NCBI RefSeq assembly: GCF_001262015.1
Contig: NZ_CP012074.1
Location: 578,501 to 642,500, forward strand
Reading direction: 5' to 3'
Source: Prevotella fusca JCM 17724
Lineage (GTDB): Bacteria > Bacteroidota > Bacteroidia > Bacteroidales > Bacteroidaceae
Length of the DNA: 64,000 nt
Below are positions 1 to 64,000 of the stretch, in pieces. Position 1 is the stretch's first letter, and each line of letters starts with the position of its first letter. Under the pieces are notes generated by a model that was given only the letters and a program-made list of their open reading frames with translations, had not been told where the DNA came from and did not search any database. A program made the translations under genes and the position numbers.

Positions 1-768
1 TCTATAACGGGCGATGAGGTTGAGACGAACCCTAATATATTCCAGGTTTATCAAACTGATGCTTCGCTCAACAACAAGGCGATTGCTTCTTTTCTGGAGC
101 GTTTCCAAAGAACACACCACCCGGTGTTCATCAACTGCAAGGATCCAAATAGTCTGGTTGGTAATTTCACTGCAACTCTGAGGAAGCAGCTTGACCTACA
201 GAAGATAAAGTATGATTTGACAAGCACCAAGTCTTCAGCGGCAGACTTTTCAAAGCACTTTGATGCCACCCGTCCTAATGTTGTGATTCTCAACTCGGAG
301 AAGAGTCCACAACTCAATGAGGTGTTTGCCAAGCTGGAACAGATGAAGAAGTCACGTCCAGGCATAGCCATCAGTCTTTATGGTTACAACCAGTGGTTTG
401 TTTATCAGGATTATGACCTTGACCAGTTCTTCAAGTATAATACCTATATTCCGTCCACCTATTATTATAATAAGTCTGCCGACAAGACGAAGGATTTGGA
501 AGCAAAGTATATTGAACAGTATGACGAACCTATGTCAAAGCAGTATATTCCACGTATGGCAATTACAGGCTACGACCAGGCACAGTTCTTTGTACGTGGT
601 TTGAAATTACATGGAAAGAACTTCACAGGTACTGCGTCAGAGGTGAAATACCGTCCGTTGCAGACACGTTATAACTTTGTTCGTGTAGGACAGGGCGGAT
701 ATATCAATGACAACTTCCAGCTGGTTCACTTCAAGACAGACCAGACCATGGAGAACCTTGTCTACTAA
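1..768 (+). CDS. Periplasmic-binding-protein-like (PBP1-type) protein, C-terminal part
   Basis: The reading frame is open from the first base of the window to the stop at 768, so this is the C-terminal 255 residues of a longer protein. The segment alternates hydrophobic strands and helices as in the second lobe of type I periplasmic binding proteins (for example the stretch around VFINCKDPN and VVILNSEKSP, then a tyrosine-rich part and ITGYDQAQFFVRGL). In Bacteroidetes such domains are often joined to an N-terminal LysM region and sit in the cell envelope; that part is outside the window, so it is inference. A PorT-like outer-membrane barrel starts 25 bp downstream, which suggests one transcription unit with an envelope role. 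Ligand unknown. Confidence 0.6.
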   Translation, partial: SITGDEVETNPNIFQVYQTDASLNNKAIASFLERFQRTHHPVFINCKDPNSLVGNFTATLRKQLDLQKIKYDLTSTKSSAADFSKHFDATRPNVVILNSEKSPQLNEVFAKLEQMKKSRPGIAISLYGYNQWFVYQDYDLDQFFKYNTYIPSTYYYNKSADKTKDLEAKYIEQYDEPMSKQYIPRMAITGYDQAQFFVRGLKLHGKNFTGTASEVKYRPLQTRYNFVRVGQGGYINDNFQLVHFKTDQTMENLVY

Positions 769-793
769 GACAAGCGAAGGAGACCTTGTTTAA

Positions 794-1546
794 ATGATGA
801 AGAATATAATCTCTATAATATTATTCACTGTCCTGCTTGTGTTGCCGCATACTGCTGCTGCACAAGTGGGACAGCATCGTAACGACCTCTCTATAGGTGT
901 GAATGGTGGTTATGTCCTTTCCAACGTAGGATTCAATCCGAGTGTAACACAGTCACTGCATGGTGGCATAAGTGGTGGATTGAGCGTGCGTTACGTGTGT
1001 GAGAGGTATTTCAATACCATCTGTTCAATTTATGGTGAGGTAAACTATGCCTCTGTCGGATGGAAAGAGAAGATTCTGACGGGTACTGACCAGCCGGTAA
1101 TCAATTCCAATGGTTTGGCAGAGGAGTATTCACGCACGGTCAATTATGTTCAGATTCCTGTCTTTGCACATCTTGCATGGGGACGTGAACATGACGGATT
1201 CAGCTTTTTCTTCCAGACTGGTCCACAGATTGGAATCTATCTGAATGAGTCTACTTCTAAGAACTATGATACTCCAAATCTTGCAACTGACGGTACAGGA
1301 CGAAGCAATGTCACCGTAGCACAGGAATCAATGCCAGTAGAGAAGAAACTTGATTATGGCATTGCAGCAGGTCTGGGCATGGAATACAGCAACCGCCGTG
1401 TAGGTCATTTCCTGCTTGAAGCCCGCTATTATTATGGGCTCGGTAATATCTATGGAAGTTCAAAGAAAGACTATTTTGGTAAGTCTAACTATGGTAATAT
1501 AGTTGTCAAGGCTACCTATCTTTTTGATATAACCAAAACTAAATAA
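794..1546 (+). CDS. PorT-family outer-membrane beta-barrel protein
   Basis: A 250-residue protein starting with a signal peptide (MMKN followed by a hydrophobic run ending in TAAAQ, cleavage expected after about residue 23). The rest shows alternating amphipathic strands with glycine/aromatic turns (LSIGVNGGYVLSN, GGLSVRYV, LEARYYYGLGNIY) and ends with a strand, KATYLFDI, as in small 8-stranded barrels of the PorT/OmpA-like class. Such proteins sit in the outer membrane of Bacteroidetes; some act in secretion, many have no known job. It lies between a periplasmic-binding-like gene (25 bp upstream) and a peptide transporter (8 bp downstream), so the three probably share an operon. A start one codon later (797) is equally possible. 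Confidence 0.72.
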   Translation: MMKNIISIILFTVLLVLPHTAAAQVGQHRNDLSIGVNGGYVLSNVGFNPSVTQSLHGGISGGLSVRYVCERYFNTICSIYGEVNYASVGWKEKILTGTDQPVINSNGLAEEYSRTVNYVQIPVFAHLAWGREHDGFSFFFQTGPQIGIYLNESTSKNYDTPNLATDGTGRSNVTVAQESMPVEKKLDYGIAAGLGMEYSNRRVGHFLLEARYYYGLGNIYGSSKKDYFGKSNYGNIVVKATYLFDITKTK

Positions 1547-1554
1547 GATAAGCT

Positions 1555-3108
1555 ATGTTTAAAAATCACCCAAAAGGATTGCTTCAAGCAGCCTTCAGTA
1601 ACATGGGCGAACGCTTCGGTTACTACATTATGAATGCGGTTCTCGCATTATTCTTGTGTTCTAAGTTCGGTCTTTCAGATGAAACGTCAGGTCTGATTGC
1701 ATCCCTTTTCTTGGCTGCAATCTATGTCATGAGCTTGGTAGGTGGTGTTATTGCTGACCGCACACAAAACTATCAGCGTACTATTGAAAGTGGTCTCGTC
1801 GTGATGGCACTGGGGTATGTGGCATTGTCTATCCCTGTTCTCGCTACACCTGAAAATAATTCCTATCTGCTTGCCTTCACTATCTTTGCTTTGGTATTGA
1901 TTGCAGTTGGTAACGGCTTATTTAAAGGTAATTTACAGGCAATCGTCGGTCAGATGTATGATGATTTTGAGACTGAAGCGGCAAAAGTTTCACCCGAGCG
2001 TCTGAAATGGGCGCAGGGACAGCGTGATGCTGGTTTCCAGATTTTCTATGTCTTCATTAATTTGGGTGCATTGGCTGCTCCATTCATAGCTCCTGTATTG
2101 CGTAGCTGGTGGCTGGGACGCAATGGTCTGACTTATGATGCAGCTTTACCACAGCTTTGCCATAAGTATATCAATGGTACTATTGGTGACAATCTCAGTA
2201 ATTTGCAGGAACTTGCAACCAAGGTGGGTGGTAATGCTGCTGATTTAGCATCATTCTGTCCTCATTATCTTGATGTGTTCAATACTGGTGTTCATTATAG
2301 CTTTATTGCCAGTGTTGTTACCATGCTCATCTCTCTTGTTATCTTCATGAGCTCAAAGAAACTCTTCCCAATGCCAGGCAAGAAGGAGCAGATAGTCAAT
2401 GTTGAGTATACCGAGGATGAGAAGGCGTCAATGGCAAAGGAGATTAAACAGCGTATGTATGCTCTTTTTGCTGTATTGGGTATCAGTGTATTCTTTTGGT
2501 TCTCATTTCATCAGAATGGTCAGAGCCTTTCTTTCTTCGCACGCGACTTCGTCAATACGGATTCTGTAGCACCGGAGATATGGCAGGCGGTTAACCCGTT
2601 CTTTGTAATCTCTCTTACTCCATTGATTATGTGGGTCTTTGCCTATTTCACCAAGAAAGGTAAGCCTATTTCCACACCTCGTAAGATAGCCTACGGTATG
2701 GGTATCGCAGGCTTTGCCTATCTCTTCTTAATGGTATTTTCACTGGTTCATAATTATCCTTCAGCTGAGCAGTTTACTTCTCTTGAGCCTGCTGTCCGTG
2801 CAACGATGAAGGCTGGTCCGATGATTCTTATCCTCACTTACTTCTTCCTCACCGTTGCTGAGTTGTTTATCTCTCCACTGGGTCTGAGTTTTGTAAGTAA
2901 GGTTGCTCCTAAGAATCTTCAGGGACTTTGTCAGGGATTGTGGTTAGGTGCTACAGCTGTTGGTAATGGCTTCCTTTGGATTGGTCCATTGATGTATAAC
3001 AAGTGGTCAATTTGGACTTGTTGGCTTGTTTTTGCCATCGTATGTGTCATTTCTATGGCTGTTATGTTCGGTATGGTGAAGTGGCTGGAGCGTGTAACGA
3101 AGTCTTAA
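1555..3108 (+). CDS. POT/PTR-family proton-dependent oligopeptide transporter
   Basis: A 517-residue inner-membrane protein with about 12-14 hydrophobic helices. The N-terminal signature NMGERFGYYIMNAVLALFL is the ExxER-type motif region of proton-coupled oligopeptide transporters, with F-Y-x-x-I-N-like signatures farther on (FQIFYVFINLGALAAPFIAP). A hydrophilic loop of roughly 60 residues follows helix 6 and another charged loop precedes helix 7. The family imports di- and tripeptides with protons across the cytoplasmic membrane, which suits an amino-acid-fermenting Prevotella. It starts 8 bp after the PorT-like gene, and a strong hairpin follows at 3230. Substrate range cannot be read from sequence. 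Confidence 0.87.
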   Translation: MFKNHPKGLLQAAFSNMGERFGYYIMNAVLALFLCSKFGLSDETSGLIASLFLAAIYVMSLVGGVIADRTQNYQRTIESGLVVMALGYVALSIPVLATPENNSYLLAFTIFALVLIAVGNGLFKGNLQAIVGQMYDDFETEAAKVSPERLKWAQGQRDAGFQIFYVFINLGALAAPFIAPVLRSWWLGRNGLTYDAALPQLCHKYINGTIGDNLSNLQELATKVGGNAADLASFCPHYLDVFNTGVHYSFIASVVTMLISLVIFMSSKKLFPMPGKKEQIVNVEYTEDEKASMAKEIKQRMYALFAVLGISVFFWFSFHQNGQSLSFFARDFVNTDSVAPEIWQAVNPFFVISLTPLIMWVFAYFTKKGKPISTPRKIAYGMGIAGFAYLFLMVFSLVHNYPSAEQFTSLEPAVRATMKAGPMILILTYFFLTVAELFISPLGLSFVSKVAPKNLQGLCQGLWLGATAVGNGFLWIGPLMYNKWSIWTCWLVFAIVCVISMAVMFGMVKWLERVTKS

Positions 3109-3229
3109 CGTGAAATAATTATCTCAATAAGGGATTTACAGCTAATTAATTCTGAATATTTCGGGCATTGTCGATTAATCAATTGAATCCTGACGGGTTT
3201 ATTAAATATTTGAGTCAATGCTATTAAGA

Positions 3230-3275
3230 AAGGGGATGTGTCATAACTTATATAGTTGACACATCCCCTTGTTTT
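3230..3275 (+). terminator. Intrinsic terminator of the transporter operon
   Basis: A hairpin with a long stem (AAGGGGATGTGTCA pairing with TGACACATCCCCTT) and an A/T-rich loop is followed by GTTTTGTCC. It lies about 120 bp after the transporter stop and well before the convergent uvrA stop at 3675. The stem is symmetric but the T-rich tail favours the + strand. Confidence 0.75.
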
Positions 3276-3299
3276 GTCCTTATTTTTCAAACGCTCAAA

Positions 3300-3518
3300 T
3301 TCAATAGATGCTCAATAGCACTTCAATTAACCCTTAATTGGAGTTCAAAAGATGCCCTTTTGAGGTCTTACTAACGCCCTTTTGACGTCTAACTAAGCAC
3401 CTTTTCTTGCATGTCTTTATAATAGTTTGATTCATAGATGATTACAAAACAAGGAAAAAAGGCTTTTAAAGCCAGTTTTTGAGCATGGGTGGCAGTGAAA
3501 TGTGTAAATATATTTCAC
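3300..3518 (+). repeat. Family B dispersed repeat, short copy 1, with 22-bp tandem units
   Basis: Imperfect tandem units start at 3310, 3332, 3354, 3376 and 3398, exactly 22 bp apart. Two neighbours share GCCCTTTTGA and end in CTAAC/CTAAG. Small inverted repeats cross unit borders (CAATTAA/TTAATTG and TCAAAAG/CTTTTGA). The array ends in CACCTTTTCTTGC and, about 100 bp later, in GTGTAAATATATTTCA. The same order of parts recurs near 12.7 kb and 39.1 kb, and the array itself near 30.2 and 62.5 kb. No gene is visible in the 3109-3674 gap besides this and the terminator. Confidence 0.85.
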
Positions 3519-3674
3519 AGTTTAAGATGGGCTTTTCCACCAATTCGTTAATAGGATAGTTAATCCTATGGTTGGAATATGACACAGTTCATTAGATGTA
3601 CAGTTGGAGTACTCCGTGAAAGCTCATTGCATTGCTTCAGAAGCTCTATGCAATATAATGGCTACATACTTTAT

Positions 3675-6551
3675 CTATTTTAGCTTTTCAATTAAGTACT
3701 TACCCGTCAGACTCTCCTTGCAGCGAGCCACTTCCTCTGGTGTTGCAGCAATTATGAGATGTCCCCCCTTGTCGCCACCGTCGGGACCAAGGTCGATGAC
3801 GTGGTCGGCACACTTAATGACATCGAGGTTATGTTCAATGACCAGTATACTATGTCCACGGTCAATAAGCGCGTTGAAAGCGTGAAGCAGACGCTGGATG
3901 TCGTGGAAATGCAGACCCGTTGTCGGCTCGTCAAAGATGAAGAGTGTTGGTTCCTGCTGTTCCTGTCCGATGAAGTAGGCAAGTTTTACGCGCTGGTTTT
4001 CACCGCCGGAGAGGGTTGAGGAACTTTGTCCGAGCTTGATGTAGCCCAGCCCGACATCCTCCAAAGGCTTCAGTCTGTTGACGATTGCCTTGCGCTTATG
4101 CTCGCTGAAGAACTGGATTGCCTCTGATACGGTCATGTTCAGTACGTCATTGATATTCTTTCCTTGGAACTGCACGTCAAGGATCTCACGCTTGAAGCGT
4201 TGTCCGTGACATTCCTCGCATTCCAGAACAAGGTCTGCCATGAACTGCATCTCCACCGTGATGACACCTGCACCCTTACATTCCTCGCAGCGTCCGCCAT
4301 CGGTATTGAACGAGAAGTATTGCGGTGTGAAGCCCATCTGTTTTGAGAGTTGCTGCTCCGCAAAGAGCTTTCTTATTTCGTCGTATGCCTTTACGTATGT
4401 TGCAGGGTTCGAGCGTGTACTCTTGCCGATAGGGTTCTGGTCTACAAACTCTACGTGTTTTATCTGTTTCCAGTCGCCACTGATGGATGAGTATTCGCCT
4501 GGTGTTTCGGCAACCTCGTCCAGGTGACGCTTGAGGGCAGGGTAGAGGATTCCCTTTACGAGGGAGGACTTGCCGCTACCGCTGACTCCCGTCACCACAG
4601 TAAGGACGTTCAGGGGAAACTTCACGTCTACTCCCTTGAGATTGTTCATGCGTGCGCCCTTCAGTTCTATTGCCATGTTCCAGGGACGACGACTTACAGG
4701 TGTGTCGATAACCTCTGTTCCTGTGAGGTACTTGATGGTGTATGAATGTGGGTACTGTTCCAGTAGTTTCTTTGAAACAGCATTTTTTTTATCCTTGATG
4801 GCTCCTTCTATCCGCTTTATATCAGATACTTTACCTTCAAATACAATCTCTCCACCGAGTCGTCCGGCATCTGGTCCGACGTCAATCAGATAATCGGCAG
4901 CACACATAATCTCCTCATCGTGCTCCACGACAACCACTGTGTTTCCCAGTGCCTGAAGTTCCTTCAGCACGTGAATGAGGCGGTCGGTATCCCGACTGTG
5001 CAAGCCAATGGAAGGCTCGTCAAGTATGTAGAGTGAACCGACGAGGGAAGAACCGAGGGAAGTTGTGAGGTTGATGCGCTGACTCTCACCACCACTGAGC
5101 GAGTTCGACTGGCGGTTAAGGGTGAGATAGCCCAGTCCTACATCCAGAAGGAACTGCAGACGGCTCTTTATTTCGGTCATCAGTCGTTTGCTTACCTCCT
5201 GCTCATGCTCCGTTAGTTCCAGCCTGTCGAACCATTCCTTGAGATTAATGACTGGCATATCAACAAGGTCGGTGATAGCCATACCGCCTATCTTCACCCA
5301 TGTTGCCTCCTTTTTCAGCTTCGTGCCGTGGCAGTCTGGACATACCGTCTTACCACGATAGCGGCTGAGCATGACACGGTATTGAATCTTGTACTGGTTT
5401 TCCTTTACCATCTGGAAGAAGGTGTCGATACAGATGCGCTCGTGTATATCTTTCTTCCTTTCGCTGGGCAGTCCCTTCCAAAGGCATTCTTTCTCGGTCT
5501 TTGTCAGTTCAAAATAAGGTTTGAAGATGGGAAAGTTATCTTTTGCAGCACGTCGGCAGAATTCGTCTTTCCATGTAGCCATCTTATCACCGTGCCAACA
5601 CTGTACGCATCCATCATAGACAGAAAGAGAGGAATCGGGGATAACCAGTTTCTCGTCAATTCCAATGATGCGTCCGAATCCTTCACAGGTAGGGCAGGCA
5701 CCGAGGGGGGAATTGAACGAAAACATATTGTCATTAGGTTCTTCAAAACGCATTCCGTCAGCTTCAAAGCGTGTTGAGAAGTCGTAGGTGAGTTTGGCTG
5801 GAAGAATCATCAATTGCATGTTGCCGTCGCCTTCATAGAAGGCTGTCTCACAGGAGTCGGTGAGGCGTGTCAGTGTGTCTTTGGAACTGTCAACCGACAG
5901 ACGGTCAATGACGAGATAGATGTTCTTCGCCTGGTCTTCAGCAGTGCCTTTACTGTCATCGTCGGCTGGGTTCTGTGCAAGCCAGTCTTCTATGCGGATG
6001 AAGTCATTGTCCACATAGATGCGGGCATATCCTTCCTGCATTTCCATCTCAAGTTGGTTCTGTATGCTTCGTCCTTCGACAATGTGGAGCGGCGCAAGAA
6101 TACAGAACTTTGTGCCTTCCGAGTACGTCATCACCTTCTCAATGACGTCTTCAACGGAGTGATGTTTCACTTCTTCGCCAGATACAGGGCTGAAAGTGCG
6201 CCCTATGCGAGCATAGAGAAGGCGGAGATATTCATATATTTCGGTAGAAGTGCCCACTGTCGAGCGTGGATTACGTGAGATAACCTTCTGCTCGATGGCA
6301 ATGGCCGGAGGAAGCCCTTTGATGAAATCTACCTCAGGTTTTGACATTCTGCCTAAGAACTGACGGGCATAAGCCGAAAGACTCTCCACATATCGGCGTT
6401 GTCCTTCAGCATAGAGTGTGTCAAAAGCAAGCGATGATTTGCCAGAACCCGATACGCCGGTAATGGCAATGAATTGACCTTGAGGGATTTTTACATCAAT
6501 ATTCTTCAGGTTGTTCACCTTGGCACCTTTTACCTCAATATATTTGTTCAT
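3675..6551 (-). CDS. uvrA: UvrABC excision nuclease subunit A
   Basis: DNA-damage-recognition ATPase of nucleotide excision repair; it acts as a dimer, loads UvrB at lesions and then leaves. The 958-residue protein has the whole UvrA layout: a first Walker A (GVSGSGKSSL, residues 32-41), zinc-binding cysteine pairs (CPTCEGFG, CPDCHG), a first ABC signature (LSGGESQRI, about residue 490), a second Walker A (GVSGSGKSSL, about 660), a third zinc module (CEECKGAG then CEECHG) and a second signature (LSGGENQRV, about 850) with FIFDEPTTGLH. I chose the ATG at 6551; an in-frame TTG three codons upstream (6560) is less likely. It is transcribed alone, divergently from the small secreted protein at 6705. 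Confidence 0.96.
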   Translation of the reverse strand: MNKYIEVKGAKVNNLKNIDVKIPQGQFIAITGVSGSGKSSLAFDTLYAEGQRRYVESLSAYARQFLGRMSKPEVDFIKGLPPAIAIEQKVISRNPRSTVGTSTEIYEYLRLLYARIGRTFSPVSGEEVKHHSVEDVIEKVMTYSEGTKFCILAPLHIVEGRSIQNQLEMEMQEGYARIYVDNDFIRIEDWLAQNPADDDSKGTAEDQAKNIYLVIDRLSVDSSKDTLTRLTDSCETAFYEGDGNMQLMILPAKLTYDFSTRFEADGMRFEEPNDNMFSFNSPLGACPTCEGFGRIIGIDEKLVIPDSSLSVYDGCVQCWHGDKMATWKDEFCRRAAKDNFPIFKPYFELTKTEKECLWKGLPSERKKDIHERICIDTFFQMVKENQYKIQYRVMLSRYRGKTVCPDCHGTKLKKEATWVKIGGMAITDLVDMPVINLKEWFDRLELTEHEQEVSKRLMTEIKSRLQFLLDVGLGYLTLNRQSNSLSGGESQRINLTTSLGSSLVGSLYILDEPSIGLHSRDTDRLIHVLKELQALGNTVVVVEHDEEIMCAADYLIDVGPDAGRLGGEIVFEGKVSDIKRIEGAIKDKKNAVSKKLLEQYPHSYTIKYLTGTEVIDTPVSRRPWNMAIELKGARMNNLKGVDVKFPLNVLTVVTGVSGSGKSSLVKGILYPALKRHLDEVAETPGEYSSISGDWKQIKHVEFVDQNPIGKSTRSNPATYVKAYDEIRKLFAEQQLSKQMGFTPQYFSFNTDGGRCEECKGAGVITVEMQFMADLVLECEECHGQRFKREILDVQFQGKNINDVLNMTVSEAIQFFSEHKRKAIVNRLKPLEDVGLGYIKLGQSSSTLSGGENQRVKLAYFIGQEQQEPTLFIFDEPTTGLHFHDIQRLLHAFNALIDRGHSILVIEHNLDVIKCADHVIDLGPDGGDKGGHLIIAATPEEVARCKESLTGKYLIEKLK

Positions 6552-6623
6552 ACTTTTCAACTTAATTCTATAATTTATCCTTACAGACTCTTAAAAGAGT
6601 TTTAGAGGAATAATGGTAATCTG

Positions 6624-6631
6624 CAAAATTA
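6624..6631 (-). promoter_or_regulatory. Likely -7 element of the uvrA promoter
   Basis: On the minus strand the bases read TAATTTTG, matching TAnnTTTG, 73 bp before the uvrA ATG. No good TTTG is found at the -33 position. It lies next to the divergent promoter at 6641-6672, so the two would compete for space. Confidence 0.45.
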
Positions 6632-6640
6632 CAAAAAAAC

Positions 6641-6672
6641 TTTGGTTCTTTCTGATATTTACTTTATATTTG
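6641..6672 (+). promoter_or_regulatory. Bacteroidetes-type promoter of the gene at 6705
   Basis: TTTG at 6641-6644, a 20-bp spacer, then TATATTTG at 6665-6672, a full match to the TTTG / TAnnTTTG consensus. Transcription would start near 6679, 26 bp before the ATG at 6705. This rules out a longer N-terminus beginning at 6642. Confidence 0.75.
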
Positions 6673-6704
6673 CAGGCAATATTTATTTTTTAAAGAACAC
6701 AATT

Positions 6705-7109
6705 ATGAGAGTTAAGAAATTATTGGTTATCGCTTTGATAGCCTTCCCTATGATGGGTATGGCACAGAGTTCATACGAGCAGATTGGTGAGTCTGCAAAC
6801 AGTACACAGTTTGAGAACAAGAGGGTTAATCCAGCTTACCAGCGATGGTTGAGCCAGTACGAAGAGTGTGGTCGTAGAATCAACGAGGTATCTGAGCAGT
6901 ATCAGCGTGAGGTGGACAAGCGGGGTTATCCAAAAAAGAAGACCGTGAAGGCAAAGATGGAATTGGTAAGCCTGTATATTGACCTCTTGATACAGGAACG
7001 TGACTCGCCAGAGTTGAATCAGAATCTTGATATTGATAAAGTTAACAGCAAGATTAGTATGTGGCAGAGTCAGCTTGATGGTCTGGCAGCTTTGTTGAAG
7101 AAGATTTAA
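6705..7109 (+). CDS. Small secreted protein of unknown function
   Basis: A 134-residue protein that I do not recognise. It opens with a signal peptide (MRVKKLLVIALIAFPMMGMAQ, cleavage after residue 20 or 21). The mature part is charged and mostly helical, with YQRWLSQYEECGRRINEVSEQYQREVDKRGY followed by a basic PKKKTVKAK stretch and a helix up to the end (LAALLKKI), so a short coiled coil in the periplasm is possible. There is no lipobox and no membrane anchor besides the signal. The start at 6705 is fixed by the promoter 33 bp upstream. It is transcribed alone; a family A repeat begins 25 bp after the stop. Confidence 0.7.
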   Translation: MRVKKLLVIALIAFPMMGMAQSSYEQIGESANSTQFENKRVNPAYQRWLSQYEECGRRINEVSEQYQREVDKRGYPKKKTVKAKMELVSLYIDLLIQERDSPELNQNLDIDKVNSKISMWQSQLDGLAALLKKI

Positions 7110-7134
7110 CCAGATGTTATTATCTTATATTGTT

Positions 7135-7419
7135 GTCCGATAAAACTAAAACAGCATGTTTCACTATATGGAGTCTAAATTTAACAGATAGTATCGTTTT
7201 GTCTATGAAATAGTAAGTTGCATAATCAAATGTCTTTTACTTGCTTTGGTAGTACAACTCTTTTCTAACTAAAAGTTGTTCCCATCCCGGCAACATGTTG
7301 TAAGGTATTCAGTACTCAACACCATTGGTGTTTACCAATAACACCATATGTGTTTACCAATGGCACCATATGTGATGGGCAAGAGCACATTGGTTGAAAA
7401 CGGCAAGAGAAGTTCATTG
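7135..7419 (+). repeat. Family A dispersed repeat, copy 1
   Basis: About 285 bp, beginning with TGTCCGATAAAACT and containing GGTAGTACAACTCTTTTCTAA and CAACATGTTG. Its right half holds imperfect tandem units at 7320, 7342, 7364 and 7386, exactly 22 bp apart, each starting CACC or CAC. The first unit carries the palindrome AACACCATTGGTGTT. Related copies on + lie at 18.06 and 33.29 kb, and on - at 45.05 and 55.12 kb. Confidence 0.88.
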
Positions 7420-7503
7420 TGGTCTTAATATATTGTGTAATAAGACACTATAGACTAAGTGGTGGGTGTGGAGTATTTATCGGACAGCACTGATTATAAT
7501 GCG

Positions 7504-7543
7504 AGAAGAGCTGTATCTGTTCGCAGATACAGCTCTTCTTTTG
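7504..7543 (+). terminator. Strong hairpin with T-tail
   Basis: A perfect 16-bp stem (7504-7519 with 7524-7539, AGAAGAGCTGTATCTG and its complement) around a 4-base TTCG-type loop, followed by TTTT. It faces the + strand and would end any transcript running from the secreted-protein gene through the family A repeat. It is also 7 bp past the stop of the minus-strand gene at 7550, but no T-run exists in that direction. Confidence 0.75.
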
Positions 7544-7549
7544 GTTATC

Positions 7550-8215
7550 TTACTGCTCTTTTCCATCGGTATTCAGCAGTATTTTCTTTTTTCCAATCCT
7601 CGCCTCGAAGTAGGGAGGTTCGTCTCTTAATGAGATACCGTCATAGATGAATGGTGCGACGACAGTGTCCTTTCCGTCAGGAAGTATCAATCCGAGCTTG
7701 CCATCCAGCTGTGCTATGAGCGGCATTGTCCGCAGGTCGTCCACGTAGACATAGCATGTGCGCAGGAACTCATATTTAGGTTCAACGAGTGTACGCCCTC
7801 TGTGGTCGAGGATGCCGAACTTACCCTTGCGCTCTATCACCTCATGATACTGGATATAAATCTCACGGATAAGGTTCAGGTATCTTACCATCTTGCGCTT
7901 GTCGTTGACCAGTGTGACGAGATATTCAAAGGTGTCAGAGTAGTTGGCCATTGCGCGAGCTAATACAATCTTCATGTCCAATCCCTTGATAGCCTTGCGG
8001 TTCAGGTCGATGTATCGTGCAATAGCAGTTTCCTTTTCCTTCATAGGCAGGTCTTTCAGATGTTCCTCAAAGCGTAGCATCTGTTGCTTGCTACCGTGCA
8101 TAGCCTTGATATATCTGTGTATCTGTCGTCCCATCTCCATGCAGACGAAATGGCGAATCTGCTGTTCCTCTATCGGGTCAGCGTATTCCTGGTTGAAGTT
8201 ATCTTGCGTAATCAT
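7550..8215 (-). CDS. WG-repeat-like protein of unknown function
   Basis: A 221-residue cytoplasmic-looking protein without signal peptide. Residues 1-125 are helical and charged (MEMGRQIHRYIKAMHG, LARAMANYSDTFEYLVTL). From about residue 128 there are two or three WG/KWG-like beta repeats of the form GKFGILDHRGRTLVEPKYEFL and GKLGLILPDGKDTVVAPFIYDGI, where the usual W is F or L. WG repeats are found in many Bacteroidetes proteins and have no single function. It has its own promoter (8241-8272) and no operon partner. Function unknown. Confidence 0.7.
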   Translation of the reverse strand: MITQDNFNQEYADPIEEQQIRHFVCMEMGRQIHRYIKAMHGSKQQMLRFEEHLKDLPMKEKETAIARYIDLNRKAIKGLDMKIVLARAMANYSDTFEYLVTLVNDKRKMVRYLNLIREIYIQYHEVIERKGKFGILDHRGRTLVEPKYEFLRTCYVYVDDLRTMPLIAQLDGKLGLILPDGKDTVVAPFIYDGISLRDEPPYFEARIGKKKILLNTDGKEQ

Positions 8216-8240
8216 GGGCTTTGTCTTTTATTGTTTTTGC

Positions 8241-8272
8241 CAAAGTTACTGACTTTTCGTTGTTCTACCAAG
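8241..8272 (-). promoter_or_regulatory. Promoter of the WG-repeat-like gene
   Basis: On the minus strand a -33 CTTG (8269-8272, 3 of 4 matches), 20 bp, and a -7 TAACTTTG (8241-8248). It lies 26 bp upstream of the ATG at 8215. Confidence 0.6.
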
Positions 8273-8458
8273 AATTTACATGACTTTTTTAGTCCCGTTT
8301 CCTTACCTCTTTCCCTAAAGGAAGAGCTTGCAATGAGTTGTTTGTGGTGTCTTGCGCAGTAAGGTGGCGGGAATAGCAGTGTAGTAGAGGTTATATCTAT
8401 GATTTTTAGAGCGTTATAGCGAAATGTCTTTCTCCTCTCGAGTGGAGTAAAGAGGGAT

Positions 8459-8836
8459 TTAGAAATTCAGCTCCACATTCTTGCCAAATGGTGCAAGTGA
8501 TAGTCCTGCCATCTTGAAGTGCTGTTTGGCAAAAGGGATTCCGATGATTGTGATAGTGAGGAGAATGCCGAATAAGATGTGATTGAGACATGCCCACAAT
8601 CCACCGAAGATAATCCAGATGATATTGAGTGGAACTGTGATGCAGCCAGAAAGACTTTCACCTTTCTTTACTTCAGCTCCGAAAGGCCACAGGCACAACA
8701 GACCGAGCTTGAATGTCTGTAGGGCGGCAGGTATGCCGATGATGGTTATGGCAAGTGCCAAACTGCCGGTGAAGTAACCAATGGCAGCTTCCAAGCCGCC
8801 GAATATCCACCAGATGATATTTCCAAGAATACGCAT
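8459..8836 (-). CDS. yccF: YccF-family inner-membrane protein
   Basis: A 125-residue protein built of two matching halves, each with a motif of the form GNIIWWIFGG / LNIIWIIFGG, a long hydrophobic helix ending in TIIGIP, and a short QxFKLGLLCLWPFG / QHFKMAGLSLAPFG segment. This internal duplication with two IIGIP motifs is typical of the YccF (DUF307) family of small inner-membrane proteins, whose role is unknown. About four membrane helices are expected. It stands alone; the next gene upstream starts 265 bp away. The gap 8837-9101 holds only weak similarity to a repeat at 21.6 kb. Confidence 0.87.
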   Translation of the reverse strand: MRILGNIIWWIFGGLEAAIGYFTGSLALAITIIGIPAALQTFKLGLLCLWPFGAEVKKGESLSGCITVPLNIIWIIFGGLWACLNHILFGILLTITIIGIPFAKQHFKMAGLSLAPFGKNVELNF

Positions 8837-9015
8837 GATTTATTTGTTGATGTATAGACTGTGTGTCTGTTTGAAAGTTTACGAGTTAAGTTTCTGATAT
8901 ATTCTCAGCATGCAAGCAGTATCTGATTCGTCCTTGTCCTGTGGGTGTTTTTGTCTGCTTATTGCTTGTGATGATGTAGCCAATGCTTTGGAAGATTCTT
9001 GCTGTATATCAATGC

Positions 9016-9046
9016 CTGATAACTACATTGCCAGTGTTTGGTGACA
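9016..9046 (+). repeat. Possible partial copy of the type C repeat
   Basis: Thirty bases (CTGAT...ATTGCCAG...TTGGTGAC) match the second and third units of the array at 21635-21670 at about 22 of 30 positions. Short and uncertain. Confidence 0.35.
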
Positions 9047-9101
9047 AATCATCCTTTCTTTGGAATCCTTCTTCTGAATCCGAAACTTTGGTTGCTTCTG
9101 T

Positions 9102-9611
9102 CTATATTGTTTCTGTGATTTCTTCCAGTGTTTTCCGTTTCTTCTCATTTATAGGACAATCGTCGGCAATGTGTCCGATTGGTATGATGGCGACGGGCTC
9201 ATAACCTGTATGTGGAAAGGTTTCCTTCAGTTTGGCAACATTGAAGTTGCATACCCAGCAGCTTCCTAAACCACGTTCTGTTGCAGCCAGACAGAGATGC
9301 TCTGTAGCAATGGCAACATCAATATCACCATGTTGTTTACCGTCTTCCTGCCGTATCCAGTTTGTTTCAGGCTCTCGCAGGCAGATGAAATAAAGCGGTG
9401 CCGACTTGAACCATTCACGGTTGTAGCATTCCTGTAGTTGCTTGCGAGCCTCTTCTGACTTTACAACGAGGAACTTCCACGGCTGTCTGTTGACAGCTGA
9501 TGGTGCCATACGTGTTACCTCGAGGATATAGTTCAAGTCTTCTTCTGAGACAGGCTCATCAGTATATTTGCGTGCGGAAAATCGCTTTTGGGATAATTCT
9601 AAGATGGTCAT
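9102..9611 (-). CDS. Nitroreductase-family FMN-dependent oxidoreductase
   Basis: A 169-residue protein with the nitroreductase fold signatures: an N-terminal FMN phosphate-binding motif (RFSARKYTDEPV, residues 10-21), APSAVNRQPWKFLVV (about 36-50), a central region that binds flavin between two monomers (ATEHLCLAATERGLGSCWV, about 100-118) and a C-terminal PVAIIPIGH strand. The family forms homodimers with two FMN and reduces nitro compounds, quinones or enones using NAD(P)H. The natural substrate cannot be told from sequence. The length is normal for the short branch of the family. It stands alone; the 9612-9757 gap shows only a degenerate CCCTTTAGGG palindrome. Confidence 0.88.
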   Translation of the reverse strand: MTILELSQKRFSARKYTDEPVSEEDLNYILEVTRMAPSAVNRQPWKFLVVKSEEARKQLQECYNREWFKSAPLYFICLREPETNWIRQEDGKQHGDIDVAIATEHLCLAATERGLGSCWVCNFNVAKLKETFPHTGYEPVAIIPIGHIADDCPINEKKRKTLEEITETI

Positions 9612-9757
9612 GATGTGGAAATGGGGAAGTTGCTTTAACCCTTTAGGGAAGGAAAGGATGGGTGTCGGTATGTGAGAGTGGTGGTGATAAGTTGTGATAG
9701 GCGATGATAGGGTTGTAGCCCGGTGAGATGTGGAGGGGCTGTCTTGTAGCGGGATGC

Positions 9758-10795
9758 TTACAGCAGTTCCTCCTTATAATACAGTATCGCTTTGATGGCA
9801 ATCTGTTCAGCCTCTTCGATGGTACAGTTCAGTCTGCCACCTGATGCGTCAGCATGTCCGCCACCATTGAAGAACTTTGCTGCCATAGGCTGACAGTGAA
9901 AACCATTGCAGGAACGAAGACTCACCAATACGGTCTTCGGTTTCTCGGTATCTTCACGTAGTGAGATACTCAGCTTGAGTCCTTTGATCTGCTGCGGAAT
10001 GTTCACAAGTCCCTCCATGTCACCTTTAATGAAATGGAATTGTGCCATCTCTTCCTTTGTTACCGTATAGTAGGAAGCGTGCAATTCCTCGATGATTTTC
10101 ATCTTGTTGAGAATAATATGTGCACGCAGGCGGAGAGCATTGGTTGAGTAATTATGGAACACACGGTTATAAATCTCATCCTTGTCAATACCCTTTGTCA
10201 GAAGCAGTCCGATAATATAAAATATCTCTGGGCGTGAAGAATTATAGGTGAAACCGCCTGTGTCAGTCATCATACCGCAATAAATGCAGGATGCACACTG
10301 CCTTGTCATCTTGTCGAACCCGTCTAATTGGTTGATTAGCCGGAAGACAATCTCACATGTGCTTGACATTTCTGGATGTGAAACCGTCAAAGCATTGTCT
10401 GTTTTAGGCTCTAAGTGATGGTCAATAAGCAGGCGAGGGGCTTTGGAAGCCTCAAGTACCTCCTGCATGGCTTCCACTCGTGAGCTTTGGTTGAAGTCGA
10501 GGCAGCATACGAGGTCGGCTTCCCTGAAAGCCTTTTCAACCTCCTTGGGGCGTCTGTCGTAGCGGATAACAGAATTATGACCAGGTAGCCAATGCAGGAA
10601 ATCGGGTGTGGCGTCAGGCATACATACTTTAATATTCGTCTTGCCAATCTGACTCAGATAGTGCATCCATGCCAGTGACGAACCTGTAGCATCACCGTCT
10701 GGCGACTTATGGGCGCAGATTACGATGTTTGTTGCATTAGAGAGGAGTGTGCGTAGTGTCGCAATTTCTTCCTGGCTCAGTAGGTTTAATTCCAT
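9758..10795 (-). CDS. DHH-family phosphoesterase (NrnA-like oligoribonuclease / pAp phosphatase)
   Basis: A 345-residue DHH-DHHA1 protein. Metal-binding motifs are visible in order: CAHKSPDGDATGSSLA (about 27-42), CCLDFNQSSR (about 96), the DHH motif LLIDHHLEP (about 122-130), GMMTDTGGFTYNSS (about 173), and the DHHA1 substrate-binding motif GGGHADASGG near residue 320. NrnA-type enzymes degrade 2-5 nt RNA fragments and dephosphorylate pAp; Bacteroidetes lack the E. coli Orn enzyme, so this gene probably finishes RNA turnover. It follows the nucleotidyltransferase on the same strand, but the terminator at 10863-10940 lies between them, so it is probably transcribed on its own. Confidence 0.88.
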   Translation of the reverse strand: MELNLLSQEEIATLRTLLSNATNIVICAHKSPDGDATGSSLAWMHYLSQIGKTNIKVCMPDATPDFLHWLPGHNSVIRYDRRPKEVEKAFREADLVCCLDFNQSSRVEAMQEVLEASKAPRLLIDHHLEPKTDNALTVSHPEMSSTCEIVFRLINQLDGFDKMTRQCASCIYCGMMTDTGGFTYNSSRPEIFYIIGLLLTKGIDKDEIYNRVFHNYSTNALRLRAHIILNKMKIIEELHASYYTVTKEEMAQFHFIKGDMEGLVNIPQQIKGLKLSISLREDTEKPKTVLVSLRSCNGFHCQPMAAKFFNGGGHADASGGRLNCTIEEAEQIAIKAILYYKEELL

Positions 10796-10862
10796 TATAG
10801 CTATAAGCGTTGATAGGGGGATAGGACTGCTATGCCCATCGTGTAGATATGAGATATAAGTG

Positions 10863-10940
10863 AAAAGCCCTGCCCGTATATCCGTCTTATACCTTAATAT
10901 ATAAAGAGGTATGTGCGGAGAAGCTATGCGGGCAGGGCTA
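10863..10940 (-). terminator. Long stem-loop terminator of the nucleotidyltransferase gene
   Basis: On the minus strand an 11-bp GC-rich stem (AGCCCTGCCCG with CGGGCAGGGCT) closes a loop of about 50 bases, itself with an inner stem (ATACCTCTTTATA... region), and is followed by TTTTCA. It begins 4 bp after the stop of the gene at 10945. Confidence 0.7.
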
Positions 10941-10944
10941 AATG

Positions 10945-11856
10945 TCAGAATAATTTGGCTGGATAAGTACCTTCGTCAACCAGTGACTGAATCTTGTCAA
11001 CTACGCTCTGACGGTCGGCAGCATAAGTAACACCAAACCATTTGCTGGTAGTATCGAGTACTTTTACGGTAGATGTGCCATCGTTGATGAGCTTGTTAAC
11101 CATCAATGGGATGAAATATTCAGACTTTTTGTTCTCCATATTCTTCGGGTCAGAGAGGAACTCCTTGAAGTAAGCCTCGCTGTAATCGAAGTAGTCCGGT
11201 GTGAAGCCCCATACGTTCATGGACACTGGTGTGTTCTCATCGACAGCAACCCACTCGCCATTCTCGTCTTTGTACTTGATTTCACCTTCGCGGCGTTCAA
11301 TCTCTGTGCGCTCAACAACAGTTGTCAGGTTGCCTTCTGCGTCTGTAGAGCAGATGCCACGGGCAACGGTACCATTCTCGCTCAGCGTGTTTCCTACACG
11401 GAAACCAACCATTGCATACTTGTCTGTTGCGCCTTCTGGGAGATCAGCAAGGAACTTGCCGATTACCTTGAAGCAATCGCGGTTGTAGAAGTCATCACAG
11501 TTGATGACACAGAAAGGTTCCTTGATGACATCCTTTGCCATCAGTACAGCATGATTGGTACCCCATGGCTTCTCACGACCTTCCGGTACAGAGAAACCTT
11601 CTGGCAGTGCATCAATGCTCTGGAAAACAAGTTCTGCAGGGATATGACCCTCATACTTTGACAGGACCTGGCTGCGGAACTGCTCCTCGAAGTCCTTGCG
11701 GATAACAAAGACAATCTTGCCGAATCCAGCCTGAATAGCGTCATAGATAGAGTAGTCCATGATGGTTTCACCGTTTGGACCCAGTTCGTCGAGCTGCTTC
11801 AACCCGCCGTAGCGGCTTCCCATACCTGCCGCAAGAAGTAATAATGTAGGTTTCAT
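10945..11856 (-). CDS. Sugar-phosphate nucleotidyltransferase-like protein
   Basis: A 303-residue protein with the N-terminal nucleotide-binding signature LLLAAGMGSRYGGLKQLDELGPNG (residues 5-28), which is the GxGxRxGG...K pattern of NDP-sugar pyrophosphorylases, and a metal-binding region FCVINCDDFYNRD (about 115-127). These enzymes make NDP-sugars from NTP and sugar 1-phosphate. The sequence is not one of the well-defined GalU, RmlA or GlmU types: it lacks the C-terminal left-handed helix domain, so the sugar is unknown. A -7 promoter element lies 42 bp upstream, and a strong terminator follows directly. Confidence 0.83.
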   Translation of the reverse strand: MKPTLLLLAAGMGSRYGGLKQLDELGPNGETIMDYSIYDAIQAGFGKIVFVIRKDFEEQFRSQVLSKYEGHIPAELVFQSIDALPEGFSVPEGREKPWGTNHAVLMAKDVIKEPFCVINCDDFYNRDCFKVIGKFLADLPEGATDKYAMVGFRVGNTLSENGTVARGICSTDAEGNLTTVVERTEIERREGEIKYKDENGEWVAVDENTPVSMNVWGFTPDYFDYSEAYFKEFLSDPKNMENKKSEYFIPLMVNKLINDGTSTVKVLDTTSKWFGVTYAADRQSVVDKIQSLVDEGTYPAKLF

Positions 11857-11897
11857 TTTTGTTTTAATATTGTTAAACTTTATGATTATTCTGATTG

Positions 11898-11905
11898 CAA
11901 AGGTA
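11898..11905 (-). promoter_or_regulatory. -7 promoter element of the nucleotidyltransferase gene
   Basis: TACCTTTG on the minus strand, 42 bp before the ATG at 11856. No TTTG at the -33 position. Confidence 0.5.
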
Positions 11906-13313
11906 ACAAAAAGATGGGATATTTTGCTATTTTGAGTTATGAATTATGAGGTTCATCCGACATTTGGAGTGATAACCAATGAATGATACTCAAATTTTGA
12001 GATAAAAATCTCTTCATAACCTTCTCATTAATAAATGGATTTAGACTAAATGAAGTGAATTTATAAGTTATAGTAACTCCTGCACTACTAATTAGCACAT
12101 TATGATTATAATTCTCCGTATATAAAGGGTTTAACATATATGAGCAATGGTGTAAGTAGTTGATTATTAATAACTAATTATTATCACTCCAAATTCCGGA
12201 AGACCCAATTATGAGAGTTGAGCTTGAAGTTAGTCGGAATTTAGCAACAAATGAACTGGTGTTTTAGAATGGTCTGGGATTCTTCGGGCAGCCTGTACTG
12301 TTGTTCCCGACAGGTTGTCAGGGATGTTCAAATGAAGTTGTTAATATCTGATAAAGAATAACAGAATCTCTGCAAGTCTTTGCTTATCAGAAAAACAGGT
12401 ACATTCAGCCAGTGGTGGGGCTTAACTTTTTTATATCGAACAGCAACCTTTAAAATCGCTTTTCATCATAAGACAAGGATTATGTGTCCATAAAAATACT
12501 CCAATAATCCTTTCAGTCATATCTTTTCTTACAATGATTTGAAGAGAGAACTTTGCTTGTGTCAAGTTCGGGTTGTTCATCATCACTGTCCCTCAATAGT
12601 AACCATTCATCATCAATCATCCATCACTTTGTAATGTTTTTTTTATCCCCGGAAAGCGTATAGGTGCTTAATAGCATTCCAATTAAGCCTTACTTGCTGT
12701 CCAATAGATGCCCTTTTGAGCTCTAATAGATGCCCTTTTGAAGCCTAATTAAGTACCTTTTCTTTTGCTGTTTTGTAATCAGCTGATTGTCTGTTAGTTA
12801 TCCGTTTGTTTAAAAAGACTGTTTTATCTCTTTTTTAAGTGGTGACGAAAGCTGTATGTGTAAATATTTTTCAGCAGTTAGTCGCAACTTATTCTATCTT
12901 GCAAAACGCTGTTTTTTGCAAATGCGGTTAAGATTGAATGAAGTCAAGGACTTTATTTTGGTTGAGTCTATGCACGGTTTAAAAGGCTTGTGGAGAAAAA
13001 CGATATTGTGATTGAAGATAAGCTGAAGCATAAGCAGAGATGATAGAATGGTGTTTGTCATGTCCAAGATAAAGTAGTATGTGGCTGTTTCAGATAGTAT
13101 TTGCACAGTATCTGAGCCAAAAGGCTACGTGTGTGAACAGCATGAATCTTATCCATGGAGACAGGAAAGATTATCGTAAACAGATAAATTTAACAGTAAT
13201 ATCACATTCTTTAGATGATTTGTAAATATCATATTATCATGTAGTTATCAAGTGATTGAAACTTGTTTGAAAGAATTAAGCCTTTGAAAAGTGCCTAAAA
13301 AAAGACAGAAAAG
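11906..13313. other. 1.4-kb gene desert
   Basis: No reading frame here has coding character: the open frames are short, A/T-rich and lack recognisable motifs. It holds a family B repeat (12655-12873). Around 12293-12335 a short G/C-richer segment can fold (GGGCAGCCTGT pairing loosely with ACAGGTTGTC). Nothing else is apparent up to the tRNA promoter. Confidence 0.7.
12655..12873 (+). repeat. Family B dispersed repeat, short copy 2
   Basis: Units of exactly 22 bp start at 12666, 12688, 12710 and 12732, with a fifth, diverged one at 12754. Two carry GCCCTTTTGA; the array ends in TACCTTTTCTT. The tail TGTGTAAATATTTTTCA near 12857-12873 matches the tails of the copies at 3.3 and 39.1 kb. Same strand as copy 1. 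Confidence 0.85.
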
Positions 13314-13345
13314 TTTGGTCAGTTCACAAAAAAGTAATACCTTTG
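13314..13345 (+). promoter_or_regulatory. Promoter of the tRNA-Lys pair
   Basis: TTTG (13314-13317), 20 bp, TACCTTTG (13338-13345), a full consensus match. Expected start about 13352, 14 bp before the first tRNA. Confidence 0.8.
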
Positions 13346-13365
13346 CACTCGCAAAAACGAAATGA

Positions 13366-13438
13366 GCACCCTTAGCTCAGTTGGTAGAGCAACTGACTCT
13401 TAATCAGTGGGTCTAGGGTTCGAGTCCCTAAGGGTGTA
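13366..13438 (+). tRNA. tRNA-Lys(CUU), copy 1
   Basis: A 73-base cloverleaf: acceptor GCACCCT/AGGGTGT with G-U at the first pair, D-stem GCTC/GAGC, anticodon stem ACTGA/TCAGT with loop CTCTTAA (anticodon CTT), T-stem TAGGG/CCCTA, discriminator A. CCA is not encoded. Confidence 0.95.
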
Positions 13439-13477
13439 CAAGAATAGATTTCTGCCCCAGGTCTTTTCGTTTAGCAT

Positions 13478-13550
13478 GCACCCTTAGCTCAGTTGGTAGA
13501 GCAACTGACTCTTAATCAGTGGGTCTAGGGTTCGAGTCCCTAAGGGTGTA
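13478..13550 (+). tRNA. tRNA-Lys(CUU), copy 2
   Basis: Identical over all 73 bases to the copy 112 bp upstream, with a 39-bp spacer between them. Same promoter, so they form one transcript that ends at the following terminator. Confidence 0.95.
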
Positions 13551-13552
13551 CA

Positions 13553-13590
13553 AAAAGGATTTCCAAGACTGGAAATCCTTTTCTATTTTT
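13553..13590 (+). terminator. Terminator of the tRNA-Lys transcript
   Basis: Stem AAAAGGATTTCC with GGAAATCCTTTT around a short AAGACT-type loop, ending in TTTTCTATTTTT, directly after the second tRNA. Confidence 0.85.
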
Positions 13591-13635
13591 ACTACTTTTC
13601 TTGTCCTGTCTGCTGCATAATCCAATTATTTTATG

Positions 13636-13643
13636 TAAGTTTG
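13636..13643 (+). promoter_or_regulatory. -7 element just before the S8 protease gene
   Basis: TAAGTTTG, matching TAnnTTTG. The expected start of transcription falls at or within a base or two of the ATG at 13650, which would give a leaderless mRNA unless another promoter is used. No TTTG at -33. Confidence 0.45.
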
Positions 13644-13649
13644 CATATT

Positions 13650-15074
13650 ATGACGAAAGAACACCTTAAAGTATATATCGCATTCCTGCTTCTTGCTGTT
13701 ACCTCTGCTGTGTGGGCTGGTAAAGGAAGTGTGGGGCTTGCTGACTATCCTGAAGGGAAGTGTTATATGTTCCGGCTAATGCTGAAAGATAAGAACGGAA
13801 CTCCCTTTTCGCTGAATAAACCGGAATATTTCCTGTCAAAAGCATCCATTCTTCGCCGTCAACGTCAGGGCTTGAAGCTCGATTCTACGGATCTTCCGGT
13901 GTCGCCCGACTATCTCCAACGAATCAGAAAAGAAGGCGGTAAGATAGTAGCTGTGAGCAAGTGGAATAATTCTGTGCTTGTCCGTGGTGATAATCGGCAG
14001 ACGCTGGAAGACTTGAAGATACTGCCATTTGTCACCGACTGTAAGCTGGTGTTTACTTCTCCGGATTCAATCCGCCTGTCATCACAACGTGCACGTTATC
14101 GTTCTGATTTGCAGATTCTTGATTCTACTGTGCATGACTATTATGGTATGGGTAAGGAACAAATCGAGAATGTGAACGGCAGAAAGCTGCATAACCTTGG
14201 CTTTATGGGGCAGGGAATGACTATTGCTGTGCTGGACGCTGGTTTCATGAATGTGGATAAGATGCCTGCTTTCAAGAATGTGAACATACGTGGTACACGC
14301 AATTTTGTTGCAGGATATGACGATGATGTCTTTAAAGAGATGGATCATGGCACCAAGACGCTGTCTACTATCGCAATGAATCAGCCCGCCGTTTTTGTGG
14401 GTACAGCTCCAAAAGCAGCTTTCTGGCTGTTGCGTACGGAGGAGTATGCTACGGAGAGCTCGGCTGAAGAAGACTTCTGGATTGCAGCTGTTGAGTTTGC
14501 TGATTCGGTAGGTGTGGACGTTATCAGCTCTTCCTTGGGTTACCACGGCTTTGACGATAAGTCCTTGAACTATCATTATTCTGATCTGGACGGTTGGACA
14601 GCTCCCATATCGAAGGCTGCTTCCCGCCTGGCAGGCAAGGGAATGATTCTTGTCAATAGTGCAGGTAATGATGGCATGGGAGCATGGAAGAAGATTAATG
14701 TTCCGGCTGATGCCTGTGACATCCTCACTGTCGGGGCAGTGACTCCTGATAGCTTGAATGCCCCTTTTTCGTCAATTGGTCCTACGGCTGATGGACGTGT
14801 AAAGCCTGACGTGATGGGTTATGGCTGTCCGACGAATGTGGTATCAGGCAGGGGATACATTACTCCTGATACTGGAACATCATTTTCCTGTCCGCTCGTT
14901 GCGGGCATGGTGGCTTGTTTATGGCAGGCATTTCCACATAAATCAGCGTTGGAGATTATAGAACTTGTACGGCGGGCAGGGAATAATCATAGTAAGCCCG
15001 ACAATATCATGGGGTATGGTATTCCTGACTTCTGGTCAGCATATCAGTATGCCAGTTCTAACAGACAGGAATGA
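13650..15074 (+). CDS. Secreted subtilisin-like (S8) serine protease
   Basis: A 474-residue peptidase with a signal peptide (hydrophobic run VYIAFLLLAVTSAVWAG, cleavage near residue 23) and a prodomain-like segment to about residue 165. The catalytic triad is in the usual order: Asp in TIAVLDAGF (about 195), His in DHGTKTLSTIA (about 235) and Ser in GTSFSCPLVAGM (about 410), with the oxyanion region VNSAGNDG between. No C-terminal Por secretion domain is seen; the protein ends shortly after the catalytic domain. An in-frame TTG at 13641 is a poorer start than the ATG. The gene is 25 bp upstream of xseA on the same strand. Confidence 0.9.
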   Translation: MTKEHLKVYIAFLLLAVTSAVWAGKGSVGLADYPEGKCYMFRLMLKDKNGTPFSLNKPEYFLSKASILRRQRQGLKLDSTDLPVSPDYLQRIRKEGGKIVAVSKWNNSVLVRGDNRQTLEDLKILPFVTDCKLVFTSPDSIRLSSQRARYRSDLQILDSTVHDYYGMGKEQIENVNGRKLHNLGFMGQGMTIAVLDAGFMNVDKMPAFKNVNIRGTRNFVAGYDDDVFKEMDHGTKTLSTIAMNQPAVFVGTAPKAAFWLLRTEEYATESSAEEDFWIAAVEFADSVGVDVISSSLGYHGFDDKSLNYHYSDLDGWTAPISKAASRLAGKGMILVNSAGNDGMGAWKKINVPADACDILTVGAVTPDSLNAPFSSIGPTADGRVKPDVMGYGCPTNVVSGRGYITPDTGTSFSCPLVAGMVACLWQAFPHKSALEIIELVRRAGNNHSKPDNIMGYGIPDFWSAYQYASSNRQE

Positions 15075-15099
15075 TTTGTTATAATAAGATTTCAGAAAG

Positions 15100-16413
15100 A
15101 TGACCAAAGCACTTTCGCTTTATGAACTGAACAGTCTGGTGGCAGATGTTATAAACACTACCATGGCACGTTCTTACTGGGTTGAAGCTGAACTGTCTGA
15201 AGCTCGTGAGAACCGTGGTCACTGTTATATGGAACTGATTGAGAAGAACCAAGGAAGTAATGTTCCTGTGGCTCGTGCTTCAGCCAAGTGCTGGAGCAAT
15301 GTGTGGTCGGTCATCATGCCTTACTTTATGCGTGTTACCGGGCAGCAGATTCATGCAGGTATGAAGGTAATGTTACAGGTCCATGCCCAGTTTCATCCCC
15401 AATATGGCTTCTCATGGATAGTAGATGATATTAACCCGGAGTTCACGATGGGTGATATGATCCGCAAACGGCAGGAGATTATACGACAGTTGAAGGCGGA
15501 AGGAGTGTTTGAGCTGCAGAAAGAACTTTGCCTTCCGATGTTTTGTCAGCGTATCGCTGTTATCTCCTCAGAGACGGCTGCTGGCTATGGTGACTTCAGT
15601 AATCAGTTGGAAACAAACGAGTATGGACTCTGGTTTCATGTAGAACTGTTCTCTGCTGTGATGCAGGGAGACCGAGTGGAACAAAGTATTATAGAAGCAT
15701 TGAATATGATTAACAGCCGTGAGGATGAGTTTGATTGCGTTGTTATTATCCGAGGAGGTGGAGCAACGGCTGACCTCAGCGGCTTTGACACACTCGCCCT
15801 GGCTGAGAACGTGGCGAACTTTCCATTGCCGATTATAACTGGTATCGGGCATGAACGTGACGAGAGCGTGCTGGATATGGTTTCGTTTCTGTGTGTTAAG
15901 ACACCGACTGCGGCGGCGGCTTATCTCATTGACCAACTTGCTACAACGCTTATGAGAGTTGAGAATGCACAAACTGCGATTATCGAAGGGGTCAGAAGAA
16001 AGTTGGAAGTAGAGCAGATGCGTATCCGACATATTGGCACGCATATTCCAGTATTGTTCTCAGTTGTCCGCACAAAGCAGGAAGCTCGGCTCGATGGCTT
16101 GTCCCAGCGTCTTGTTGGGAGAATGACAGAGAGTCTGAGTCAGTCTCAGTTCTATCTTAATACGTTGAGACAACGGATGTTGCCAGCAGTACAACGCCAT
16201 CTTTCCGATGAGTCTCACAAGCTCGATATGCTTGAACAAAGAGCACGGTTGCTCGACCCTTCTCTGCTTCTGAAGCGTGGTTACAGTATTACGTTATACA
16301 ACGGTAAGACCGTTCGCAGTGCAGAGGAATTAAAGGAAGGTGCTCTGATTACTACGAGATTTGAAACTGGAGAGATTGAAAGTAAGGTGGAACGATTGAA
16401 GAAGATGTCCTGA
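15100..16413 (+). CDS. xseA: Exodeoxyribonuclease VII large subunit
   Basis: A 437-residue protein with an N-terminal OB-fold (SYWVEAELSEARENRGHCYMEL, residues about 26-47) for single-stranded DNA, a central catalytic domain with IAVISSETAAGYGDF, VVIIRGGGATADLSGFD and ITGIGHERDESVLDMV, and a long helical C-terminal region (about 290-400) that binds many small subunits. With XseB it degrades single-stranded DNA from both ends in repair. The DxxR-type motif of the family is present (DESVLD, VKTPTAAA). Length is normal. xseB follows 121 bp later. Confidence 0.94.
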   Translation: MTKALSLYELNSLVADVINTTMARSYWVEAELSEARENRGHCYMELIEKNQGSNVPVARASAKCWSNVWSVIMPYFMRVTGQQIHAGMKVMLQVHAQFHPQYGFSWIVDDINPEFTMGDMIRKRQEIIRQLKAEGVFELQKELCLPMFCQRIAVISSETAAGYGDFSNQLETNEYGLWFHVELFSAVMQGDRVEQSIIEALNMINSREDEFDCVVIIRGGGATADLSGFDTLALAENVANFPLPIITGIGHERDESVLDMVSFLCVKTPTAAAAYLIDQLATTLMRVENAQTAIIEGVRRKLEVEQMRIRHIGTHIPVLFSVVRTKQEARLDGLSQRLVGRMTESLSQSQFYLNTLRQRMLPAVQRHLSDESHKLDMLEQRARLLDPSLLLKRGYSITLYNGKTVRSAEELKEGALITTRFETGEIESKVERLKKMS

Positions 16414-16534
16414 AACACATGGTGACAATAGCGGTTATGGATAATATAAGCCATTCTTTTTTCAAAGAAAACGACATATACAGCTTTTATTCGCAACCCC
16501 TAAGCATCTCCATAAACTCTTTAAAATAAGAACA

Positions 16535-16723
16535 ATGAAAGAAATGAAATACGAAGAAGCTGTCCGTCAGCTGGAAACCATCGTCGATAAGATGGAACGT
16601 GGTGAACTTGATGTTGACTCTATGGCTGCACAACTGAAGCAGGCACAGGAACTTGTGAAGCTCTGCAAACAGAAGCTAAAGCATACAGACGATGAGATTC
16701 AGAAGCTGTTGGGCGACCAATAG
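16535..16723 (+). CDS. xseB: Exodeoxyribonuclease VII small subunit
   Basis: A 62-residue helical-hairpin protein with the full family pattern: YEEAVRQLETIVDKMERGEL at residues 6-25, then DSMAAQLKQAQELVKLCKQKL, two helices that coat the XseA stalk. Small size is normal. The ATG at 16535 precedes a second Met (MKEMKY); both are close. It lies in the same orientation behind xseA, but with a 121-bp gap, so partial separate control cannot be excluded. Confidence 0.92.
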   Translation: MKEMKYEEAVRQLETIVDKMERGELDVDSMAAQLKQAQELVKLCKQKLKHTDDEIQKLLGDQ

Positions 16724-16775
16724 TCTCCTGTTTCTATTGTTGAAAGTAATATGTTGTTAATAAATTAAGCAATTG

Positions 16776-16807
16776 GTTGCATCGTATGATATTTTTGTTT
16801 ACTTTTG
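16776..16807 (+). promoter_or_regulatory. Promoter of ilvE
   Basis: GTTG (16776-16779, 3 of 4), 20 bp, TACTTTTG (16800-16807). It lies 40 bp upstream of the ATG. Confidence 0.6.
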
Positions 16808-16847
16808 TACATCATTGTCATGAATAATATATTTAATACGCAATAAT

Positions 16848-17864
16848 ATGAAGAATATAGATTGGTCGAGCTTAACATTTGGCTATATGCCAACTGATTA
16901 TAACGTTCGCTGCTACTATCGTAATGGCAAGTGGGGTGAGGTAGAAGTATGTTCAGATGAGTATCTGAAGCTGCACATGGCAGCTACTTGTCTGCACTAT
17001 GGACAAGAGGCTTTTGAAGGTTTGAAGGCTTATCGTTGCCCAGACGGGAAGGTGCGTGTCTTCCGTGTGGAAGAAAATGCTGCACGCATGCAGCAGACAA
17101 GCCGTGGCATAGTAATGCCTGAGGTGCCTACAGAGCTGTTTGTTGAGATGGTCAAGAAGGTTGTTCGCCTTAATCAAGAGTATATCCCACCTTATGAGAG
17201 CGGTGCTTCGCTCTATATCCGTCCGCTGTTGATTGGAACATCTGCCCAGGTTGGTGTCCGTCCCGCTGCGGAGTATTGCTTCCTGATCTTCGTCACCCCT
17301 GTTGGACCTTACTTCAAGGGTGGTTTCAGTACCAATCCTTATGTCATCATAAGGGATTTTGACCGTGCTGCCCCATTGGGCACAGGTATGTATAAGGTGG
17401 GTGGAAACTATGCCGCATCATTGAGAGCTAACCGTCGTGCACATGAACAAGGCTATGCTTCAGAGTTCTATCTTGATGCAAAGGAGAAGAAGTATGTAGA
17501 TGAATGTGGTGCTGCCAACTTTTTCGGCATTAAAAACGATACCTATATCACACCGAAGTCTACTTCAATCCTTCCCTCTATTACGAACAAGAGTCTGATG
17601 CAGATTGCTGAAGACCTTGGTATGAAGGTTGAGCGTCGTCCTGTTTCTGAGGATGAACTGGACAGCTTTGAAGAGGCAGGTGCTTGTGGCACGGCTGCTG
17701 TTATCTCTCCGATATCACATCTTGATGATATGGACACTGGTAAGGTCTATAACTTCGGTGATAAGCCGGGACCTTGGTCAACCAGGCTTTATGAGACACT
17801 GCGTGGCATCCAGTATGGCACGGTAGAGGACAAGCATGGCTGGATAACGGTTGTAATCGAGTAG
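16848..17864 (+). CDS. ilvE: Branched-chain amino acid aminotransferase
   Basis: A 338-residue fold-type IV PLP enzyme that interconverts Leu, Ile and Val with their 2-oxo acids using glutamate/2-oxoglutarate. Motifs: HYGQEAFEGLKAYR (about 49-62), RPLLIGTSAQVGVRPA (about 125), the PLP lysine in GTGMYKVGGNYAAS (about 175-188), EFYLDAKEKKYVDECGAANFF (about 203-223) and the phosphate-binding GTAAVISP (about 281). The spacing fits the longer eukaryote-like branch of the family. Own promoter and terminator; no other Ile/Val/Leu gene is nearby. Confidence 0.94.
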   Translation: MKNIDWSSLTFGYMPTDYNVRCYYRNGKWGEVEVCSDEYLKLHMAATCLHYGQEAFEGLKAYRCPDGKVRVFRVEENAARMQQTSRGIVMPEVPTELFVEMVKKVVRLNQEYIPPYESGASLYIRPLLIGTSAQVGVRPAAEYCFLIFVTPVGPYFKGGFSTNPYVIIRDFDRAAPLGTGMYKVGGNYAASLRANRRAHEQGYASEFYLDAKEKKYVDECGAANFFGIKNDTYITPKSTSILPSITNKSLMQIAEDLGMKVERRPVSEDELDSFEEAGACGTAAVISPISHLDDMDTGKVYNFGDKPGPWSTRLYETLRGIQYGTVEDKHGWITVVIE

Positions 17865-17934
17865 TCTTGGGCAAACAATAAGTTTTAATATATGGAGAGC
17901 GTGTAAACGCTGCTGTAGCCATATAATACATATC

Positions 17935-17999
17935 AGGAGTTACATCAAAAACTGGGATTGCCTTAGGCAACAGCTTTGATGCAACTCCTTTTTGTTTTT
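17935..17999 (+). terminator. Long-loop terminator of ilvE
   Basis: AGGAGTTACATCAAA pairs with TTTGATGCAACTCCT over about 15 bases (one mismatch), around an inner loop holding its own small stem (TTGCC/GGCAA), then TTTTTGTTTTT. Confidence 0.8.
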
Positions 18000-18054
18000 G
18001 GGAGATAATATTTGAATAAGTTTACGCTGATAGAAAATATTTCTTGATCATTAC

Positions 18055-18320
18055 TGTCTGATAAAACTTAAATACCATACGCTCCAATGCGGAATCTATA
18101 TTCAAATAGATAGCATCGTGTTGTCTTTGGAGAAGTAAGCCCCCTGGTCAAATAAGGTTTGTTTACTTTTGGTAGTATAACTCTTTTCCGACTATAAGTT
18201 GCTTCCATCCTTGCAACATATTGCAACGTATTTAGCCCTCAACACCATTGGTGTTTACCAACAACACCATGCGTGATGGGTAACAGCACATCGACAGGAA
18301 AAGATAAGAGAGGTTTTTAA
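18055..18320 (+). repeat. Family A dispersed repeat, copy 2
   Basis: About 265 bp starting TGTCTGATAAAACTTAAAT, with GGTAGTATAACTCTTTTCCGA and CAACATATTGCAA. It has one 22-bp unit fewer than copy 1 in the CACC array (units 22 bp apart from CACCATTGGTG). It sits between the ilvE terminator and the ferritin promoter. Confidence 0.87.
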
Positions 18321-18434
18321 TTGTCATCAGTAAATTATAGTAAGTTGCCAATGACTAACTTGTATAGAAAAAGACTTATCGGATACCAATACTTCTTCAT
18401 GATGATTGATAAGGAGATATTTGTGTGTGTTTTA

Positions 18435-18466
18435 TTTGGAATAATAACAATAAATTGGTAAATTTG
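18435..18466 (+). promoter_or_regulatory. Promoter of the ferritin gene
   Basis: TTTG (18435-18438), 20 bp, TAAATTTG (18459-18466). Full consensus match; the 5' leader is about 59 bases. No clear Fur-box-like palindrome was recognised around it. Confidence 0.75.
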
Positions 18467-18531
18467 TAGTCGGAATTATTATTGGTGACTAACGTGTAAA
18501 GTGTTTAATTGCTAATTTAAAAAGAAAGAAA

Positions 18532-19017
18532 ATGAATATAACAAAGAAGATGCAGGATGCGTTTAATGCGCAGATAGCAGCAGAAATGTGGTCGTCAAAT
18601 CTCTACTTACAGATGGCATACTGGTTCCGCAAGGAAGGCTGGAAGGGCTTCTCAAGCTGGATGTACAAGCAGGCAGAGGAGGAGAGGCAGCACGCAATGG
18701 ACATGGCTCAGTTCGTTCTCCATCGTGGTGGTGAGGTCCTTCTTACCAGTATTGATGCTGTCAAGACCAGCTGGACGGATGCCAAGGAGGCTTTCGTTGA
18801 CACACTGGCACATGAGCAGAAGGTCACAGAGCTTATCAATCAGTTGGCAGACGTTGCTGATGAGGAGAAGGACCGTGCATCACAGAACTTCATTGCAAAG
18901 TACATAGACGAGCAGGTTGAGGAGGAAAGAAACGTTCAGGACATTCTGGATTCTTTCTCTCACTTGTCATTCCATGCTGTTGCACATATTGACAGCAAGC
19001 TCGAGCAGCGCCAGTAA
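18532..19017 (+). CDS. ftnA: Ferritin (non-haem iron storage protein)
   Basis: A 161-residue four-helix protein of the bacterial ferritin class that forms a 24-mer shell, oxidises Fe(II) and stores it as a mineral. Ferroxidase ligands are visible: Glu18 in AAEMWSSNLYLQM, the EEERQHA motif (about 49-55), Glu in AFVDTLAHEQKVTELIN (about 94) and Gln/Glu in AKYIDEQVEEE (about 124-134). Length is typical. There is no transmembrane segment or encapsulin-targeting tail. It has its own promoter and terminator. Confidence 0.94.
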   Translation: MNITKKMQDAFNAQIAAEMWSSNLYLQMAYWFRKEGWKGFSSWMYKQAEEERQHAMDMAQFVLHRGGEVLLTSIDAVKTSWTDAKEAFVDTLAHEQKVTELINQLADVADEEKDRASQNFIAKYIDEQVEEERNVQDILDSFSHLSFHAVAHIDSKLEQRQ

Positions 19018-19036
19018 TATTGAAAGGATATAACAG

Positions 19037-19073
19037 AAAAAGTGTCAAAGCAAGCAGCTTTGACACTTTTTTT
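19037..19073 (+). terminator. Terminator of the ferritin gene
   Basis: AAAAAGTGTCAAAGC pairs with GCTTTGACACTTTTTTT around AAGCA. A-rich on one side and T-rich on the other, so it can also work for the minus strand, but no minus gene enters it. Confidence 0.85.
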
Positions 19074-19145
19074 ATGCTTTCTATCCTTAGTAACTATGGA
19101 AGTCTAAGAAGAATAGACGGTTGTTTTATATGGTTTTGAAAGATT

Positions 19146-19661
19146 CTAACGCTTGTTCTTGATTAAGTCTTTATTCAGATGGGTGACAAAAATCTGCTGA
19201 CCACCTTTGCTGAAAACAATTTTATACATACCACCTGTTTTCTCCTTGCATTCGTAGGTATAAGCGAATTGATTGATAATCCAGCATGTGTCATGTTGTG
19301 CAGCAAGGTCGATTGACTGATAGAACTCCTTGCTGGGAATGGTGTCAAGAAGCAGTGTGGCTGTGTAGTTACCGCTTGCAACAGTCTCTTCATCAGCTGC
19401 TAAACTGACAGAGTCGGGTATGAAAGGAGTCGCCTTCGCTACTTTGTATTTTGGAAAACGAATGGAGGTTATGCTTCGCAGGTCGATGGTAAGTTTTCCA
19501 TTCTCCATCATCGGTGCAAACTCCTTGGCTGCAACAGTGTCGCCATTGTCACTTCCTTCGATAGGTTTACTTTGATGACAGGATGCAATCGTAATGATTA
19601 CGAGTGCAATGGCAAAGATAATGGATGCTATTATTCTTGAAAGATTCTTTTTCTTTTCCAT
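19146..19661 (-). CDS. Membrane-anchored protein or lipoprotein of unknown function
   Basis: A 171-residue protein I do not recognise. The N-terminus is basic then hydrophobic (KKKNLSRIIASIIFAIALVIITIASC); the IASC end resembles a lipobox, so it may be a lipoprotein cleaved at about Cys28, otherwise a single N-terminal anchor. The periplasmic part is beta-rich (GKLTIDLRSITSIRFPKYKV, GNYTATLLLD, TYECKEKTGGMYKIVFSKGG). It starts 3 bp after the stop of the helicase gene, so the two are translated from one mRNA. Why a DNA helicase and an envelope protein share a message is unclear. Confidence 0.65.
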   Translation of the reverse strand: MEKKKNLSRIIASIIFAIALVIITIASCHQSKPIEGSDNGDTVAAKEFAPMMENGKLTIDLRSITSIRFPKYKVAKATPFIPDSVSLAADEETVASGNYTATLLLDTIPSKEFYQSIDLAAQHDTCWIINQFAYTYECKEKTGGMYKIVFSKGGQQIFVTHLNKDLIKNKR

Positions 19662-19664
19662 TGT

Positions 19665-21437
19665 TTATTTCTTCTTATCGGTTGAAGGTTTCAGTTTCTC
19701 CAATCTTTTCCGGGCTGTCGGGTTGTCAGGATAAAGTGCAACGGCTTTCTCGTAGTTGGCGATAGCCGCCTCAAACATCTCTTCCCGTTCACATTCTTTG
19801 CCCATCATGACATACTCTACTGAAAGTCTCTTGAGAAATTCATTCCGTTCAGCTTGTTGTTTCCGAAGCTCTTTGTTCTCGTTGCGTAGCTGGTTGATGA
19901 TATTCAGTTTCCGTCTGATAAACCGCTTGACAGCAGGTCGTTCGATATCATAACGGCTGTGAATGGCAAGGAAGAAGTTGCGCAGGAAAGCATCGAAGTC
20001 GCCTGCGTTGAAAGCACGTGTGGCATCGTAATACTCCTTGTCAGCCTTGCTTTGCTTGAGAGCTGTTGATATGATATTATGGTCGTTATAGTGTCTGGCA
20101 AACTGTGTCACTTCACTTCTGACGAATACTTCATTACGGCGAAGTGGTTCCTTGAGTGTGATACCTTCAAGACTCGTGCAGCGTGAGAGGGCAACGTATG
20201 CCTGTCCGCCTGCAAAGACACCGCCCGTGAAGTCGATATTTACGTTTTTGAATGTGAGTCCTTGACTCTTATGTACTGTGATTGCCCACGCCAGTTTGAT
20301 GGGAAATTGCACATAAGTACCAATCTGCTCTTCTTCAATCTTCTGTTCAGCTTCATTGAAGCGATAGCGCACATTCTCCCACATTTCGCGTTGCACCTGC
20401 AGGTCATAGCCGTCTTCAGTGTGTACATAGAGGATGCCTGCCTCCTCATCAATGCCGATGATAATGCCTAAAGTTCCGTTTACCCATTGTTTCTCAATGT
20501 CATTCTTAATGAACATAATATGTGCTCCCACCTTGAGATTCAGCTCGATAGGGGTAGGGAGACTGCTCTCGGGGAACTCCCCTTTGATTTCGCCTAAGAA
20601 CATCACCGGGTCACCATTGAGGTTGTCAAGCCCTTGGTTGTTAATCCAGTCTACTGTATCCCGCTTCGTTGATAAGGTGATCGTGAAATTCCCTTCAGGC
20701 TTGTTGGCATCTTCCAATCGTGCGCCGACACATGCATTGATGAGGTTGAAATCAGTGTCAGAAACCTGATTGGTGCGTATATGGTCAAGAATGGAGATAA
20801 AAGAAGGGTCGTTCTGTCGATAAACCTTGTTCAGCTCTATGCTTACAAGCGGGTAATCCTGAAACACCTTTGCATCAAAGAAATAACTGCTTGCATAATA
20901 AGGTTGCAGTAATCGACGGTCCTCTTCCTTTAGTACTGGTTCCAGCTGATATATGTCGCCCACCAGCAGGAGCTGTTTTCCGCCGAATGGTTCACGCATA
21001 TTGCGATTGTAGATGCGTAGGACTTTGTCGATGAAGTCAATGATGTCAGCTCTGACCATACTGATTTCATCAATGATAATAAGCTCTACCTCGCGCAGAA
21101 GTTTACACTTGTCACCATTGTATTTCATCGTACTGCGCAGGTTTCGTGCAGAGTATCGTTTGTCATTGGGGACAAGCGGATAGAAAGGAAGTTTGAAGAA
21201 ACTGTGCAGCGTACTGCCGCCTGCATTGATGGCTGCAATACCTGTCGGTGCGAGAATAACATGTTTCTTCTTTGTTGTCGCAGAGATATAGCGTAGGAAT
21301 GTGGACTTTCCTGTTCCTGCCTTGCCCGTCAGAAACAGGGAATTATGGGTGAACTGGATAATCTGGAGTGCTTTCTGCAACTCCGGGTTATCCAGGTCTA
21401 TTCCATTTATGTCTATGTTTGCTTTCTTCTCTGACAT
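19665..21437 (-). CDS. PIF1/RecD-like superfamily 1 helicase with C-terminal TPRs
   Basis: A 590-residue ATPase. Walker A is FLTGKAGTGKSTFLRYI (about 37-52), Walker B is LIIIDEISMVRADIIDF (about 118), motif with GGKQLLLVGDIYQLEPV follows (about 153-168), and the conserved C-terminal HKSQGLTFKNVNID (about 384) plus ALSRCTSLEGI (about 408) match the PIF1/RecD/TraI helicase core. The last 110 residues contain a coiled coil (LRNENKELRKQQAERNEF) and a TPR-like repeat (MFEAAIANYEKAVALYPDNP). PIF1-type enzymes unwind DNA 5'-3', including G-quadruplexes; the TPR suggests a protein partner. This architecture is seen in Bacteroidetes; the exact role is unknown. Confidence 0.85.
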   Translation of the reverse strand: MSEKKANIDINGIDLDNPELQKALQIIQFTHNSLFLTGKAGTGKSTFLRYISATTKKKHVILAPTGIAAINAGGSTLHSFFKLPFYPLVPNDKRYSARNLRSTMKYNGDKCKLLREVELIIIDEISMVRADIIDFIDKVLRIYNRNMREPFGGKQLLLVGDIYQLEPVLKEEDRRLLQPYYASSYFFDAKVFQDYPLVSIELNKVYRQNDPSFISILDHIRTNQVSDTDFNLINACVGARLEDANKPEGNFTITLSTKRDTVDWINNQGLDNLNGDPVMFLGEIKGEFPESSLPTPIELNLKVGAHIMFIKNDIEKQWVNGTLGIIIGIDEEAGILYVHTEDGYDLQVQREMWENVRYRFNEAEQKIEEEQIGTYVQFPIKLAWAITVHKSQGLTFKNVNIDFTGGVFAGGQAYVALSRCTSLEGITLKEPLRRNEVFVRSEVTQFARHYNDHNIISTALKQSKADKEYYDATRAFNAGDFDAFLRNFFLAIHSRYDIERPAVKRFIRRKLNIINQLRNENKELRKQQAERNEFLKRLSVEYVMMGKECEREEMFEAAIANYEKAVALYPDNPTARKRLEKLKPSTDKKK

Positions 21438-21612
21438 TGAGTTTGGGGCTTGTTAGTCCCTCAATAGTTTATGATTATGCTTCCTTCCGATTCGGTATTT
21501 ATAATCCAAAGTTCCCAAGTATACTTACGGAAAAAGTGTCATGCTTAAAACTTAGCTTGGAGCCTGTAGTCAATTTGTTTTTCGACAGTAGCTTTCTCGC
21601 TTGTTCTCATTG

Positions 21613-21678
21613 TCTGGTAATTGGATTACCAACGTCTGGTCATTGTATTGCCAGCGGTTGGTAATCTTTCAATTACTT
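21613..21678 (+). repeat. Type C 22-bp tandem array
   Basis: Three imperfect units of 22 bp start at 21613, 21635 and 21657. The first two begin TCTGGT and end ACCAACG / GCCAGCG. The first holds an inverted repeat TGGTAAT/ATTACCA with a 3-base loop. The array lies in the 253-bp gap between the helicase and PBP1A genes. Same period as families A and B but different sequence. Confidence 0.65.
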
Positions 21679-21690
21679 TGAATCTTTACT

Positions 21691-24216
21691 TTAAATCTCC
21701 ATGTCTTCAGTACGTGGTCTCTTTGCCTTCTTTATGATCTGCTGTGATTCGTTACCGGAGTTGTTGCCCTGTCGTTCTGGTGCAGGTTGCGGCATTGGCT
21801 CTAACATGAAGCCGCCCTCATTCCCTCCTTCATTTCCTTCCACAGGTTCTTCCTCATCATCCTGGTGAAGTCCGTGTCCTGTTGAAAGACCTTGCAGTGA
21901 ATCTGGCACTTGACGACGAGTCACCGTAGGCTGGCAACCATACATTGACGGGTCTATATCTTCGTCTGGATCCAACTGCCATTTGGCATGATACTTCTGG
22001 AAAGCCTTGTCGCGCATCAGACTATAGATAAAGTTTCCACAGATAGGCAATGCTGTCTTTGAGCCTTGACCTAAAGCACCTGTGCGGAAGTGGATGGAGC
22101 GGTATTCACCGCCCACCCATGCGCCTACAACGAGGTTGGGACTGACAGCCATGAACCATGCGTCAGAGTGGTTGTTACTTGTTCCCGTCTTGCCACCCCA
22201 GTCAGTGTCGCTGAGGGTGTATTGGCGCAGTGCCTGACTTGTGCCGCCGGCTTCATTCACACCGGCTTTCAGCATCTCCTGCATGAGGAAAGCAGTCTTG
22301 TAAGGTAATGCTTTCTCGTGGTCTTTTGGTGCAATGTACACTTCGTTTCCATCCTTGTCCAAGATATGTGTTACAACAACTGGCACATGGTATTCACCGT
22401 CATTTGCAACTGTACTGTAGGCATTTACCATCTCCAGGAGGTTAACATCGCTGGAGCCGAGTGCCAAGGAAGGTTCTTCATCCATTGGACTCTTGATACC
22501 CATGTCCTGTGCTGTACGGATAATATTCTTTATACCCATCTCCTGTCCTAAGCGGACTGCAACGGAGTTGATACTACGAGCAAATGCACTCTTCAACGTG
22601 ATAGAGTCATTGGAGAACCTGCCATTGGCATTGTGTGGTGTCCATGTCTTCATCTGTCCCGTCTTCTTGTCGGGAACCTGCATGCTTATATACTCGTCAC
22701 GGCGTTTGTCACATGGAGTAAGTCCCTGGTTGAAAGCCTCTGAATAAACAAAGAGCTTGAATGTTGAACCTGGCTGACGCTGTGCTACAACCTTGTCATA
22801 CTTCCATGTCTTAAAGTCGATGTCGCCCACCCAAGCACGTACAGCACCGGTCTGCGGCTCCATCGCAACCATTGCACAGTGCATGAACTTCACCATGTAT
22901 CGGATAGAATCCATTGATGACATCTCTTTTTCTATCTGTCCTTTCTGATAGTCAAAGAGCTTTACCTTGTGTGGTTTGTTGATATAGTACAGAACGCTGT
23001 CGGGCTGGTTAGGAAACTTCTGCAGTAGTTTCTTATAGAAAGGCTGTCGCTCGGCTATACTCTCAATGAAGCCGGGAATCTCATTACCTTTTGCATCACG
23101 CCAAGGCTGTTGACCACGCCAGTGGTTGTCGAACGAACGCTGTACCTTTTCCATCTGCTTGGTTGCAGCCTGTTCGGCATACTTCTGCATACGGGTGTCA
23201 ATGGTAGTGTAAATCTTCAGACCGCTGCTATAGAGGTCGTAGCCATTTTCCTTCATCCATTCCTTGAAGTAATCGGAGATGTACTCACGGAAATATTGTG
23301 CCTGCCCGTCATAGTTTTCCTCAACGTGTACATCCAGTTTCAACGGAAGCTGAGAGTATGCCGTGTATTCGTTGCGGGGCAGTACGTTGTGCGTAACCAT
23401 GTTGTATAACACGGTGTTACGGCGTCGGATAGAATTCTTTGGATGCAGAATTGGGTTGTAATAGGTCGTTGCTTTCAGCATACCTACCAATGTTGCAGCC
23501 TGGTCAACAGTCAGCTTTGAAGGGTTGGTGTTGAAATAAGTCTTGGCAGCTGTCTTCACTCCAAAAGAGTTGTTGCCAAAATCAACGGTGTTGGCATACA
23601 TCGTCAGAATCTCTTTTTTGGAATAGATGAGTTCTAACTTTACAGCAATAATCCATTCCTTGCTCTTCATAATGAGCATGCGCAAGCCTGGAACGTGTCC
23701 TAAAAGACCAGAGGAATACTGCGTGCGGACACGAAACATATTCTTTGCCAACTGCTGTGTGATGGTTGAAGCTCCACGTCCGCCACCACGGGTCACAGCA
23801 TCCTTGATTGCACCACCTATGCCCATGAAATCAATTCCATGGTGGCTGTAAAATCGTTCATCCTCTGTGCTGATAAGTGCATTCCAAAAAGCAGAATCTA
23901 CCTCTTCGTATTTTACAGGTGTACGGTTCTCTTTATAGAATCTACCGATAAGCACGGAATCAGCACTATAGATTTCTGATGCAGCGTAAGTTGGTGGAGT
24001 CTTGATTTCAATAAAGCCTGGCGATTTACCAAACAACCAGAGGAAATTGATGTCGACCATACCCAAATATAGGAAGATGGCGACAAAGAAAGACACAATT
24101 CCCACTGCTACTTTTGTGTACCAGGCACGACCTTTATAGAGATTAGCATACCAGGGGAAGAAATGAATAATCCCACGGATGATACTCCTAATAAACTTAA
24201 AGAATTTCTTTACCAT
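21691..24216 (-). CDS. mrcA: Class A penicillin-binding protein (PBP1A-like)
   Basis: Bifunctional murein synthase: one membrane helix (about 30-55), a GT51 glycosyltransferase domain with EDERFYSHHGIDFMGI (catalytic Glu), GASTITQQLAKN and a KEEILTMY-like KKEILTMYANTV motif, then a transpeptidase domain with GSTFKLF (SxxK serine), RSINSVAV (SxN) and GGKTGTSNN (KTG). The tail after about residue 780 is Pro/Glu/Gly-rich and disordered, rich in PEEG-type residues. About 841 residues, within the range of the family. The start is the ATG at 24216; the in-frame codon at 24270 is TTG. It lies directly behind miaA but has its own -7 element. Confidence 0.93.
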   Translation of the reverse strand: MVKKFFKFIRSIIRGIIHFFPWYANLYKGRAWYTKVAVGIVSFFVAIFLYLGMVDINFLWLFGKSPGFIEIKTPPTYAASEIYSADSVLIGRFYKENRTPVKYEEVDSAFWNALISTEDERFYSHHGIDFMGIGGAIKDAVTRGGGRGASTITQQLAKNMFRVRTQYSSGLLGHVPGLRMLIMKSKEWIIAVKLELIYSKKEILTMYANTVDFGNNSFGVKTAAKTYFNTNPSKLTVDQAATLVGMLKATTYYNPILHPKNSIRRRNTVLYNMVTHNVLPRNEYTAYSQLPLKLDVHVEENYDGQAQYFREYISDYFKEWMKENGYDLYSSGLKIYTTIDTRMQKYAEQAATKQMEKVQRSFDNHWRGQQPWRDAKGNEIPGFIESIAERQPFYKKLLQKFPNQPDSVLYYINKPHKVKLFDYQKGQIEKEMSSMDSIRYMVKFMHCAMVAMEPQTGAVRAWVGDIDFKTWKYDKVVAQRQPGSTFKLFVYSEAFNQGLTPCDKRRDEYISMQVPDKKTGQMKTWTPHNANGRFSNDSITLKSAFARSINSVAVRLGQEMGIKNIIRTAQDMGIKSPMDEEPSLALGSSDVNLLEMVNAYSTVANDGEYHVPVVVTHILDKDGNEVYIAPKDHEKALPYKTAFLMQEMLKAGVNEAGGTSQALRQYTLSDTDWGGKTGTSNNHSDAWFMAVSPNLVVGAWVGGEYRSIHFRTGALGQGSKTALPICGNFIYSLMRDKAFQKYHAKWQLDPDEDIDPSMYGCQPTVTRRQVPDSLQGLSTGHGLHQDDEEEPVEGNEGGNEGGFMLEPMPQPAPERQGNNSGNESQQIIKKAKRPRTEDMEI

Positions 24217-24299
24217 TGATTGACAATCTTCGTGTTGATAATTCTCCTTGTTAGAATTTGCTCTAAACAATCTTTATAAGAAGGCATACTACCTTTATA

Positions 24300-24307
24300 C
24301 AAAGGTA
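24300..24307 (-). promoter_or_regulatory. -7 element before PBP1A
   Basis: TACCTTTG on the minus strand at the 3' border of miaA, 84 bp before the ATG at 24216. The -33 match is poor, so this is a weak call. Confidence 0.45.
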
Positions 24308-24308
24308 C

Positions 24309-25220
24309 TTATTTACTTGTATTCGATAATGTTGTATGGATATAATTTAAGATTTCTTCAACGTTGTCGGGGCTGAACCATCGGAAAGCTACATCTTTTT
24401 TGTACCATGTGAGCTGTTTCCGGGCGTATCGCCGTGTGTTACTCTGTATCTTGAATATAGCTTTGTCGAGTGTGGTAAGTCCGTCAAGGTACTCAAAAAG
24501 TTCCTTATATCCTACAGTGTTGAGAGAGTTCAACTCACGTTTTGGGTAGACGTGTAGTGCTTCCTCTATCATTCCTTGGTCTATCATCTGTAGGACACGC
24601 TGGTTGATTCGGCTGTATAATTCTTCCCGGTCACGGTTCAATCCTATCTTGATGATGTTGAACGGGCGTTTCTTTACGGTATTTGAACGGAAAGAAGTGT
24701 ATGTTTTTCCTGTCTGTATACAAATCTCAAGCGCATGGATAACACGTCGTTGATTGTTCCTGTCAACTGTTTCCCAGTGCTCTGGGTCAAGTTTTCGTAA
24801 CAGCTTGCACATCTCTTCCAGCCCTTCTGTTTCCAACCGTTGCATCATTTTTTCCCGTATCTCGGGCAGGATGGTCGGTATGTCGTCAATGCCTTTGCAC
24901 ACAGCATCAATGTACATCATTGAACCACCAGACAGTAATGCGATAGGGGAGTGCTGGGCATTAATAATCTTCAGCACATCCTGTTCATACAGACTTGCTG
25001 AATAGTAATCTTCCAAATGGTGGCTGCCAACGAAATAGTGTTGCACACGTTGCTGCTGCTCTGCGGTCGGTGCAGCCGTCCCTATGGGAATCTCTGAGAA
25101 AATCTGACGGGAGTCAGCATTGATGACAGGCACACCAAAGTGTTCGGCGATATGGAGAGTAGCCTCTGTTTTGCCAACTCCTGTTGGACCAGTGATGACA
25201 ATTAAAGTTTTGTCTTGCAA
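24309..25220 (-). CDS. miaA: tRNA dimethylallyltransferase
   Basis: Adds dimethylallyl to A37 of tRNAs reading UNN codons, the first step to ms2i6A. The 303-residue protein has the P-loop VITGPTGVGKTEA (residues 7-19), NADSRQIFSEIPIGTA (about 35-50), the LLSGGSMMYIDAVCKGIDDIP region (about 95-115) and the RRYARKQLTWYKK motif near the C-terminus (about 263-276). Length is normal. The first codon of the frame is TTG at 25220; no ATG is nearby in frame, and the P-loop is only six residues in, so this TTG is probably the true start. Upstream gap to lpxA is 247 bp. Confidence 0.94.
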   Translation of the reverse strand: MQDKTLIVITGPTGVGKTEATLHIAEHFGVPVINADSRQIFSEIPIGTAAPTAEQQQRVQHYFVGSHHLEDYYSASLYEQDVLKIINAQHSPIALLSGGSMMYIDAVCKGIDDIPTILPEIREKMMQRLETEGLEEMCKLLRKLDPEHWETVDRNNQRRVIHALEICIQTGKTYTSFRSNTVKKRPFNIIKIGLNRDREELYSRINQRVLQMIDQGMIEEALHVYPKRELNSLNTVGYKELFEYLDGLTTLDKAIFKIQSNTRRYARKQLTWYKKDVAFRWFSPDNVEEILNYIHTTLSNTSK

Positions 25221-25467
25221 GCTGATGTGGAATGATAAAAAACCTTTTTAAGCTCCTTGAACCAATAGATTGTAACCTAAGGGATGTTATTTGCCGAAGA
25301 AAGAATTGGTAGGAGCTGTTAAAAGGATGACAGGTAATTATAGATGTGATAAGCAGCGGTAGGTGGAATAAGTGAAGAAAGACAGTAATAAGCAACGAAA
25401 GGCATTACTTTATTCACTTTTCATCAAGTAATTCCCCATCTCTTTAGGGGGAGGGATGGGTGTTTTT

Positions 25468-26238
25468 TTACTTTATAATACCACGCTCTGAAGTCTCAAC
25501 AAAGTCAATGATGTACTGGATTTCCGGCGTAACCTGTAATTCGTTCTTGATTTTCTCAATGTTCTCAGCACGAGTGCCAGTTCCATAAAGGATGCGGTAA
25601 GCGTTGTGGATAAGCTCAATCAGTTCGTTGGAGAAGCCACGACGACGGAGACCAATAAGATTGATACCCATGTAACGTGCAGGTTCCTTACCTACTATAA
25701 TATACGGCGGAATATCCATAGAGAAGCGGCTTCCACCCTGTATCATGACATAACCTCCGATATGACAGAACTGATGACAGAGGATATTGGCAGAGATGAT
25801 GGCATTATCATCAACTGTAACTTCCCCAGCAAACTTCGTCGAATTACCAATGATGTCACCTGAACCTATGACGCAGTCGTGTGCTATATGCACACATTCC
25901 ATCAGCAGATTGTTGCTCCCAACCTTTGTTGTTCCTTTTGAAGCAGTACCACGTGAGATGGTAACATTCTCACGGATAGAGTTGTTGTCACCGATTTCGC
26001 ACAGCGTCTCTTCGCCTCTGAACTTCAAATCCTGAGGTTTTGTTGAAATACTGGCACCTGGGAATATCTCGTTGTTATTGCCCAATCGTGCACCAACGTT
26101 GATGGTTACACTATTCTGGAATACATTGTTATCGCCGATAACCGTGTTCTTGTCGATATAACAGAACGGACCAATAATATTGTTGTCACCAAGTTTTGCC
26201 TCTGGATGAACAAAGGCCAATGGGCTTATCTGGTTCAT
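25468..26238 (-). CDS. lpxA: Acyl-ACP--UDP-N-acetylglucosamine O-acyltransferase
   Basis: First step of lipid A synthesis: moves a 3-hydroxyacyl chain from ACP to the 3-OH of UDP-GlcNAc in the cytoplasm. The 256-residue protein is a left-handed beta-helix trimer subunit with many hexapeptide repeats (LGDNNIIGPF, IGDNNVFQNS, VGSNNLLMEC) followed by a helical C-terminal part. The catalytic His is in CVHIAHDCVIG (about 120). It is 18 bp behind lpxC-fabZ and ends the cluster lpxD, lpxC-fabZ, lpxA. Confidence 0.95.
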   Translation of the reverse strand: MNQISPLAFVHPEAKLGDNNIIGPFCYIDKNTVIGDNNVFQNSVTINVGARLGNNNEIFPGASISTKPQDLKFRGEETLCEIGDNNSIRENVTISRGTASKGTTKVGSNNLLMECVHIAHDCVIGSGDIIGNSTKFAGEVTVDDNAIISANILCHQFCHIGGYVMIQGGSRFSMDIPPYIIVGKEPARYMGINLIGLRRRGFSNELIELIHNAYRILYGTGTRAENIEKIKNELQVTPEIQYIIDFVETSERGIIK

Positions 26239-26256
26239 GATAGTCTTGTGTTATGT

Positions 26257-27645
26257 TTATTTGTTCTTTACAATCTGGGCGGTAAATGTAGCCTCGGCAA
26301 CGACATGGTCGCCGACGAACATATAACCCTTCATCGAACTGATGCCATGGCGGACAGGACCAAGAAGTTCGACGCGGAACATGAGGGTGTCACCAGGTAC
26401 TACTTTCTGGCGGAACTTTACATCATCAATCCTCAAGAAATAGGTTGACCAACGCTCAGGTTCTTCCACCTGTGAGAGCACCAGAAGACCGCCGCACTGT
26501 GCCATAGCCTCTACCTGTAATACACCTGGCATGACAGGCTCTTGTGGGAAATGCCCCTGAAAGAAAGGTTCGTTGCTGGTTACATTCTTGATGCCAATGA
26601 TGCTTGTCGAACCCATTGCGATGACCTTATCCACCAACTGCATTGGATAACGGTGTGGTAGAAGTTCACGAATGCGGATGTTGTCCATCAATGGTTCATC
26701 ATTCGGGTCATATATAGGTGCCTGCACCTCATGCTTTCGGATTTCCTTACGCATAAGGCGGGCAAACTTGTTGTTGACTGTATGACCGGGACGGGTTGCA
26801 ATGATACGTCCCTTGATAGGCTTTCCAATCAGTGCCATATCACCGATGATGTCAAGCAACTTATGACGTGTACACTCGTTATCCCATTGCAAAGGCTTGT
26901 GCTGGATATAGCCAATATTGTTGGCATCCATGCGGGAAACCTTCAGAAGGTCAGCCAATTGGTCGAGTTTCTCCTGTGAAACCTGCTGTTCATAAATAAC
27001 AATAGCGTTATCCAGGTCACCACCCTTGATGAGGTTAGCTTGCAGCAATGGCATAATATCACGTACAAAGACGAATGTACGGGCAGGTGCAATCTCTGTT
27101 GCATAAGTGTCAATGTCGTCCAATGTTGCAAACTGACTGCTGATGAACTTGGAGTTGAAATTGCACATGGCAGTAATAGAAAACTGCTCGTCAGGAAGAA
27201 TCGTGATGACAGAACCGTTATCATCCTTGATTTCAATTTTCTTACGAATGATATAGTAGTCCTTTGGTGCATTCTGGTCAACAATACCGACTTCGTTGAT
27301 TTTGTCAACGTACATAGTTGCAGAACCATCGAGAATAGGAAACTCCGGACCATTAATCTGGATAAGACAGTTGTCAATTCCCATAGCATAGAGGGCTGAC
27401 ATGCCGTGTTCAACCGTGCTGACACGGGCATCACCTTTTGCCAGAACTGTTCCACGCTGTGTGTCAACAACATTCTCAGCAACGGCATCGATGATGGGCT
27501 GACCGTCAAGGTCAATTCGTTGAATCTTATAGCCAGTATTTTCTGGGGCGGGATTGAAAGTTACGGTAAGGCTCAATCCTGTGTGAAGTCCCTTTCCGAA
27601 AAGAGAAAAGCTCCCCTTCAGTGTTTTCTGCTTAACTGTCTCCAT
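26257..27645 (-). CDS. lpxC-fabZ: Bifunctional UDP-3-O-acyl-N-acetylglucosamine deacetylase / 3-hydroxyacyl-ACP dehydratase
   Basis: A 462-residue fusion. The N-terminal 305 residues are LpxC, the zinc amidase of the committed step of lipid A synthesis: QKTLKGSFSLFGKGLHTG at the start, the zinc His in VSTVEHGMSALYAMG (about 78-92), and CTRHKLLDIIGDMALIG (about 259) with the other zinc ligands. The C-terminal 150 residues are FabZ, the hotdog dehydratase of fatty acid synthesis, with LLPHRYPMQLVDKV and the catalytic GHFPQEPVMPGVLQVEAMAQ. This fusion is the rule in Bacteroidetes. It starts 5 bp after the lpxD stop and precedes lpxA by 18 bp. Confidence 0.97.
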   Translation of the reverse strand: METVKQKTLKGSFSLFGKGLHTGLSLTVTFNPAPENTGYKIQRIDLDGQPIIDAVAENVVDTQRGTVLAKGDARVSTVEHGMSALYAMGIDNCLIQINGPEFPILDGSATMYVDKINEVGIVDQNAPKDYYIIRKKIEIKDDNGSVITILPDEQFSITAMCNFNSKFISSQFATLDDIDTYATEIAPARTFVFVRDIMPLLQANLIKGGDLDNAIVIYEQQVSQEKLDQLADLLKVSRMDANNIGYIQHKPLQWDNECTRHKLLDIIGDMALIGKPIKGRIIATRPGHTVNNKFARLMRKEIRKHEVQAPIYDPNDEPLMDNIRIRELLPHRYPMQLVDKVIAMGSTSIIGIKNVTSNEPFFQGHFPQEPVMPGVLQVEAMAQCGGLLVLSQVEEPERWSTYFLRIDDVKFRQKVVPGDTLMFRVELLGPVRHGISSMKGYMFVGDHVVAEATFTAQIVKNK

Positions 27646-27650
27646 GTATG

Positions 27651-28691
27651 TTATTTGTTCTTTTTCAATTCTTCAATTTCTTTCTGCAATGCGTTCAACT
27701 GCTTGTACATCTCGGGCAGACGCTGGAAAATAGCCTGTGACTTGAAGTAAGGCCGCTGTTCCATCGGTGGAGTACCGATGAGCTGCTGGTTGCTCTTCAG
27801 ACTGCCAGGCACACCTGACTGTGCGCCGAGGAATACCTTGTCACCGATGGTTATATGTCCGGCAATACCGACCTGGCCGCCGAACATGCACCACTGTCCC
27901 ACCTTGGTTGAGCCGGCAATGCCCACCTGTGCTGACATGACAGTGTTCTCGCCGATGTCGTTGTTATGCGCAATCTGTACGAGGTTGTCGAGTTTCACAC
28001 CCTTACGAAGGTATGTGCTGCCCATTGTTGAACGGTCAATGCAGGTGTTGGCACCAATTTCTACGTTGTCCTCAATGGTAACGATGCCAATCTGTGGTAT
28101 CTTGTCATAGCTGTTAGTCTCTGGGTTTGGTGCAAAGCCGAAGCCGTCAGCACCGACAACACAGCCCGAATGAAGGATGACATTATTGCCAATCCTGCAG
28201 CCATGATAGATGCTGGCATTAGGGTAGACGATACAGTTGGTTCCCAACTGTGCGCCGTCCATGATTGTTGCATGGGGATAGACCTGGCAGCCGTCACCCA
28301 ATGTAACTCCGTCACCGATATATGCAAATGCACCGATATAGACATCCTTGCCGATTGTAGCTTTGGATGATACGAATGCAAGTGAGTCAATACCCTGTCT
28401 TTTCGGCTTCATGCTTTCATAGAGCTGCAGCAGCTTTGCCACGCAGTCTCTTGCATTCTTGACGCGGATAAGGGTAGGCTTCGCATCCTTTTCCAGCTGG
28501 ATGTCCTCATCTACAAGGACGATTGAAGATTCGGTTTCGTATAGATAATGTGTATATTTTGGGTTTGCAAGGAAGGAGATAGCTCCTTTCTTACCTTCTT
28601 CGATTTTGGCGAAAGTGTTAATGGTAACGTTCTCATCACCTTCAACACGACCTTGTATGAATTGCGAGATTTGTTTCGCAGAGAATTCCAT
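27651..28691 (-). CDS. lpxD: UDP-3-O-(3-hydroxyacyl)glucosamine N-acyltransferase
   Basis: Third step of lipid A synthesis: N-acylates the product of LpxC. The 346-residue protein has an N-terminal uridine-binding domain ([21 protein letters not shown], about 31-51), a long left-handed beta-helix of hexapeptide repeats (about 105-300) with the catalytic His in [15 protein letters not shown] (about 240), and a charged C-terminal helix ([12 protein letters not shown]). First gene of the lpx cluster, with a -7 element 32 bp upstream; the HD gene lies before it on the same strand, 50 bp away. Confidence 0.95.
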
Positions 28692-28722
28692 TTATATAGC
28701 CTTTTGTTGATTATTAGTTGTG

Positions 28723-28730
28723 CAAAGATA
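28723..28730 (-). promoter_or_regulatory. -7 element of the lpx cluster
   Basis: TATCTTTG on the minus strand, 32 bp before the lpxD ATG, in the 50-bp gap after the HD gene. The -33 position has no TTTG. Confidence 0.5.
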
Positions 28731-28741
28731 GGGAATTTTTA

Positions 28742-29962
28742 TTAGAAACGTTGATAACAGAGGTAATATTTGCATATTTTTTTAGAGAGCAGTTCAATGT
28801 TCAGAATCTCTGAGGCTTCGGTTATGTCTTTCAATGTTCCGTCTTTGTAGAGGATGCTGATGTGGTCGTCGAAAGGATTATACATGTCTTTCTGTACACG
28901 GTTGACTCCCATGAGGTAATCGCAGTCGGCAATATCCACCTTGTGTCGGTCGGATATCTGTTCCTTGAGCAGTGTGATTTCCTCAGCTGTAGGTTCCTCT
29001 TCTCTTACTTCTACTTTGAAGAGTTTTCTGTTGATAATATTTGACGATAAGAGAGCGAGGATCCTGTCCTCATGATGCTGCCACACCTTCAAGGCACTCC
29101 ATATATCGTTGTCGTCCAGCGCAATATAGTTATCCAGTGCTTCGGAGTGTGACTGGAACGAACGGGCTGTTATGTCCTCATACAGGAAGTAGCGGAGAGC
29201 AGGAGAAGCGAAAAGCTCAACGCCTTGTTTTGCCAGTTGCTTGGCACGGCGCAGGGTATTGATAAGAATGTTCTCACAGCCCACAGTGGTCTTGTGCAGG
29301 TAAACCTGCCAATACATCAAACGTCGGGAAGTGAGATAATTCTCTATAGAATAGATGCCATTCGATTCTACGACCAGCGTGTCGTCCACCACGTTGAGCA
29401 TCTTGATGATACGTGCCGAACCGATGTTCCCCTCAGTCACACCTGTGAAGAAACTGTCACGGCGCAAATAGTCAAGCCTGTCCATGTCAAGCTGGCTGGA
29501 AATCAGTTGATGGAGGAAAGACTTGGGATATTCATTCTTGAAGATGCTGATGGCAAGGTTCAGCGCACCGTGCATCTCCTGGTTGATACGGTCCATCATC
29601 AACAGCGATATTTCTTCGTGTGTAATACCGCTGATGAGCGTATTCTCCAGTACATGAGAGAACGGACCGTGCCCGATGTCGTGCATGAGTATGGCTGCCT
29701 GCACAGCCTCTGCCTCACTGTCAAAGACAAAAACTCCTTTTTGTTGCAGCGATACAAGTGCCTCGCTCATGAGATGGAATGTGCCTAACGAGTGTTGGAA
29801 GCGGGTGTGTTGTGCGCCCGGATAAACCTCCTGTGTCAGTCCTAACTGTTTGATGCGTGTCAGTCGTTGCATGAGCGGGTGGCGCACAATGTCAAGTAAC
29901 AATCCACGTGGCATCTTGATAAACCCGAAAACCGGGTCGTTGATTATCTTTGAGTCGGTCAT
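28742..29962 (-). CDS. HD-domain phosphohydrolase (dGTPase/SAMHD-like)
   Basis: A 406-residue metal-dependent phosphohydrolase. The HD residues are visible: His in QHTRFQHSLGTFHLM (about 50-64), HD in LMHDIGHGPFSHVLE (about 93-107) and a distal Asp in QLDMDRLDYLRRDSFFTG (about 157-174). This order and the FQHSLGT/HDIGHGPFSH motifs match the family of dNTP triphosphohydrolase-like proteins (YdhJ/SAMHD1-type), which remove triphosphate from dNTPs. The true substrate is unproven. It has a full consensus promoter. Confidence 0.87.
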   Translation of the reverse strand: MTDSKIINDPVFGFIKMPRGLLLDIVRHPLMQRLTRIKQLGLTQEVYPGAQHTRFQHSLGTFHLMSEALVSLQQKGVFVFDSEAEAVQAAILMHDIGHGPFSHVLENTLISGITHEEISLLMMDRINQEMHGALNLAISIFKNEYPKSFLHQLISSQLDMDRLDYLRRDSFFTGVTEGNIGSARIIKMLNVVDDTLVVESNGIYSIENYLTSRRLMYWQVYLHKTTVGCENILINTLRRAKQLAKQGVELFASPALRYFLYEDITARSFQSHSEALDNYIALDDNDIWSALKVWQHHEDRILALLSSNIINRKLFKVEVREEEPTAEEITLLKEQISDRHKVDIADCDYLMGVNRVQKDMYNPFDDHISILYKDGTLKDITEASEILNIELLSKKICKYYLCYQRF

Positions 29963-29997
29963 TTTGCCTGTATTATCTTCTTTTTATCATTACTTTG

Positions 29998-30029
29998 CAA
30001 AGATAGCACATAATAACGTAACGGACAAA
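29998..30029 (-). promoter_or_regulatory. Promoter of the HD phosphohydrolase gene
   Basis: On the minus strand TTTG (30026-30029), 20 bp, TATCTTTG (29998-30005). Full consensus; 36 bp before the ATG. Confidence 0.78.
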
Positions 30030-30166
30030 CTTACGCTATTATTTCGGGCGGAAAGCACAGGCTTTCGTTATGTTTTATAGTTTGTCAGTCTTCCCGTCTT
30101 CTACAAACAACTTATTCCCATATCAACCAATGTTTGTAAACTATTTTCATACAGTTCAAAACCAAT

Positions 30167-30547
30167 ACATGGTCTTTTGGCTTCTAAAAGACGCCCAATT
30201 GGCTTGCAATAGATGCCCTTTTGAGGTCTAACTGACGCCCTTTTGAAGTCCAATTAAGCACCTTTTCTTGCGCTACTTTATAACCAACTGATTTACTGTT
30301 GGTTGCAAACTTGCTTTTTACACGTATTTTTGCCTTTATCCGTAGGTATTTTACCCGGAATTATGTCATGATTTTTCAATCTGTCGTCTGTCTTTTCAAA
30401 GTATTGACATGAAAAGGTTTTCTGCATCGGAGGATGATAATAAAGTAGGTAGCCAAGACCGTCTTGGCTATGTTTTTATTTAATAAATAACTTCGGTTCA
30501 TCCGTTAAAGCCATACGAAAAGTGTCCACGCATTTAACGGAAGAACC
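30167..30547 (+). repeat. Family B long copy 1 (381 bp)
   Basis: It opens with a 22-bp array (units at 30193, 30215, 30237 and 30259, two with GCCCTTTTGA), then unique sequence, then a perfect 9-bp hairpin AGCCAAGAC/GTCTTGGCT followed by ATGTTTTTATTT, and ends in a 15-bp inverted repeat (GGTTCATCCGTTAAA with one mismatch) over 30495-30547. Near-identical to 62190-62571 on the other strand. Further weak 22-bp units may follow at 30590-30630. Confidence 0.87.
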
Positions 30548-30740
30548 ATAATTAGGCTGTAACTAAGAACTAATTGAACCGCAATTAAGGCTTGATTGGG
30601 ATGTAAACAGGCATTAATAGTTTTACACGTAAGGGATTTGTTTTTAAAAAACATGTTCATTTTTGATTCCATAATCTTTCCCTGTATTACTGTGATTGTG
30701 CTGTGTTTTTTTATGATAGGAGGAACTAAAGAGTGTATGT

Positions 30741-30829
30741 TAAATAAAAAAGCGATGACCTTCGCAGGTGATCGCTCTTAATTCAATAGGTATTAGCCTT
30801 TAAAGGTAAAAGATTGTTTTCAGGATAAC
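30741..30829 (-). ncRNA. Candidate orphan small RNA, about 89 nt
   Basis: On the minus strand a full consensus promoter (30835-30866) is followed, about 50 bases after the expected start, by a hairpin of 11 bp with one mismatch (30751-30761 with 30766-30776, loop TCGC) and a run of T (30745-30750). No reading frame of useful size lies inside, no gene follows on the same strand for 780 bp, and none precedes it. The 5' half is A/U-rich and mostly single-stranded. I recognise no known RNA family. Confidence 0.55.
30745..30776 (-). terminator. Terminator of the candidate small RNA
   Basis: Stem AGCGATCACCT/AGGTCATCGCT (one mismatch) with a 4-base loop, then TTTTTTATTT on the minus strand. The + side of the hairpin lacks a T-run. 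Confidence 0.7.
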
Positions 30830-30834
30830 AGTTA

Positions 30835-30866
30835 CAAAGATATGTCATTTTCCTTTACCATGCAAA
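30835..30866 (-). promoter_or_regulatory. Consensus promoter with no gene behind it
   Basis: TTTG (30863-30866), 20 bp, TATCTTTG (30835-30842), minus strand. Same quality as the tRNA and SRP promoters of this window. Confidence 0.7.
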
Positions 30867-30972
30867 CTTTTTGTTTATTTTTTTGCACTTCATGATAATG
30901 TGTACGAACACATCATGAAAGGAATTGTTCGATATGTGTTTTTGGAACCAATTTTAATACTTTCCAATAGAA

Positions 30973-31004
30973 TTTCTGTTATTCGCAGAATATAATTACC
31001 TTTG
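30973..31004 (+). promoter_or_regulatory. Promoter of the sialate O-acetylesterase gene
   Basis: TTTC (30973-30976, 3 of 4), 20 bp, TACCTTTG (30997-31004); the leader is about 58 bases. Confidence 0.65.
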
Positions 31005-31068
31005 CATAGCTCTTATGAGTGAATTACCTTTCAATTAAAAAGCTATATCTTCAGTTACTATATTATTA

Positions 31069-33150
31069 ATGAATATGAAGAAAAGAACAATCGTCTTGTT
31101 TGGACTACTTTTGATGGTGCTTACAGTTGTTGCTGGCGGCAGAATCAAGGTGGCATGTGTGGGAAACAGTGTGACATGGGGCATGACAATTACTGACAGG
31201 GAGAAGTATTGCTACCCGTCACAGTTACAACAGATGTTAGGAGAAGGGTATGAGGTGAGAAATTTCGGACACTCCGGTACTACTTTGCTTTGTCGTGGAC
31301 ATCGCCCTTATGTGAATCAGAAAGAGTATAAGGAGGCGTTGGATTTCAAGGCAGACCTTGTTGTTATTCATCTCGGACTCAATGATACTGACCCACGTAA
31401 CTGGCCAGAACACAGTGAGGAGTTCAATACAGATTATATCAGTTTGATTGACAGCTTCCGGCAGGCAAATCCTAAGGCAAAGATTTGGATATGCCTTATG
31501 ACGCCTATTTTTGACCGTCATCCTCGTTTTGAGAGTGGTACACGTGACTGGCATGAGCAGATTCAGAAGCATATACGTCAGGTAGCTAAGGCGGCACGGC
31601 TTCCATTGATTGATTTGAATACGCCTTTGTACAGTCGTCCTGACCTTCTTGCTGATGCAATTCATCCGAATGCTGAGGGCGCAAAGATTATCGCCGAGAC
31701 TGTGTATGGAGCCTTGACCGGCAACTATGGTGGTCTTGCTCTTTCTCCACTTTATACGGATGGCATGGTTGTTCAGCGCAGCAAGCCTGTTATCTTCCGA
31801 GGCAAAGCAAATACAGGTGAGACTGTCAGGGTGAATTTCAACGGTCGTACACTCTCAGCCATAGCTGATGGGGCAGGGAAGTGGAGAGTTTCTTTCCCGG
31901 CAGAAAAGGCAGGTGGACCTTATCATGCAGTGATAAGTACGAAGAAAGAGAAACTTACAATTAAGGATATATATGTTGGTGAGGTGTGGCTTTGTTCGGG
32001 ACAATCGAATATGGAATTGCCTGTGAACGCTGTACAGAGCAGAAAACAGGACTTGGACGAAGCTGACAGACAGACTCGCCTGCATCTGTTTAATATGTCT
32101 GCCATCTATCCAACAAATGCCGTTGCATGGTCGGCTGCAGCCTGTGACTCAGTAAATCGTCATCAGTACCTTCGTGTCGGACCATGGCGCAACTGCTCCC
32201 GTGAGTCATTGAGCGGCTTCTCAGCCGTTGCTTATCACTTTGGTAAGAAGTTGGCTGACAGTCTGCAGGTACCTGTGGGCATCATTTGTAATGCTGTTGG
32301 CGGAACGACTACGGAGTCGTGGATTGACCGTAGGACGTTAGAACAGCGTATGCCTGCTATCCTCCGCGACTGGTATCATGGTGATTTCGGTATGAAATGG
32401 GCACGAGAGAGGGCGTTGCAGAATGTCAGTGTGAGCAAAAATCCGCTGCAGCGTCATCCCTATGCACCAGCTTATATGTTTGAGGCAGGTATGCTTCCTT
32501 TGAAGGGTTATGATGTCAAAGGCGTTGTATGGTATCAAGGTGAATCCAATGCGCACAATATGGAATTACATGAACGGTTATTCCCCATGTTGCAGAAGAG
32601 CTGGCGCAGGTTCTTCCACAATCCGGAACTGCCGTTCTATTTCGTACAGCTTTCAAGTTTGAATCGTCCGTCATGGCCACGTTTCCGTGACTCTCAACGT
32701 CGTATGGCATCAACACTGCGTAATACATGGATGGCTGTGACAACGGATGTAGGTGACTCCCTGGACGTACATTATACGAACAAGAAGCCTGTTGGTGAGC
32801 GGCTTGGTTTGCAGGCATTGCATCATAGTTATGATTACAAGATTGAGTCTGAGGGACCTGTCTGTCATTCGGTGTCGGTGAAGGACAATGGTCTTGAACT
32901 TCAGTTCACCCATGCTCAATCGCTGTCTGCCAATGGCAGCCGTCTTGTTGGCTTTGAAGTAGCAGGTGCTGATGGTATCTACTTTCCTGCTGAGGCACAG
33001 ATAACATCGTCAAACACACTCCTTGTCAGGTCTTCCTCTGTTACACGTCCTCTCTATGTCCGTTATGGCTGGCAACCCTTCACACGTGCCAATCTTGTGA
33101 ATGAAGCGGGACTGCCATGTAGTACATTCCAATGGAAGGTTAGGAAGTGA
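31069..33150 (+). CDS. Secreted two-domain esterase: SGNH hydrolase plus sialate O-acetylesterase
   Basis: A 693-residue protein with a signal peptide (hydrophobic IVLFGLLLMVLTVVAGG). Domain 1 (about 25-225) is a GDSL/SGNH lipase-like fold: Ser in CVGNSVTWGM, VIHLGLNDTDPRNW, and Asp-His in DAIHPNAEGAKII. After a beta-sandwich linker (about 230-300), domain 2 (about 305-690) is a 9-O-acetyl sialate esterase: Ser in WLCSGQSNMELP, GVWYQGESNAHN. The family removes O-acetyl groups from sialic acids or from plant xylan and pectin side chains, and works outside the cytoplasm. A host-glycan role is likely in an oral species but is inference. Single gene with its own promoter and terminator. Confidence 0.88.
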   Translation: MNMKKRTIVLFGLLLMVLTVVAGGRIKVACVGNSVTWGMTITDREKYCYPSQLQQMLGEGYEVRNFGHSGTTLLCRGHRPYVNQKEYKEALDFKADLVVIHLGLNDTDPRNWPEHSEEFNTDYISLIDSFRQANPKAKIWICLMTPIFDRHPRFESGTRDWHEQIQKHIRQVAKAARLPLIDLNTPLYSRPDLLADAIHPNAEGAKIIAETVYGALTGNYGGLALSPLYTDGMVVQRSKPVIFRGKANTGETVRVNFNGRTLSAIADGAGKWRVSFPAEKAGGPYHAVISTKKEKLTIKDIYVGEVWLCSGQSNMELPVNAVQSRKQDLDEADRQTRLHLFNMSAIYPTNAVAWSAAACDSVNRHQYLRVGPWRNCSRESLSGFSAVAYHFGKKLADSLQVPVGIICNAVGGTTTESWIDRRTLEQRMPAILRDWYHGDFGMKWARERALQNVSVSKNPLQRHPYAPAYMFEAGMLPLKGYDVKGVVWYQGESNAHNMELHERLFPMLQKSWRRFFHNPELPFYFVQLSSLNRPSWPRFRDSQRRMASTLRNTWMAVTTDVGDSLDVHYTNKKPVGERLGLQALHHSYDYKIESEGPVCHSVSVKDNGLELQFTHAQSLSANGSRLVGFEVAGADGIYFPAEAQITSSNTLLVRSSSVTRPLYVRYGWQPFTRANLVNEAGLPCSTFQWKVRK

Positions 33151-33192
33151 ACGTTTTAAGTAGTATTTCTCCTTTGTGAATAAAAGGATAAT

Positions 33193-33230
33193 ACAAAGCC
33201 AGACTGGGTTGCAGTCTGGCTTTGTTGTTT
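33193..33230 (+). terminator. Terminator of the esterase gene
   Basis: ACAAAGCCAGACT pairs with AGTCTGGCTTTGT around GGGTTGC, then TGTTT. Confidence 0.85.
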
Positions 33231-33287
33231 ATGAAGACGGACTAAATAATGTATTCCTCTGTATTCTATAATTATAAAGTTGGTAGC

Positions 33288-33552
33288 TGTCCGATAAAAC
33301 TTAAGCAATTTGTGTTCTAATGTGGAATCTCTTTTAAACAGATAGCTTTGTGTTGTCTTTAGAAAAGTAGGTCAACTAATCAAAAAAGTCTTGTTTGCTT
33401 TCGGTAGTACAACTCTTTTCTAACAACAAGTTACTTACATTCCGACAATATATTGTAAGGTGTTTTGCACTCAACACCACTGGTGTTTACCAACACCACC
33501 ACGTGTGTTGGGCAGCAGCACGTCAGCTAAAGATGAGCAAAGAGGTTCATTA
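33288..33552 (+). repeat. Family A dispersed repeat, copy 3
   Basis: Starts TGTCCGATAAAACTTAAGC and keeps GGTAGTACAACTCTTTTCTAA, then a CACC array with 22-bp spacing (units starting at CACCACTGGTG and CACCACGTG). It lies between two convergent genes. Last copy on the + strand in this window. Confidence 0.87.
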
Positions 33553-33558
33553 TAAACA

Positions 33559-34122
33559 TTATAATATACATTGTAATATACTAATACATTCATCCACTTT
33601 TATGTCAGTCTCTTCGGTCGGAATACTTGGAAGAAATTGGAAAGGGAAACAGATACCGAGCTTATAGGCATTGGTGAGAAGAGGCAGAAAGCGGTCATAA
33701 TAACCTTTTCCACGACCAAGACGGTTACGTTGCGCATCAAAAGCCATGCCTGGGATGAGTGCGAAATCTATAGACGAAAAGTCGGTGAAGGCTTCACCGG
33801 TAGGTTCAAGAATTCCGTAAGTACTTGTCTCAAATGCTTCTGAGCCATGATAGAGGCGGAGTTCCATCTCAGTATCACTGATGACAACGGGAAGTAGAAC
33901 TGTTTTCCCATCGGTATGGAGCTGCTGGATAAGGTCGTGTGTATAGACCTCATCAGGCAGAGAATTATATAGAAGAACTGTCTTGGATTCCTTCAGACGC
34001 GGGTGGCCCAGGACATGCTCAATAATCGGACGGGACTGCTCTATCAGCTCTTCCGTAGAAAACTTTTTTTTACGTGCTCTCACCTCTTTCCGTAGGGCTG
34101 CTTTATCAAACTGTTTCATCAA
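33559..34122 (-). CDS. 5-formyltetrahydrofolate cyclo-ligase
   Basis: A 187-residue enzyme that turns 5-formyl-THF into 5,10-methenyl-THF using ATP. Motifs: the basic N-terminal KAALRKEVRARKKKFS (residues 6-21), LYNSLPDEVYTHDLI (about 51-65), GKTVLLPVV and, near the C-terminus, the metal/nucleotide-binding LIPGMAFDAQRNRLGRGKGYYDRFL (about 121-146), the standard GxGxGYYDR signature. The start overlaps the stop of the S41 protease gene by 4 bp (ATGA), so both are on one mRNA with translational coupling. Family A copy 3 follows the stop. Confidence 0.93.
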   Translation of the reverse strand: MMKQFDKAALRKEVRARKKKFSTEELIEQSRPIIEHVLGHPRLKESKTVLLYNSLPDEVYTHDLIQQLHTDGKTVLLPVVISDTEMELRLYHGSEAFETSTYGILEPTGEAFTDFSSIDFALIPGMAFDAQRNRLGRGKGYYDRFLPLLTNAYKLGICFPFQFLPSIPTEETDIKVDECISILQCIL

Positions 34123-35795
34123 CGTCGGGGAGTTGTTTTATGTAAGGAGTCTGTCTGACGATGAGCCTTCTGTTGTGAATTAAGCAACAGGATAGAAGGG
34201 CTGCGGAAGACGTTTACAGCAGCCTTTATCGTAGTATCATCTCGGTTCACATATTCTATCCATGCCTGTTCGTCAAGAATGTTATATATGATGCGACTGT
34301 TAAGATAGTCTTGTAGGAGCGAGTGTGAACGCATAATCATGAGATTGCGCCGACGCAGTCCATTCTTTTCTGCAAAGTTGACGAAGTCACTCACAAGGTT
34401 CTGATGTTCCAGATAGTTAGCCAAAGGCAGCATCTTGCCAAAGCCACTGAGTTTCTTTCTGTTGCTGTCCGTATAATTAAAAGCATATTGGAGTATCAAT
34501 CCGCTCATTACCGCCTCCTTATAATAAGAGGTTACCTTTGAAGTGTCTTCAGGAACGAATGTGTCAGGTGTAATACCACCACCACCATAGACGATACGTC
34601 CATTCTGTGTATGATAGGCTGGGCCTTCGTGTTTGATGCTATCCTGTGAGAAGAATTCACCATGCTGGTAACGTGTGAGAATATCTTTCTCATAATCAGC
34701 ATTGTCACCAGGTTTGAACGGCTTTTGTATGCAGCGCCCCGATGGAGTGTAATAACGTGCGATAGTCAGTCTTATCAAGCTGCCATCATTAAACTGTATC
34801 TGTTGTTGTACCAGTCCTTTACCAAAGGAACGGCGTCCGACAATGACAGCTCGGTCATTGTCCTGCATAGCACCTGCAAAGATTTCTGCAGCCGAAGCTG
34901 AGCCCTCATTGATAAGTACTACCATTGGAATATGCTGGTAGCTACCTTTGCCATCGCTACGGTAGTCAATACGAGGGCTCTTTCTTCCCTGCGTGTAAAC
35001 AATAAGGCGATTCTTGGGCAGGAACTCATTTGACATCTGCACAGCCGACTCCAAGATGCCTCCACCATTATCTCGAAGGTCAATAACTAAATGATCAGCT
35101 CCCTGGATGTTCAGTGTCTGTAAAGCTGCAAGCATTTCAGCATATGTACGTTCGCCAAAACTCTTGATGCGGATATAACCTGTAGAGTCGTTGAGCATAT
35201 AAGTTGCAGAAACACTCTTCACCGCAATGTCGCCACGTGTTACGGTGAACATCTTTACACCTTTCTCACCATACCGTTTAACACCTATCTTTACCTTTGA
35301 GTCTTTCGGTCCTTTAAGACGGTGCATAGCCTCCTCGTTGGTTACCTCTTTACCCACAAACGCTTTACCGTTAACACTCACTACCTTGTCACCTGCCAAC
35401 AGTCCTGCCTTGTCAGCAGGTCCGTCCTTGATGACATTCTGTATTCGTAACGTATCCTGTCGGATATTGAATTCTATTCCCACACCAGAGAAAGAACCCT
35501 TCAAATCGTCTGTAGCCAACTGCACATCCTTTGCACTGATATAGACTGAATGTGGATCAAGTTCTGATAGAATCTCTGGGATAGCCTTGTCTACAAGCTC
35601 GTCTATATTGACTGAATCGACATACTGATCGTCAATAATATGTAGCAGATTGCTCAGCCGACTGCTACCGCTATTGATGATATTCAGTCGGTTACCAGAG
35701 AAATGATTGGCATAGAAAGTACCAATAAGAATACCGATGACAACACAAAGTGCCATCAGCAGTGGCATGAAACGGTTATTCTTGTTTTGATTCAT
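34119..35795 (-). CDS. S41-family C-terminal processing peptidase
   Basis: A 558-residue periplasmic serine protease with one N-terminal membrane anchor (MPLLMALCVVIGILIGTFYA, about 10-29). A PDZ domain (about 90-190; GVGIEFNIRQDTLRIQNV, GLLAGDKVVSVNG) precedes the catalytic domain: LVIDLRDNGGGILESA, the nucleophile Ser in NEGSASAAEIFAGA (about 305) and the Lys in VGRRSFGKGLVQ (about 330). The family uses a Ser-Lys dyad and trims or degrades proteins with non-polar C-termini. A C-terminal region of about 150 residues follows. I chose the ATG at 35795 over the one at 35810. It overlaps the next gene by 4 bp. Confidence 0.92.
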   Translation of the reverse strand: MNQNKNNRFMPLLMALCVVIGILIGTFYANHFSGNRLNIINSGSSRLSNLLHIIDDQYVDSVNIDELVDKAIPEILSELDPHSVYISAKDVQLATDDLKGSFSGVGIEFNIRQDTLRIQNVIKDGPADKAGLLAGDKVVSVNGKAFVGKEVTNEEAMHRLKGPKDSKVKIGVKRYGEKGVKMFTVTRGDIAVKSVSATYMLNDSTGYIRIKSFGERTYAEMLAALQTLNIQGADHLVIDLRDNGGGILESAVQMSNEFLPKNRLIVYTQGRKSPRIDYRSDGKGSYQHIPMVVLINEGSASAAEIFAGAMQDNDRAVIVGRRSFGKGLVQQQIQFNDGSLIRLTIARYYTPSGRCIQKPFKPGDNADYEKDILTRYQHGEFFSQDSIKHEGPAYHTQNGRIVYGGGGITPDTFVPEDTSKVTSYYKEAVMSGLILQYAFNYTDSNRKKLSGFGKMLPLANYLEHQNLVSDFVNFAEKNGLRRRNLMIMRSHSLLQDYLNSRIIYNILDEQAWIEYVNRDDTTIKAAVNVFRSPSILLLNSQQKAHRQTDSLHKTTPRR

Positions 35796-36098
35796 AAAAG
35801 CCTCACCCACGCTCTCCCGTATAAGAAAGATGCATTGTCAGGGTGCTCGTTGATTTACTTGTTATACATTGTTCTATTATAAGGCTCGGTTCTAAAGAGG
35901 ATAAGTGAAAAGAGGAAATCTCAATAAGCCATGGAAGCCATAGGAGGCAAATAGGGTAAATTAGGTTAATGAAGTAAATTAAATTAATTCATCATATTCA
36001 GCAATTTAGTCTTGTCAGGCTTATATTTCCAATGCCAAATAACCCTCAATACTTAAAAGCCTACTGGCTAATTATATTCTTTTTCACTCAAGAAAGAC

Positions 36099-36584
36099 TC
36101 AACGGGTGCCGTCAAGACTCCTGTATTCCACTTCAATTCCTGCTCGTGTCAGCAGGTCTATACCATCTGTAAGGCGATACTTCTCGGCATAAACAACGCG
36201 ACGGATACCAGCCTGTATGATAAGTTTTGCACACTCAATGCAAGGCGATGCTGTTACATAAAGCGTTGACCCCTCACTGTTATTACCACTTCGGGCAAGT
36301 TTTGTGATAGCATTTGCTTCTGCATGAAGGACATAAGGTTTCGTTACGCCCGTCTCATCTTCACACACGTTCTCGAATCCACTTGGTGTTCCGTTGTAAC
36401 CATCGCTGATAATCATCTTGTCCTTCACTACCAATGCGCCCACCTGCCGGCGTTTGCAATAGGAATTCTCTGCCCAGATACGTGCCATACGAAGGTAACG
36501 ATAATCGACAGCAGTCTGTCCTCTCCCTTCTCTAATGGAAGCGGAAGATGTTACTGCTTGCTCAGTAATATGTTCGTTGTTCAT
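36099..36584 (-). CDS. dCMP deaminase family protein
   Basis: A 161-residue zinc-dependent deaminase. The catalytic zinc motif is complete: HAEANAITKLA (His and catalytic Glu, about 86-96) and ASPCIECAKLIIQAGI (two zinc Cys, about 112-127). The N-terminal MARIWAENSYCKRRQVGALVVKD and DGYNGTPSGFENVCED match deoxycytidylate deaminases (ComEB-type) that make dUMP from dCMP for thymidylate synthesis. The neighbours in the same direction are an S41 protease, 304 bp downstream, and an M3 peptidase, 123 bp upstream, so it may be cotranscribed with the latter. Confidence 0.92.
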   Translation of the reverse strand: MNNEHITEQAVTSSASIREGRGQTAVDYRYLRMARIWAENSYCKRRQVGALVVKDKMIISDGYNGTPSGFENVCEDETGVTKPYVLHAEANAITKLARSGNNSEGSTLYVTASPCIECAKLIIQAGIRRVVYAEKYRLTDGIDLLTRAGIEVEYRSLDGTR

Positions 36585-36707
36585 TATCTTTATAGGATTT
36601 TATAAGCGATGATAAACATGAATAAGCTACGATAGGGGAGAATTAGAGGGGAAAAGCCAGACTATAGCTAACAGCCACACCTTATCCCTTGGAGAGGTCC
36701 GAGGAAA

Positions 36708-38798
36708 TTACTGTGTCTTGAGAAGTCCGTCCCTTTCCTTTAACGCATCAATCGTCGGCTCCCCTCCACGGAAACGCTTGTAAAGCGTCATAGGATGTTC
36801 AGTTCCTCCACGTGAGAGGATATTATCACGGAAACGCTGGGCAGTAGCAGGATTGAAGATTCCTTCTTTCTTGAATACACTGAAAGCATCAGCGTCAAGA
36901 ACCTCTGCCCACTTGTAACTGTAATATCCTGCAGCATATCCACCTGCCATAATATGAGAGAACTGTACCGTCATACAGGTATCCATACGCTGCTCATCAA
37001 TGATAGCTGGTGCCCATGCTTTCTTCTCGAACGGGATAATGTCATCTGTAAACTCATCTTTATGAGTATAGTAAGCCATATCCAACAAGCCGAAGCTGAC
37101 CTGTCTCAGACAGGCCGTTGCAGCACCGAAATTACGGCTGGTAATAACTTTCTCAATCAGTTCATCAGGCATAGGTTCACCTGTCTGATAATGGAAAGCA
37201 AAGGTACGCAGGAACTCTTTTTCTATAGCAAAGTTCTCCATAAACTGCGAAGGAAGTTCTACAAAGTCCCACCATACATTCGTTCCTGACAAACTCTCGA
37301 AGCGGGTATTGGCAAATATACCATGTAGAGAATGCCCGAATTCATGCAGGAAAGTCTCCACCTCACCTATTCTCAAAAGTGCCGACTTGTCCTCTGTAGG
37401 CTTGGAGAAATTCATCACGAGTGACACATGTGGGCGTACATTCGTACCATCCCGCTCTATCCACTGTCCCTGAAACTCCGTCATCCATGCCCCATCACGC
37501 TTTCCTTTGCGTGGATGGAAGTCAACATAAAGTACAGCCAGGTAGCTGCCATCCTTGTCAAACACCTCATACGGCTTCACGTCAGGGTGGTAAACAGGTA
37601 TCTCCTTATTCTCCTTGAAGCTGATACCATAGAGACGTGTAGCTAAACCGAAGACGCCTTTGATAACATTTCCCAATTCAAGATAAGGGCGAAGCATCTC
37701 TGGGTCAAGGTCATATTTCTTCTTCTTCAGCAGCTGGCTGTAATAAGCTACATCCCACTGTTCCATCTTGAAACCGTCACCTTCTTCTTCTCGTGCTAAT
37801 GCCTCTATTTCTTCACGTTCCTTGATGGCAGTCGGCTTATATGCCCCAATGAGGTCGTTGAGAAGTTTGTACACGTTCTCAACCGTTGTTGCCATACGAT
37901 GTTTCATCACATAATCGGCAAAAGTATCGTAACCGAGGAGCTGAGCCATTTCACGGCGAAGATTAACCAGACGCTTGCAAAGTTCAAGGTTATTCGTGTC
38001 ATTATCTTTTATGCAGAGCGTATTGCGTGCCATGTAAAGGTCTTTACGCAGTTCGCGCTGCGTGCTGTACATCATAAACGGACCATAGCTTGGAGCATCC
38101 AAAGTGAAGACCCAGCCCTCCATTCCATGCTCTCTTGCAGCTTCCTGCGCAGCCTCACGTGCCGTTTCGGGGAGTCCGTCAAGCTGTTGTTCATCCGTAA
38201 TATGCAGCGTATAGGCTTTATTCTCTTTCAGCACATTCTGTGAGAACTGCAACGAAAGCATGGATGCCTCTTCCGTGAGCATGCGCAGACGTTCCTTTCC
38301 TGCTTCATCAAGCAGTGCACCACTGCGAACAAAACCCTCATAGCTTTTCTCCAGCAGACAGTTCTCTTCTGGTGTCAGCTCACGATGATGCTCATATACA
38401 TGCTTGACACGCTCGAATATCTTTGGGTTCAAGCTGATGTCATTACTGTGTTTGGTAAGGATTGGACTCATCTTCTGCGCCAATGCGTCCATCTCGTCAT
38501 TGGTCTCGGCACTGAGCATATTGAAGAATACACTCTCCACACGATTCAGAAGATCATAGTAATGCTTGCGTCCTTTGACCTCATCCTCTGGTATAATCGT
38601 GTTCTCAAAGGTGGGTGGTTCTTCAGGATTGTTGATAATCTTCTCAACCTGTTCGTCCTCACGGCGGATACCTTCCATCATTGCCTCCTCGTAGTCGGCA
38701 AGCGTGATACGCTCGAATGGTGCCGTGTAGTGCGGTGTATCATAAGGTAGGAAGAAAGGATTTACACGTTCTTTCTTCCCTGATGTATTATCTGTCAT
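36708..38798 (-). CDS. dcp: M3-family metallopeptidase (peptidyl-dipeptidase Dcp-like)
   Basis: A 696-residue zinc peptidase. The catalytic motif is FLHEFGHSLHGIF (HEFGH, about 478-490) with a downstream Glu (about 506-514), and PHVSLVMNFSKPT and LEVSFLFHEFGH-type context of the M3A subfamily. These cytosolic enzymes cut oligopeptides, Dcp taking dipeptides from the C-terminus; this suits a peptide-fermenting species. No signal peptide. The ATG at 38798 (MTDNTSGKKERV) is chosen because the -7 element at 38829-38836 would place the RNA start after an upstream in-frame codon at 38831. Confidence 0.93.
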   Translation of the reverse strand: MTDNTSGKKERVNPFFLPYDTPHYTAPFERITLADYEEAMMEGIRREDEQVEKIINNPEEPPTFENTIIPEDEVKGRKHYYDLLNRVESVFFNMLSAETNDEMDALAQKMSPILTKHSNDISLNPKIFERVKHVYEHHRELTPEENCLLEKSYEGFVRSGALLDEAGKERLRMLTEEASMLSLQFSQNVLKENKAYTLHITDEQQLDGLPETAREAAQEAAREHGMEGWVFTLDAPSYGPFMMYSTQRELRKDLYMARNTLCIKDNDTNNLELCKRLVNLRREMAQLLGYDTFADYVMKHRMATTVENVYKLLNDLIGAYKPTAIKEREEIEALAREEEGDGFKMEQWDVAYYSQLLKKKKYDLDPEMLRPYLELGNVIKGVFGLATRLYGISFKENKEIPVYHPDVKPYEVFDKDGSYLAVLYVDFHPRKGKRDGAWMTEFQGQWIERDGTNVRPHVSLVMNFSKPTEDKSALLRIGEVETFLHEFGHSLHGIFANTRFESLSGTNVWWDFVELPSQFMENFAIEKEFLRTFAFHYQTGEPMPDELIEKVITSRNFGAATACLRQVSFGLLDMAYYTHKDEFTDDIIPFEKKAWAPAIIDEQRMDTCMTVQFSHIMAGGYAAGYYSYKWAEVLDADAFSVFKKEGIFNPATAQRFRDNILSRGGTEHPMTLYKRFRGGEPTIDALKERDGLLKTQ

Positions 38799-38828
38799 TT
38801 TCTTTTTGCTTTCTCTTAATTTAAAGTA

Positions 38829-38836
38829 CAAAGATA
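38829..38836 (-). promoter_or_regulatory. -7 element of the M3 peptidase gene
   Basis: TATCTTTG on the minus strand, 31 bp before the chosen ATG. The -33 position is not a good match. Confidence 0.55.
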
Positions 38837-39069
38837 ACTCAAAAAAAGGAGAAACACTATATATAAAGGTGGATTTTAACGCAAATTTGTTTCTTGGTAG
38901 AGGAACAGTTGATATTTGGCGAACTCGATAATAATAATGAAGCCAATAAGAAACCCTGGGAACATCTTTCTGTTTTCAGAAATCAGTTGAACAACTATTG
39001 CTAATTATCCGATGTCAGCCATTCCCTATCAATATGAATTGTGTCAAAAAAAATCATAGCAAGGAAATC

Positions 39070-39285
39070 TATTGATGCTTAACTGCATTCAAATTAAGCC
39101 TTAATTGACGTGCAAAAGGTGCTTGATTAAGTCCTAAGTAGTGCTTAATTGAAGTCCAATTAGGCACCTATTCTTGCATGACTTTATAATCGTCTGTTCT
39201 TCTGATAGTTACGAACACGTTGTTTTGTTCTTGTTTTCTCTGTTTTTAAACAAAAGTGGCAATCATTTATGTAAATATATTTCAA
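39070..39285 (+). repeat. Family B dispersed repeat, short copy 3
   Basis: Units start at 39077, 39099, 39121, 39143 and 39165, exactly 22 bp apart, starting GCTTAA/CCTTAA/GCTTGA and ending AAG/AGG. It is more diverged than the others (no GCCCTTTTGA) but keeps CACCTATTCTTGCATGACTTTATAA and the tail TTATGTAAATATATTTCA. The remaining part of the 38857-39375 gap shows no gene. Confidence 0.82.
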
Positions 39286-39375
39286 ATCCCTCGTACGGGC
39301 TTACTCCTTTATATTTCTTCAATAAGTGCTTGTTGGTTTCAAAGGGTTGAGGGGAGGCTGATGTAGAATTGGTTA

Positions 39376-40038
39376 CTACCGTAGCTTCTCCAATTGTGGA
39401 ACTGTAATGATCCCCCGGCTTATTGTCAGCAGTCCTTCACATTGCAAGTCATTGAGCATGCGAGAGATGTTAAGACGACTTTGGTGCAGCTCATGAGCAA
39501 GGTCTTCCATTTTTATCCTAAGAACCTTATGTCCTGCCTGCGTCAGACAGCGGAGACGGAGGAAGCTGACGAACTGCTGGCGAATGTCATCAGACTGCTG
39601 TCGCCATGGGATGCGCCCCATGCGTTGTGCCTGCATGGAAATACAGTTGAGAAGGTTCAGACGGAAGATAAGATAATTGTCAAGAAGCCGTAACACCTCA
39701 GACTTATCCAATGAAAGCAGGCTACAATCGGTCTGCGCTGTAAAATCCTTGGTGTAACGTTGCATAAGTCCGAAGAAATGTTCAGGTTGGATAACAGCCG
39801 GTGCCGACAATTCTTCCTCTATACGATAACGATGGCTGTCAGCATAGCTGACCACACGGAGTGTTCCGCTCATAAGAAAGAAGAGCTGTGTACATTTTTC
39901 CTCCTTGCTTACGAGCGGTTTGTCAGCTGCCAGCTTATGAAAACTAAACTTCGTCTGTCCCACGATATCCGATAGTTCGTCAGTGCTTATACCGATGAAA
40001 AGAGGTAGTTCGAGGAGTTTATCGTAAAGTTGGAGCAT
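39376..40038 (-). CDS. Crp/Fnr-family transcriptional regulator
   Basis: A 220-residue protein with an N-terminal cyclic-nucleotide-binding-like beta-roll (about 15-110; CTQLFFLMSGTLRVVSYADSH) and a C-terminal winged helix (about 145-215; LRIKMEDLAHELHQSRLNISRMLNDLQCEGLLTISRG). The recognition helix is HQSRLNISRMLNDL. The N-terminal cysteines of Fnr iron-sulfur sensors are absent and the cAMP-binding residues of E. coli Crp are not kept, so the effector is unknown. It lies 60 bp downstream of apbE on the same strand, so the two may share a transcript. Confidence 0.88.
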   Translation of the reverse strand: MLQLYDKLLELPLFIGISTDELSDIVGQTKFSFHKLAADKPLVSKEEKCTQLFFLMSGTLRVVSYADSHRYRIEEELSAPAVIQPEHFFGLMQRYTKDFTAQTDCSLLSLDKSEVLRLLDNYLIFRLNLLNCISMQAQRMGRIPWRQQSDDIRQQFVSFLRLRCLTQAGHKVLRIKMEDLAHELHQSRLNISRMLNDLQCEGLLTISRGIITVPQLEKLR

Positions 40039-40097
40039 TGTTCAGGGCTTCGGTGATGAATGTTGGGTGATTGTGGAATATCTGGTAAGAGACTACT

Positions 40098-41114
40098 TCA
40101 TTCTACTATTTTTCCCTCCATTGACGGACTATACCAGACTTTCAGATTTCCTTTTGTATCTGAATAGATGAAATAAGCCATCAATTCAGGATGACGGTCA
40201 AGCAACTTGCATGCTTTCTCAATACCCATCACCATGAATGATGTGGCGTAAGCGTCAGCTGTAGCGCAGTTCTTTGCCAAGACTGTGGCTGAAAGCAGGG
40301 AGTGCTGGACAGGATAGCCTGTCTTTGGGTCAATGGTATGAGCGTATTTCTTCCCACCTTTATAATAGAAGTTACGATAGTTCCCACTCGTTGCCATCGC
40401 CTTGTCAGTAACGTTCAGAACCGTCTCAAACTCCTGTTTTGTGTTCAGACTGTCTTCCGTCGGCTTCGTGACACCAATCTTCCAAGGCAGCCGTTTTTCA
40501 CTGTTTCCTTTCGTGACAATCTCACCACCAATCTCAACCATGAAGTTCTCAACACCATTACGAAGCAGGAGACGGGCTATGGCATCCGACCCATAACCCT
40601 TGGCAATGGCTGAACAGTCGAGCATTGTGCGGGAATCCTGCTTGCGGATAGTATTGCCAACAAGTTTCACCTTATTATATCCTACAATCTGATGCAGACT
40701 GTCAATCTTCTGCTTAGACGGATGCAGACCCGTCTTGAAACCAAAGCCCCACATGTTTACCATTGGTGCAACGGTAATGTCAAAAGCCCCGTCTGTTTCT
40801 TTTGAAATCGTTTCAGCCAGCGTGAACACTTCTCTGAACATCTGGTTAACCTTCACAGGCTTGTTCTGGTTCACCTGTGAAATGAGCGATTTAGAGTCAA
40901 AAGTAGAGAAAGTCTCATCCACTTTCTTCAGTTCTGCTTCTATCTGAGACTGCAGGTCTTCATCGCTTTGATAGGTAATATTATATACTGTACCAAAGAT
41001 GAAGCCCTTGTTATGCTGATAAGGCATGGCATGCTGGCGGCGGACAATGACTATCGATCCGATAATCAGCACAAGGAGGAACGGTACCTGCCAATATAAT
41101 TTTTTCTTATTCAT
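40098..41114 (-). CDS. apbE: FAD:protein FMN transferase
   Basis: A 338-residue flavinyltransferase that links FMN to a Thr/Ser of target proteins such as the NqrB and NqrC subunits. It has an N-terminal membrane anchor or signal segment (VPFLLVLIIGSIVIVRRQ). ApbE motifs: GTVYNITYQS (about 42-51), EETDGAFDITVAPMVNMWGFG (about 110-130), DCSAIAKGYGSDAIARLL (about 166-183), the Mg-binding HTIDPKTGYPVQHSLLSATVLA (about 268-289) and CATADAYATSFMVMG (about 292-306). It probably works on the periplasmic side. Target protein not in this window. Confidence 0.92.
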   Translation of the reverse strand: MNKKKLYWQVPFLLVLIIGSIVIVRRQHAMPYQHNKGFIFGTVYNITYQSDEDLQSQIEAELKKVDETFSTFDSKSLISQVNQNKPVKVNQMFREVFTLAETISKETDGAFDITVAPMVNMWGFGFKTGLHPSKQKIDSLHQIVGYNKVKLVGNTIRKQDSRTMLDCSAIAKGYGSDAIARLLLRNGVENFMVEIGGEIVTKGNSEKRLPWKIGVTKPTEDSLNTKQEFETVLNVTDKAMATSGNYRNFYYKGGKKYAHTIDPKTGYPVQHSLLSATVLAKNCATADAYATSFMVMGIEKACKLLDRHPELMAYFIYSDTKGNLKVWYSPSMEGKIVE

Positions 41115-41286
41115 GACGCATTTATTATTGAGTAGTTAAAGATAGGGATTTGTTGTGAAAGAATTGGGAACACACGACTTGTGCGTCCGGCAGACATTAT
41201 TCATGAACACAAAAGGCGTACATCCCTACAGTATTACTGTCAAGTAAAGACTTTGATATAGCTACTTATATTCAAAAGGCTCTTTG

Positions 41287-41985
41287 TTACAGCTCAAAAA
41301 GGACATTGAATGTGGCGCCAAGCTGCGATGAATCTCCACGACCAAACCCTGGAACATACCATGGTTCACCTATTTCGCCGGCCTTGTGGGCGAGTCGGAG
41401 TTTATAGCGGACGGACCATCCCATACGGATAGGTCCCCATATCTTTGCATCCACACCACCAATCAGCTCTGCCCAAAGCTGGTTTCCCTTGCTGTCAAGT
41501 GCACCATAGGCTGACTGTGTTCCCCAGATGGGGTCGGCAATGCCCGGACTTAGAACGTCATACTTAAAAGAGGTGTATCCTACTCTGCCACCAACCAGGA
41601 AGCGATAGACGTCGTGTTTATCCTTGAGCATATTGAAGTCGCAGCCCACACGTGCATAAGGTGCATTGGTCTTGAAGCATGTCCTGGTTGTTTCATCAGT
41701 CTTGTCAGCCTGTCCGATACCTGCTTCGATGATAGGGAAGAACCTGTCCTTGATGTTCAAGCGCAGCAGGGCTTCATACTGGCCGTATGATGCAAGCGAA
41801 CGCATAGCAGGTCCGACGAGGTCAATGCCCACAGCAACACCTCGGAAGAACGCAACGGTATCTTTCTTCTCCTTCGGCACTGTTGGTCTGCGCTGTGCGT
41901 TGGCTCCAGTAGGGAAGAGCAGGAACAGTGCGTTAAGGATTAGTAAAAGTGATAAGTATATGTTCTTTCGTACCATCATAATCAA
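41287..41985 (-). CDS. DUF6048-like outer-membrane-associated protein
   Basis: A 232-residue protein with a signal peptide (NIYLSLLLILNALFLLFPTGANA). The mature part is beta-rich (GVAVGIDLVGPAMRSLASYGQYEALLRLNIK, RFFPIIEAGIGQAD, VGCDFNMLKD, RMGWSVRYKLRLAHKAG) and ends in FNVLFEL with a terminal aromatic-hydrophobic strand, as in small beta-barrels. This matches what I know of the DUF6048 family of Bacteroidetes. Its start lies inside the gene before it (overlap 41933-41985), so the pair is translationally linked. Met residues at 41985, 41979 and 41976 are all possible starts. Confidence 0.68.
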   Translation of the reverse strand: MIMMVRKNIYLSLLLILNALFLLFPTGANAQRRPTVPKEKKDTVAFFRGVAVGIDLVGPAMRSLASYGQYEALLRLNIKDRFFPIIEAGIGQADKTDETTRTCFKTNAPYARVGCDFNMLKDKHDVYRFLVGGRVGYTSFKYDVLSPGIADPIWGTQSAYGALDSKGNQLWAELIGGVDAKIWGPIRMGWSVRYKLRLAHKAGEIGEPWYVPGFGRGDSSQLGATFNVLFEL

Positions 41986-42436
41986 CGTTAGGATTACTGA
42001 TTTCTATCTTACTTACACGTGTGCCCTTTGCCTTCACAGCAGTAAGTGTATGGAAAAAGGCTGGCGGACAGTCAACACTTTCAAAATGACTCTTGCTCGT
42101 CTTTGACACTGTTACAGTGTCAACTGTTGTAACTCCAGCCTTGCTTTTGAAGGCAAAGCGTAACTTGTCACTGTCGGCACTATAGCTCATCGGCAAACTG
42201 AACTTCGTCGTATTGACCTGTTTGTTCAACAATACGGTGTCGGATTTATTCTCACGAATTGCTGAAATGGTAAGTGTATCACGCAATGTGTCGCCTTGGA
42301 CAATGTAATTAGCCCACACACCGTTGTTTATAGGACAGTTTATGTCGGAACAGGAACTTATCCAACATATCCCTCCCAATAGAAGAGTGAACATACTGAC
42401 TCTTCTTACTGTATGTCTGATCTTTCTATAGTTCAT
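41933..42436 (-). CDS. DUF6452-like lipoprotein
   Basis: A 167-residue protein with a lipoprotein signal: VSMFTLLLGGICWISSC, lipobox ISSC with Cys at about residue 29. The mature part (DINCPINNGVWANYIVQGDTLRDTLTI, KVNTTKFSLPMSYSADSDKLRFAF) looks like a beta-sandwich. It resembles the DUF6452 family, whose gene is usually next to DUF6048 as here. The stop lies 53 bp inside the next gene. Role unknown; an envelope partner of the DUF6048 barrel is a reasonable guess. Confidence 0.68.
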   Translation of the reverse strand: MNYRKIRHTVRRVSMFTLLLGGICWISSCSDINCPINNGVWANYIVQGDTLRDTLTISAIRENKSDTVLLNKQVNTTKFSLPMSYSADSDKLRFAFKSKAGVTTVDTVTVSKTSKSHFESVDCPPAFFHTLTAVKAKGTRVSKIEISNPNVDYDGTKEHILITFTNP

Positions 42437-42687
42437 AGTTTACCTATTATCGTCTTTAAATAAAGCAAGCTGATATGCTTTTCGCATATATCATGCGCCT
42501 ATCTCCAACAGCAAGAGCATTGTATCTCCAACTTATTGTCGAAAAGATTCCCACACAGGGGTAGTCAATATGCACAAAACCTCCTAAAGCATAATAACGC
42601 AGGTGAATATGTCCACAATCGGGCGTAATTACAAGCACGCATGCTGTGCATCCCTACTTAAAACACCCACGAAGCAGAAGATTTCTT

Positions 42688-43641
42688 TTACATTTCCTTC
42701 TCAATCTGATAGTCATTTCTTCGAGGATTGCTACGACTGATAAGGTCGCCGATAAAGCCGGCAAGGAAGAGCTGTGTGCCCAGCACCATCGCAACAAGGG
42801 CTATAAAGAAAGAAGCATGATTTGATAGCAGGTCGCCATAAACACCATTGATGAGCATTATGGTTTTCTCGACAATGAGCCAAAGAAAGGCAATAAAGCC
42901 GATAAGGAACATAAATGACCCCATCAGACCAAACACATGCATTGGTTTCTTACCAAAGTTGGTGAGGAACCAGAGTGTCAACAGGTCAAGATAACCATTA
43001 AAGAAACGGTTGATACCAAACTTTGACTTACCATACTTGCGTGCCTGATGGTGCACCACTTTCTCGCCGATGCGTGCAAAGCCAGCCTCCTTGGCAAGAT
43101 AAGGGATATAACGGTGCATCTCACCATAGACCTCGATATTCTTCACTACGTCATGACGATAAGCCTTCAAACCACAGTTAAAGTCGTGCAGATTATGCAC
43201 ACCACTGATCTTACGTGCCGTAGCATTGAAAAGTTTTGTAGGAATCGTCTTCGTCAACGGGTCATAACGTTTCTGCTTATAGCCACTTACAAGGTCGTAC
43301 TTCTCCTCCATTATCATACGATAGAGTTCTGGAATCTCATCGGGAGAATCCTGCAAATCGGCATCCATCGTTATGACAACATCACCCTGTGCAGCCTTAA
43401 AGCCACAGTAAAGTGCAGGACTCTTGCCATAGTTGCGACGGAACTTGATGGCGTGTACATGCTCGGCATCCTTGCGGTGTAGTTCCTCAATGACATCCCA
43501 ACTGTTATCCTTGGAACCGTCATTGATGAAGATTATTTCATACGTGAAGCCGTTGGCGTTCATCACGCGTTGAATCCACGCGTGTAATTCTGGTAGACTT
43601 TCTTCCTCATTGTAGAGAGGAATGATTACTGATATATCCAT
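42688..43641 (-). CDS. Family 2 glycosyltransferase with C-terminal membrane helices
   Basis: A 317-residue protein: a GT-A domain (ISVIIPLYNEEESLPEL at residues 3-19, IFINDGSKDNSWDV about 38-51, VITMDADLQDSPDEIPEL about 89-106) followed by two membrane helices (about 233-262, 272-305). It resembles dolichol-phosphate mannose synthase / DPM1-like and ArnC-type enzymes that put a sugar on undecaprenyl phosphate at the inner face of the membrane. The DUF4199 gene precedes it in the same direction, 120 bp away, an arrangement common in Bacteroidetes. The sugar is unknown. Confidence 0.9.
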   Translation of the reverse strand: MDISVIIPLYNEEESLPELHAWIQRVMNANGFTYEIIFINDGSKDNSWDVIEELHRKDAEHVHAIKFRRNYGKSPALYCGFKAAQGDVVITMDADLQDSPDEIPELYRMIMEEKYDLVSGYKQKRYDPLTKTIPTKLFNATARKISGVHNLHDFNCGLKAYRHDVVKNIEVYGEMHRYIPYLAKEAGFARIGEKVVHHQARKYGKSKFGINRFFNGYLDLLTLWFLTNFGKKPMHVFGLMGSFMFLIGFIAFLWLIVEKTIMLINGVYGDLLSNHASFFIALVAMVLGTQLFLAGFIGDLISRSNPRRNDYQIEKEM

Positions 43642-43761
43642 GTTCTGAATTAGGAATTTTCAATTAGAAGTCCGGGAATGCTGAATTGGAACTTTTGAGT
43701 CAGACATGATGAATTAGTTGAATGATAAATTAAAACATCATTTGCAGCAGACACCCTGAAG

Positions 43762-44301
43762 TCACAACTGCTGGTTCTTGACTTTCTTAGACATTACTGC
43801 CGCTATGAACAACGAATAGACCCCACCCAGCATAACAGCAATGATGAAGCTGCTGGATGCCAAAGAATAAGGCTGGAAAGCCTCTGGCAGCACTGCCATG
43901 AACTTTTCATAGGGAATATCCATCATGGCAAGTATCTTTCTTCCCTCACTTCTGGAATAAAGACTTGTAACCATCATAAGCAGTTTCCCGTTGTCAACAT
44001 AGTGCATATAGAGCCACTGCAGCAGACTGAAAATAATCGCAGCATTGAAGAACACACGAATACAGTAGAACAGACTACGACGAAAGGAAATCACCCCATT
44101 ACGTCCTTCCTCACGAAATATCTTCAGTCGGTATGCAACGAAGAAGGGGGTCGACAATGACAGCAGCAAACTGAATTGTGCCAGAACTGGCAGAGCAGTC
44201 ATACCCAGCAAGCATGCAAAACTCGCTACCCAGACGATAGCGAGATAGAAACCATCATAACGGGTATAAGCCGCCAGTTGTTTAAAATCTTCATAAACCA
44301 T
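43762..44301 (-). CDS. DUF4199-family membrane protein
   Basis: A 179-residue protein with four hydrophobic helices (about 17-38, 41-55, 78-98, 148-170) joined by short loops. It fits the DUF4199 family, found next to GT2 genes in Bacteroidetes, of unknown function. It is followed in the same direction by the glycosyltransferase and probably shares its transcript. A CAAAAGTA (TACTTTTG on minus) at 44306-44313 lies just before the ATG and would leave almost no leader, so the true promoter is uncertain. Confidence 0.75.
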   Translation of the reverse strand: MVYEDFKQLAAYTRYDGFYLAIVWVASFACLLGMTALPVLAQFSLLLSLSTPFFVAYRLKIFREEGRNGVISFRRSLFYCIRVFFNAAIIFSLLQWLYMHYVDNGKLLMMVTSLYSRSEGRKILAMMDIPYEKFMAVLPEAFQPYSLASSSFIIAVMLGGVYSLFIAAVMSKKVKNQQL

Positions 44302-44393
44302 GATACAAAAGTACGGATTAATTATTATAAATAATGTAGAAGGTTACCAAAATTATGTTTTTTTGTTAAAAACGGAAAAAGTTTCGCTCCCTC

Positions 44394-44425
44394 TTTGCTG
44401 ATATTAAATAAAATCCGTACCTTTG
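44394..44425 (+). promoter_or_regulatory. Promoter of the SRP RNA / tRNA-Thr unit
   Basis: TTTG (44394-44397), 20 bp, TACCTTTG (44418-44425). Full consensus. The only candidate promoter for both RNAs. Confidence 0.8.
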
Positions 44426-44459
44426 CACCCGCTTTTACGATGATGGTAAGAGTGTAGAA

Positions 44460-44560
44460 CACGGGCAAGTCTCCTACGACCAGCTCCCTTTGAATCCCCC
44501 AGGACGGGAACGTAGCAAGGGCAGAAGGTTGTAGCGGTGCGATAGGAACAGCTTGCCCAC
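44460..44560 (+). ncRNA. ffs: Signal recognition particle RNA (small bacterial 4.5S type)
   Basis: The domain IV core is clear: CCAGGACGGGAACGTAGCAA then GGGCAGAAG, with the GGAA tetraloop region and the asymmetric internal loop that bind Ffh and FtsY. The ends pair (GGGCAAG at 44463-44469 with CTTGCCC at 44552-44558), giving a rod of about 100 nt. It targets membrane and secreted proteins during translation. Ends approximate. Confidence 0.88.
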
Positions 44561-44563
44561 CTC

Positions 44564-44637
44564 GCCTCTTTAGCTCAGTTGGCCAGAGCACGTGATTTGT
44601 AATCTCGGGGTCGTTGGTTCGAATCCGACAAGAGGCT
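44564..44637 (+). tRNA. tRNA-Thr(UGU)
   Basis: A 74-base cloverleaf: acceptor GCCTCTT/AAGAGGC, D-stem GCTC/GAGC, anticodon stem CGTGA/TCTCG (one T-T mismatch), loop TTTGTAA (anticodon TGT), T-stem GTTGG/CCGAC, discriminator T. Only about 3 bases after the SRP RNA 3' end. Confidence 0.93.
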
Positions 44638-44665
44638 CAACGTAATAAGATGACTAAGAACACAG

Positions 44666-44700
44666 AAGAAGGTATGTCGTGAGGCATACTTTCTTTCGCT
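44666..44700 (+). terminator. Terminator of the SRP RNA / tRNA-Thr transcript
   Basis: AGAAGGTATG pairs with CATACTTTCT (one G-T pair) around an 8-base loop, then TTTCGCTTTT. Confidence 0.65.
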
Positions 44701-45044
44701 TTTATATGCAGCCAGAACATTCTGAAAACTCAAACTTAGTCCCATAGATAAGCCAGATGTTTAAATCCAAACCGGATGTTAACGCCTGGACAGTTCTTGT
44801 TTGAGTGACGAGCTGCAACAAATGTGTAGCAGTGCACGTCAAGTTTGCAAGGCTGACAAGATGCCTACAAGGGAATAAAAGATGTCAGGAAACAATACTG
44901 CTTAGTAAGAAATTATGTGTGTTGCTGTCTATTGAACTGTTTAGGGTTAAGTTCATTCCTCATTCAATTCATTGAAATATATTGTCGTTCGAATAAGACT
45001 TTTCCATATAAGGAGTTCATTAGTGCCTTACTATAATATTGTTA

Positions 45045-45334
45045 TAATAGACGATAACAACCCTTTTTTCTCTTTTCCTGTCGATGTGTTGTTGTCCATC
45101 ACATGAGGTGTTGTTGTCCATCACGCGATGTGTTGTTGGTAAACACCAATGGTGCTGAGAACTGAATACTTTGCAATATGTTGTCGGGATATAGGCTGCT
45201 TGTAGTCAGATAATAGTCATACTACCAAAAGTAAACACAAATTATTTGATTGAGCGAGTTTTTTTTCAAAGCCGATACGATGTTCTCCATTTAAAAGAGC
45301 ATGGGAGCATATGTTATTTGAGTTTTATTGAACA
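45045..45334 (-). repeat. Family A dispersed repeat, copy 4
   Basis: Reverse orientation: on the minus strand it starts TGTTCAATAAAACTCAAAT and runs to the CACC array. Units end, on the + strand, at 45088, 45110, 45132 and 45154, spaced exactly 22 bp, one unit more than copies 2, 3 and 5. The 44701-45480 gap holds nothing else that I can name. Confidence 0.87.
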
Positions 45335-45483
45335 ATAGTATTTGAAATAGATTTTTACAGATGAATGTTTACAACTCATTTTAAATCTGGCTATGCTTAC
45401 GTAATCCTCTGAGAAAAGGTTGGAAAGTGTCATCTCCTGTTTATCAGTTTTAAAACAGGAAATGCAAGAAAAGTTATAAATTA

Positions 45484-45515
45484 TTTGGTAATATCAGAAA
45501 ATCTCACTACCTTTG
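45484..45515 (+). promoter_or_regulatory. Promoter of tRNA-Lys(UUU)
   Basis: TTTG (45484-45487), 20 bp, TACCTTTG (45508-45515). Full consensus; start about 21 bp before the tRNA. Confidence 0.8.
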
Positions 45516-45542
45516 CACTCGCTTTTACTAAAAGCATAGGGA

Positions 45543-45615
45543 GATCCGCTAGCTCAGCTGGTAGAGCACAACACTTTTAATGTTGGGGTCATGGGTTCGA
45601 GCCCCATGCGGATCA
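45543..45615 (+). tRNA. tRNA-Lys(UUU)
   Basis: A 73-base cloverleaf: acceptor GATCCGC/GCGGATC, D-stem GCTC/GAGC, anticodon stem CAACA/TGTTG with loop CTTTTAA (anticodon TTT), T-stem ATGGG/CCCAT, discriminator A. CCA not encoded. Confidence 0.95.
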
Positions 45616-45618
45616 CAT

Positions 45619-45656
45619 AAAAAGAGAATAGCTTACAAGGCTATTCTCTTTTTCTT
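45619..45656 (+). terminator. Terminator of tRNA-Lys(UUU)
   Basis: AAAAAGAGAATAGC pairs with GCTATTCTCTTTTT around TTACAAG, directly after the tRNA. Confidence 0.85.
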
Positions 45657-45682
45657 TTCTGTATGTTACCATCTTCTTATAG

Positions 45683-45720
45683 CAAAAAACAGGATGTCAT
45701 TAGGACATCCTGTTTTATTT
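45683..45720 (-). terminator. Terminator shared by convergent units (HAD gene side)
   Basis: AAAACAGGATGTC pairs with GACATCCTGTTTT around ATTAG; A-run on one side and T-run on the other, so it works both ways. It sits 21 bp past the stop of the minus-strand HAD gene. Confidence 0.75.
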
Positions 45721-45740
45721 TGTCAACTTATATAAAGTTC

Positions 45741-46166
45741 TCAGAAGTTCCACCAACGTTTTTTCTTGGGTGGTTCATGATCTTCAAATGATTGATGTGC
45801 AAAGTTGCGACTTTCCCATGTTTCACGGTTGGTTATCATCTGATAAATTGTCCCCCAGTCTGGTAGTCCGCCTAAGTTGCGGTCATCAATGAACATGTCT
45901 ACTTTGAGCTTTCTGGAGAAGTGATTGTTATTCTCCTTCTCTTCTTCAGGGTAGTCCTTGTTTACAGCCCAGAAGTCAACGCCATGCGCATGACACCAGT
46001 CAACAGCTTCCTGAAGCAGCTCGCCTTCCCTTACGCTCCATAAGATGAGTTGATGTCCATCCTTGATAAGCATTTTCAGTGTATCGGTAGCGAATGGGAT
46101 TTCGCTACCGATTTTAGGGTATCTATGTTCTACGATGGTTCCATCGAAATCAATTGCAATTGTCAT
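45741..46166 (-). CDS. BT0820-family HAD-like hydrolase
   Basis: A 141-residue protein with HAD motif I IAIDFDGTIVEHRYP (nucleophile Asp, residues 3-17), motif II LILWSVREG (about 40-48; Ser), and motif III/IV in KVDMFIDDRNLGG (about 89-101). It lacks a cap domain. Such proteins are phosphatases or phosphotransferases on small substrates and are common beside polysaccharide genes in Bacteroidetes. The C-terminal tail is basic and tryptophan-rich (PPKKKRWWNF). It lies 40 bp downstream of the tyrosine kinase gene on the same strand, probably in one operon. Confidence 0.82.
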   Translation of the reverse strand: MTIAIDFDGTIVEHRYPKIGSEIPFATDTLKMLIKDGHQLILWSVREGELLQEAVDWCHAHGVDFWAVNKDYPEEEKENNNHFSRKLKVDMFIDDRNLGGLPDWGTIYQMITNRETWESRNFAHQSFEDHEPPKKKRWWNF

Positions 46167-46206
46167 TGTCTGTTTAGATTTATTCTCTTTATATTACATT
46201 AGAGAT

Positions 46207-48705
46207 TTATCTCTTTACAGAGTGGTCGTTCTTGTTACCATAGTGACTATTGCTGTAGTTGCCATAATTACCATAGTTTCCATGACCATAGCCAGCTTTT
46301 CCATATCTTCCATACTTGCTATAGCCACCATAGCCATAGTAATAGCTGTACTTTCTCTTAGACATGTCAATACCGTTGAGTACGACAGCCATGTTAGGCA
46401 ACTTGTTTTCGTTTGCAAGTGCGTTGACCAAGTTGAAACTTGATTTTGGCGTGTAGTCGGCACGACACATGTAGATTGAAGCATCAGCAACACGGGAAAT
46501 CTGAAGAGTATCTGTTACCAGACCAACTGGAGCTGTGTCAATCATGATATAATCATATTTATCTTTCAAGAGGTTGATGATTACATCCAATGACTTGCGG
46601 GCAATAAGCTCTGCTGGGTTTGGAGGAATAGGACCAGCCATGAGGAGGTCCAGATTCTTATTGACTCCAGAAGGTAAAATCTGTTCCTGTAACTCTTCAG
46701 CTGTCGGTGCATCCTTTACAAGAAGGTTTGTAATACCATGCTTGTGGTCATTGATATCGAAAAGCTCTGCCAGACGTGGACGACGGATGTCAAGACCGAT
46801 TAAGATTACCTTCTTGCCCAAGAGACCAAAACTGACAGAAAGGTTGGCAGCGATAAAGGTCTTACCTTCACCAGAAGTAGATGATGTGAAGAGGACAACC
46901 TTTTGACCCTCTTTCAGCATGAACTGTAAGTTGGTACGTAAAGAACGGAAGATTTCTTCCATCTGGTTATTCTGGTTCTCGTGTACAACGATGTCAGCTT
47001 TACCCTTTGCTGTATTGCTTGCGATAGCCACGTCAGCAATAATAGGCAATTTGGTAAGGCGTGCAACATCATCGTGACCTTCAATCTTATAGCGGAAGAA
47101 CTGCAGGAGAAGTATTACCACTACAGGAATTGCCAAACCGATTAGCAAGGCGATAAGCATGATCATTGTAGAATCAGGACTAATCTTGCCTACGAGCTGT
47201 GGGTCATCAATAAGTTTACCTTTATCGGCTGTAGCAGCTAAGGAAATGCTGTTCTCCTCACGTTTCTGAAGCAACATGAGGTACAGGCCAGACTTGACTT
47301 CCTGCTGACGATCAATCTGTGTCAGCATACGTTCCTGCTGTGGGGTCTCTGCTACCTGTGCATTAAACTTATTCACCTGTGTCAAGACTGCGTCACGCTG
47401 AATCTGCAAGTTCTGGCGTGCTGCTGCAATAGCACGGCGGATGTTACCATTCAGCTCACGGATCTGGATGGTCAAAGGCTCTACTACAGGAGAACTCTCT
47501 GAAGCACTGCGGAGCAAACGATTACGCTCAAGAACCAGCTCATTATACTTATTAATCAATGAAGTAGAACTCTGGTCGTCCAATCCTACATTAGATGGAA
47601 TAACCTGAGAGAGATTACGAGAAGAACTTTCAACTTCCTTTGCAATGGTATTGAAAAGTTCAATTTGTGTTTCTACTTCGGCAAGTTTCAGCTCTGAAGA
47701 ATTCTGGTTGGCAACAGAGTTACCAGCATTCATCTTCAACTCAACAATACCGTTCTGCTGCTTATAACTCTGCAGCTGACCTTCTGTCTTACCAAGCTCA
47801 GCGTTGATTTTCTCCAAACGAGCATTGATAAACTTCTCTGTACGAAGTGCTACAGTATTCTTATCTTCGTTAGCCTGGCGGTTGTAAACAATAGACAATT
47901 GCTTGAGGTAGTCGAGAGAACGCTGTGGAACTTCATCTCTAAGTTGCAGCTGTGCGATTGAAGTAGACTTTGCGGTCTGTGCAACCTGAAGTTCACTGGC
48001 ATACTTGTTGGATGCCATTCTTGGTGAAACAATGCTTACCTTCAGAATCTGTGCTTTTTGCAGGGTATGTCCGTTGTTGGAACTGATTGTGATGATACCG
48101 GCACGGGTTGCAATGGTAGCAGGAAGACTTGTTATCTTTCTGTTGATAGAGAAAGGACCTTCGCTGGAGTTCTCATCAGTTGGTACAAAGTATGTTCCGC
48201 TTACGTTGTAGGTTAAACTGTCTTTTGTAATCGTCAGATTGATAGGAGCATTCAGTCTGTCCAAATGTGCCTGGTCAACATCAACGTTAAGAGGCTGGTT
48301 GCGATAGAGAATGACGTCCTTTACTCTGCCTTGTGTTGCATAGTTGACATACAACTTCAAGTCTCTGATAGCATCTTCTGCAATAGAGTGTGAAGTGAGA
48401 ATCTCCATCTCATTGTCAATACCCGCTGAGTTTGAAATGATACCGAGGTTTGTCATGTTCTGCAAAGACTGTCCACGTCTGTTGTTACTGTTGTCATCCT
48501 TAATCAGCAACTTGGCTGTAGACTGGTACATTGGTGTAGCATATCTGAGATAGATTGCTCCTAAACCACCGAAAATAATCAATGACAGAACGAACCAGTA
48601 CCAGTTAAGTACAATGGTTCGATAAAGCGCAGCAAAGTCAAAGGACAAATTTCCTTCGTGAACTTCCTGCTCCTTTCCTTGTTCTAATTTTGTTGCTTCT
48701 TCCAT
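46207..48705 (-). CDS. Polysaccharide copolymerase with C-terminal tyrosine autokinase (Wzc-like)
   Basis: An 832-residue Wzz/BY-kinase fusion that controls export and chain length of capsule or exopolysaccharide. Two membrane helices (about 33-53 and 525-550) flank a periplasmic part with a long coiled coil (about 280-440). The cytoplasmic kinase has Walker A SSTSGEGKTFIAANLSV (about 620-636), Walker A' LIGLDIRRPRL (about 647-657) and Walker B YDYIMIDTAPVGLV (about 717-730). The C-terminal tail is a tyrosine/glycine cluster (YSYYYGYGGYSKYGRYGKAGYG and on), the expected autophosphorylation region. rfbA precedes it; the rest of the capsule locus is outside the window or elsewhere. Confidence 0.93.
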   Translation of the reverse strand: MEEATKLEQGKEQEVHEGNLSFDFAALYRTIVLNWYWFVLSLIIFGGLGAIYLRYATPMYQSTAKLLIKDDNSNNRRGQSLQNMTNLGIISNSAGIDNEMEILTSHSIAEDAIRDLKLYVNYATQGRVKDVILYRNQPLNVDVDQAHLDRLNAPINLTITKDSLTYNVSGTYFVPTDENSSEGPFSINRKITSLPATIATRAGIITISSNNGHTLQKAQILKVSIVSPRMASNKYASELQVAQTAKSTSIAQLQLRDEVPQRSLDYLKQLSIVYNRQANEDKNTVALRTEKFINARLEKINAELGKTEGQLQSYKQQNGIVELKMNAGNSVANQNSSELKLAEVETQIELFNTIAKEVESSSRNLSQVIPSNVGLDDQSSTSLINKYNELVLERNRLLRSASESSPVVEPLTIQIRELNGNIRRAIAAARQNLQIQRDAVLTQVNKFNAQVAETPQQERMLTQIDRQQEVKSGLYLMLLQKREENSISLAATADKGKLIDDPQLVGKISPDSTMIMLIALLIGLAIPVVVILLLQFFRYKIEGHDDVARLTKLPIIADVAIASNTAKGKADIVVHENQNNQMEEIFRSLRTNLQFMLKEGQKVVLFTSSTSGEGKTFIAANLSVSFGLLGKKVILIGLDIRRPRLAELFDINDHKHGITNLLVKDAPTAEELQEQILPSGVNKNLDLLMAGPIPPNPAELIARKSLDVIINLLKDKYDYIMIDTAPVGLVTDTLQISRVADASIYMCRADYTPKSSFNLVNALANENKLPNMAVVLNGIDMSKRKYSYYYGYGGYSKYGRYGKAGYGHGNYGNYGNYSNSHYGNKNDHSVKR

Positions 48706-48746
48706 ATTTATTACTTTTATTTATTCTGTAACGGATTAATATAAAG

Positions 48747-49628
48747 CTATCTACCCTCCTCAGCAAGTCGAAATAGATATTTGCCATAGTTGTTCTTTGC
48801 CATAGGCTGAGCTATTTCCTGCAATTTGTCAGCAGAAATCCAACCTTTTTTGTAAGCGATTTCTTCCAGACAGGCAACTTTCAGTCCCTGTCGTTTTTCA
48901 ATACATTCTATAAAAGTGCTTGCCTCTGCAAGACTGTCATGTGTTCCTGTGTCAAGCCATGCAAAACCACGTTGGAGTGTTTGAACCATCAACGTGTCCT
49001 CCTTTAAGTAGCACTGATTGACTGTTGTTATTTCCAGTTCTCCACGTGCAGAAGGCTTTATGTTCTTGGCTACTTCTACAACACTGTTAGGGTAGAAGTA
49101 AAGTCCCACAACGGCATAGTTGCTTTTGGGGTGTTCTGGTTTTTCCTCTATGCTGAGACATTTGCCGTCCTTGTCAAATTCAGCAACGCCATATCTTTCC
49201 GGGTCGTTTACATAATAGCCGAAGACAGTTGCTTTATTATCCTTCTCTGCTGTTTGTACGCTGTTGTGTAGCATACTGCTAAAACCAGCTCCATAGAAGA
49301 TGTTGTCACCCAAGACCAGGCACACGGAATCGTCTCCAATAAACTTTTCACCAATTATAAAAGCCTGTGCCAACCCGTCAGGTGACGGTTGTTCGGCATA
49401 TTCAAAGCGTACGCCAAGGCTGCTACCATCTCCTAACAGACGTTTGAAACCTGGTAGGTCAAAAGGAGTAGAGATAATCAGAATTTCTTTTATTCCCGCC
49501 AACATCAAGACTGATATTGGATAGTAAATCATGGGTTTGTCATAAATGGGTATAAGCTGTTTACTTATACCTTTGGTGATAGGGTAAAGGCGTGTACCTG
49601 AACCTCCTGCAAGAACTATTCCTTTCAT
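48747..49628 (-). CDS. rfbA: Glucose-1-phosphate thymidylyltransferase
   Basis: First enzyme of dTDP-L-rhamnose synthesis: Glc-1-P + dTTP to dTDP-glucose + PPi. The 293-residue protein has [25 protein letters not shown] (residues 1-25, nucleotide loop with catalytic Arg and Lys), [20 protein letters not shown] (about 75-94), VLGDNIFYG (about 106-114; metal Asp) and ITTVNQCYL and [15 protein letters not shown] (about 220-234). Length matches RmlA exactly. It is upstream of and in line with the Wzc-like gene. rmlB, C and D are not in this window. Confidence 0.95.
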
Positions 49629-49744
49629 AATAGCGTGGTTGTATTTCTGTTATTTAATTTAGTAGTTACTGTTTATTTTATAGTTTTGGTAACTTAGTGA
49701 TATGTTCAGACTTAAATAATAAAAGCATCTGGAAAGAGATGTTG

Positions 49745-49752
49745 CAAAGATA
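49745..49752 (-). promoter_or_regulatory. -7 element of the rfbA operon
   Basis: TATCTTTG on the minus strand, 117 bp before the rfbA ATG. A second candidate, TACCTTTG, is at 49976-49983 and would give a leader of about 340 bases. Neither has a clean TTTG at -33, so control of this operon may need an activator. Confidence 0.5.
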
Positions 49753-50057
49753 TAAAATGGCGATTGGTTGAACCTATCGAAAGCCATTGTGTTGTTGACG
49801 AGGAAGAAGAATATTCCCTGTTTTGGACTGATGAATCAGATTTGTATTCTATAAATACAAACACAAATACCATCAGGATTATTTTCAAGATGACAAAGTC
49901 TTTGAAGATAACCGCTTCTTTCGTTAAATCATTGTTGCTATACTCTCTCATTGGCAATATTGCATGTCTTGCTTGCAAAGGTAAAAAAAATAATTTAATT
50001 AAAAGGTGTGAAAATGAGAAATCATCTACTCAATAGATGTTTTTCATGTTTTTTTAT

Positions 50058-50065
50058 TAACTTTG
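50058..50065 (+). promoter_or_regulatory. -7 element of the gene at 50123
   Basis: TAACTTTG, 58 bp before the ATG; -33 position weak. Confidence 0.5.
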
Positions 50066-50122
50066 CAATCGAGTAAAAAATAAAAGTTCATCTTAATAAC
50101 TTAAAAACTTTAAACAAAAGAT

Positions 50123-50755
50123 ATGGGATTCTTATCAAAAATCTTTGGAAAGAATGATACTGTACAGTCAAAGACTGGTGGTATGGAGGACTATATGACA
50201 CTTGTTCGAGTTTACTTTCAGGCAGTTCTTGCAACTCGTTTAGGTATCAATAATTTAGCAATGCTTCCAGACCTTCGTACATACAAGCAGACATTCCGTG
50301 TCCCAACACTGAATAACAAGTTGGGACTGGGTGAAAAAGCAAGTGTGCGAAAAACTATGAAAAATATTTATAATGTTGATGACAACTTCTTTGATGAGAT
50401 AGATGCAAGCATCAAAAAGAATTGTAAGAAGATGCAGGATGTTCAGCCTTATCTTTATCAATTTCAAGGCTTCACACAGGATCTGATGATGCTGGTTGGT
50501 AACCTGATGAAGTTCAAATTGCGTGTTCCAGGTTTTTTCAAGAAGGCAATCTATACGATGACGGAGAAGACGGTAAATGATATTTATGACAAGAACAGCT
50601 TCAACGACCCTGGGGTAATCAAGGCTGTAATGTCAGTCCGCCAGTATAATCAGCGTCTTGGTTTCAGCCGTAAGTGGACAACTGATTTTATTTATCAGAT
50701 TGTTACTTTAGCTAAGAAAGAGCCAAAGCCGTCAGAAGAAGCAGGGGCAAAATAA
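50123..50755 (+). CDS. Conserved protein of unknown function
   Basis: A 210-residue soluble protein I do not recognise. No signal peptide or membrane helix; the N-terminus is MGFLSKIFGKND, a short amphipathic helix that could touch a membrane. The middle is basic and helical (TFRVPTLNNKLGLGEKASVRKTMKNIY, IDASIKKNCKKMQ), and the C-terminus has SVRQYNQRLGFSRKWTTDFIYQIV. The composition and even codon use argue for a real gene. It precedes the coiled-coil/zapA/rny group but has its own promoter, and that group has another, so they need not work together. Confidence 0.7.
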   Translation: MGFLSKIFGKNDTVQSKTGGMEDYMTLVRVYFQAVLATRLGINNLAMLPDLRTYKQTFRVPTLNNKLGLGEKASVRKTMKNIYNVDDNFFDEIDASIKKNCKKMQDVQPYLYQFQGFTQDLMMLVGNLMKFKLRVPGFFKKAIYTMTEKTVNDIYDKNSFNDPGVIKAVMSVRQYNQRLGFSRKWTTDFIYQIVTLAKKEPKPSEEAGAK

Positions 50756-50766
50756 TTAGGTATATA

Positions 50767-50798
50767 TTTGCTTAAATAGAAACTTTAATGTAATTTTG
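50767..50798 (+). promoter_or_regulatory. Promoter of the coiled-coil / zapA / rny unit
   Basis: TTTG (50767-50770), 20 bp, TAATTTTG (50791-50798). Full consensus; leader of about 17 bases before the ATG at 50822. Confidence 0.75.
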
Positions 50799-50821
50799 TA
50801 GCCAAAACGAATAGATTAGCT

Positions 50822-51115
50822 ATGAATGCAAATGAGAAGATTCTGAATACGTTTGCGACGCGTGCACGTCAGATGATTCTTCAGTATGAAACACTGAAGA
50901 AAGAGAATGACGAACTGTACTCGCTTGTCGACCAGCGTGATCAGGAAATAAAGCAGCTTCAAGGAGAGTTGTCTCAGGCGCAGGCTGATTATAATTCGTT
51001 GAAAATGGCAAGAATGCTTGAAGTTACGGATGGGGATATGGAAACTGCTCAGAAGCGCATTGCTAAACTCATCCGGGACGTAAATAAGTGCATCACGCTT
51101 TTAAGTGAGAAATAA
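50822..51115 (+). CDS. Small coiled-coil protein encoded before ZapA
   Basis: A 97-residue, highly charged protein that is almost wholly coiled coil (heptads through YETLKKENDELYSLVDQRDQEIKQLQGELSQAQADY, residues about 24-59), with a shorter C-terminal helix (QKRIAKLIRDVNKCITLL). No signal. The first gene of a unit with zapA (11 bp gap) and rny. By its place and shape it could be a ZapB-like helper of the division ring, but the sequence is too low in specific motifs to prove that. Confidence 0.75.
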   Translation: MNANEKILNTFATRARQMILQYETLKKENDELYSLVDQRDQEIKQLQGELSQAQADYNSLKMARMLEVTDGDMETAQKRIAKLIRDVNKCITLLSEK

Positions 51116-51126
51116 AACAGAATATA

Positions 51127-51420
51127 ATGGCAGACGATAAGCTACATATAAGGTTGCACGTTTATGATGCAGAACTTTCTGTAAACGTCCCACGTGAGGA
51201 CGAGGAGTTTTATCGTTCGGCAGCCAAACTTGTTACAGACACAATTAATACATATTCCACTCGTTTCAAAGGTAAGAAAGGAGATAAGGATATCTTATAT
51301 ATGGCAATGATAGACATAGCATTACGATATAAGAAGGAAGGTGTACGTAATGACACGGCTCCATTCATTGATATTCTCGGCAAGCTCACTTCTGAAATCG
51401 AAGATGCGCTGAAGAAATAA
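51127..51420 (+). CDS. zapA: Cell division protein ZapA
   Basis: A 97-residue protein that binds and bundles FtsZ at mid-cell. The globular N-terminal part (LHIRLHVYDAELSVNVPREDEEFYRSAAKLVTD, residues 5-37) has the ZapA-like beta-alpha fold with the R-EEE-YRxAAK pattern, and the C-terminal half is a dimerising helix (ILYMAMIDIALRYKK, ILGKLTSEIEDALKK). The length fits the family. It lies between a coiled-coil gene and rny, a gene order common in Bacteroidetes. Confidence 0.85.
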   Translation: MADDKLHIRLHVYDAELSVNVPREDEEFYRSAAKLVTDTINTYSTRFKGKKGDKDILYMAMIDIALRYKKEGVRNDTAPFIDILGKLTSEIEDALKK

Positions 51421-51454
51421 CGAGAATATTTAATTAAATCATAAAATAGAATCA

Positions 51455-52996
51455 ATGAGTCCAATAGTAACAGTTGCAATAGCTGTGTTATGCCTTGCGG
51501 CAGGTTGTGCTGGTGGATTTGCTATTTTCCGTTATATCTTGACAGGAAAGTACAAAGACACAATGGAAAAAGCAGAGAAAGCTGCAGAGGTTATCAAAGA
51601 AAAGAAACTTCTGGAGGTAAAGGAGAAATTTCTTAATAAAAAGAGTGAGCTCGAGAAAGAGGTTCAACAGCGTACATTGAAGATACAGCAGGGTGAGAAC
51701 CGACTGAAGCAACGTGAAGTTGCTCTGAATCAACGTCAGGAAGACATTAACCGTCGTAAGCAGGATGTTGATCAGCAGCAGCAGCGTGTTGATAATGAGA
51801 AGAAGTTACTGCAGATTAAGCAGCAGGATCTTGAGAAGATGCAGGAGCAGGAGAGAATGAAACTCGAGGAGCTCTCTGGTCTTAGTTCTGAAGAAGCAAA
51901 GAAGAGATTGATTGAGAGTCTGAAGGATCAGGCAAAACTTGATGCAGCTTCTTATATCAATGAAATTGTCGACGAAGCAAAGTTGAATGCCAATCAGCAG
52001 GCTAAAAGGATAGTCATCCAGACTATTCAGCGTGTTGCTACCGAGACTGCTATTGAGAACTCTGTAAGTGTTTTCCATATTGACAGCGATGAGGTAAAGG
52101 GACGTATCATTGGTCGTGAGGGTCGTAACATTCGTGCCTTGGAGGCAGCAACAGGTGTTGAAATTGTTGTTGATGATACGCCGGAAGCCATTGTTATTTC
52201 AGCTTTTGACCCTGTTCGTCGTGAGGTCTGCCGTTTGGCACTTCACCAGTTGGTTGCTGACGGGCGTATTCATCCTGCACGTATTGAGGAGATTGTTGCA
52301 AAGGTTAAGAAACAGCTTGATAATGAAATCATTGAAACAGGTAAGCGTACAGCTATTGATCTCGGCATCCATGGTTTGCATCCAGAGCTTATCCGTATCG
52401 TAGGTAAGATGAAGTATCGTTCTTCTTATGGTCAGAATCTCCTGCAGCATGCTCGTGAAACTGCAAATCTCTGTGCTGTCATGGCAAGCGAATTAGGCTT
52501 GAACCCAAAGAAGGCAAAGCGTGCCGGATTGTTACATGATATAGGTAAGGTGCCAGATGAGGAAACCGACTTGCCACATGCACTTTATGGTGGCAAGATT
52601 GCTGAGAAGTTCAAGGAGAAGCCAGACATCTGTAATGCAATTGCAGCTCACCATGATGAGATTGAGATGACAACACTTCTTGCACCAATAGTACAGGTTT
52701 GTGATGCTATTTCCGGTGCTCGTCCTGGTGCCCGTCGCGAGATAGTTGAGGCGTATATCAAGCGTCTGAACGATCTTGAAGCAATTGCAATGAGTTATCC
52801 AGGCGTAACTAAGACCTATGCTATCCAGGCTGGTCGTGAGCTTCGTGTCATTGTTGGTGCAGATAAGATGGATGATGCAGAGAGCGAGAAACTTAGTTCA
52901 GAGATAGCTGAGAAGATACAGAATGAAATGACTTATCCAGGTCAGGTTAAGATTACAGTAATACGTGAGATTCGTTCTGTTGCTTATGCAAAATAA
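51455..52996 (+). CDS. rny: Ribonuclease Y
   Basis: Membrane-anchored endoribonuclease that starts mRNA decay. The 513 residues show one N-terminal helix ([20 protein letters not shown], about 5-24), a long coiled coil (about 30-160, rich in Q, R, E, K), a KH domain (about 208-245; [21 protein letters not shown]) that binds RNA, and an HD domain with [12 protein letters not shown] (about 358-370) and [10 protein letters not shown] (about 395). Length is normal for RNase Y. The IS element begins 24 bp after the stop, so the native downstream region and terminator may have been replaced by the IS end. Confidence 0.95.
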
Positions 52997-53020
52997 CAAT
53001 TGATGATTATTTCTAAATAC

Positions 53021-53062
53021 AAAGAAAGAGGGTGTGTCAAAATGTACACATCCTCTTTTTTA
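53021..53062 (+). repeat. Left inverted repeat of the IS
   Basis: Matches the complement of 54855-54896 with the first 23 bases nearly identical. Self-complementary halves followed by TTTTTT: it may end transcripts leaving rny. Confidence 0.8.
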
Positions 53063-53146
53063 TGTACAAAGCCCCGACTTTCTCAAGCCAGGGCTTTGCT
53101 ATTTCCTAAAGTTTTTGTACCTTTAGGCATACAAAAAAATCTCATT

Positions 53147-54810
53147 ATGGCAAAGGTACACTTTCGTTCTTACATACACAATAAAATGATTCTTTTTCCT
53201 CAAAGAATTGATAAGGATATTGCAGAAGATGTCCCTGTTCGTCTTCTGAATGCCTTGGTGGATAACCTTATGTTGGATAATGTTTACAAGCTCTACAAGC
53301 CCAGTGGACGTAATCCATATCATCCGCAAATGATGCTTAAGGTAGTTCTTTATGCCTATATGAACAACATCTATTCCTGCCGTCGCATGGAGTCGCTTCT
53401 CAAGCGAGATGTCCATTTCATCTATCTGGCAGGATATGAACAGCCCGACTTCGCTACCATCAACCGTTTTCGCAATCGTGTGAAAAAGGAAATCAACAAT
53501 ATCTTCACACAGGTCGTATTGATACTTGCAGCCAAAGGTCTGATAAGTCTTGACGTTGAATATATTGATGGCACAAAGATAGAATCGAAAGCCAACAAGT
53601 ATACTTTCGTTTGGAGAAAAACCGTAGAGAGAAGAACCGTGCCAGGTTGCAGGAACAAATACGCACACTCCTGCTTCAGGTTGACGATGTCATAGCGCAG
53701 GACAATGCAGCAAAGAAAGAAGGTGTCGGGTTCACCGCAGACCTGCTCAGTGAGATATCCGAGGAGTTGAACAAGTCTTTGGAATCAGTCCCTGAGCCTG
53801 AGACAAAAGAAGAAAAGCAGGCTATAAGAGCCAAGAAGAAACAGCTTAAGGAGCTTGAGAAGAAACGTAACAAACTCCAGGAGTACGACCAGCACCTTGA
53901 GATTATGGGCGAGAGGAATTCTTACAGCAAGACTGACTCTGATGCCACGTTTATGCATATGAAGGAGGATGCTGTGCGGAACGGACAAACCAAGCCGGGA
54001 TATAATCTGCAGATAGCAACGGAGAACCAGTTCATCACCGACTTTGCACTCTATGCCAATCGTACCGATACACTCACACTACCTTCATTCCTGGAGTCTT
54101 TCAACTCATGTTACAATCATTATGCCAAGACAGTCGTAGCCGATTCGGGGTATGGTTCCGAGGAGAACTATCTGTTCATGGACACACATAATATTGAAGC
54201 TTACGTAAAATACAACTACTTCCACAAAGAGCAGCGTCCACGTTATACACCTAATCCCTTTAGTCCTACAAGTCTCTATTATAACAAGGAACAGGATTTC
54301 CACGTCTGTCCGATGGGACAGCACATGAGTCGTATTGGCATAAAGCGTTCCATCAACTCCAATGGGTTCGTTACTTACAGCGTACGTTATCAGGCAGAAC
54401 GCTGTGAGGGCTGTCCGCTGAGAGGTTCATGCTTCAAAGCAAGAGGAAACAGAATCATAGAAGTAAACCACCAGCTACAGCAATATAAACAAAAGGCAAG
54501 AGAACTACTGACCTCTAAAGAAGGCATCAAGCATCGAGGACAAAGGTGCATGGAACCAGAAGCTGTTTTTGGACAAACAAAATATAATAAAGCCTACAAG
54601 AGGTTTAGACATTTTGGGAAAGACAAGGTCAATATGGACTTTGCCTTCTTTGCCATTGCGTTTAACATAGGAAAAATGTGCAAAAAAACCAATCTCAAGG
54701 AACTAAAAGCCCTTATGGAGGTATTTTTAGTCAACTTTATATGTTACATAGAAGTTCACATAGGCTATTTGAAGCCCAACAAACAATTTTATTTGAAATT
54801 AGCAGCATAG
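53147..54810 (+). pseudogene. IS1182-like transposase interrupted by a -1 frameshift
   Basis: The frame from the ATG at 53147 (MAKVHFRSYIHNKMILFPQR) keeps the N-terminal transposase domain (FATINRFRNRVKKEI, then the first catalytic Asp in VEYIDGTKIESKANKY) and runs into a stop at 53695 after KYTFVWRK. The remainder continues in the -1 frame from about 53611 (KNRREKNRARLQEQI) to 54810, with the second Asp in TVVADSGYGSEENY and the Glu in RGQRCMEPEAVFGQTKYN. Adding one A to the run of five A at 53616-53620 restores one reading frame of about 555 codons. This is either a broken gene or a programmed -1 shift. Confidence 0.82.
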
Positions 54811-54854
54811 CTGCAGTAAATAACGAATTATGCGACAGACGAAATAAAGGGGGA

Positions 54855-54896
54855 TAAAAAAGAGGGGGTATCAATTTTGACACACCCTCTTTCTTT
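54855..54896 (-). repeat. Right inverted repeat of the IS
   Basis: On the + strand AAAAAAGAGGGGGTATC through CACACCCTCTTTCTTT. Folds as a hairpin with TTTCTTT behind it, so it is a natural terminator of the transposase mRNA. Confidence 0.8.
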
Positions 54897-55114
54897 ATGC
54901 CATTATGGTTTGTCTCATCATTCTTAATTGATTGATGATATAGTACCATATGTCATATTCTTTCGCTTTTATGTTCAAGTCGGTGGTAACATGATTGCCA
55001 AGAGTTTATGATGATATACTTGTACCGTTTTGTTATTATAAAGTGCTGTTTAGTAATTTTTTCCCTTATAAATTAGTTGTTAGTCTCTTATTATATACAT
55101 TATAATGCCCATGA

Positions 55115-55375
55115 TGATTTTATATTCCCATTTCCTATCGGTGTGTTGTTGCCCATCACATGTGGTGATGTTGGTAAGCACCAATGGTGTTGATGGCTAA
55201 ATACATTGCAATATGTTGTCAGACTGGGAACAATGTTTGGTTAGAAAAGAGTTATACTACTAAAAACAAATAAAGCTGATTTGATTAGGGGCATACTTTT
55301 TCAAAGACAATACGATATTATCTATTCAAATGAGATTCCGTATTGGAGACTATACTGTTTTGGGGTTATCGGACA
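55115..55375 (-). repeat. Family A dispersed repeat, copy 5
   Basis: Reverse orientation: on the minus strand it starts TGTCCGATAACCCC and continues to a CACC array with two units, 22 bp apart. Sequences GGTGATGTTGGTAAGCACCA and CAATGGTGTTGATG mark it on the + strand. The 54897-55602 gap shows no gene. Confidence 0.86.
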
Positions 55376-55602
55376 CAGCAATAGTAATTATTTAAGGTAA
55401 TCCCTGCTATTATCCAGCAGTTCGCTGCTGTGTACTTTATATAGAATTTATAAAGATTGAAAGGTTAGAACCGTAAGTTAGGGATGATAGGAGTATAGCC
55501 AGATCTGCAATAAGTCGTAAGAGGTCTCTGAAAATCCTATTCCCATTGATAGGGAGTTCATAATCCTCCCTGATCTGGGAAAGTTGATAACTATAGAAAC
55601 AA

Positions 55603-55648
55603 AATATTCTCGTCTGTCCGCAAAAACATGCGGACAGACGAGAATATT
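55603..55648 (-). terminator. Long perfect hairpin after the glutaredoxin-like gene
   Basis: A 20-bp perfect stem (55603-55622 with 55629-55648; AATATTCTCGTCTGTCCGCA) and a 6-base loop, the longest uninterrupted stem in the window. On the minus strand it is followed by TTGTTTC. It lies 16 bp past the stop at 55664. Confidence 0.75.
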
Positions 55649-55663
55649 CTTGTGCCTCTTCAA

Positions 55664-55960
55664 TCAACAGCCAGAACCGTCCAGACGGCAAGAAGCTGCT
55701 GGTGCTGAGTCAAGGAAAATCCCTGCTTCTTCTGCTGACAAGGTTACTGTTCCATCCTCCAGAACGAAGCAGGGAATACCTGCATAGCCATGCTCTCTGG
55801 CATCATTGAATACAGTGTTGCTGTCACGAAGACGAAGAAACTCCTTAAGATACTTCACGTGTGAACCTATATCGATTACTTCATAACGGTCGTTACCCTC
55901 TACATACTTGTCAACAGCTATACAGTCTGGACAAGTGCTCATTCCATAAATTTTAATCAT
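55664..55960 (-). CDS. Glutaredoxin-like thiol protein
   Basis: A 98-residue protein with a thioredoxin-type N-terminus MIKIYGMSTCPDCIAVDKYVE; the active-site motif is CPDC (residues 10-13), then the cis-Pro region GIPCFVLEDGTVTL (about 63-76). The insert FLRLRDSNTVFNDAREHGYA (about 43-62) is longer than in E. coli Grx. The C-terminus carries two more Cys (SCRLDGSGC). It may reduce disulfides or hold a metal. It lies 110 bp downstream of the DUF2492 gene on the same strand. Confidence 0.82.
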   Translation of the reverse strand: MIKIYGMSTCPDCIAVDKYVEGNDRYEVIDIGSHVKYLKEFLRLRDSNTVFNDAREHGYAGIPCFVLEDGTVTLSAEEAGIFLDSAPAASCRLDGSGC

Positions 55961-56070
55961 AACTTAATGTTCTAAATCAATTATCCCTGTTCAGGATTGT
56001 TTTCGACTGGATTGAACAGACTGTTAAAACTGTTCTGTTGGTCCGTCAATCTGGTTATAAAACTTAAAAA

Positions 56071-56301
56071 TCAATGATTGCAAATCTTGCTTGAATCCAC
56101 TGTGAATCCTTCTTCAGCAGGCATGAACTTGCCGCGTTCTGTAAGGAAATCAACCAGTTCTGTGGCGTCCATGCCCTCGACAGAACAGGTGTTAAAACGT
56201 TCTTCAACCCCGAAATTCTCAATGATAGCCTTTACCAGTTCTTCTTTTGACTTGTAGCTATTGCCCTCCATCATGTGTAGGACATCATGTCCATGTGCCA
56301 T
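56071..56301 (-). CDS. DUF2492 (YecH-like) protein
   Basis: A 76-residue protein: MAHGHDVLHMMEGNSYKSKEELVKAIIENFG, then RFNTCSVEGMDATELVDFLTERGKFMP and a C-terminal ICNH. The HGHDVLHMM, FNTCS and CNH elements are the conserved part of the YecH/DUF2492 family, where His and Cys suggest metal binding; the function is unknown. I start at the Met at 56301; an earlier in-frame codon at 56355 would add 18 residues without family similarity. The glutaredoxin-like gene follows. Confidence 0.8.
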   Translation of the reverse strand: MAHGHDVLHMMEGNSYKSKEELVKAIIENFGVEERFNTCSVEGMDATELVDFLTERGKFMPAEEGFTVDSSKICNH

Positions 56302-56570
56302 ATTTTCTTTTTTTATCTTATAAATTAATGCTGGGCAAAGAAATATTCTCTGCACGAATTAGGTATCAACAAAAGTTGTGCCATGAATGAAATTAATTAA
56401 TTTTAATGAATTATAAGCGTTAATATGGCATAATTTAATTACTTTTGTGACTGCTGATAGAATACATTGGCAATATGTCAGTTTTACACCTGACTTTGTG
56501 AACGGAAATAGTTGATGTACAGAGAAAAGAATAAATCATATTAAAATATTTGATAATAGACCCGTTTATA

Positions 56571-57020
56571 ATGAATAGATTATTACTTGCTTTCATTGCT
56601 GCCATGCTGCTCTTCTCATCATGTGGCACAAATAAGACAGTATCAGAGAGTCTTAACCCTGTCAGATTTTCTGAAGCTCGTAATTATTTTCACATTGGTA
56701 ATGAAACAAAAGCTGTAATCAAGAAGATACCATCACAGGCTGTTCTTGAGAAAGAGTTTGGTGAGGCGGCTTTCATGGGAAAGGGTGGCGAACCGACGAG
56801 AATAGATTTCAGCAGGAATTTTGCAATTGCCTATATCCTCCCTGAAACCAATAGAAAGACTGTTCTTGCTCCTCTCTCGCTAACTGCAAAAGGAAACAGA
56901 CAGCTTCTTTTGAAGTTTAAGCTGGAACAAGGGAAAGTACAAACCTTTTCCACACAGCCATTCTTCATTATTATTGTTGATAAGAAGTATGCTGGTTATA
57001 AGGTAATAGAAAGTCTTTAA
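56571..57020 (+). CDS. Lipoprotein of unknown function
   Basis: A 149-residue protein with a lipoprotein signal (MNRLLLAFIAAMLLFSSC; lipobox LFSSC, Cys18). The mature part has two halves of mixed alpha/beta character (AVLEKEFGEAAFMGKGGEPTRIDFSRNFAIAYILPET, LLLKFKLEQGKVQTFSTQPFFIIIVDKKYAGYKVIESL). Not recognised. An upstream in-frame TTG at 56550 is not used, as it would put seven residues before the signal. A TACTTTTG at 56440-56447 is a possible -7 element. The gene is alone between divergent and convergent neighbours. Confidence 0.72.
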   Translation: MNRLLLAFIAAMLLFSSCGTNKTVSESLNPVRFSEARNYFHIGNETKAVIKKIPSQAVLEKEFGEAAFMGKGGEPTRIDFSRNFAIAYILPETNRKTVLAPLSLTAKGNRQLLLKFKLEQGKVQTFSTQPFFIIIVDKKYAGYKVIESL

Positions 57021-57108
57021 AAGAGTCCGCAGAAAATAGAAATAGGATATATTATAATTACAAAAGGATGTTTTCTTCCGTTGTAATTGCTAACGTAAAG
57101 GTAGGTAA

Positions 57109-57145
57109 GCAAAAAAGACAACTCATATCGAGTTGTCTTTTTTGC
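57109..57145. terminator. Bidirectional terminator between the lipoprotein gene and the tRNAs
   Basis: GCAAAAAAGACAACTC pairs with GAGTTGTCTTTTTTGC around ATATC: symmetric with A-run and T-run, so it ends both units. Confidence 0.85.
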
Positions 57146-57162
57146 TTATGTCATAATTGGTG

Positions 57163-57233
57163 AGCGGAATACGGGAATCGAACCCGCCTCCCAGGCTTGG
57201 GAAGCCCGTGCACTACCGATGTGCTAATTCCGC
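57163..57233 (-). tRNA. tRNA-Gly(CCC)
   Basis: A 71-base cloverleaf on the minus strand: acceptor GCGGAAT/ATTCCGC, anticodon stem CGGGC/GCCTG with loop TTCCCAA (anticodon CCC), T-arm GGTTCGATTCC, discriminator T. It follows tRNA-Thr by 6 bases. Confidence 0.92.
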
Positions 57234-57239
57234 AAATGG

Positions 57240-57312
<73 letters not shown>

Positions 57313-57324
57313 GGTATTGCAGTG

Positions 57325-57356
57325 CAAAGATACATCAAAAAAAACAAACAGCCAAA
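57325..57356 (-). promoter_or_regulatory. Promoter of the tRNA-Thr / tRNA-Gly unit
   Basis: On the minus strand TTTG (57353-57356), 20 bp, TATCTTTG (57325-57332). Full consensus, 12 bp before the tRNA. Confidence 0.8.
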
Positions 57357-57777
57357 TTTTTGATTTATGAATTTTGATATATCTTGTGGTATGGAATATT
57401 GATACCTTGTTGTGGTTATGAGGATAGAACATGATGTTATTACTGTTTGTATCATGATTATTGCTGTTGCACTTCTCTACAGTTTGGCTTGTCAGTATAA
57501 TTTATAAATACAGCATCTCAGTTCTTTTACATTTTTCTATCTTACGCTTTTATCTGTAGTGCCTGTGAGCTGTTGTTTGGTAGGTATTATAGTGTTACTT
57601 TATGCATGAAACTATTGCTAATAATAGGAACGTAAGTGCTTAATATGGCTTATCTAACGGTCGGCTGAGTACCATGAAGAGTTCTGAAGGCATGATGATT
57701 TAAAACAGGATAACTGATTGGTTGTAGTAGACGATTGGACGATAAGACAATCATAGGTATAAATTATGGCGTTAAGT
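57357..57777. other. Intergenic region without visible gene
   Basis: A/T-rich, with short open frames only. No repeat of families A-C and no tRNA was seen. Confidence 0.6.
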
Positions 57778-57809
57778 CTTGTCTTTTTTCATTATTATTG
57801 ATAACTTTG
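57778..57809 (+). promoter_or_regulatory. Likely promoter of the M64 peptidase gene
   Basis: CTTG (57778-57781, 3 of 4), 20 bp, TAACTTTG (57802-57809). The leader would be about 119 bases. Confidence 0.5.
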
Positions 57810-57934
57810 TATTTTGTAATGAGTTGCAAATGAACATACAGAAAAGAAACTTCAACAGTCCTTGACACCAATAAAAAACCTGTTCGTATCAAATTCAACA
57901 AACAATAACAAAAACCAGATTTAGTTATAGACCT

Positions 57935-59236
57935 ATGAGAAAAATTATCACCCTTCTGTTCCTGACAGTCACGCTTACAGCAGCAGCACAGGACTTTAAC
58001 CGTTACTTTGAGGATGCAACACTCCGTCTTGATTACATCTTTGCCGGTAACGCGAAGCATCAGACCATCGCAGTTGACGAACTGTCACGTATTCCTCGAT
58101 GGTATGGTAAGCACGAACGACTGGCAGAAGTACCTGTTGAAGGTAACGGGCAGGTTATTGTCCGTGACCATCGCACACAGAAAGTCATCTATCGTAATTC
58201 CTTCTCTACGCTCTTTCAAGAATGGTTGACGTATGATGAAGCGAAGAAACCATCTGGTAAGGCGTTTGAGAATGTCTTTCTTGTGCCTTATCCGAAAGAT
58301 TCTGCCGATATTACCGTGGAACTGAGAAACAATCGCCGTGAGGTAACGGTGTCGATGACACATACCGTAGCACCACGTGACATCCTTATCCGTCACATCG
58401 GCGAACGCTCTGTTACACCATACGAAACACTGCAGAAGGCAGCCGACACAATACGTTGCATTCATATTGCCTATGTAGCAGAAGGATATACAGAGGCTGA
58501 AATGTCTAATTTTATAGAGGACTGCCGCACTGCCAACGAAGCTCTTTTTGCTCATGAACCTTTCAAGTCATTGCGTCAGCGTTTCAACGTCGTAGCAGTC
58601 AAGTCGCCCTCTGCAGAGAGTGGGACTTCAGAACCTTCCAAGGGCATCTGGAAGAACACGGCTTTACATTCGCATTTCGACACTTTCTATAGTGACCGAT
58701 ACCTTACAACACTGCATCTCAAGGAGCTGCATGACTGGCTGGCAGGTACTCCTTACGAGCATATTATTGTGCTTGTTAATACAGAGAAGTATGGTGGTGG
58801 CGGTATACTGAACAGCTACAACCTCTCCATGGTACGCAATTCATATTTCAAGCCGGTTGTCGTTCATGAGTTCGGACATTCCTTTGCAGGGTTGGGTGAT
58901 GAGTATGCTTATGATCAGGAAGAAATAAACATGTATCCTACTGATGTCGAACCGTGGGAACCTAACCTTACGACTTTGGTGGATTTACATGGTAAATGGG
59001 AGAATCTTATTGACAAGAAAACACCTGTTCCTACACCTCAGCCAGCCGATCTTGACAAAGCCAATGCACGTCGTGACAAGTGGAAGGTGGGGGCTTATGA
59101 ACCTGCAGGCTATTCTCAGCATGGTGTCTATCGCGCTTATCCCGATTGCCGCATGCGTACCAACATGCACCCGGAGTTCTGTCCGGCATGCAGCCTGGGA
59201 CTGACAAAGCTGATAAAGTTCTATACAGGAGAGTAG
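57935..59236 (+). CDS. Secreted M64-family (IgA peptidase-like) metallopeptidase
   Basis: A 433-residue protein with a signal peptide (KIITLLFLTVTLTAAAQ, cleavage near residue 19). An N-terminal beta-sandwich domain (about 20-165) is followed by the peptidase domain with AYVAEGYTEAEM (about 189-200) and the zinc site VVHEFGHSFAGLGDEYAY (HExxHxxGxxD, about 309-326). The last 110 residues hold Cys-rich CRMRTNMHPEFCPAC, as in other M64 proteins. The family is named for an IgA-cutting protease of Clostridium; substrates in Bacteroidales are unproven, so IgA cleavage here is only a possibility. Single gene. Confidence 0.9.
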   Translation: MRKIITLLFLTVTLTAAAQDFNRYFEDATLRLDYIFAGNAKHQTIAVDELSRIPRWYGKHERLAEVPVEGNGQVIVRDHRTQKVIYRNSFSTLFQEWLTYDEAKKPSGKAFENVFLVPYPKDSADITVELRNNRREVTVSMTHTVAPRDILIRHIGERSVTPYETLQKAADTIRCIHIAYVAEGYTEAEMSNFIEDCRTANEALFAHEPFKSLRQRFNVVAVKSPSAESGTSEPSKGIWKNTALHSHFDTFYSDRYLTTLHLKELHDWLAGTPYEHIIVLVNTEKYGGGGILNSYNLSMVRNSYFKPVVVHEFGHSFAGLGDEYAYDQEEINMYPTDVEPWEPNLTTLVDLHGKWENLIDKKTPVPTPQPADLDKANARRDKWKVGAYEPAGYSQHGVYRAYPDCRMRTNMHPEFCPACSLGLTKLIKFYTGE

Positions 59237-59519
59237 GAAAAGCATCTGTTCAGCCTACGTTCCTTATCATTAAGGTTTCATAAAAAGTATTGATATACAT
59301 GGCTTATGCACTCCCAACAGCATTATTCTGCGAGCGGCATGAGCCGTTTGTTTTGCAAGAACTTACAGACTTTGTCTTTGAGTTAAAGACTAACATTGTG
59401 CTATTGTAGACAAAGGGGGCATTATAGTTTTCTTCTAAACACATTAGAACATACACTTTATTTGGTCTGTTAGTGCTATGCTGATGGATAATGTCAGGTT
59501 TGTTTCATGAGGAATATAA

Positions 59520-59575
59520 CACGAACAGAGGTGTGCCAAATTATCAGCACACCTCTGTTATTATTTTGCATATAT
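59520..59575. terminator. Shared terminator between the M64 and glyA genes
   Basis: AACAGAGGTGTG (59524-59535) pairs with CACACCTCTGTT (59548-59559) and is followed by ATTATTTTG; on the minus strand CGTGTTATATT follows. The T-run is better on +. The rest of 59237-59602 has nothing notable. Confidence 0.7.
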
Positions 59576-59602
59576 CGTTTTGATACAGTATGGATTATGC
59601 TT

Positions 59603-60883
59603 TTAATAAGCGAAGAGAGGGTAATCCTTCATTGTCTCGTTCACTTTCTCACGTACACGCTTGATAACCTGCTCGTTCTCTGGATCAGCCAAAACCTCGT
59701 CAATGAGGTCAGCACAGAGCAACATCATATCTTCCTTGCAACCACGGGTAGTCATGGCTGCTGTGCCAAGACGTAGACCACTTGTCTGGAAAGCTGAACG
59801 CTCATCGTATGGTACCTTATTCTTATTGGCTGTGATGTCAGCTGCAACAAGTGCTGTTTCAGCCACCTTACCCGTAAGGTCAGGATACTTCTGGCGCAGG
59901 TCGAGCAGCATAGAGTGGTTGTCAGTTCCACCGCTGACAATACTGAAGCCCTTGTCAACAAGTGCCTGTGCAAGGACCGAAGCGTTTTTCTTCACCTGCA
60001 TTGCATATTCCTTCCAGCTTGGCAAGAGGTTCTCACCGAAGCCTACAGCCTTAGCTGCAATGACATGTTCCAACGGACCGCCCTGGTTTCCTGGGAATAC
60101 AGCAGAGTTGAAGAGCATAGACATTGGTTTAACGACACCCTTCTTTGTTGTCAAGCCCCAAGGATTATCGAAGTCCTTGCCCATGAGGATAATACCGCCA
60201 CGAGGACCACGGAGTGTCTTATGGGTTGTAGTGGTAACGATGTGTGCATATTTCACAGGATTGTCAAGCAGACCAGCTGCAATGAGACCTGCCGGGTGAG
60301 CCATGTCAACCATCAGCAACGCACCAACTTCGTCAGCAATCTGACGCATACGCTTATAGTCCCATTCACGACTGTAAGCCGAACCTCCACCAATGATGAG
60401 CTTTGGTTTGTGTTCACGTGCAAGACGTTCCATCTCATCATAGTCAACACGTCCAGTCTCACGGTTGAGCGTATAGCCTACGTGGTTATAAAGGATACCT
60501 GATGTATTTACCTCACTGCCATGAGAGAGGTGACCACCCTGGTCAAGGTCAAGTCCCATGAAGGTGTCGCCAGCTTTCAGCACGGCAAGCAGTACAGCCT
60601 GGTTAGCCTGTGCGCCAGAGTGTGGCTGCACGTTGGCATACTCTGCACCAAAGAGCTGCTTAACACGCTCAATAGCAAGTGTTTCAACTTGGTCAACAAC
60701 CTGACATCCACCATAGTAGCGTTTGCCAGGATAACCTTCTGCATACTTGTTTGTCAGGTAAGATCCCATGGCCTGCATTACTTCGTCACTGACGAAATTC
60801 TCTGATGCAATCAGCTCCATACCTTTGAGCTGGCGTTTGTGTTCCATCTCAATAAGGTCAAAAATTTCTTGATCTCTTCTCAT
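59603..60883 (-). CDS. glyA: Serine hydroxymethyltransferase
   Basis: PLP enzyme that makes glycine and 5,10-methylene-THF from serine and THF. The 426 residues show [49 protein letters not shown] (about 53-71), the PLP lysine in [17 protein letters not shown] (about 225-241), [17 protein letters not shown] (about 263-279) and [14 protein letters not shown] (about 367-380). I take the ATG at 60883; earlier in-frame codons at 60910 and 60949 are near or upstream of the RNA start set by the promoter at 60947-60978. Single gene. Confidence 0.95.
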
Positions 60884-60946
60884 GTGTATTGAAATGTTTA
60901 TGGGGGGCATTTTCAGCAAATGAGCCCCTTGGTTAGTGTTACATTG

Positions 60947-60978
60947 CAAATATACGAATTAATGTTCTAACTTGCAAG
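60947..60978 (-). promoter_or_regulatory. Promoter of glyA
   Basis: On the minus strand CTTG (60975-60978, 3 of 4), 20 bp, TATATTTG (60947-60954). It lies 64 bp before the chosen ATG and supports the shorter protein. Confidence 0.65.
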
Positions 60979-60996
60979 TGTATCAAAAAAATAATG

Positions 60997-61004
60997 TAAC
61001 TTTG
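60997..61004 (+). promoter_or_regulatory. -7 element of the gene at 61094
   Basis: TAACTTTG, divergent from the glyA promoter and 90 bp before the ATG. Confidence 0.5.
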
Positions 61005-61093
61005 CATGTACAACAGGCTGTTTGCAGTCTGACTATTTTAAAGCAGTAAACTATATAATATATTAGAAATCAATAAATTATAAGGATAAATAT

Positions 61094-61474
61094 ATGAAGC
61101 TAAAAGAGTTATTCCAGGCTTACGAGTTTGATGAGATTTACCCGCAGATTGGACTTATGTTTCCGAAAGGTCGCCATCTACGTGCACAATTCTGCAATGC
61201 CTACAACTTGTTACTGGAACTGAAGCCGGTGATGTCAAAGAAACAAATCCGTTATCAGCTGATGGAGGATCCCGATTCTAATGAAATGTTCTTTGGTGCT
61301 GATGACCGTGATTTCAATGGTCCATGGGAAGTCCTTCTTGGTAAGGAAGTGAAGAAAGACCCGAAAGTTGATCTTACAAGTGAGGAAATGGTTGCCAACT
61401 GTTTGCTTAACACAGTTCTGATAGGTCGCCATCCACGTTCATTTGAGAAGGATTATCAAGCTATTGTAAAGTAA
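61094..61474 (+). CDS. Conserved protein of unknown function
   Basis: A 126-residue soluble protein, not recognised. It begins MKLKELFQAYEFDEIYPQIGLMFPKG and has a central AYNLLLELKPVMSKKQIRYQLMEDPDSNEMFFGADDRDFNGPWEVLLGKEV, then EEMVANCLLNTVLIGRHPRSFEKDY. It is mixed alpha/beta with no signal peptide or metal motif. The ATG at 61094 is preceded by A/T-rich sequence with a -7 element. It is divergent from glyA and convergent with the cupin gene. Confidence 0.7.
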   Translation: MKLKELFQAYEFDEIYPQIGLMFPKGRHLRAQFCNAYNLLLELKPVMSKKQIRYQLMEDPDSNEMFFGADDRDFNGPWEVLLGKEVKKDPKVDLTSEEMVANCLLNTVLIGRHPRSFEKDYQAIVK

Positions 61475-61514
61475 ACAAACATATTACAATATCTTTTTAT
61501 AGGCATATAAACAA

Positions 61515-61579
61515 CGAGTTGATAAGTTGAGATGAGCTGAAGGCTTTGAAACCTTCTCGTCAAACAACTTATCAACTCG
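61515..61579. terminator. Nested hairpin between convergent genes
   Basis: An outer stem of 15 bp (CGAGTTGATAAGTTG with CAACTTATCAACTCG) encloses an inner hairpin (GAAGG/CCTTC). The sequence after it, TTGCTTTTAA, suits the + strand. Further copies of CAACTT/GTTGA lie at 61585-61670, so the region could fold in several ways. Confidence 0.6.
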
Positions 61580-61671
61580 TTTGCTTTTAATTTGTCAACT
61601 AACTGAGTATGGCACTTCTGCAGCTGTTCTATCACGCAACTTGTCAACCCCTCAACTTGACAACTCAATGC

Positions 61672-61995
61672 TTATTCTCTAATCATCGTGATAATCATCT
61701 TGAACCGTTCAGGTGCATTTACAGAGTGATGTGCTCCGCTGGGAATGACAAAACTCTCTCCTGCACTGATTACATGCTTGACTCCTTCAACCGTCAGTTC
61801 CATCTTTCCGTCAATGACCTGGATAAAAGCATCAAACGGTGCTGTGTGCTCCGAAAGTCCCTGTCCAGCGTCGAAACTGAACAAGGTGATGCTGCCAGCT
61901 TTGCTGTGTACCAGTTCTTTACTTACTACGCCACCTTCCGCATAGTCAATTGCATTGTTGGAGTTAAACACAATCCCTTTTTCTAACTTAGCCAT
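61672..61995 (-). CDS. Cupin-domain protein
   Basis: A 107-residue single-domain cupin. Cupin motif 1 is FDAGQGLSEHTAPFDAFIQVIDGKMEL (about 39-65), with one His and a Glu, and motif 2 is GESFVIPSGAHHSVNAPERFKMII (about 78-101), with His-His at the metal site. The fold probably binds a divalent metal. Many members of this small type are of unknown role; some are sugar-binding or sensory. It stands alone with no recognised promoter in the 62000-62190 region. Confidence 0.85.
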   Translation of the reverse strand: MAKLEKGIVFNSNNAIDYAEGGVVSKELVHSKAGSITLFSFDAGQGLSEHTAPFDAFIQVIDGKMELTVEGVKHVISAGESFVIPSGAHHSVNAPERFKMIITMIRE

Positions 61996-62189
61996 GTACT
62001 AATCTATTTAATTTGTTTGTTATATATTATTTTATCGTTGTAATATGCAGTACAAACCAAATGCCAAGAAAGGAAGTGGGAACAAATGTTACTTTTTGTG
62101 TGGTACAGTGGCAATTCTGTCATTATATTTTTGAGTCGGAATTGCAGTATTCTTTTGTTGCTGTCTGATATGTGGGACGAAAAATTTGT

Positions 62190-62571
62190 GGTTCATCCGT
62201 TAAATGTGTGGACACTTTTCGTATAGCTTTAGCGGATGAACCGGAGTTATGTGTTAAACAAATAGATAGCCAAGACGGTCTTGGCTACCTACTTTATTAT
62301 CATCCTCCGACACAGAAAACCTTTTCATGTCAATACTTTGAAACCCGCAGACAAGGGATTGAAAAATCATGACATAATTTCGGATAAAACACCTGCAGAT
62401 AAAGGCTAAAACACGTATAAAAAGCAAGTTTGCAACCAACAGTAAATCAGTTAGTTATAAAGTAGTGCAAGAAAAGGTGCTTAATTGGACTTCAAAAGGG
62501 CGTCAGTTAGACCTCAAAAGGGCATCTATTGCAAGCCAATTGGGCGTCTTTTCAAAGCCAAAAGACCATGT
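62190..62571 (-). repeat. Family B long copy 2 (382 bp)
   Basis: The near-identical inverse partner of 30167-30547. From left to right: inverted repeat (62190-62242; GGTTCATCCGTTAAA/AGCGGATGAACC-type arms), hairpin AGCCAAGAC/GTCTTGGCT (about 62271-62290), then the 22-bp array ending near 62571 (TTCAAAAGGGC twice). Differences from copy 1 are scattered single bases. The 62572-62835 gap holds nothing I can name. Confidence 0.88.
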
Positions 62572-62835
62572 GTTATTTTCTACAATTGATTTTATTATTA
62601 CAAAAGTAAGTGCTTTTCTCCATTTTTCATTATGAACTCCCAGTATTGGTATTGTAAGATATTCCGATAATCAGTTTGGGTTAAAATATCATTATAAGCT
62701 CTGTACCGGTTACTATCGAACGTTAGTAATAGAGCTGTCAAACCTCTCTTACATGAAATAAGATAGCTGTATAGATACTAATCCATGGTCAAAAGCCTTT
62801 TGAGAGGTAATCGGCACACTATCAATGCGTTGTCC

Positions 62836-63939
62836 TTATGGTTTCTTTACAGTAATGTTCCGTTTCAGACCTTCAAATTTTACACGTTTGACAGCTGACC
62901 CCTTGAATAACCGACGATAATCTTCAACTGTTAGATTATGCCACTTTTCTTTACTCATATTGAGCAGTTCAGGCTTCGGCTGCAGAGCTGGCTCGGTATT
63001 GGGTGTGGCAAAACGGTTCCATGGGCAGGCTGTCTGGCAGCGGTCACAGCCATAGATGGTGTCGCCCATGGCGGTCTTGGCTTCTGCAGACAGTTCTCCA
63101 CGATTCTCTATCAACTGATAAGACAGACAGCGTTCTGCATGAAAATCTTCACCGGGAATAATCGCTCGGGTAGGGCAGGCGTCAATACAACGGTGGCAAC
63201 TTCCGCAGCGGTTGGCCATCGGTTCATCATACACATCAACTTCAAACGGCAGGAAAATCTCCCCCAAGAAGAACATTGAACCGGCATGAGGGATAATAAG
63301 CTGATGATTACGTCCTATCCAACCAATTCCAGCTTTCTGTGCCCAGTAGCGTTCAAGAACGGGAGCCGTATCGCAGAAACATCCCCACCCCCTCTCTCCT
63401 CGAGGAGAGAGGGGAACTTTCTTACCACATTCTTTGATATTCGTCTCGTTATCTTTCGTTCTTGTCTCCCTGTTCAAAGGCTGATTTTCCTCTGTTTCTT
63501 GGAAGGAATGGAACTTAGCAGCTATCTTTTCTGCCAACTCTCTCATCTTCACTTTCATCAAATCATGGTAATCCAGTCCGAGGGCATAGGCTGCAATCTG
63601 GTATTCCCCTTCGGGCAACTGTTGTGCAGGGGCATAATTAAGAGCGAGGGATACAATGCTTCGCACACCTGGGACAAGAAGACGAGGGTCAAGGCGTTTC
63701 TCCAGATAGTTAGCCATGTATGCCATAGATGCTTCTTCACCATTCTCCAACCATTTACGATATTTCTGCGCTACGGCTTCGTCAACAGGTTCAGCCTTGG
63801 CTATACCGCATGCGAAAAATCCAAGAGAATGTGCTAAGGATTTGATAACCGATGAGTTACCAAGTCCATAACTATCTCTGGGGGTAGGCAATTTGGCTTG
63901 TTCAACAGGTGACATAAGCGGTGAAAGAAAAAACAACAT
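62836..63939 (-). CDS. queG: Epoxyqueuosine reductase, with an apparent in-frame insert
   Basis: Last step of queuosine synthesis in tRNA (position 34): a cobalamin- and iron-sulfur-dependent reductase. Signatures: FCDTAPVLERYWAQKAGIGWIGRN (about 183-206; catalytic Asp), the first 4Fe-4S cluster CGSCHRCIDACPTRAI (about 242-257) and the second, CDRCQTACPWN (about 294-304). Between HSFQETEEN (about 145-153) and FCDTAP there is a low-complexity, charged insert of about 30 residues that holds the palindrome at 63389-63414; related proteins have a much shorter linker there. The start is uncertain: ATG at 63939 or 63915; the codon at 63951 is TTG. Confidence 0.88.
   Translation of the reverse strand: MLFFLSPLMSPVEQAKLPTPRDSYGLGNSSVIKSLAHSLGFFACGIAKAEPVDEAVAQKYRKWLENGEEASMAYMANYLEKRLDPRLLVPGVRSIVSLALNYAPAQQLPEGEYQIAAYALGLDYHDLMKVKMRELAEKIAAKFHSFQETEENQPLNRETRTKDNETNIKECGKKVPLSPRGERGWGCFCDTAPVLERYWAQKAGIGWIGRNHQLIIPHAGSMFFLGEIFLPFEVDVYDEPMANRCGSCHRCIDACPTRAIIPGEDFHAERCLSYQLIENRGELSAEAKTAMGDTIYGCDRCQTACPWNRFATPNTEPALQPKPELLNMSKEKWHNLTVEDYRRLFKGSAVKRVKFEGLKRNITVKKP
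63389..63414. repeat. 26-bp perfect palindrome inside queG
   Basis: CCCCTCTCTCCTC followed by its exact complement. It encodes PLSPRGER in the queG frame. G/C-rich palindromes of this style are usually intergenic in Bacteroidetes; weaker relatives occur at about 8300, 8430, 9635 and 25440. Confidence 0.8.
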
Positions 63940-64000
63940 AAATCCTTTCAAGAAGAAAGGACGTTAGAGTAATGATGAATAATACTGAGCAATAGCAGCT

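Follow-up and report, generated by a model that had tools for sequence, protein, structure and literature searches.

A shared 22-bp period in intergenic repeat arrays of unrelated sequence in Prevotella

The intergenic DNA of Prevotella fusca JCM 17724 carries short tandem arrays whose units, of unlike sequence, recur at a spacing of exactly 22 bp. The arrays lie in noncoding DNA, have dyad-symmetric consensus sequences in many sequence clusters and, in one family (family A), keep their half-sites between sister genomes. On balance, we consider them probable short runs of dyad-symmetric predicted sites for homodimeric DNA-binding proteins. Our genome sample comprised the window (the whole 64,000-nucleotide stretch of DNA analysed) and 40 stretches of 20 kb, together 864 kb of a 3.26-Mb genome in two contigs. 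In the noncoding part of this sample, lag 22 yields 103 arrays and its multiples 44 and 66 yield 78 and 16, against a mean of 2.67 and a maximum of 10 at lags between 12 and 120 that are not multiples of 22; the adjacent lags 21 and 23 give 8 and 6. Coding DNA contains no excess at lag 22 (3 arrays, mean 3.01). An earlier sequence-only reading of the window had inferred the period from seven arrays and pointed to intergenic autocorrelation as its check, and the noncoding excess confirms it; the lag and coding controls rule out chance or composition as the source. Scaling by proportion suggests about 390 lag-22 arrays genome-wide.

The same period recurs in relatives. Five congeneric genomes have a lag-22 density of 5.4 arrays per 10 kb of noncoding DNA (41 arrays); the sister genomes G148 and G162 have 5.3 (82 arrays), and 14 loci with Prevotella titles have 5.6 (18 arrays). 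In 66 further loci, which are weaker matches to the same protein with titles nearly all from Prevotella or related genera, the density is 4.25 (46 arrays), and other lags have a mean of 3.3 and a maximum of 14, at lag 21. Six genomes of other families (260 kb) contain 2 lag-22 arrays, or 0.63 per 10 kb noncoding, where other lags have a mean of 0.66. The peak is found in other Prevotella and in the most closely related loci, not in this small sample from other families, and the 22-bp rule is wider than first reported.

Within the window, the seven arrays named earlier are correctly placed, and lag 22 is the top self-match among lags 15–30 in all seven (identity 0.47–0.65, z 4.5–7.7 against 2,000 shuffles; Table 1). 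Tandem Repeats Finder reports period 22 at 3354, 7318, 12703, 21612, 45082 and 30177/30215, covering six of the seven regions. It gives no period-22 row at the array at 39077, the weakest of the set, which falls below the threshold of the lag-22 scan and is picked up at lag 44. By eye, the outermost named units at 3398, 39165, 7386 and 45154 are weak. Five more arrays are present, three of family A (near 18243, 33475 and 55140) and two of family B (near 30546 and 62478). MITE terminal repeats are listed in the window only at 30495, 30547, 49914, 62190 and 62242, with none near the family B array at 3310; terminal repeat and alignment of copies place the right end of the MITE around the 30193 array at 30547. 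The type C array is a single copy in the 864-kb sample, with a dyad-symmetric consensus (p = 0.010).

Table 1 Arrays with a 22-bp period in the window
Feature	Position	Strand	Lag-22 self-match
Family B array, five named units	3310..3419	+	identity 0.57, z 6.5
Family A array, CAC-N5-GTG at 7320, 7342, 7364	7320..7407	+	identity 0.65, z 7.7
Family B array, four units	12666..12753	+	identity 0.65, z 7.5
Family A array, newly listed, sites 18243, 18265	18243..18309	+	best lag 22, identity 0.48
Type C array	21613..21678	no strand	identity 0.59, z 5.1
Family B array within MITE copy	30193..30280	+	identity 0.59, z 6.1
Second B-like array, immediately past MITE end	30546..30633	no strand	best lag 22, identity 0.48
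Family A array, newly listed, sites 33475, 33497	33475..33541	+	best lag 22, identity 0.55
Family B array, five named units	39077..39186	+	identity 0.47, z 4.5
Family A array, sites 45100, 45122, 45144	45088..45175	-	identity 0.59, z 6.4
Family A array, newly listed, sites 55157, 55179	55140..55205	-	best lag 22, identity 0.59
Family B array in MITE copy, terminal repeats 62190 and 62242	62478..62566	-	best lag 22, identity 0.63

A single spacing spans many unrelated sequences. The 103 arrays of the sample divide into families B (48), D (22), A (20) and E (6) and seven singletons, type C among them; several of the other singletons look chance-like by eye. Family A is embedded in a longer common sequence context. 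Family D, compact and palindromic, consists of four units with inverted ends, and its copies have no flanks in common. Contigs 1 and 2, sampled over 464 and 400 kb, contain 18 versus 2 arrays of family A, 20 versus 2 of family D and 10 versus 38 of family B. When arrays from relatives are included, 289 arrays form 76 sequence clusters, 62 of them single-member, and the original claim of one spacing over unlike sequences extends to all 76. With one array taken per cluster, the consensus shows dyad symmetry at p ≤ 0.05 in 42 of the 76, where about 4 are expected, and in 28 of them p reaches its floor of 0.01. Array by array, 82 of 201 pass the 0.05 threshold, with family B weak (9 of 48). The axis falls on a base in 35 of the 42 symmetric clusters, parity being recorded for the observed clusters only. 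Any dyad axis of a 22-bp repeat is accompanied by another 11 bp away, so a base-centred axis permits a half-site spacing of 11+11 rather than 10+12.

Family A, in which CAC-N5-GTG is repeated at 22 bp, provides the clearest view of a unit. Pairs of this motif at distance 22 number 40, 36 and 37 in three genomes; distance 44 also occurs, and distances 21 and 23 are absent from all three. The inner gap is 5 throughout, save for 2, 3 and 4 extra pairs in the three genomes. G148 and G162 are 95.9% identical in their longest collinear block and each is about 84% identical to this genome in one gene. Between these sisters the core of family A differs at 7 of 438 positions (1.6%), against 34 of 365 in the N5 gap and 56 of 803 in the linker (7–9% for the rest of the unit; one-sided p = 3 × 10−7; 73 units, 22 locus pairs). 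Unfiltered units taken by phase give 6 of 252 core versus 62 of 666 other substitutions. All 57 array sites that are intact in at least one sister are intact in both, although units within one array are not independent in this count; wholesale differences between the sisters break alignments, and arrays affected by them are absent from the family A conservation counts. For comparison, solitary sites between genes, drawn from six palindromic motifs, are kept in 46 of 75 cases, and arithmetic at 6.15% divergence predicts joint neutral survival of six bases in about 68% of sites. Likewise, the information content of family A units in this genome predicts divergence between G148 and G162 (rho −0.68; 146 units, with palindromic sites counted on both strands). 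We read family A as arrays of predicted sites for a dimeric protein, apparently under selection. The earlier proposal that the arrays are binding sites is thus upheld for family A, in which half-sites are kept and gap and linker are not, but gains nothing from family B, in which information content is unrelated to divergence (rho 0.05) and a guessed core, TTR-N5-YAA, varies more than the other positions. Family D entered this test with 25 units only and was without power.

Bipartite palindromes with an N5 gap are a known shape of restriction enzyme site, and CAC-N5-GTG has that shape. We nevertheless regard it as extremely unlikely that the motif is a restriction–modification recognition site kept for methylation: outside arrays, single CAC-N5-GTG sites enjoy no special conservation (kept in 2 of 4 intergenic cases, a control of four sites only, and in 37 of 53 coding ones), a 22-bp spacing is foreign to restriction sites and the motif, in three spellings, was not found in the open-access literature searched. 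Across 276 genomes of the genus, two-unit CAC-N5-GTG matches number 144 here, 226–290 in seven relatives, 21–82 in nine genomes, 6–9 in three and 0–5 in the remainder, with at least 20 in 17 genomes. The reversed pattern gives 0–4 matches in the same genomes except in G355 (39) and G048 (25), which perhaps contain arrays of opposite half-site order.

We propose that homodimers would dock on short runs, mostly of three to six units, of dyad-symmetric sites. Half-sites would alternate in orientation about every 11 bp to give a full site every 22 bp, all sites would lie on one side of the helix and dimers could sit side by side. A protein would read the arrays, and families B, C, D and E and those of other species, which we liken to family A because they share its geometry, would be of the same kind with other readers. 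Dyad symmetry would also suit RNA or cruciform hairpins, such as mRNA 3′-end stabilisers or terminators, as would the enrichment of arrays between converging genes, where a crude gene caller places 35 of the 92 that it could classify, against 23% of intergenic length. The match between the two arms of a unit (0.429), however, is no higher than that between arms of different units (0.440; 289 arrays), pairing of family A flanks does not exceed independence, and Rfam at gathering scores detects six tRNAs and a small SRP RNA in the window and nothing at arrays. The lack of arm covariation favours DNA recognition, and we consider a hairpin origin very improbable.

The converging-gene bias, to which family D contributes 12 converging, 9 co-directional and 1 diverging copies by the same crude gene caller, may reflect function or mere promoter avoidance. 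Dimers docked on the arrays would more plausibly have a chromosome-level role, as roadblock, insulator or organiser, than control single promoters. The sequence-only reading had suggested one protein type, for example a nucleoid or segregation protein, or a family of paralogous regulators. A single type is not supported, as cores differ from family to family, and neither a nucleoid nor a segregation protein was found for the arrays. Contig 1 has one perfect and one two-mismatch parS site 800 bp apart, not linked to arrays; the search also returned two other two-mismatch sites, and a control pattern gave 2. HU-HIG proteins, with six matches above the cut-off, three of them strong, were rejected as candidate readers with no demonstrated link to arrays.

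As wholes, the arrays are not conserved. In 28 arrays within aligned blocks of G148 and G162, substitutions amount to 6.9%; the figure is 6.2% for the remaining intergenic sequence and 4.3% for coding sequence. Twenty of these arrays have no indel, three have cancelling indels, two differ by a net 22 bp and three by 1–2 bp; one of the last three adjoins a difference of about 130 bp, no multiple of 22. The aligner split indel events, and the two 22-bp net changes are one single event and one of 21+1. The two 22-bp changes agree with the prediction that units are gained and lost in multiples of 22. The idea that arrays are protected from indels is not supported, with changes of 1–2 bp in three of 28 arrays and 10.1 events per kb, split events counted, versus 8.2 in other intergenic DNA. 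Larger changes also occur. A six-unit array (L306) in G148 is missing at the same place in G162, and family exchange at a spacer is seen once between the sisters (where G148 has a MITE with a family B array, G162 has a family D element) and once between this genome and both sisters (family B at 39077, family A in the orthologous spacers). Among 11 spacers mapped to G148, an array is present in both genomes at 1, here only at 1, in G148 only at 2 and in neither at 7. Spacers of P. jejuni, P. multiformis and P. denticola have diverged too far for junctions to be placed, and the arrays listed there include none at lag 22 where type C would be.

Turnover of this kind raises the alternative that the arrays are selfish or neutral MITE-like elements, non-autonomous and without host function, in which 22 bp is a transposase-binding or slippage unit; such elements would be of the BrickBuilt or PINSR sort. 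Copies of a family are scattered, arrays are gained and lost between species and family D is compact with inverted ends. In the 864-kb sample, a MITE terminal repeat lies no more than 700 bp from 24 of the 48 family B arrays, which indicates that part of the repetition is dispersal; together with quick turnover, the lack of constraint on family B speaks for a selfish share. Several observations weigh against this as a full account. Fixed orthologous copies of family A keep their half-sites, which selection for mobility would not explain as it would lapse once a copy is immobile, and the period is common to 76 unrelated clusters. Family D has no clear target-site duplication (longest exact flank repeats of 0–6 bases, without a chance control). 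No autonomous partner of the B MITE was found: its terminal repeat was not found at seven of eight ISL3 loci and at the eighth looks like part of an adjoining MITE copy. A wholly selfish or neutral origin consequently seems to us rather unlikely, and the predicted dimer-site arrays may themselves spread as small dispersed elements, in family B inside a MITE as well.

A broader form of the dimer-site reading can be offered only tentatively. Prevotella and close relatives might possess a lineage-wide system of scattered site arrays, some hundreds in each genome, on which paralogous dimers placed every 11 bp would mark or organise the chromosome with changing specificity; the geometry would stay fixed as sequence is replaced between species and loci through fast co-evolution of sites and readers. 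We found no report of the 22-bp rule in the open-access literature searched. That one spacing unites unlike repeats across a bacterial lineage suggests a class of chromosomal site array not recognised so far. Such a class would account for part of the intergenic repeats in a major group of mouth and gut bacteria and would offer a test case of a DNA-site system that changes sequence and keeps geometry. For the putative protein, a bait is at hand in the conserved CAC-N5-GTG core.

The nearest known kinds of repeat are BrickBuilt, PINSR and BIMEs, none of which matches every feature tested here. BrickBuilt of Porphyromonas gingivalis is described as a MITE with a 23-nt minisatellite, a leader and a tail (PMC4596501). 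Like the arrays here, it consists of abutting tandem units of about this length, is intergenic and dispersed, and gains and loses units between strains. As to MITE structure, 24 of 48 family B arrays lie near a terminal repeat with no insertion sequence partner found, family A copies share context and family D flanks are not shared. By that description BrickBuilt differs in being a single family with 23-nt units and terminal repeats near-identical to IS elements, whereas our arrays have 22-bp units in unrelated clusters, many dyad-symmetric, and conserved family A half-sites; a 23-nt unit is not matched by the lag spectrum (lag 22, 103 arrays; lag 23, 6). PINSR, a 188-bp repeat with 177 and 184 copies in the Prevotella intermedia/nigrescens group, is likewise high-copy and intergenic in Prevotella, and is described as non-protein-coding and non-MITE (PMC4755523). 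Section 3.4 of that report gives no 22-bp period, and the comparison with PINSR is by this description. REP and BIME sequences are described as high-copy extragenic palindromes, 20–40 bp long and in BIMEs set at regular spacing and in alternating orientation, that serve as sites for several proteins (PMC3733652, PMC2817692). The arrays here share such traits, being 22-bp extragenic units in many copies (103 in 864 kb) with palindromic consensus in 42 of 76 clusters, although in only 82 of 201 arrays taken singly. An origin through RAYT (Y1_Tnp, PF01797) was rejected, with 0 matches in this genome and 5 of 14 control genomes positive. Unlike REP and BIME sequences, the arrays described here hold one 22-bp period over unrelated sequences and, in family A, a bipartite CAC-N5-GTG core.

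Across the window and the 40 sampled 20-kb stretches of the P. fusca genome (L031-L070), the array families are divided between contigs C1 and C2 as 18/2 for A, 20/2 for the compact four-unit palindromic element D and 10/38 for B. One window MITE carries a B array and directly abuts a second, B-like array, as though the B-bearing MITE had landed within or next to a pre-existing array; the terminal repeat of the MITE also occurs as a solitary copy.

The sister species G148 and G162 differ at several places by a second MITE-like insertion, roughly 200 bp long and with termini resembling AACCCAAATCGGTCATTAGA, which one of them carries and the other lacks; this insertion contains no obvious 22-bp array. 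G148 also carries a 22-bp array of six units, one of which differs in its palindromic arms, flanked on both sides by inverted terminator-like hairpins; this array is missing from the corresponding place in G162.

The reversed control for the family A core, GTG-N5-CAC at 22 bp, gave 25 matches in G048 and 39 in G355, two of the 276 genus genomes searched, and these perhaps represent arrays of opposite half-site order.

Contig C1 holds a perfect match to canonical parS and, 800 bp from it, a copy with two mismatches; among the 20 best copies of D on this contig, 5 are no more than about 50 kb away from the perfect site.

Coordinates of MITE-related features, the G148 array and parS
Feature	Sequence	Position
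B array inside the MITE, through to the adjoining array	window	30193-30633
MITE end	window	30547
Second, B-like array	window	30546-30633
Solitary MITE terminal repeat	window	49914
~200-bp insertion, presence/absence	G148 vs G162	gaps near A 75044, C 112627, C 144026
Six-unit array	G148, locus L306	12412-12560
Perfect parS	G000 (P. fusca), C1	1528881-1528896
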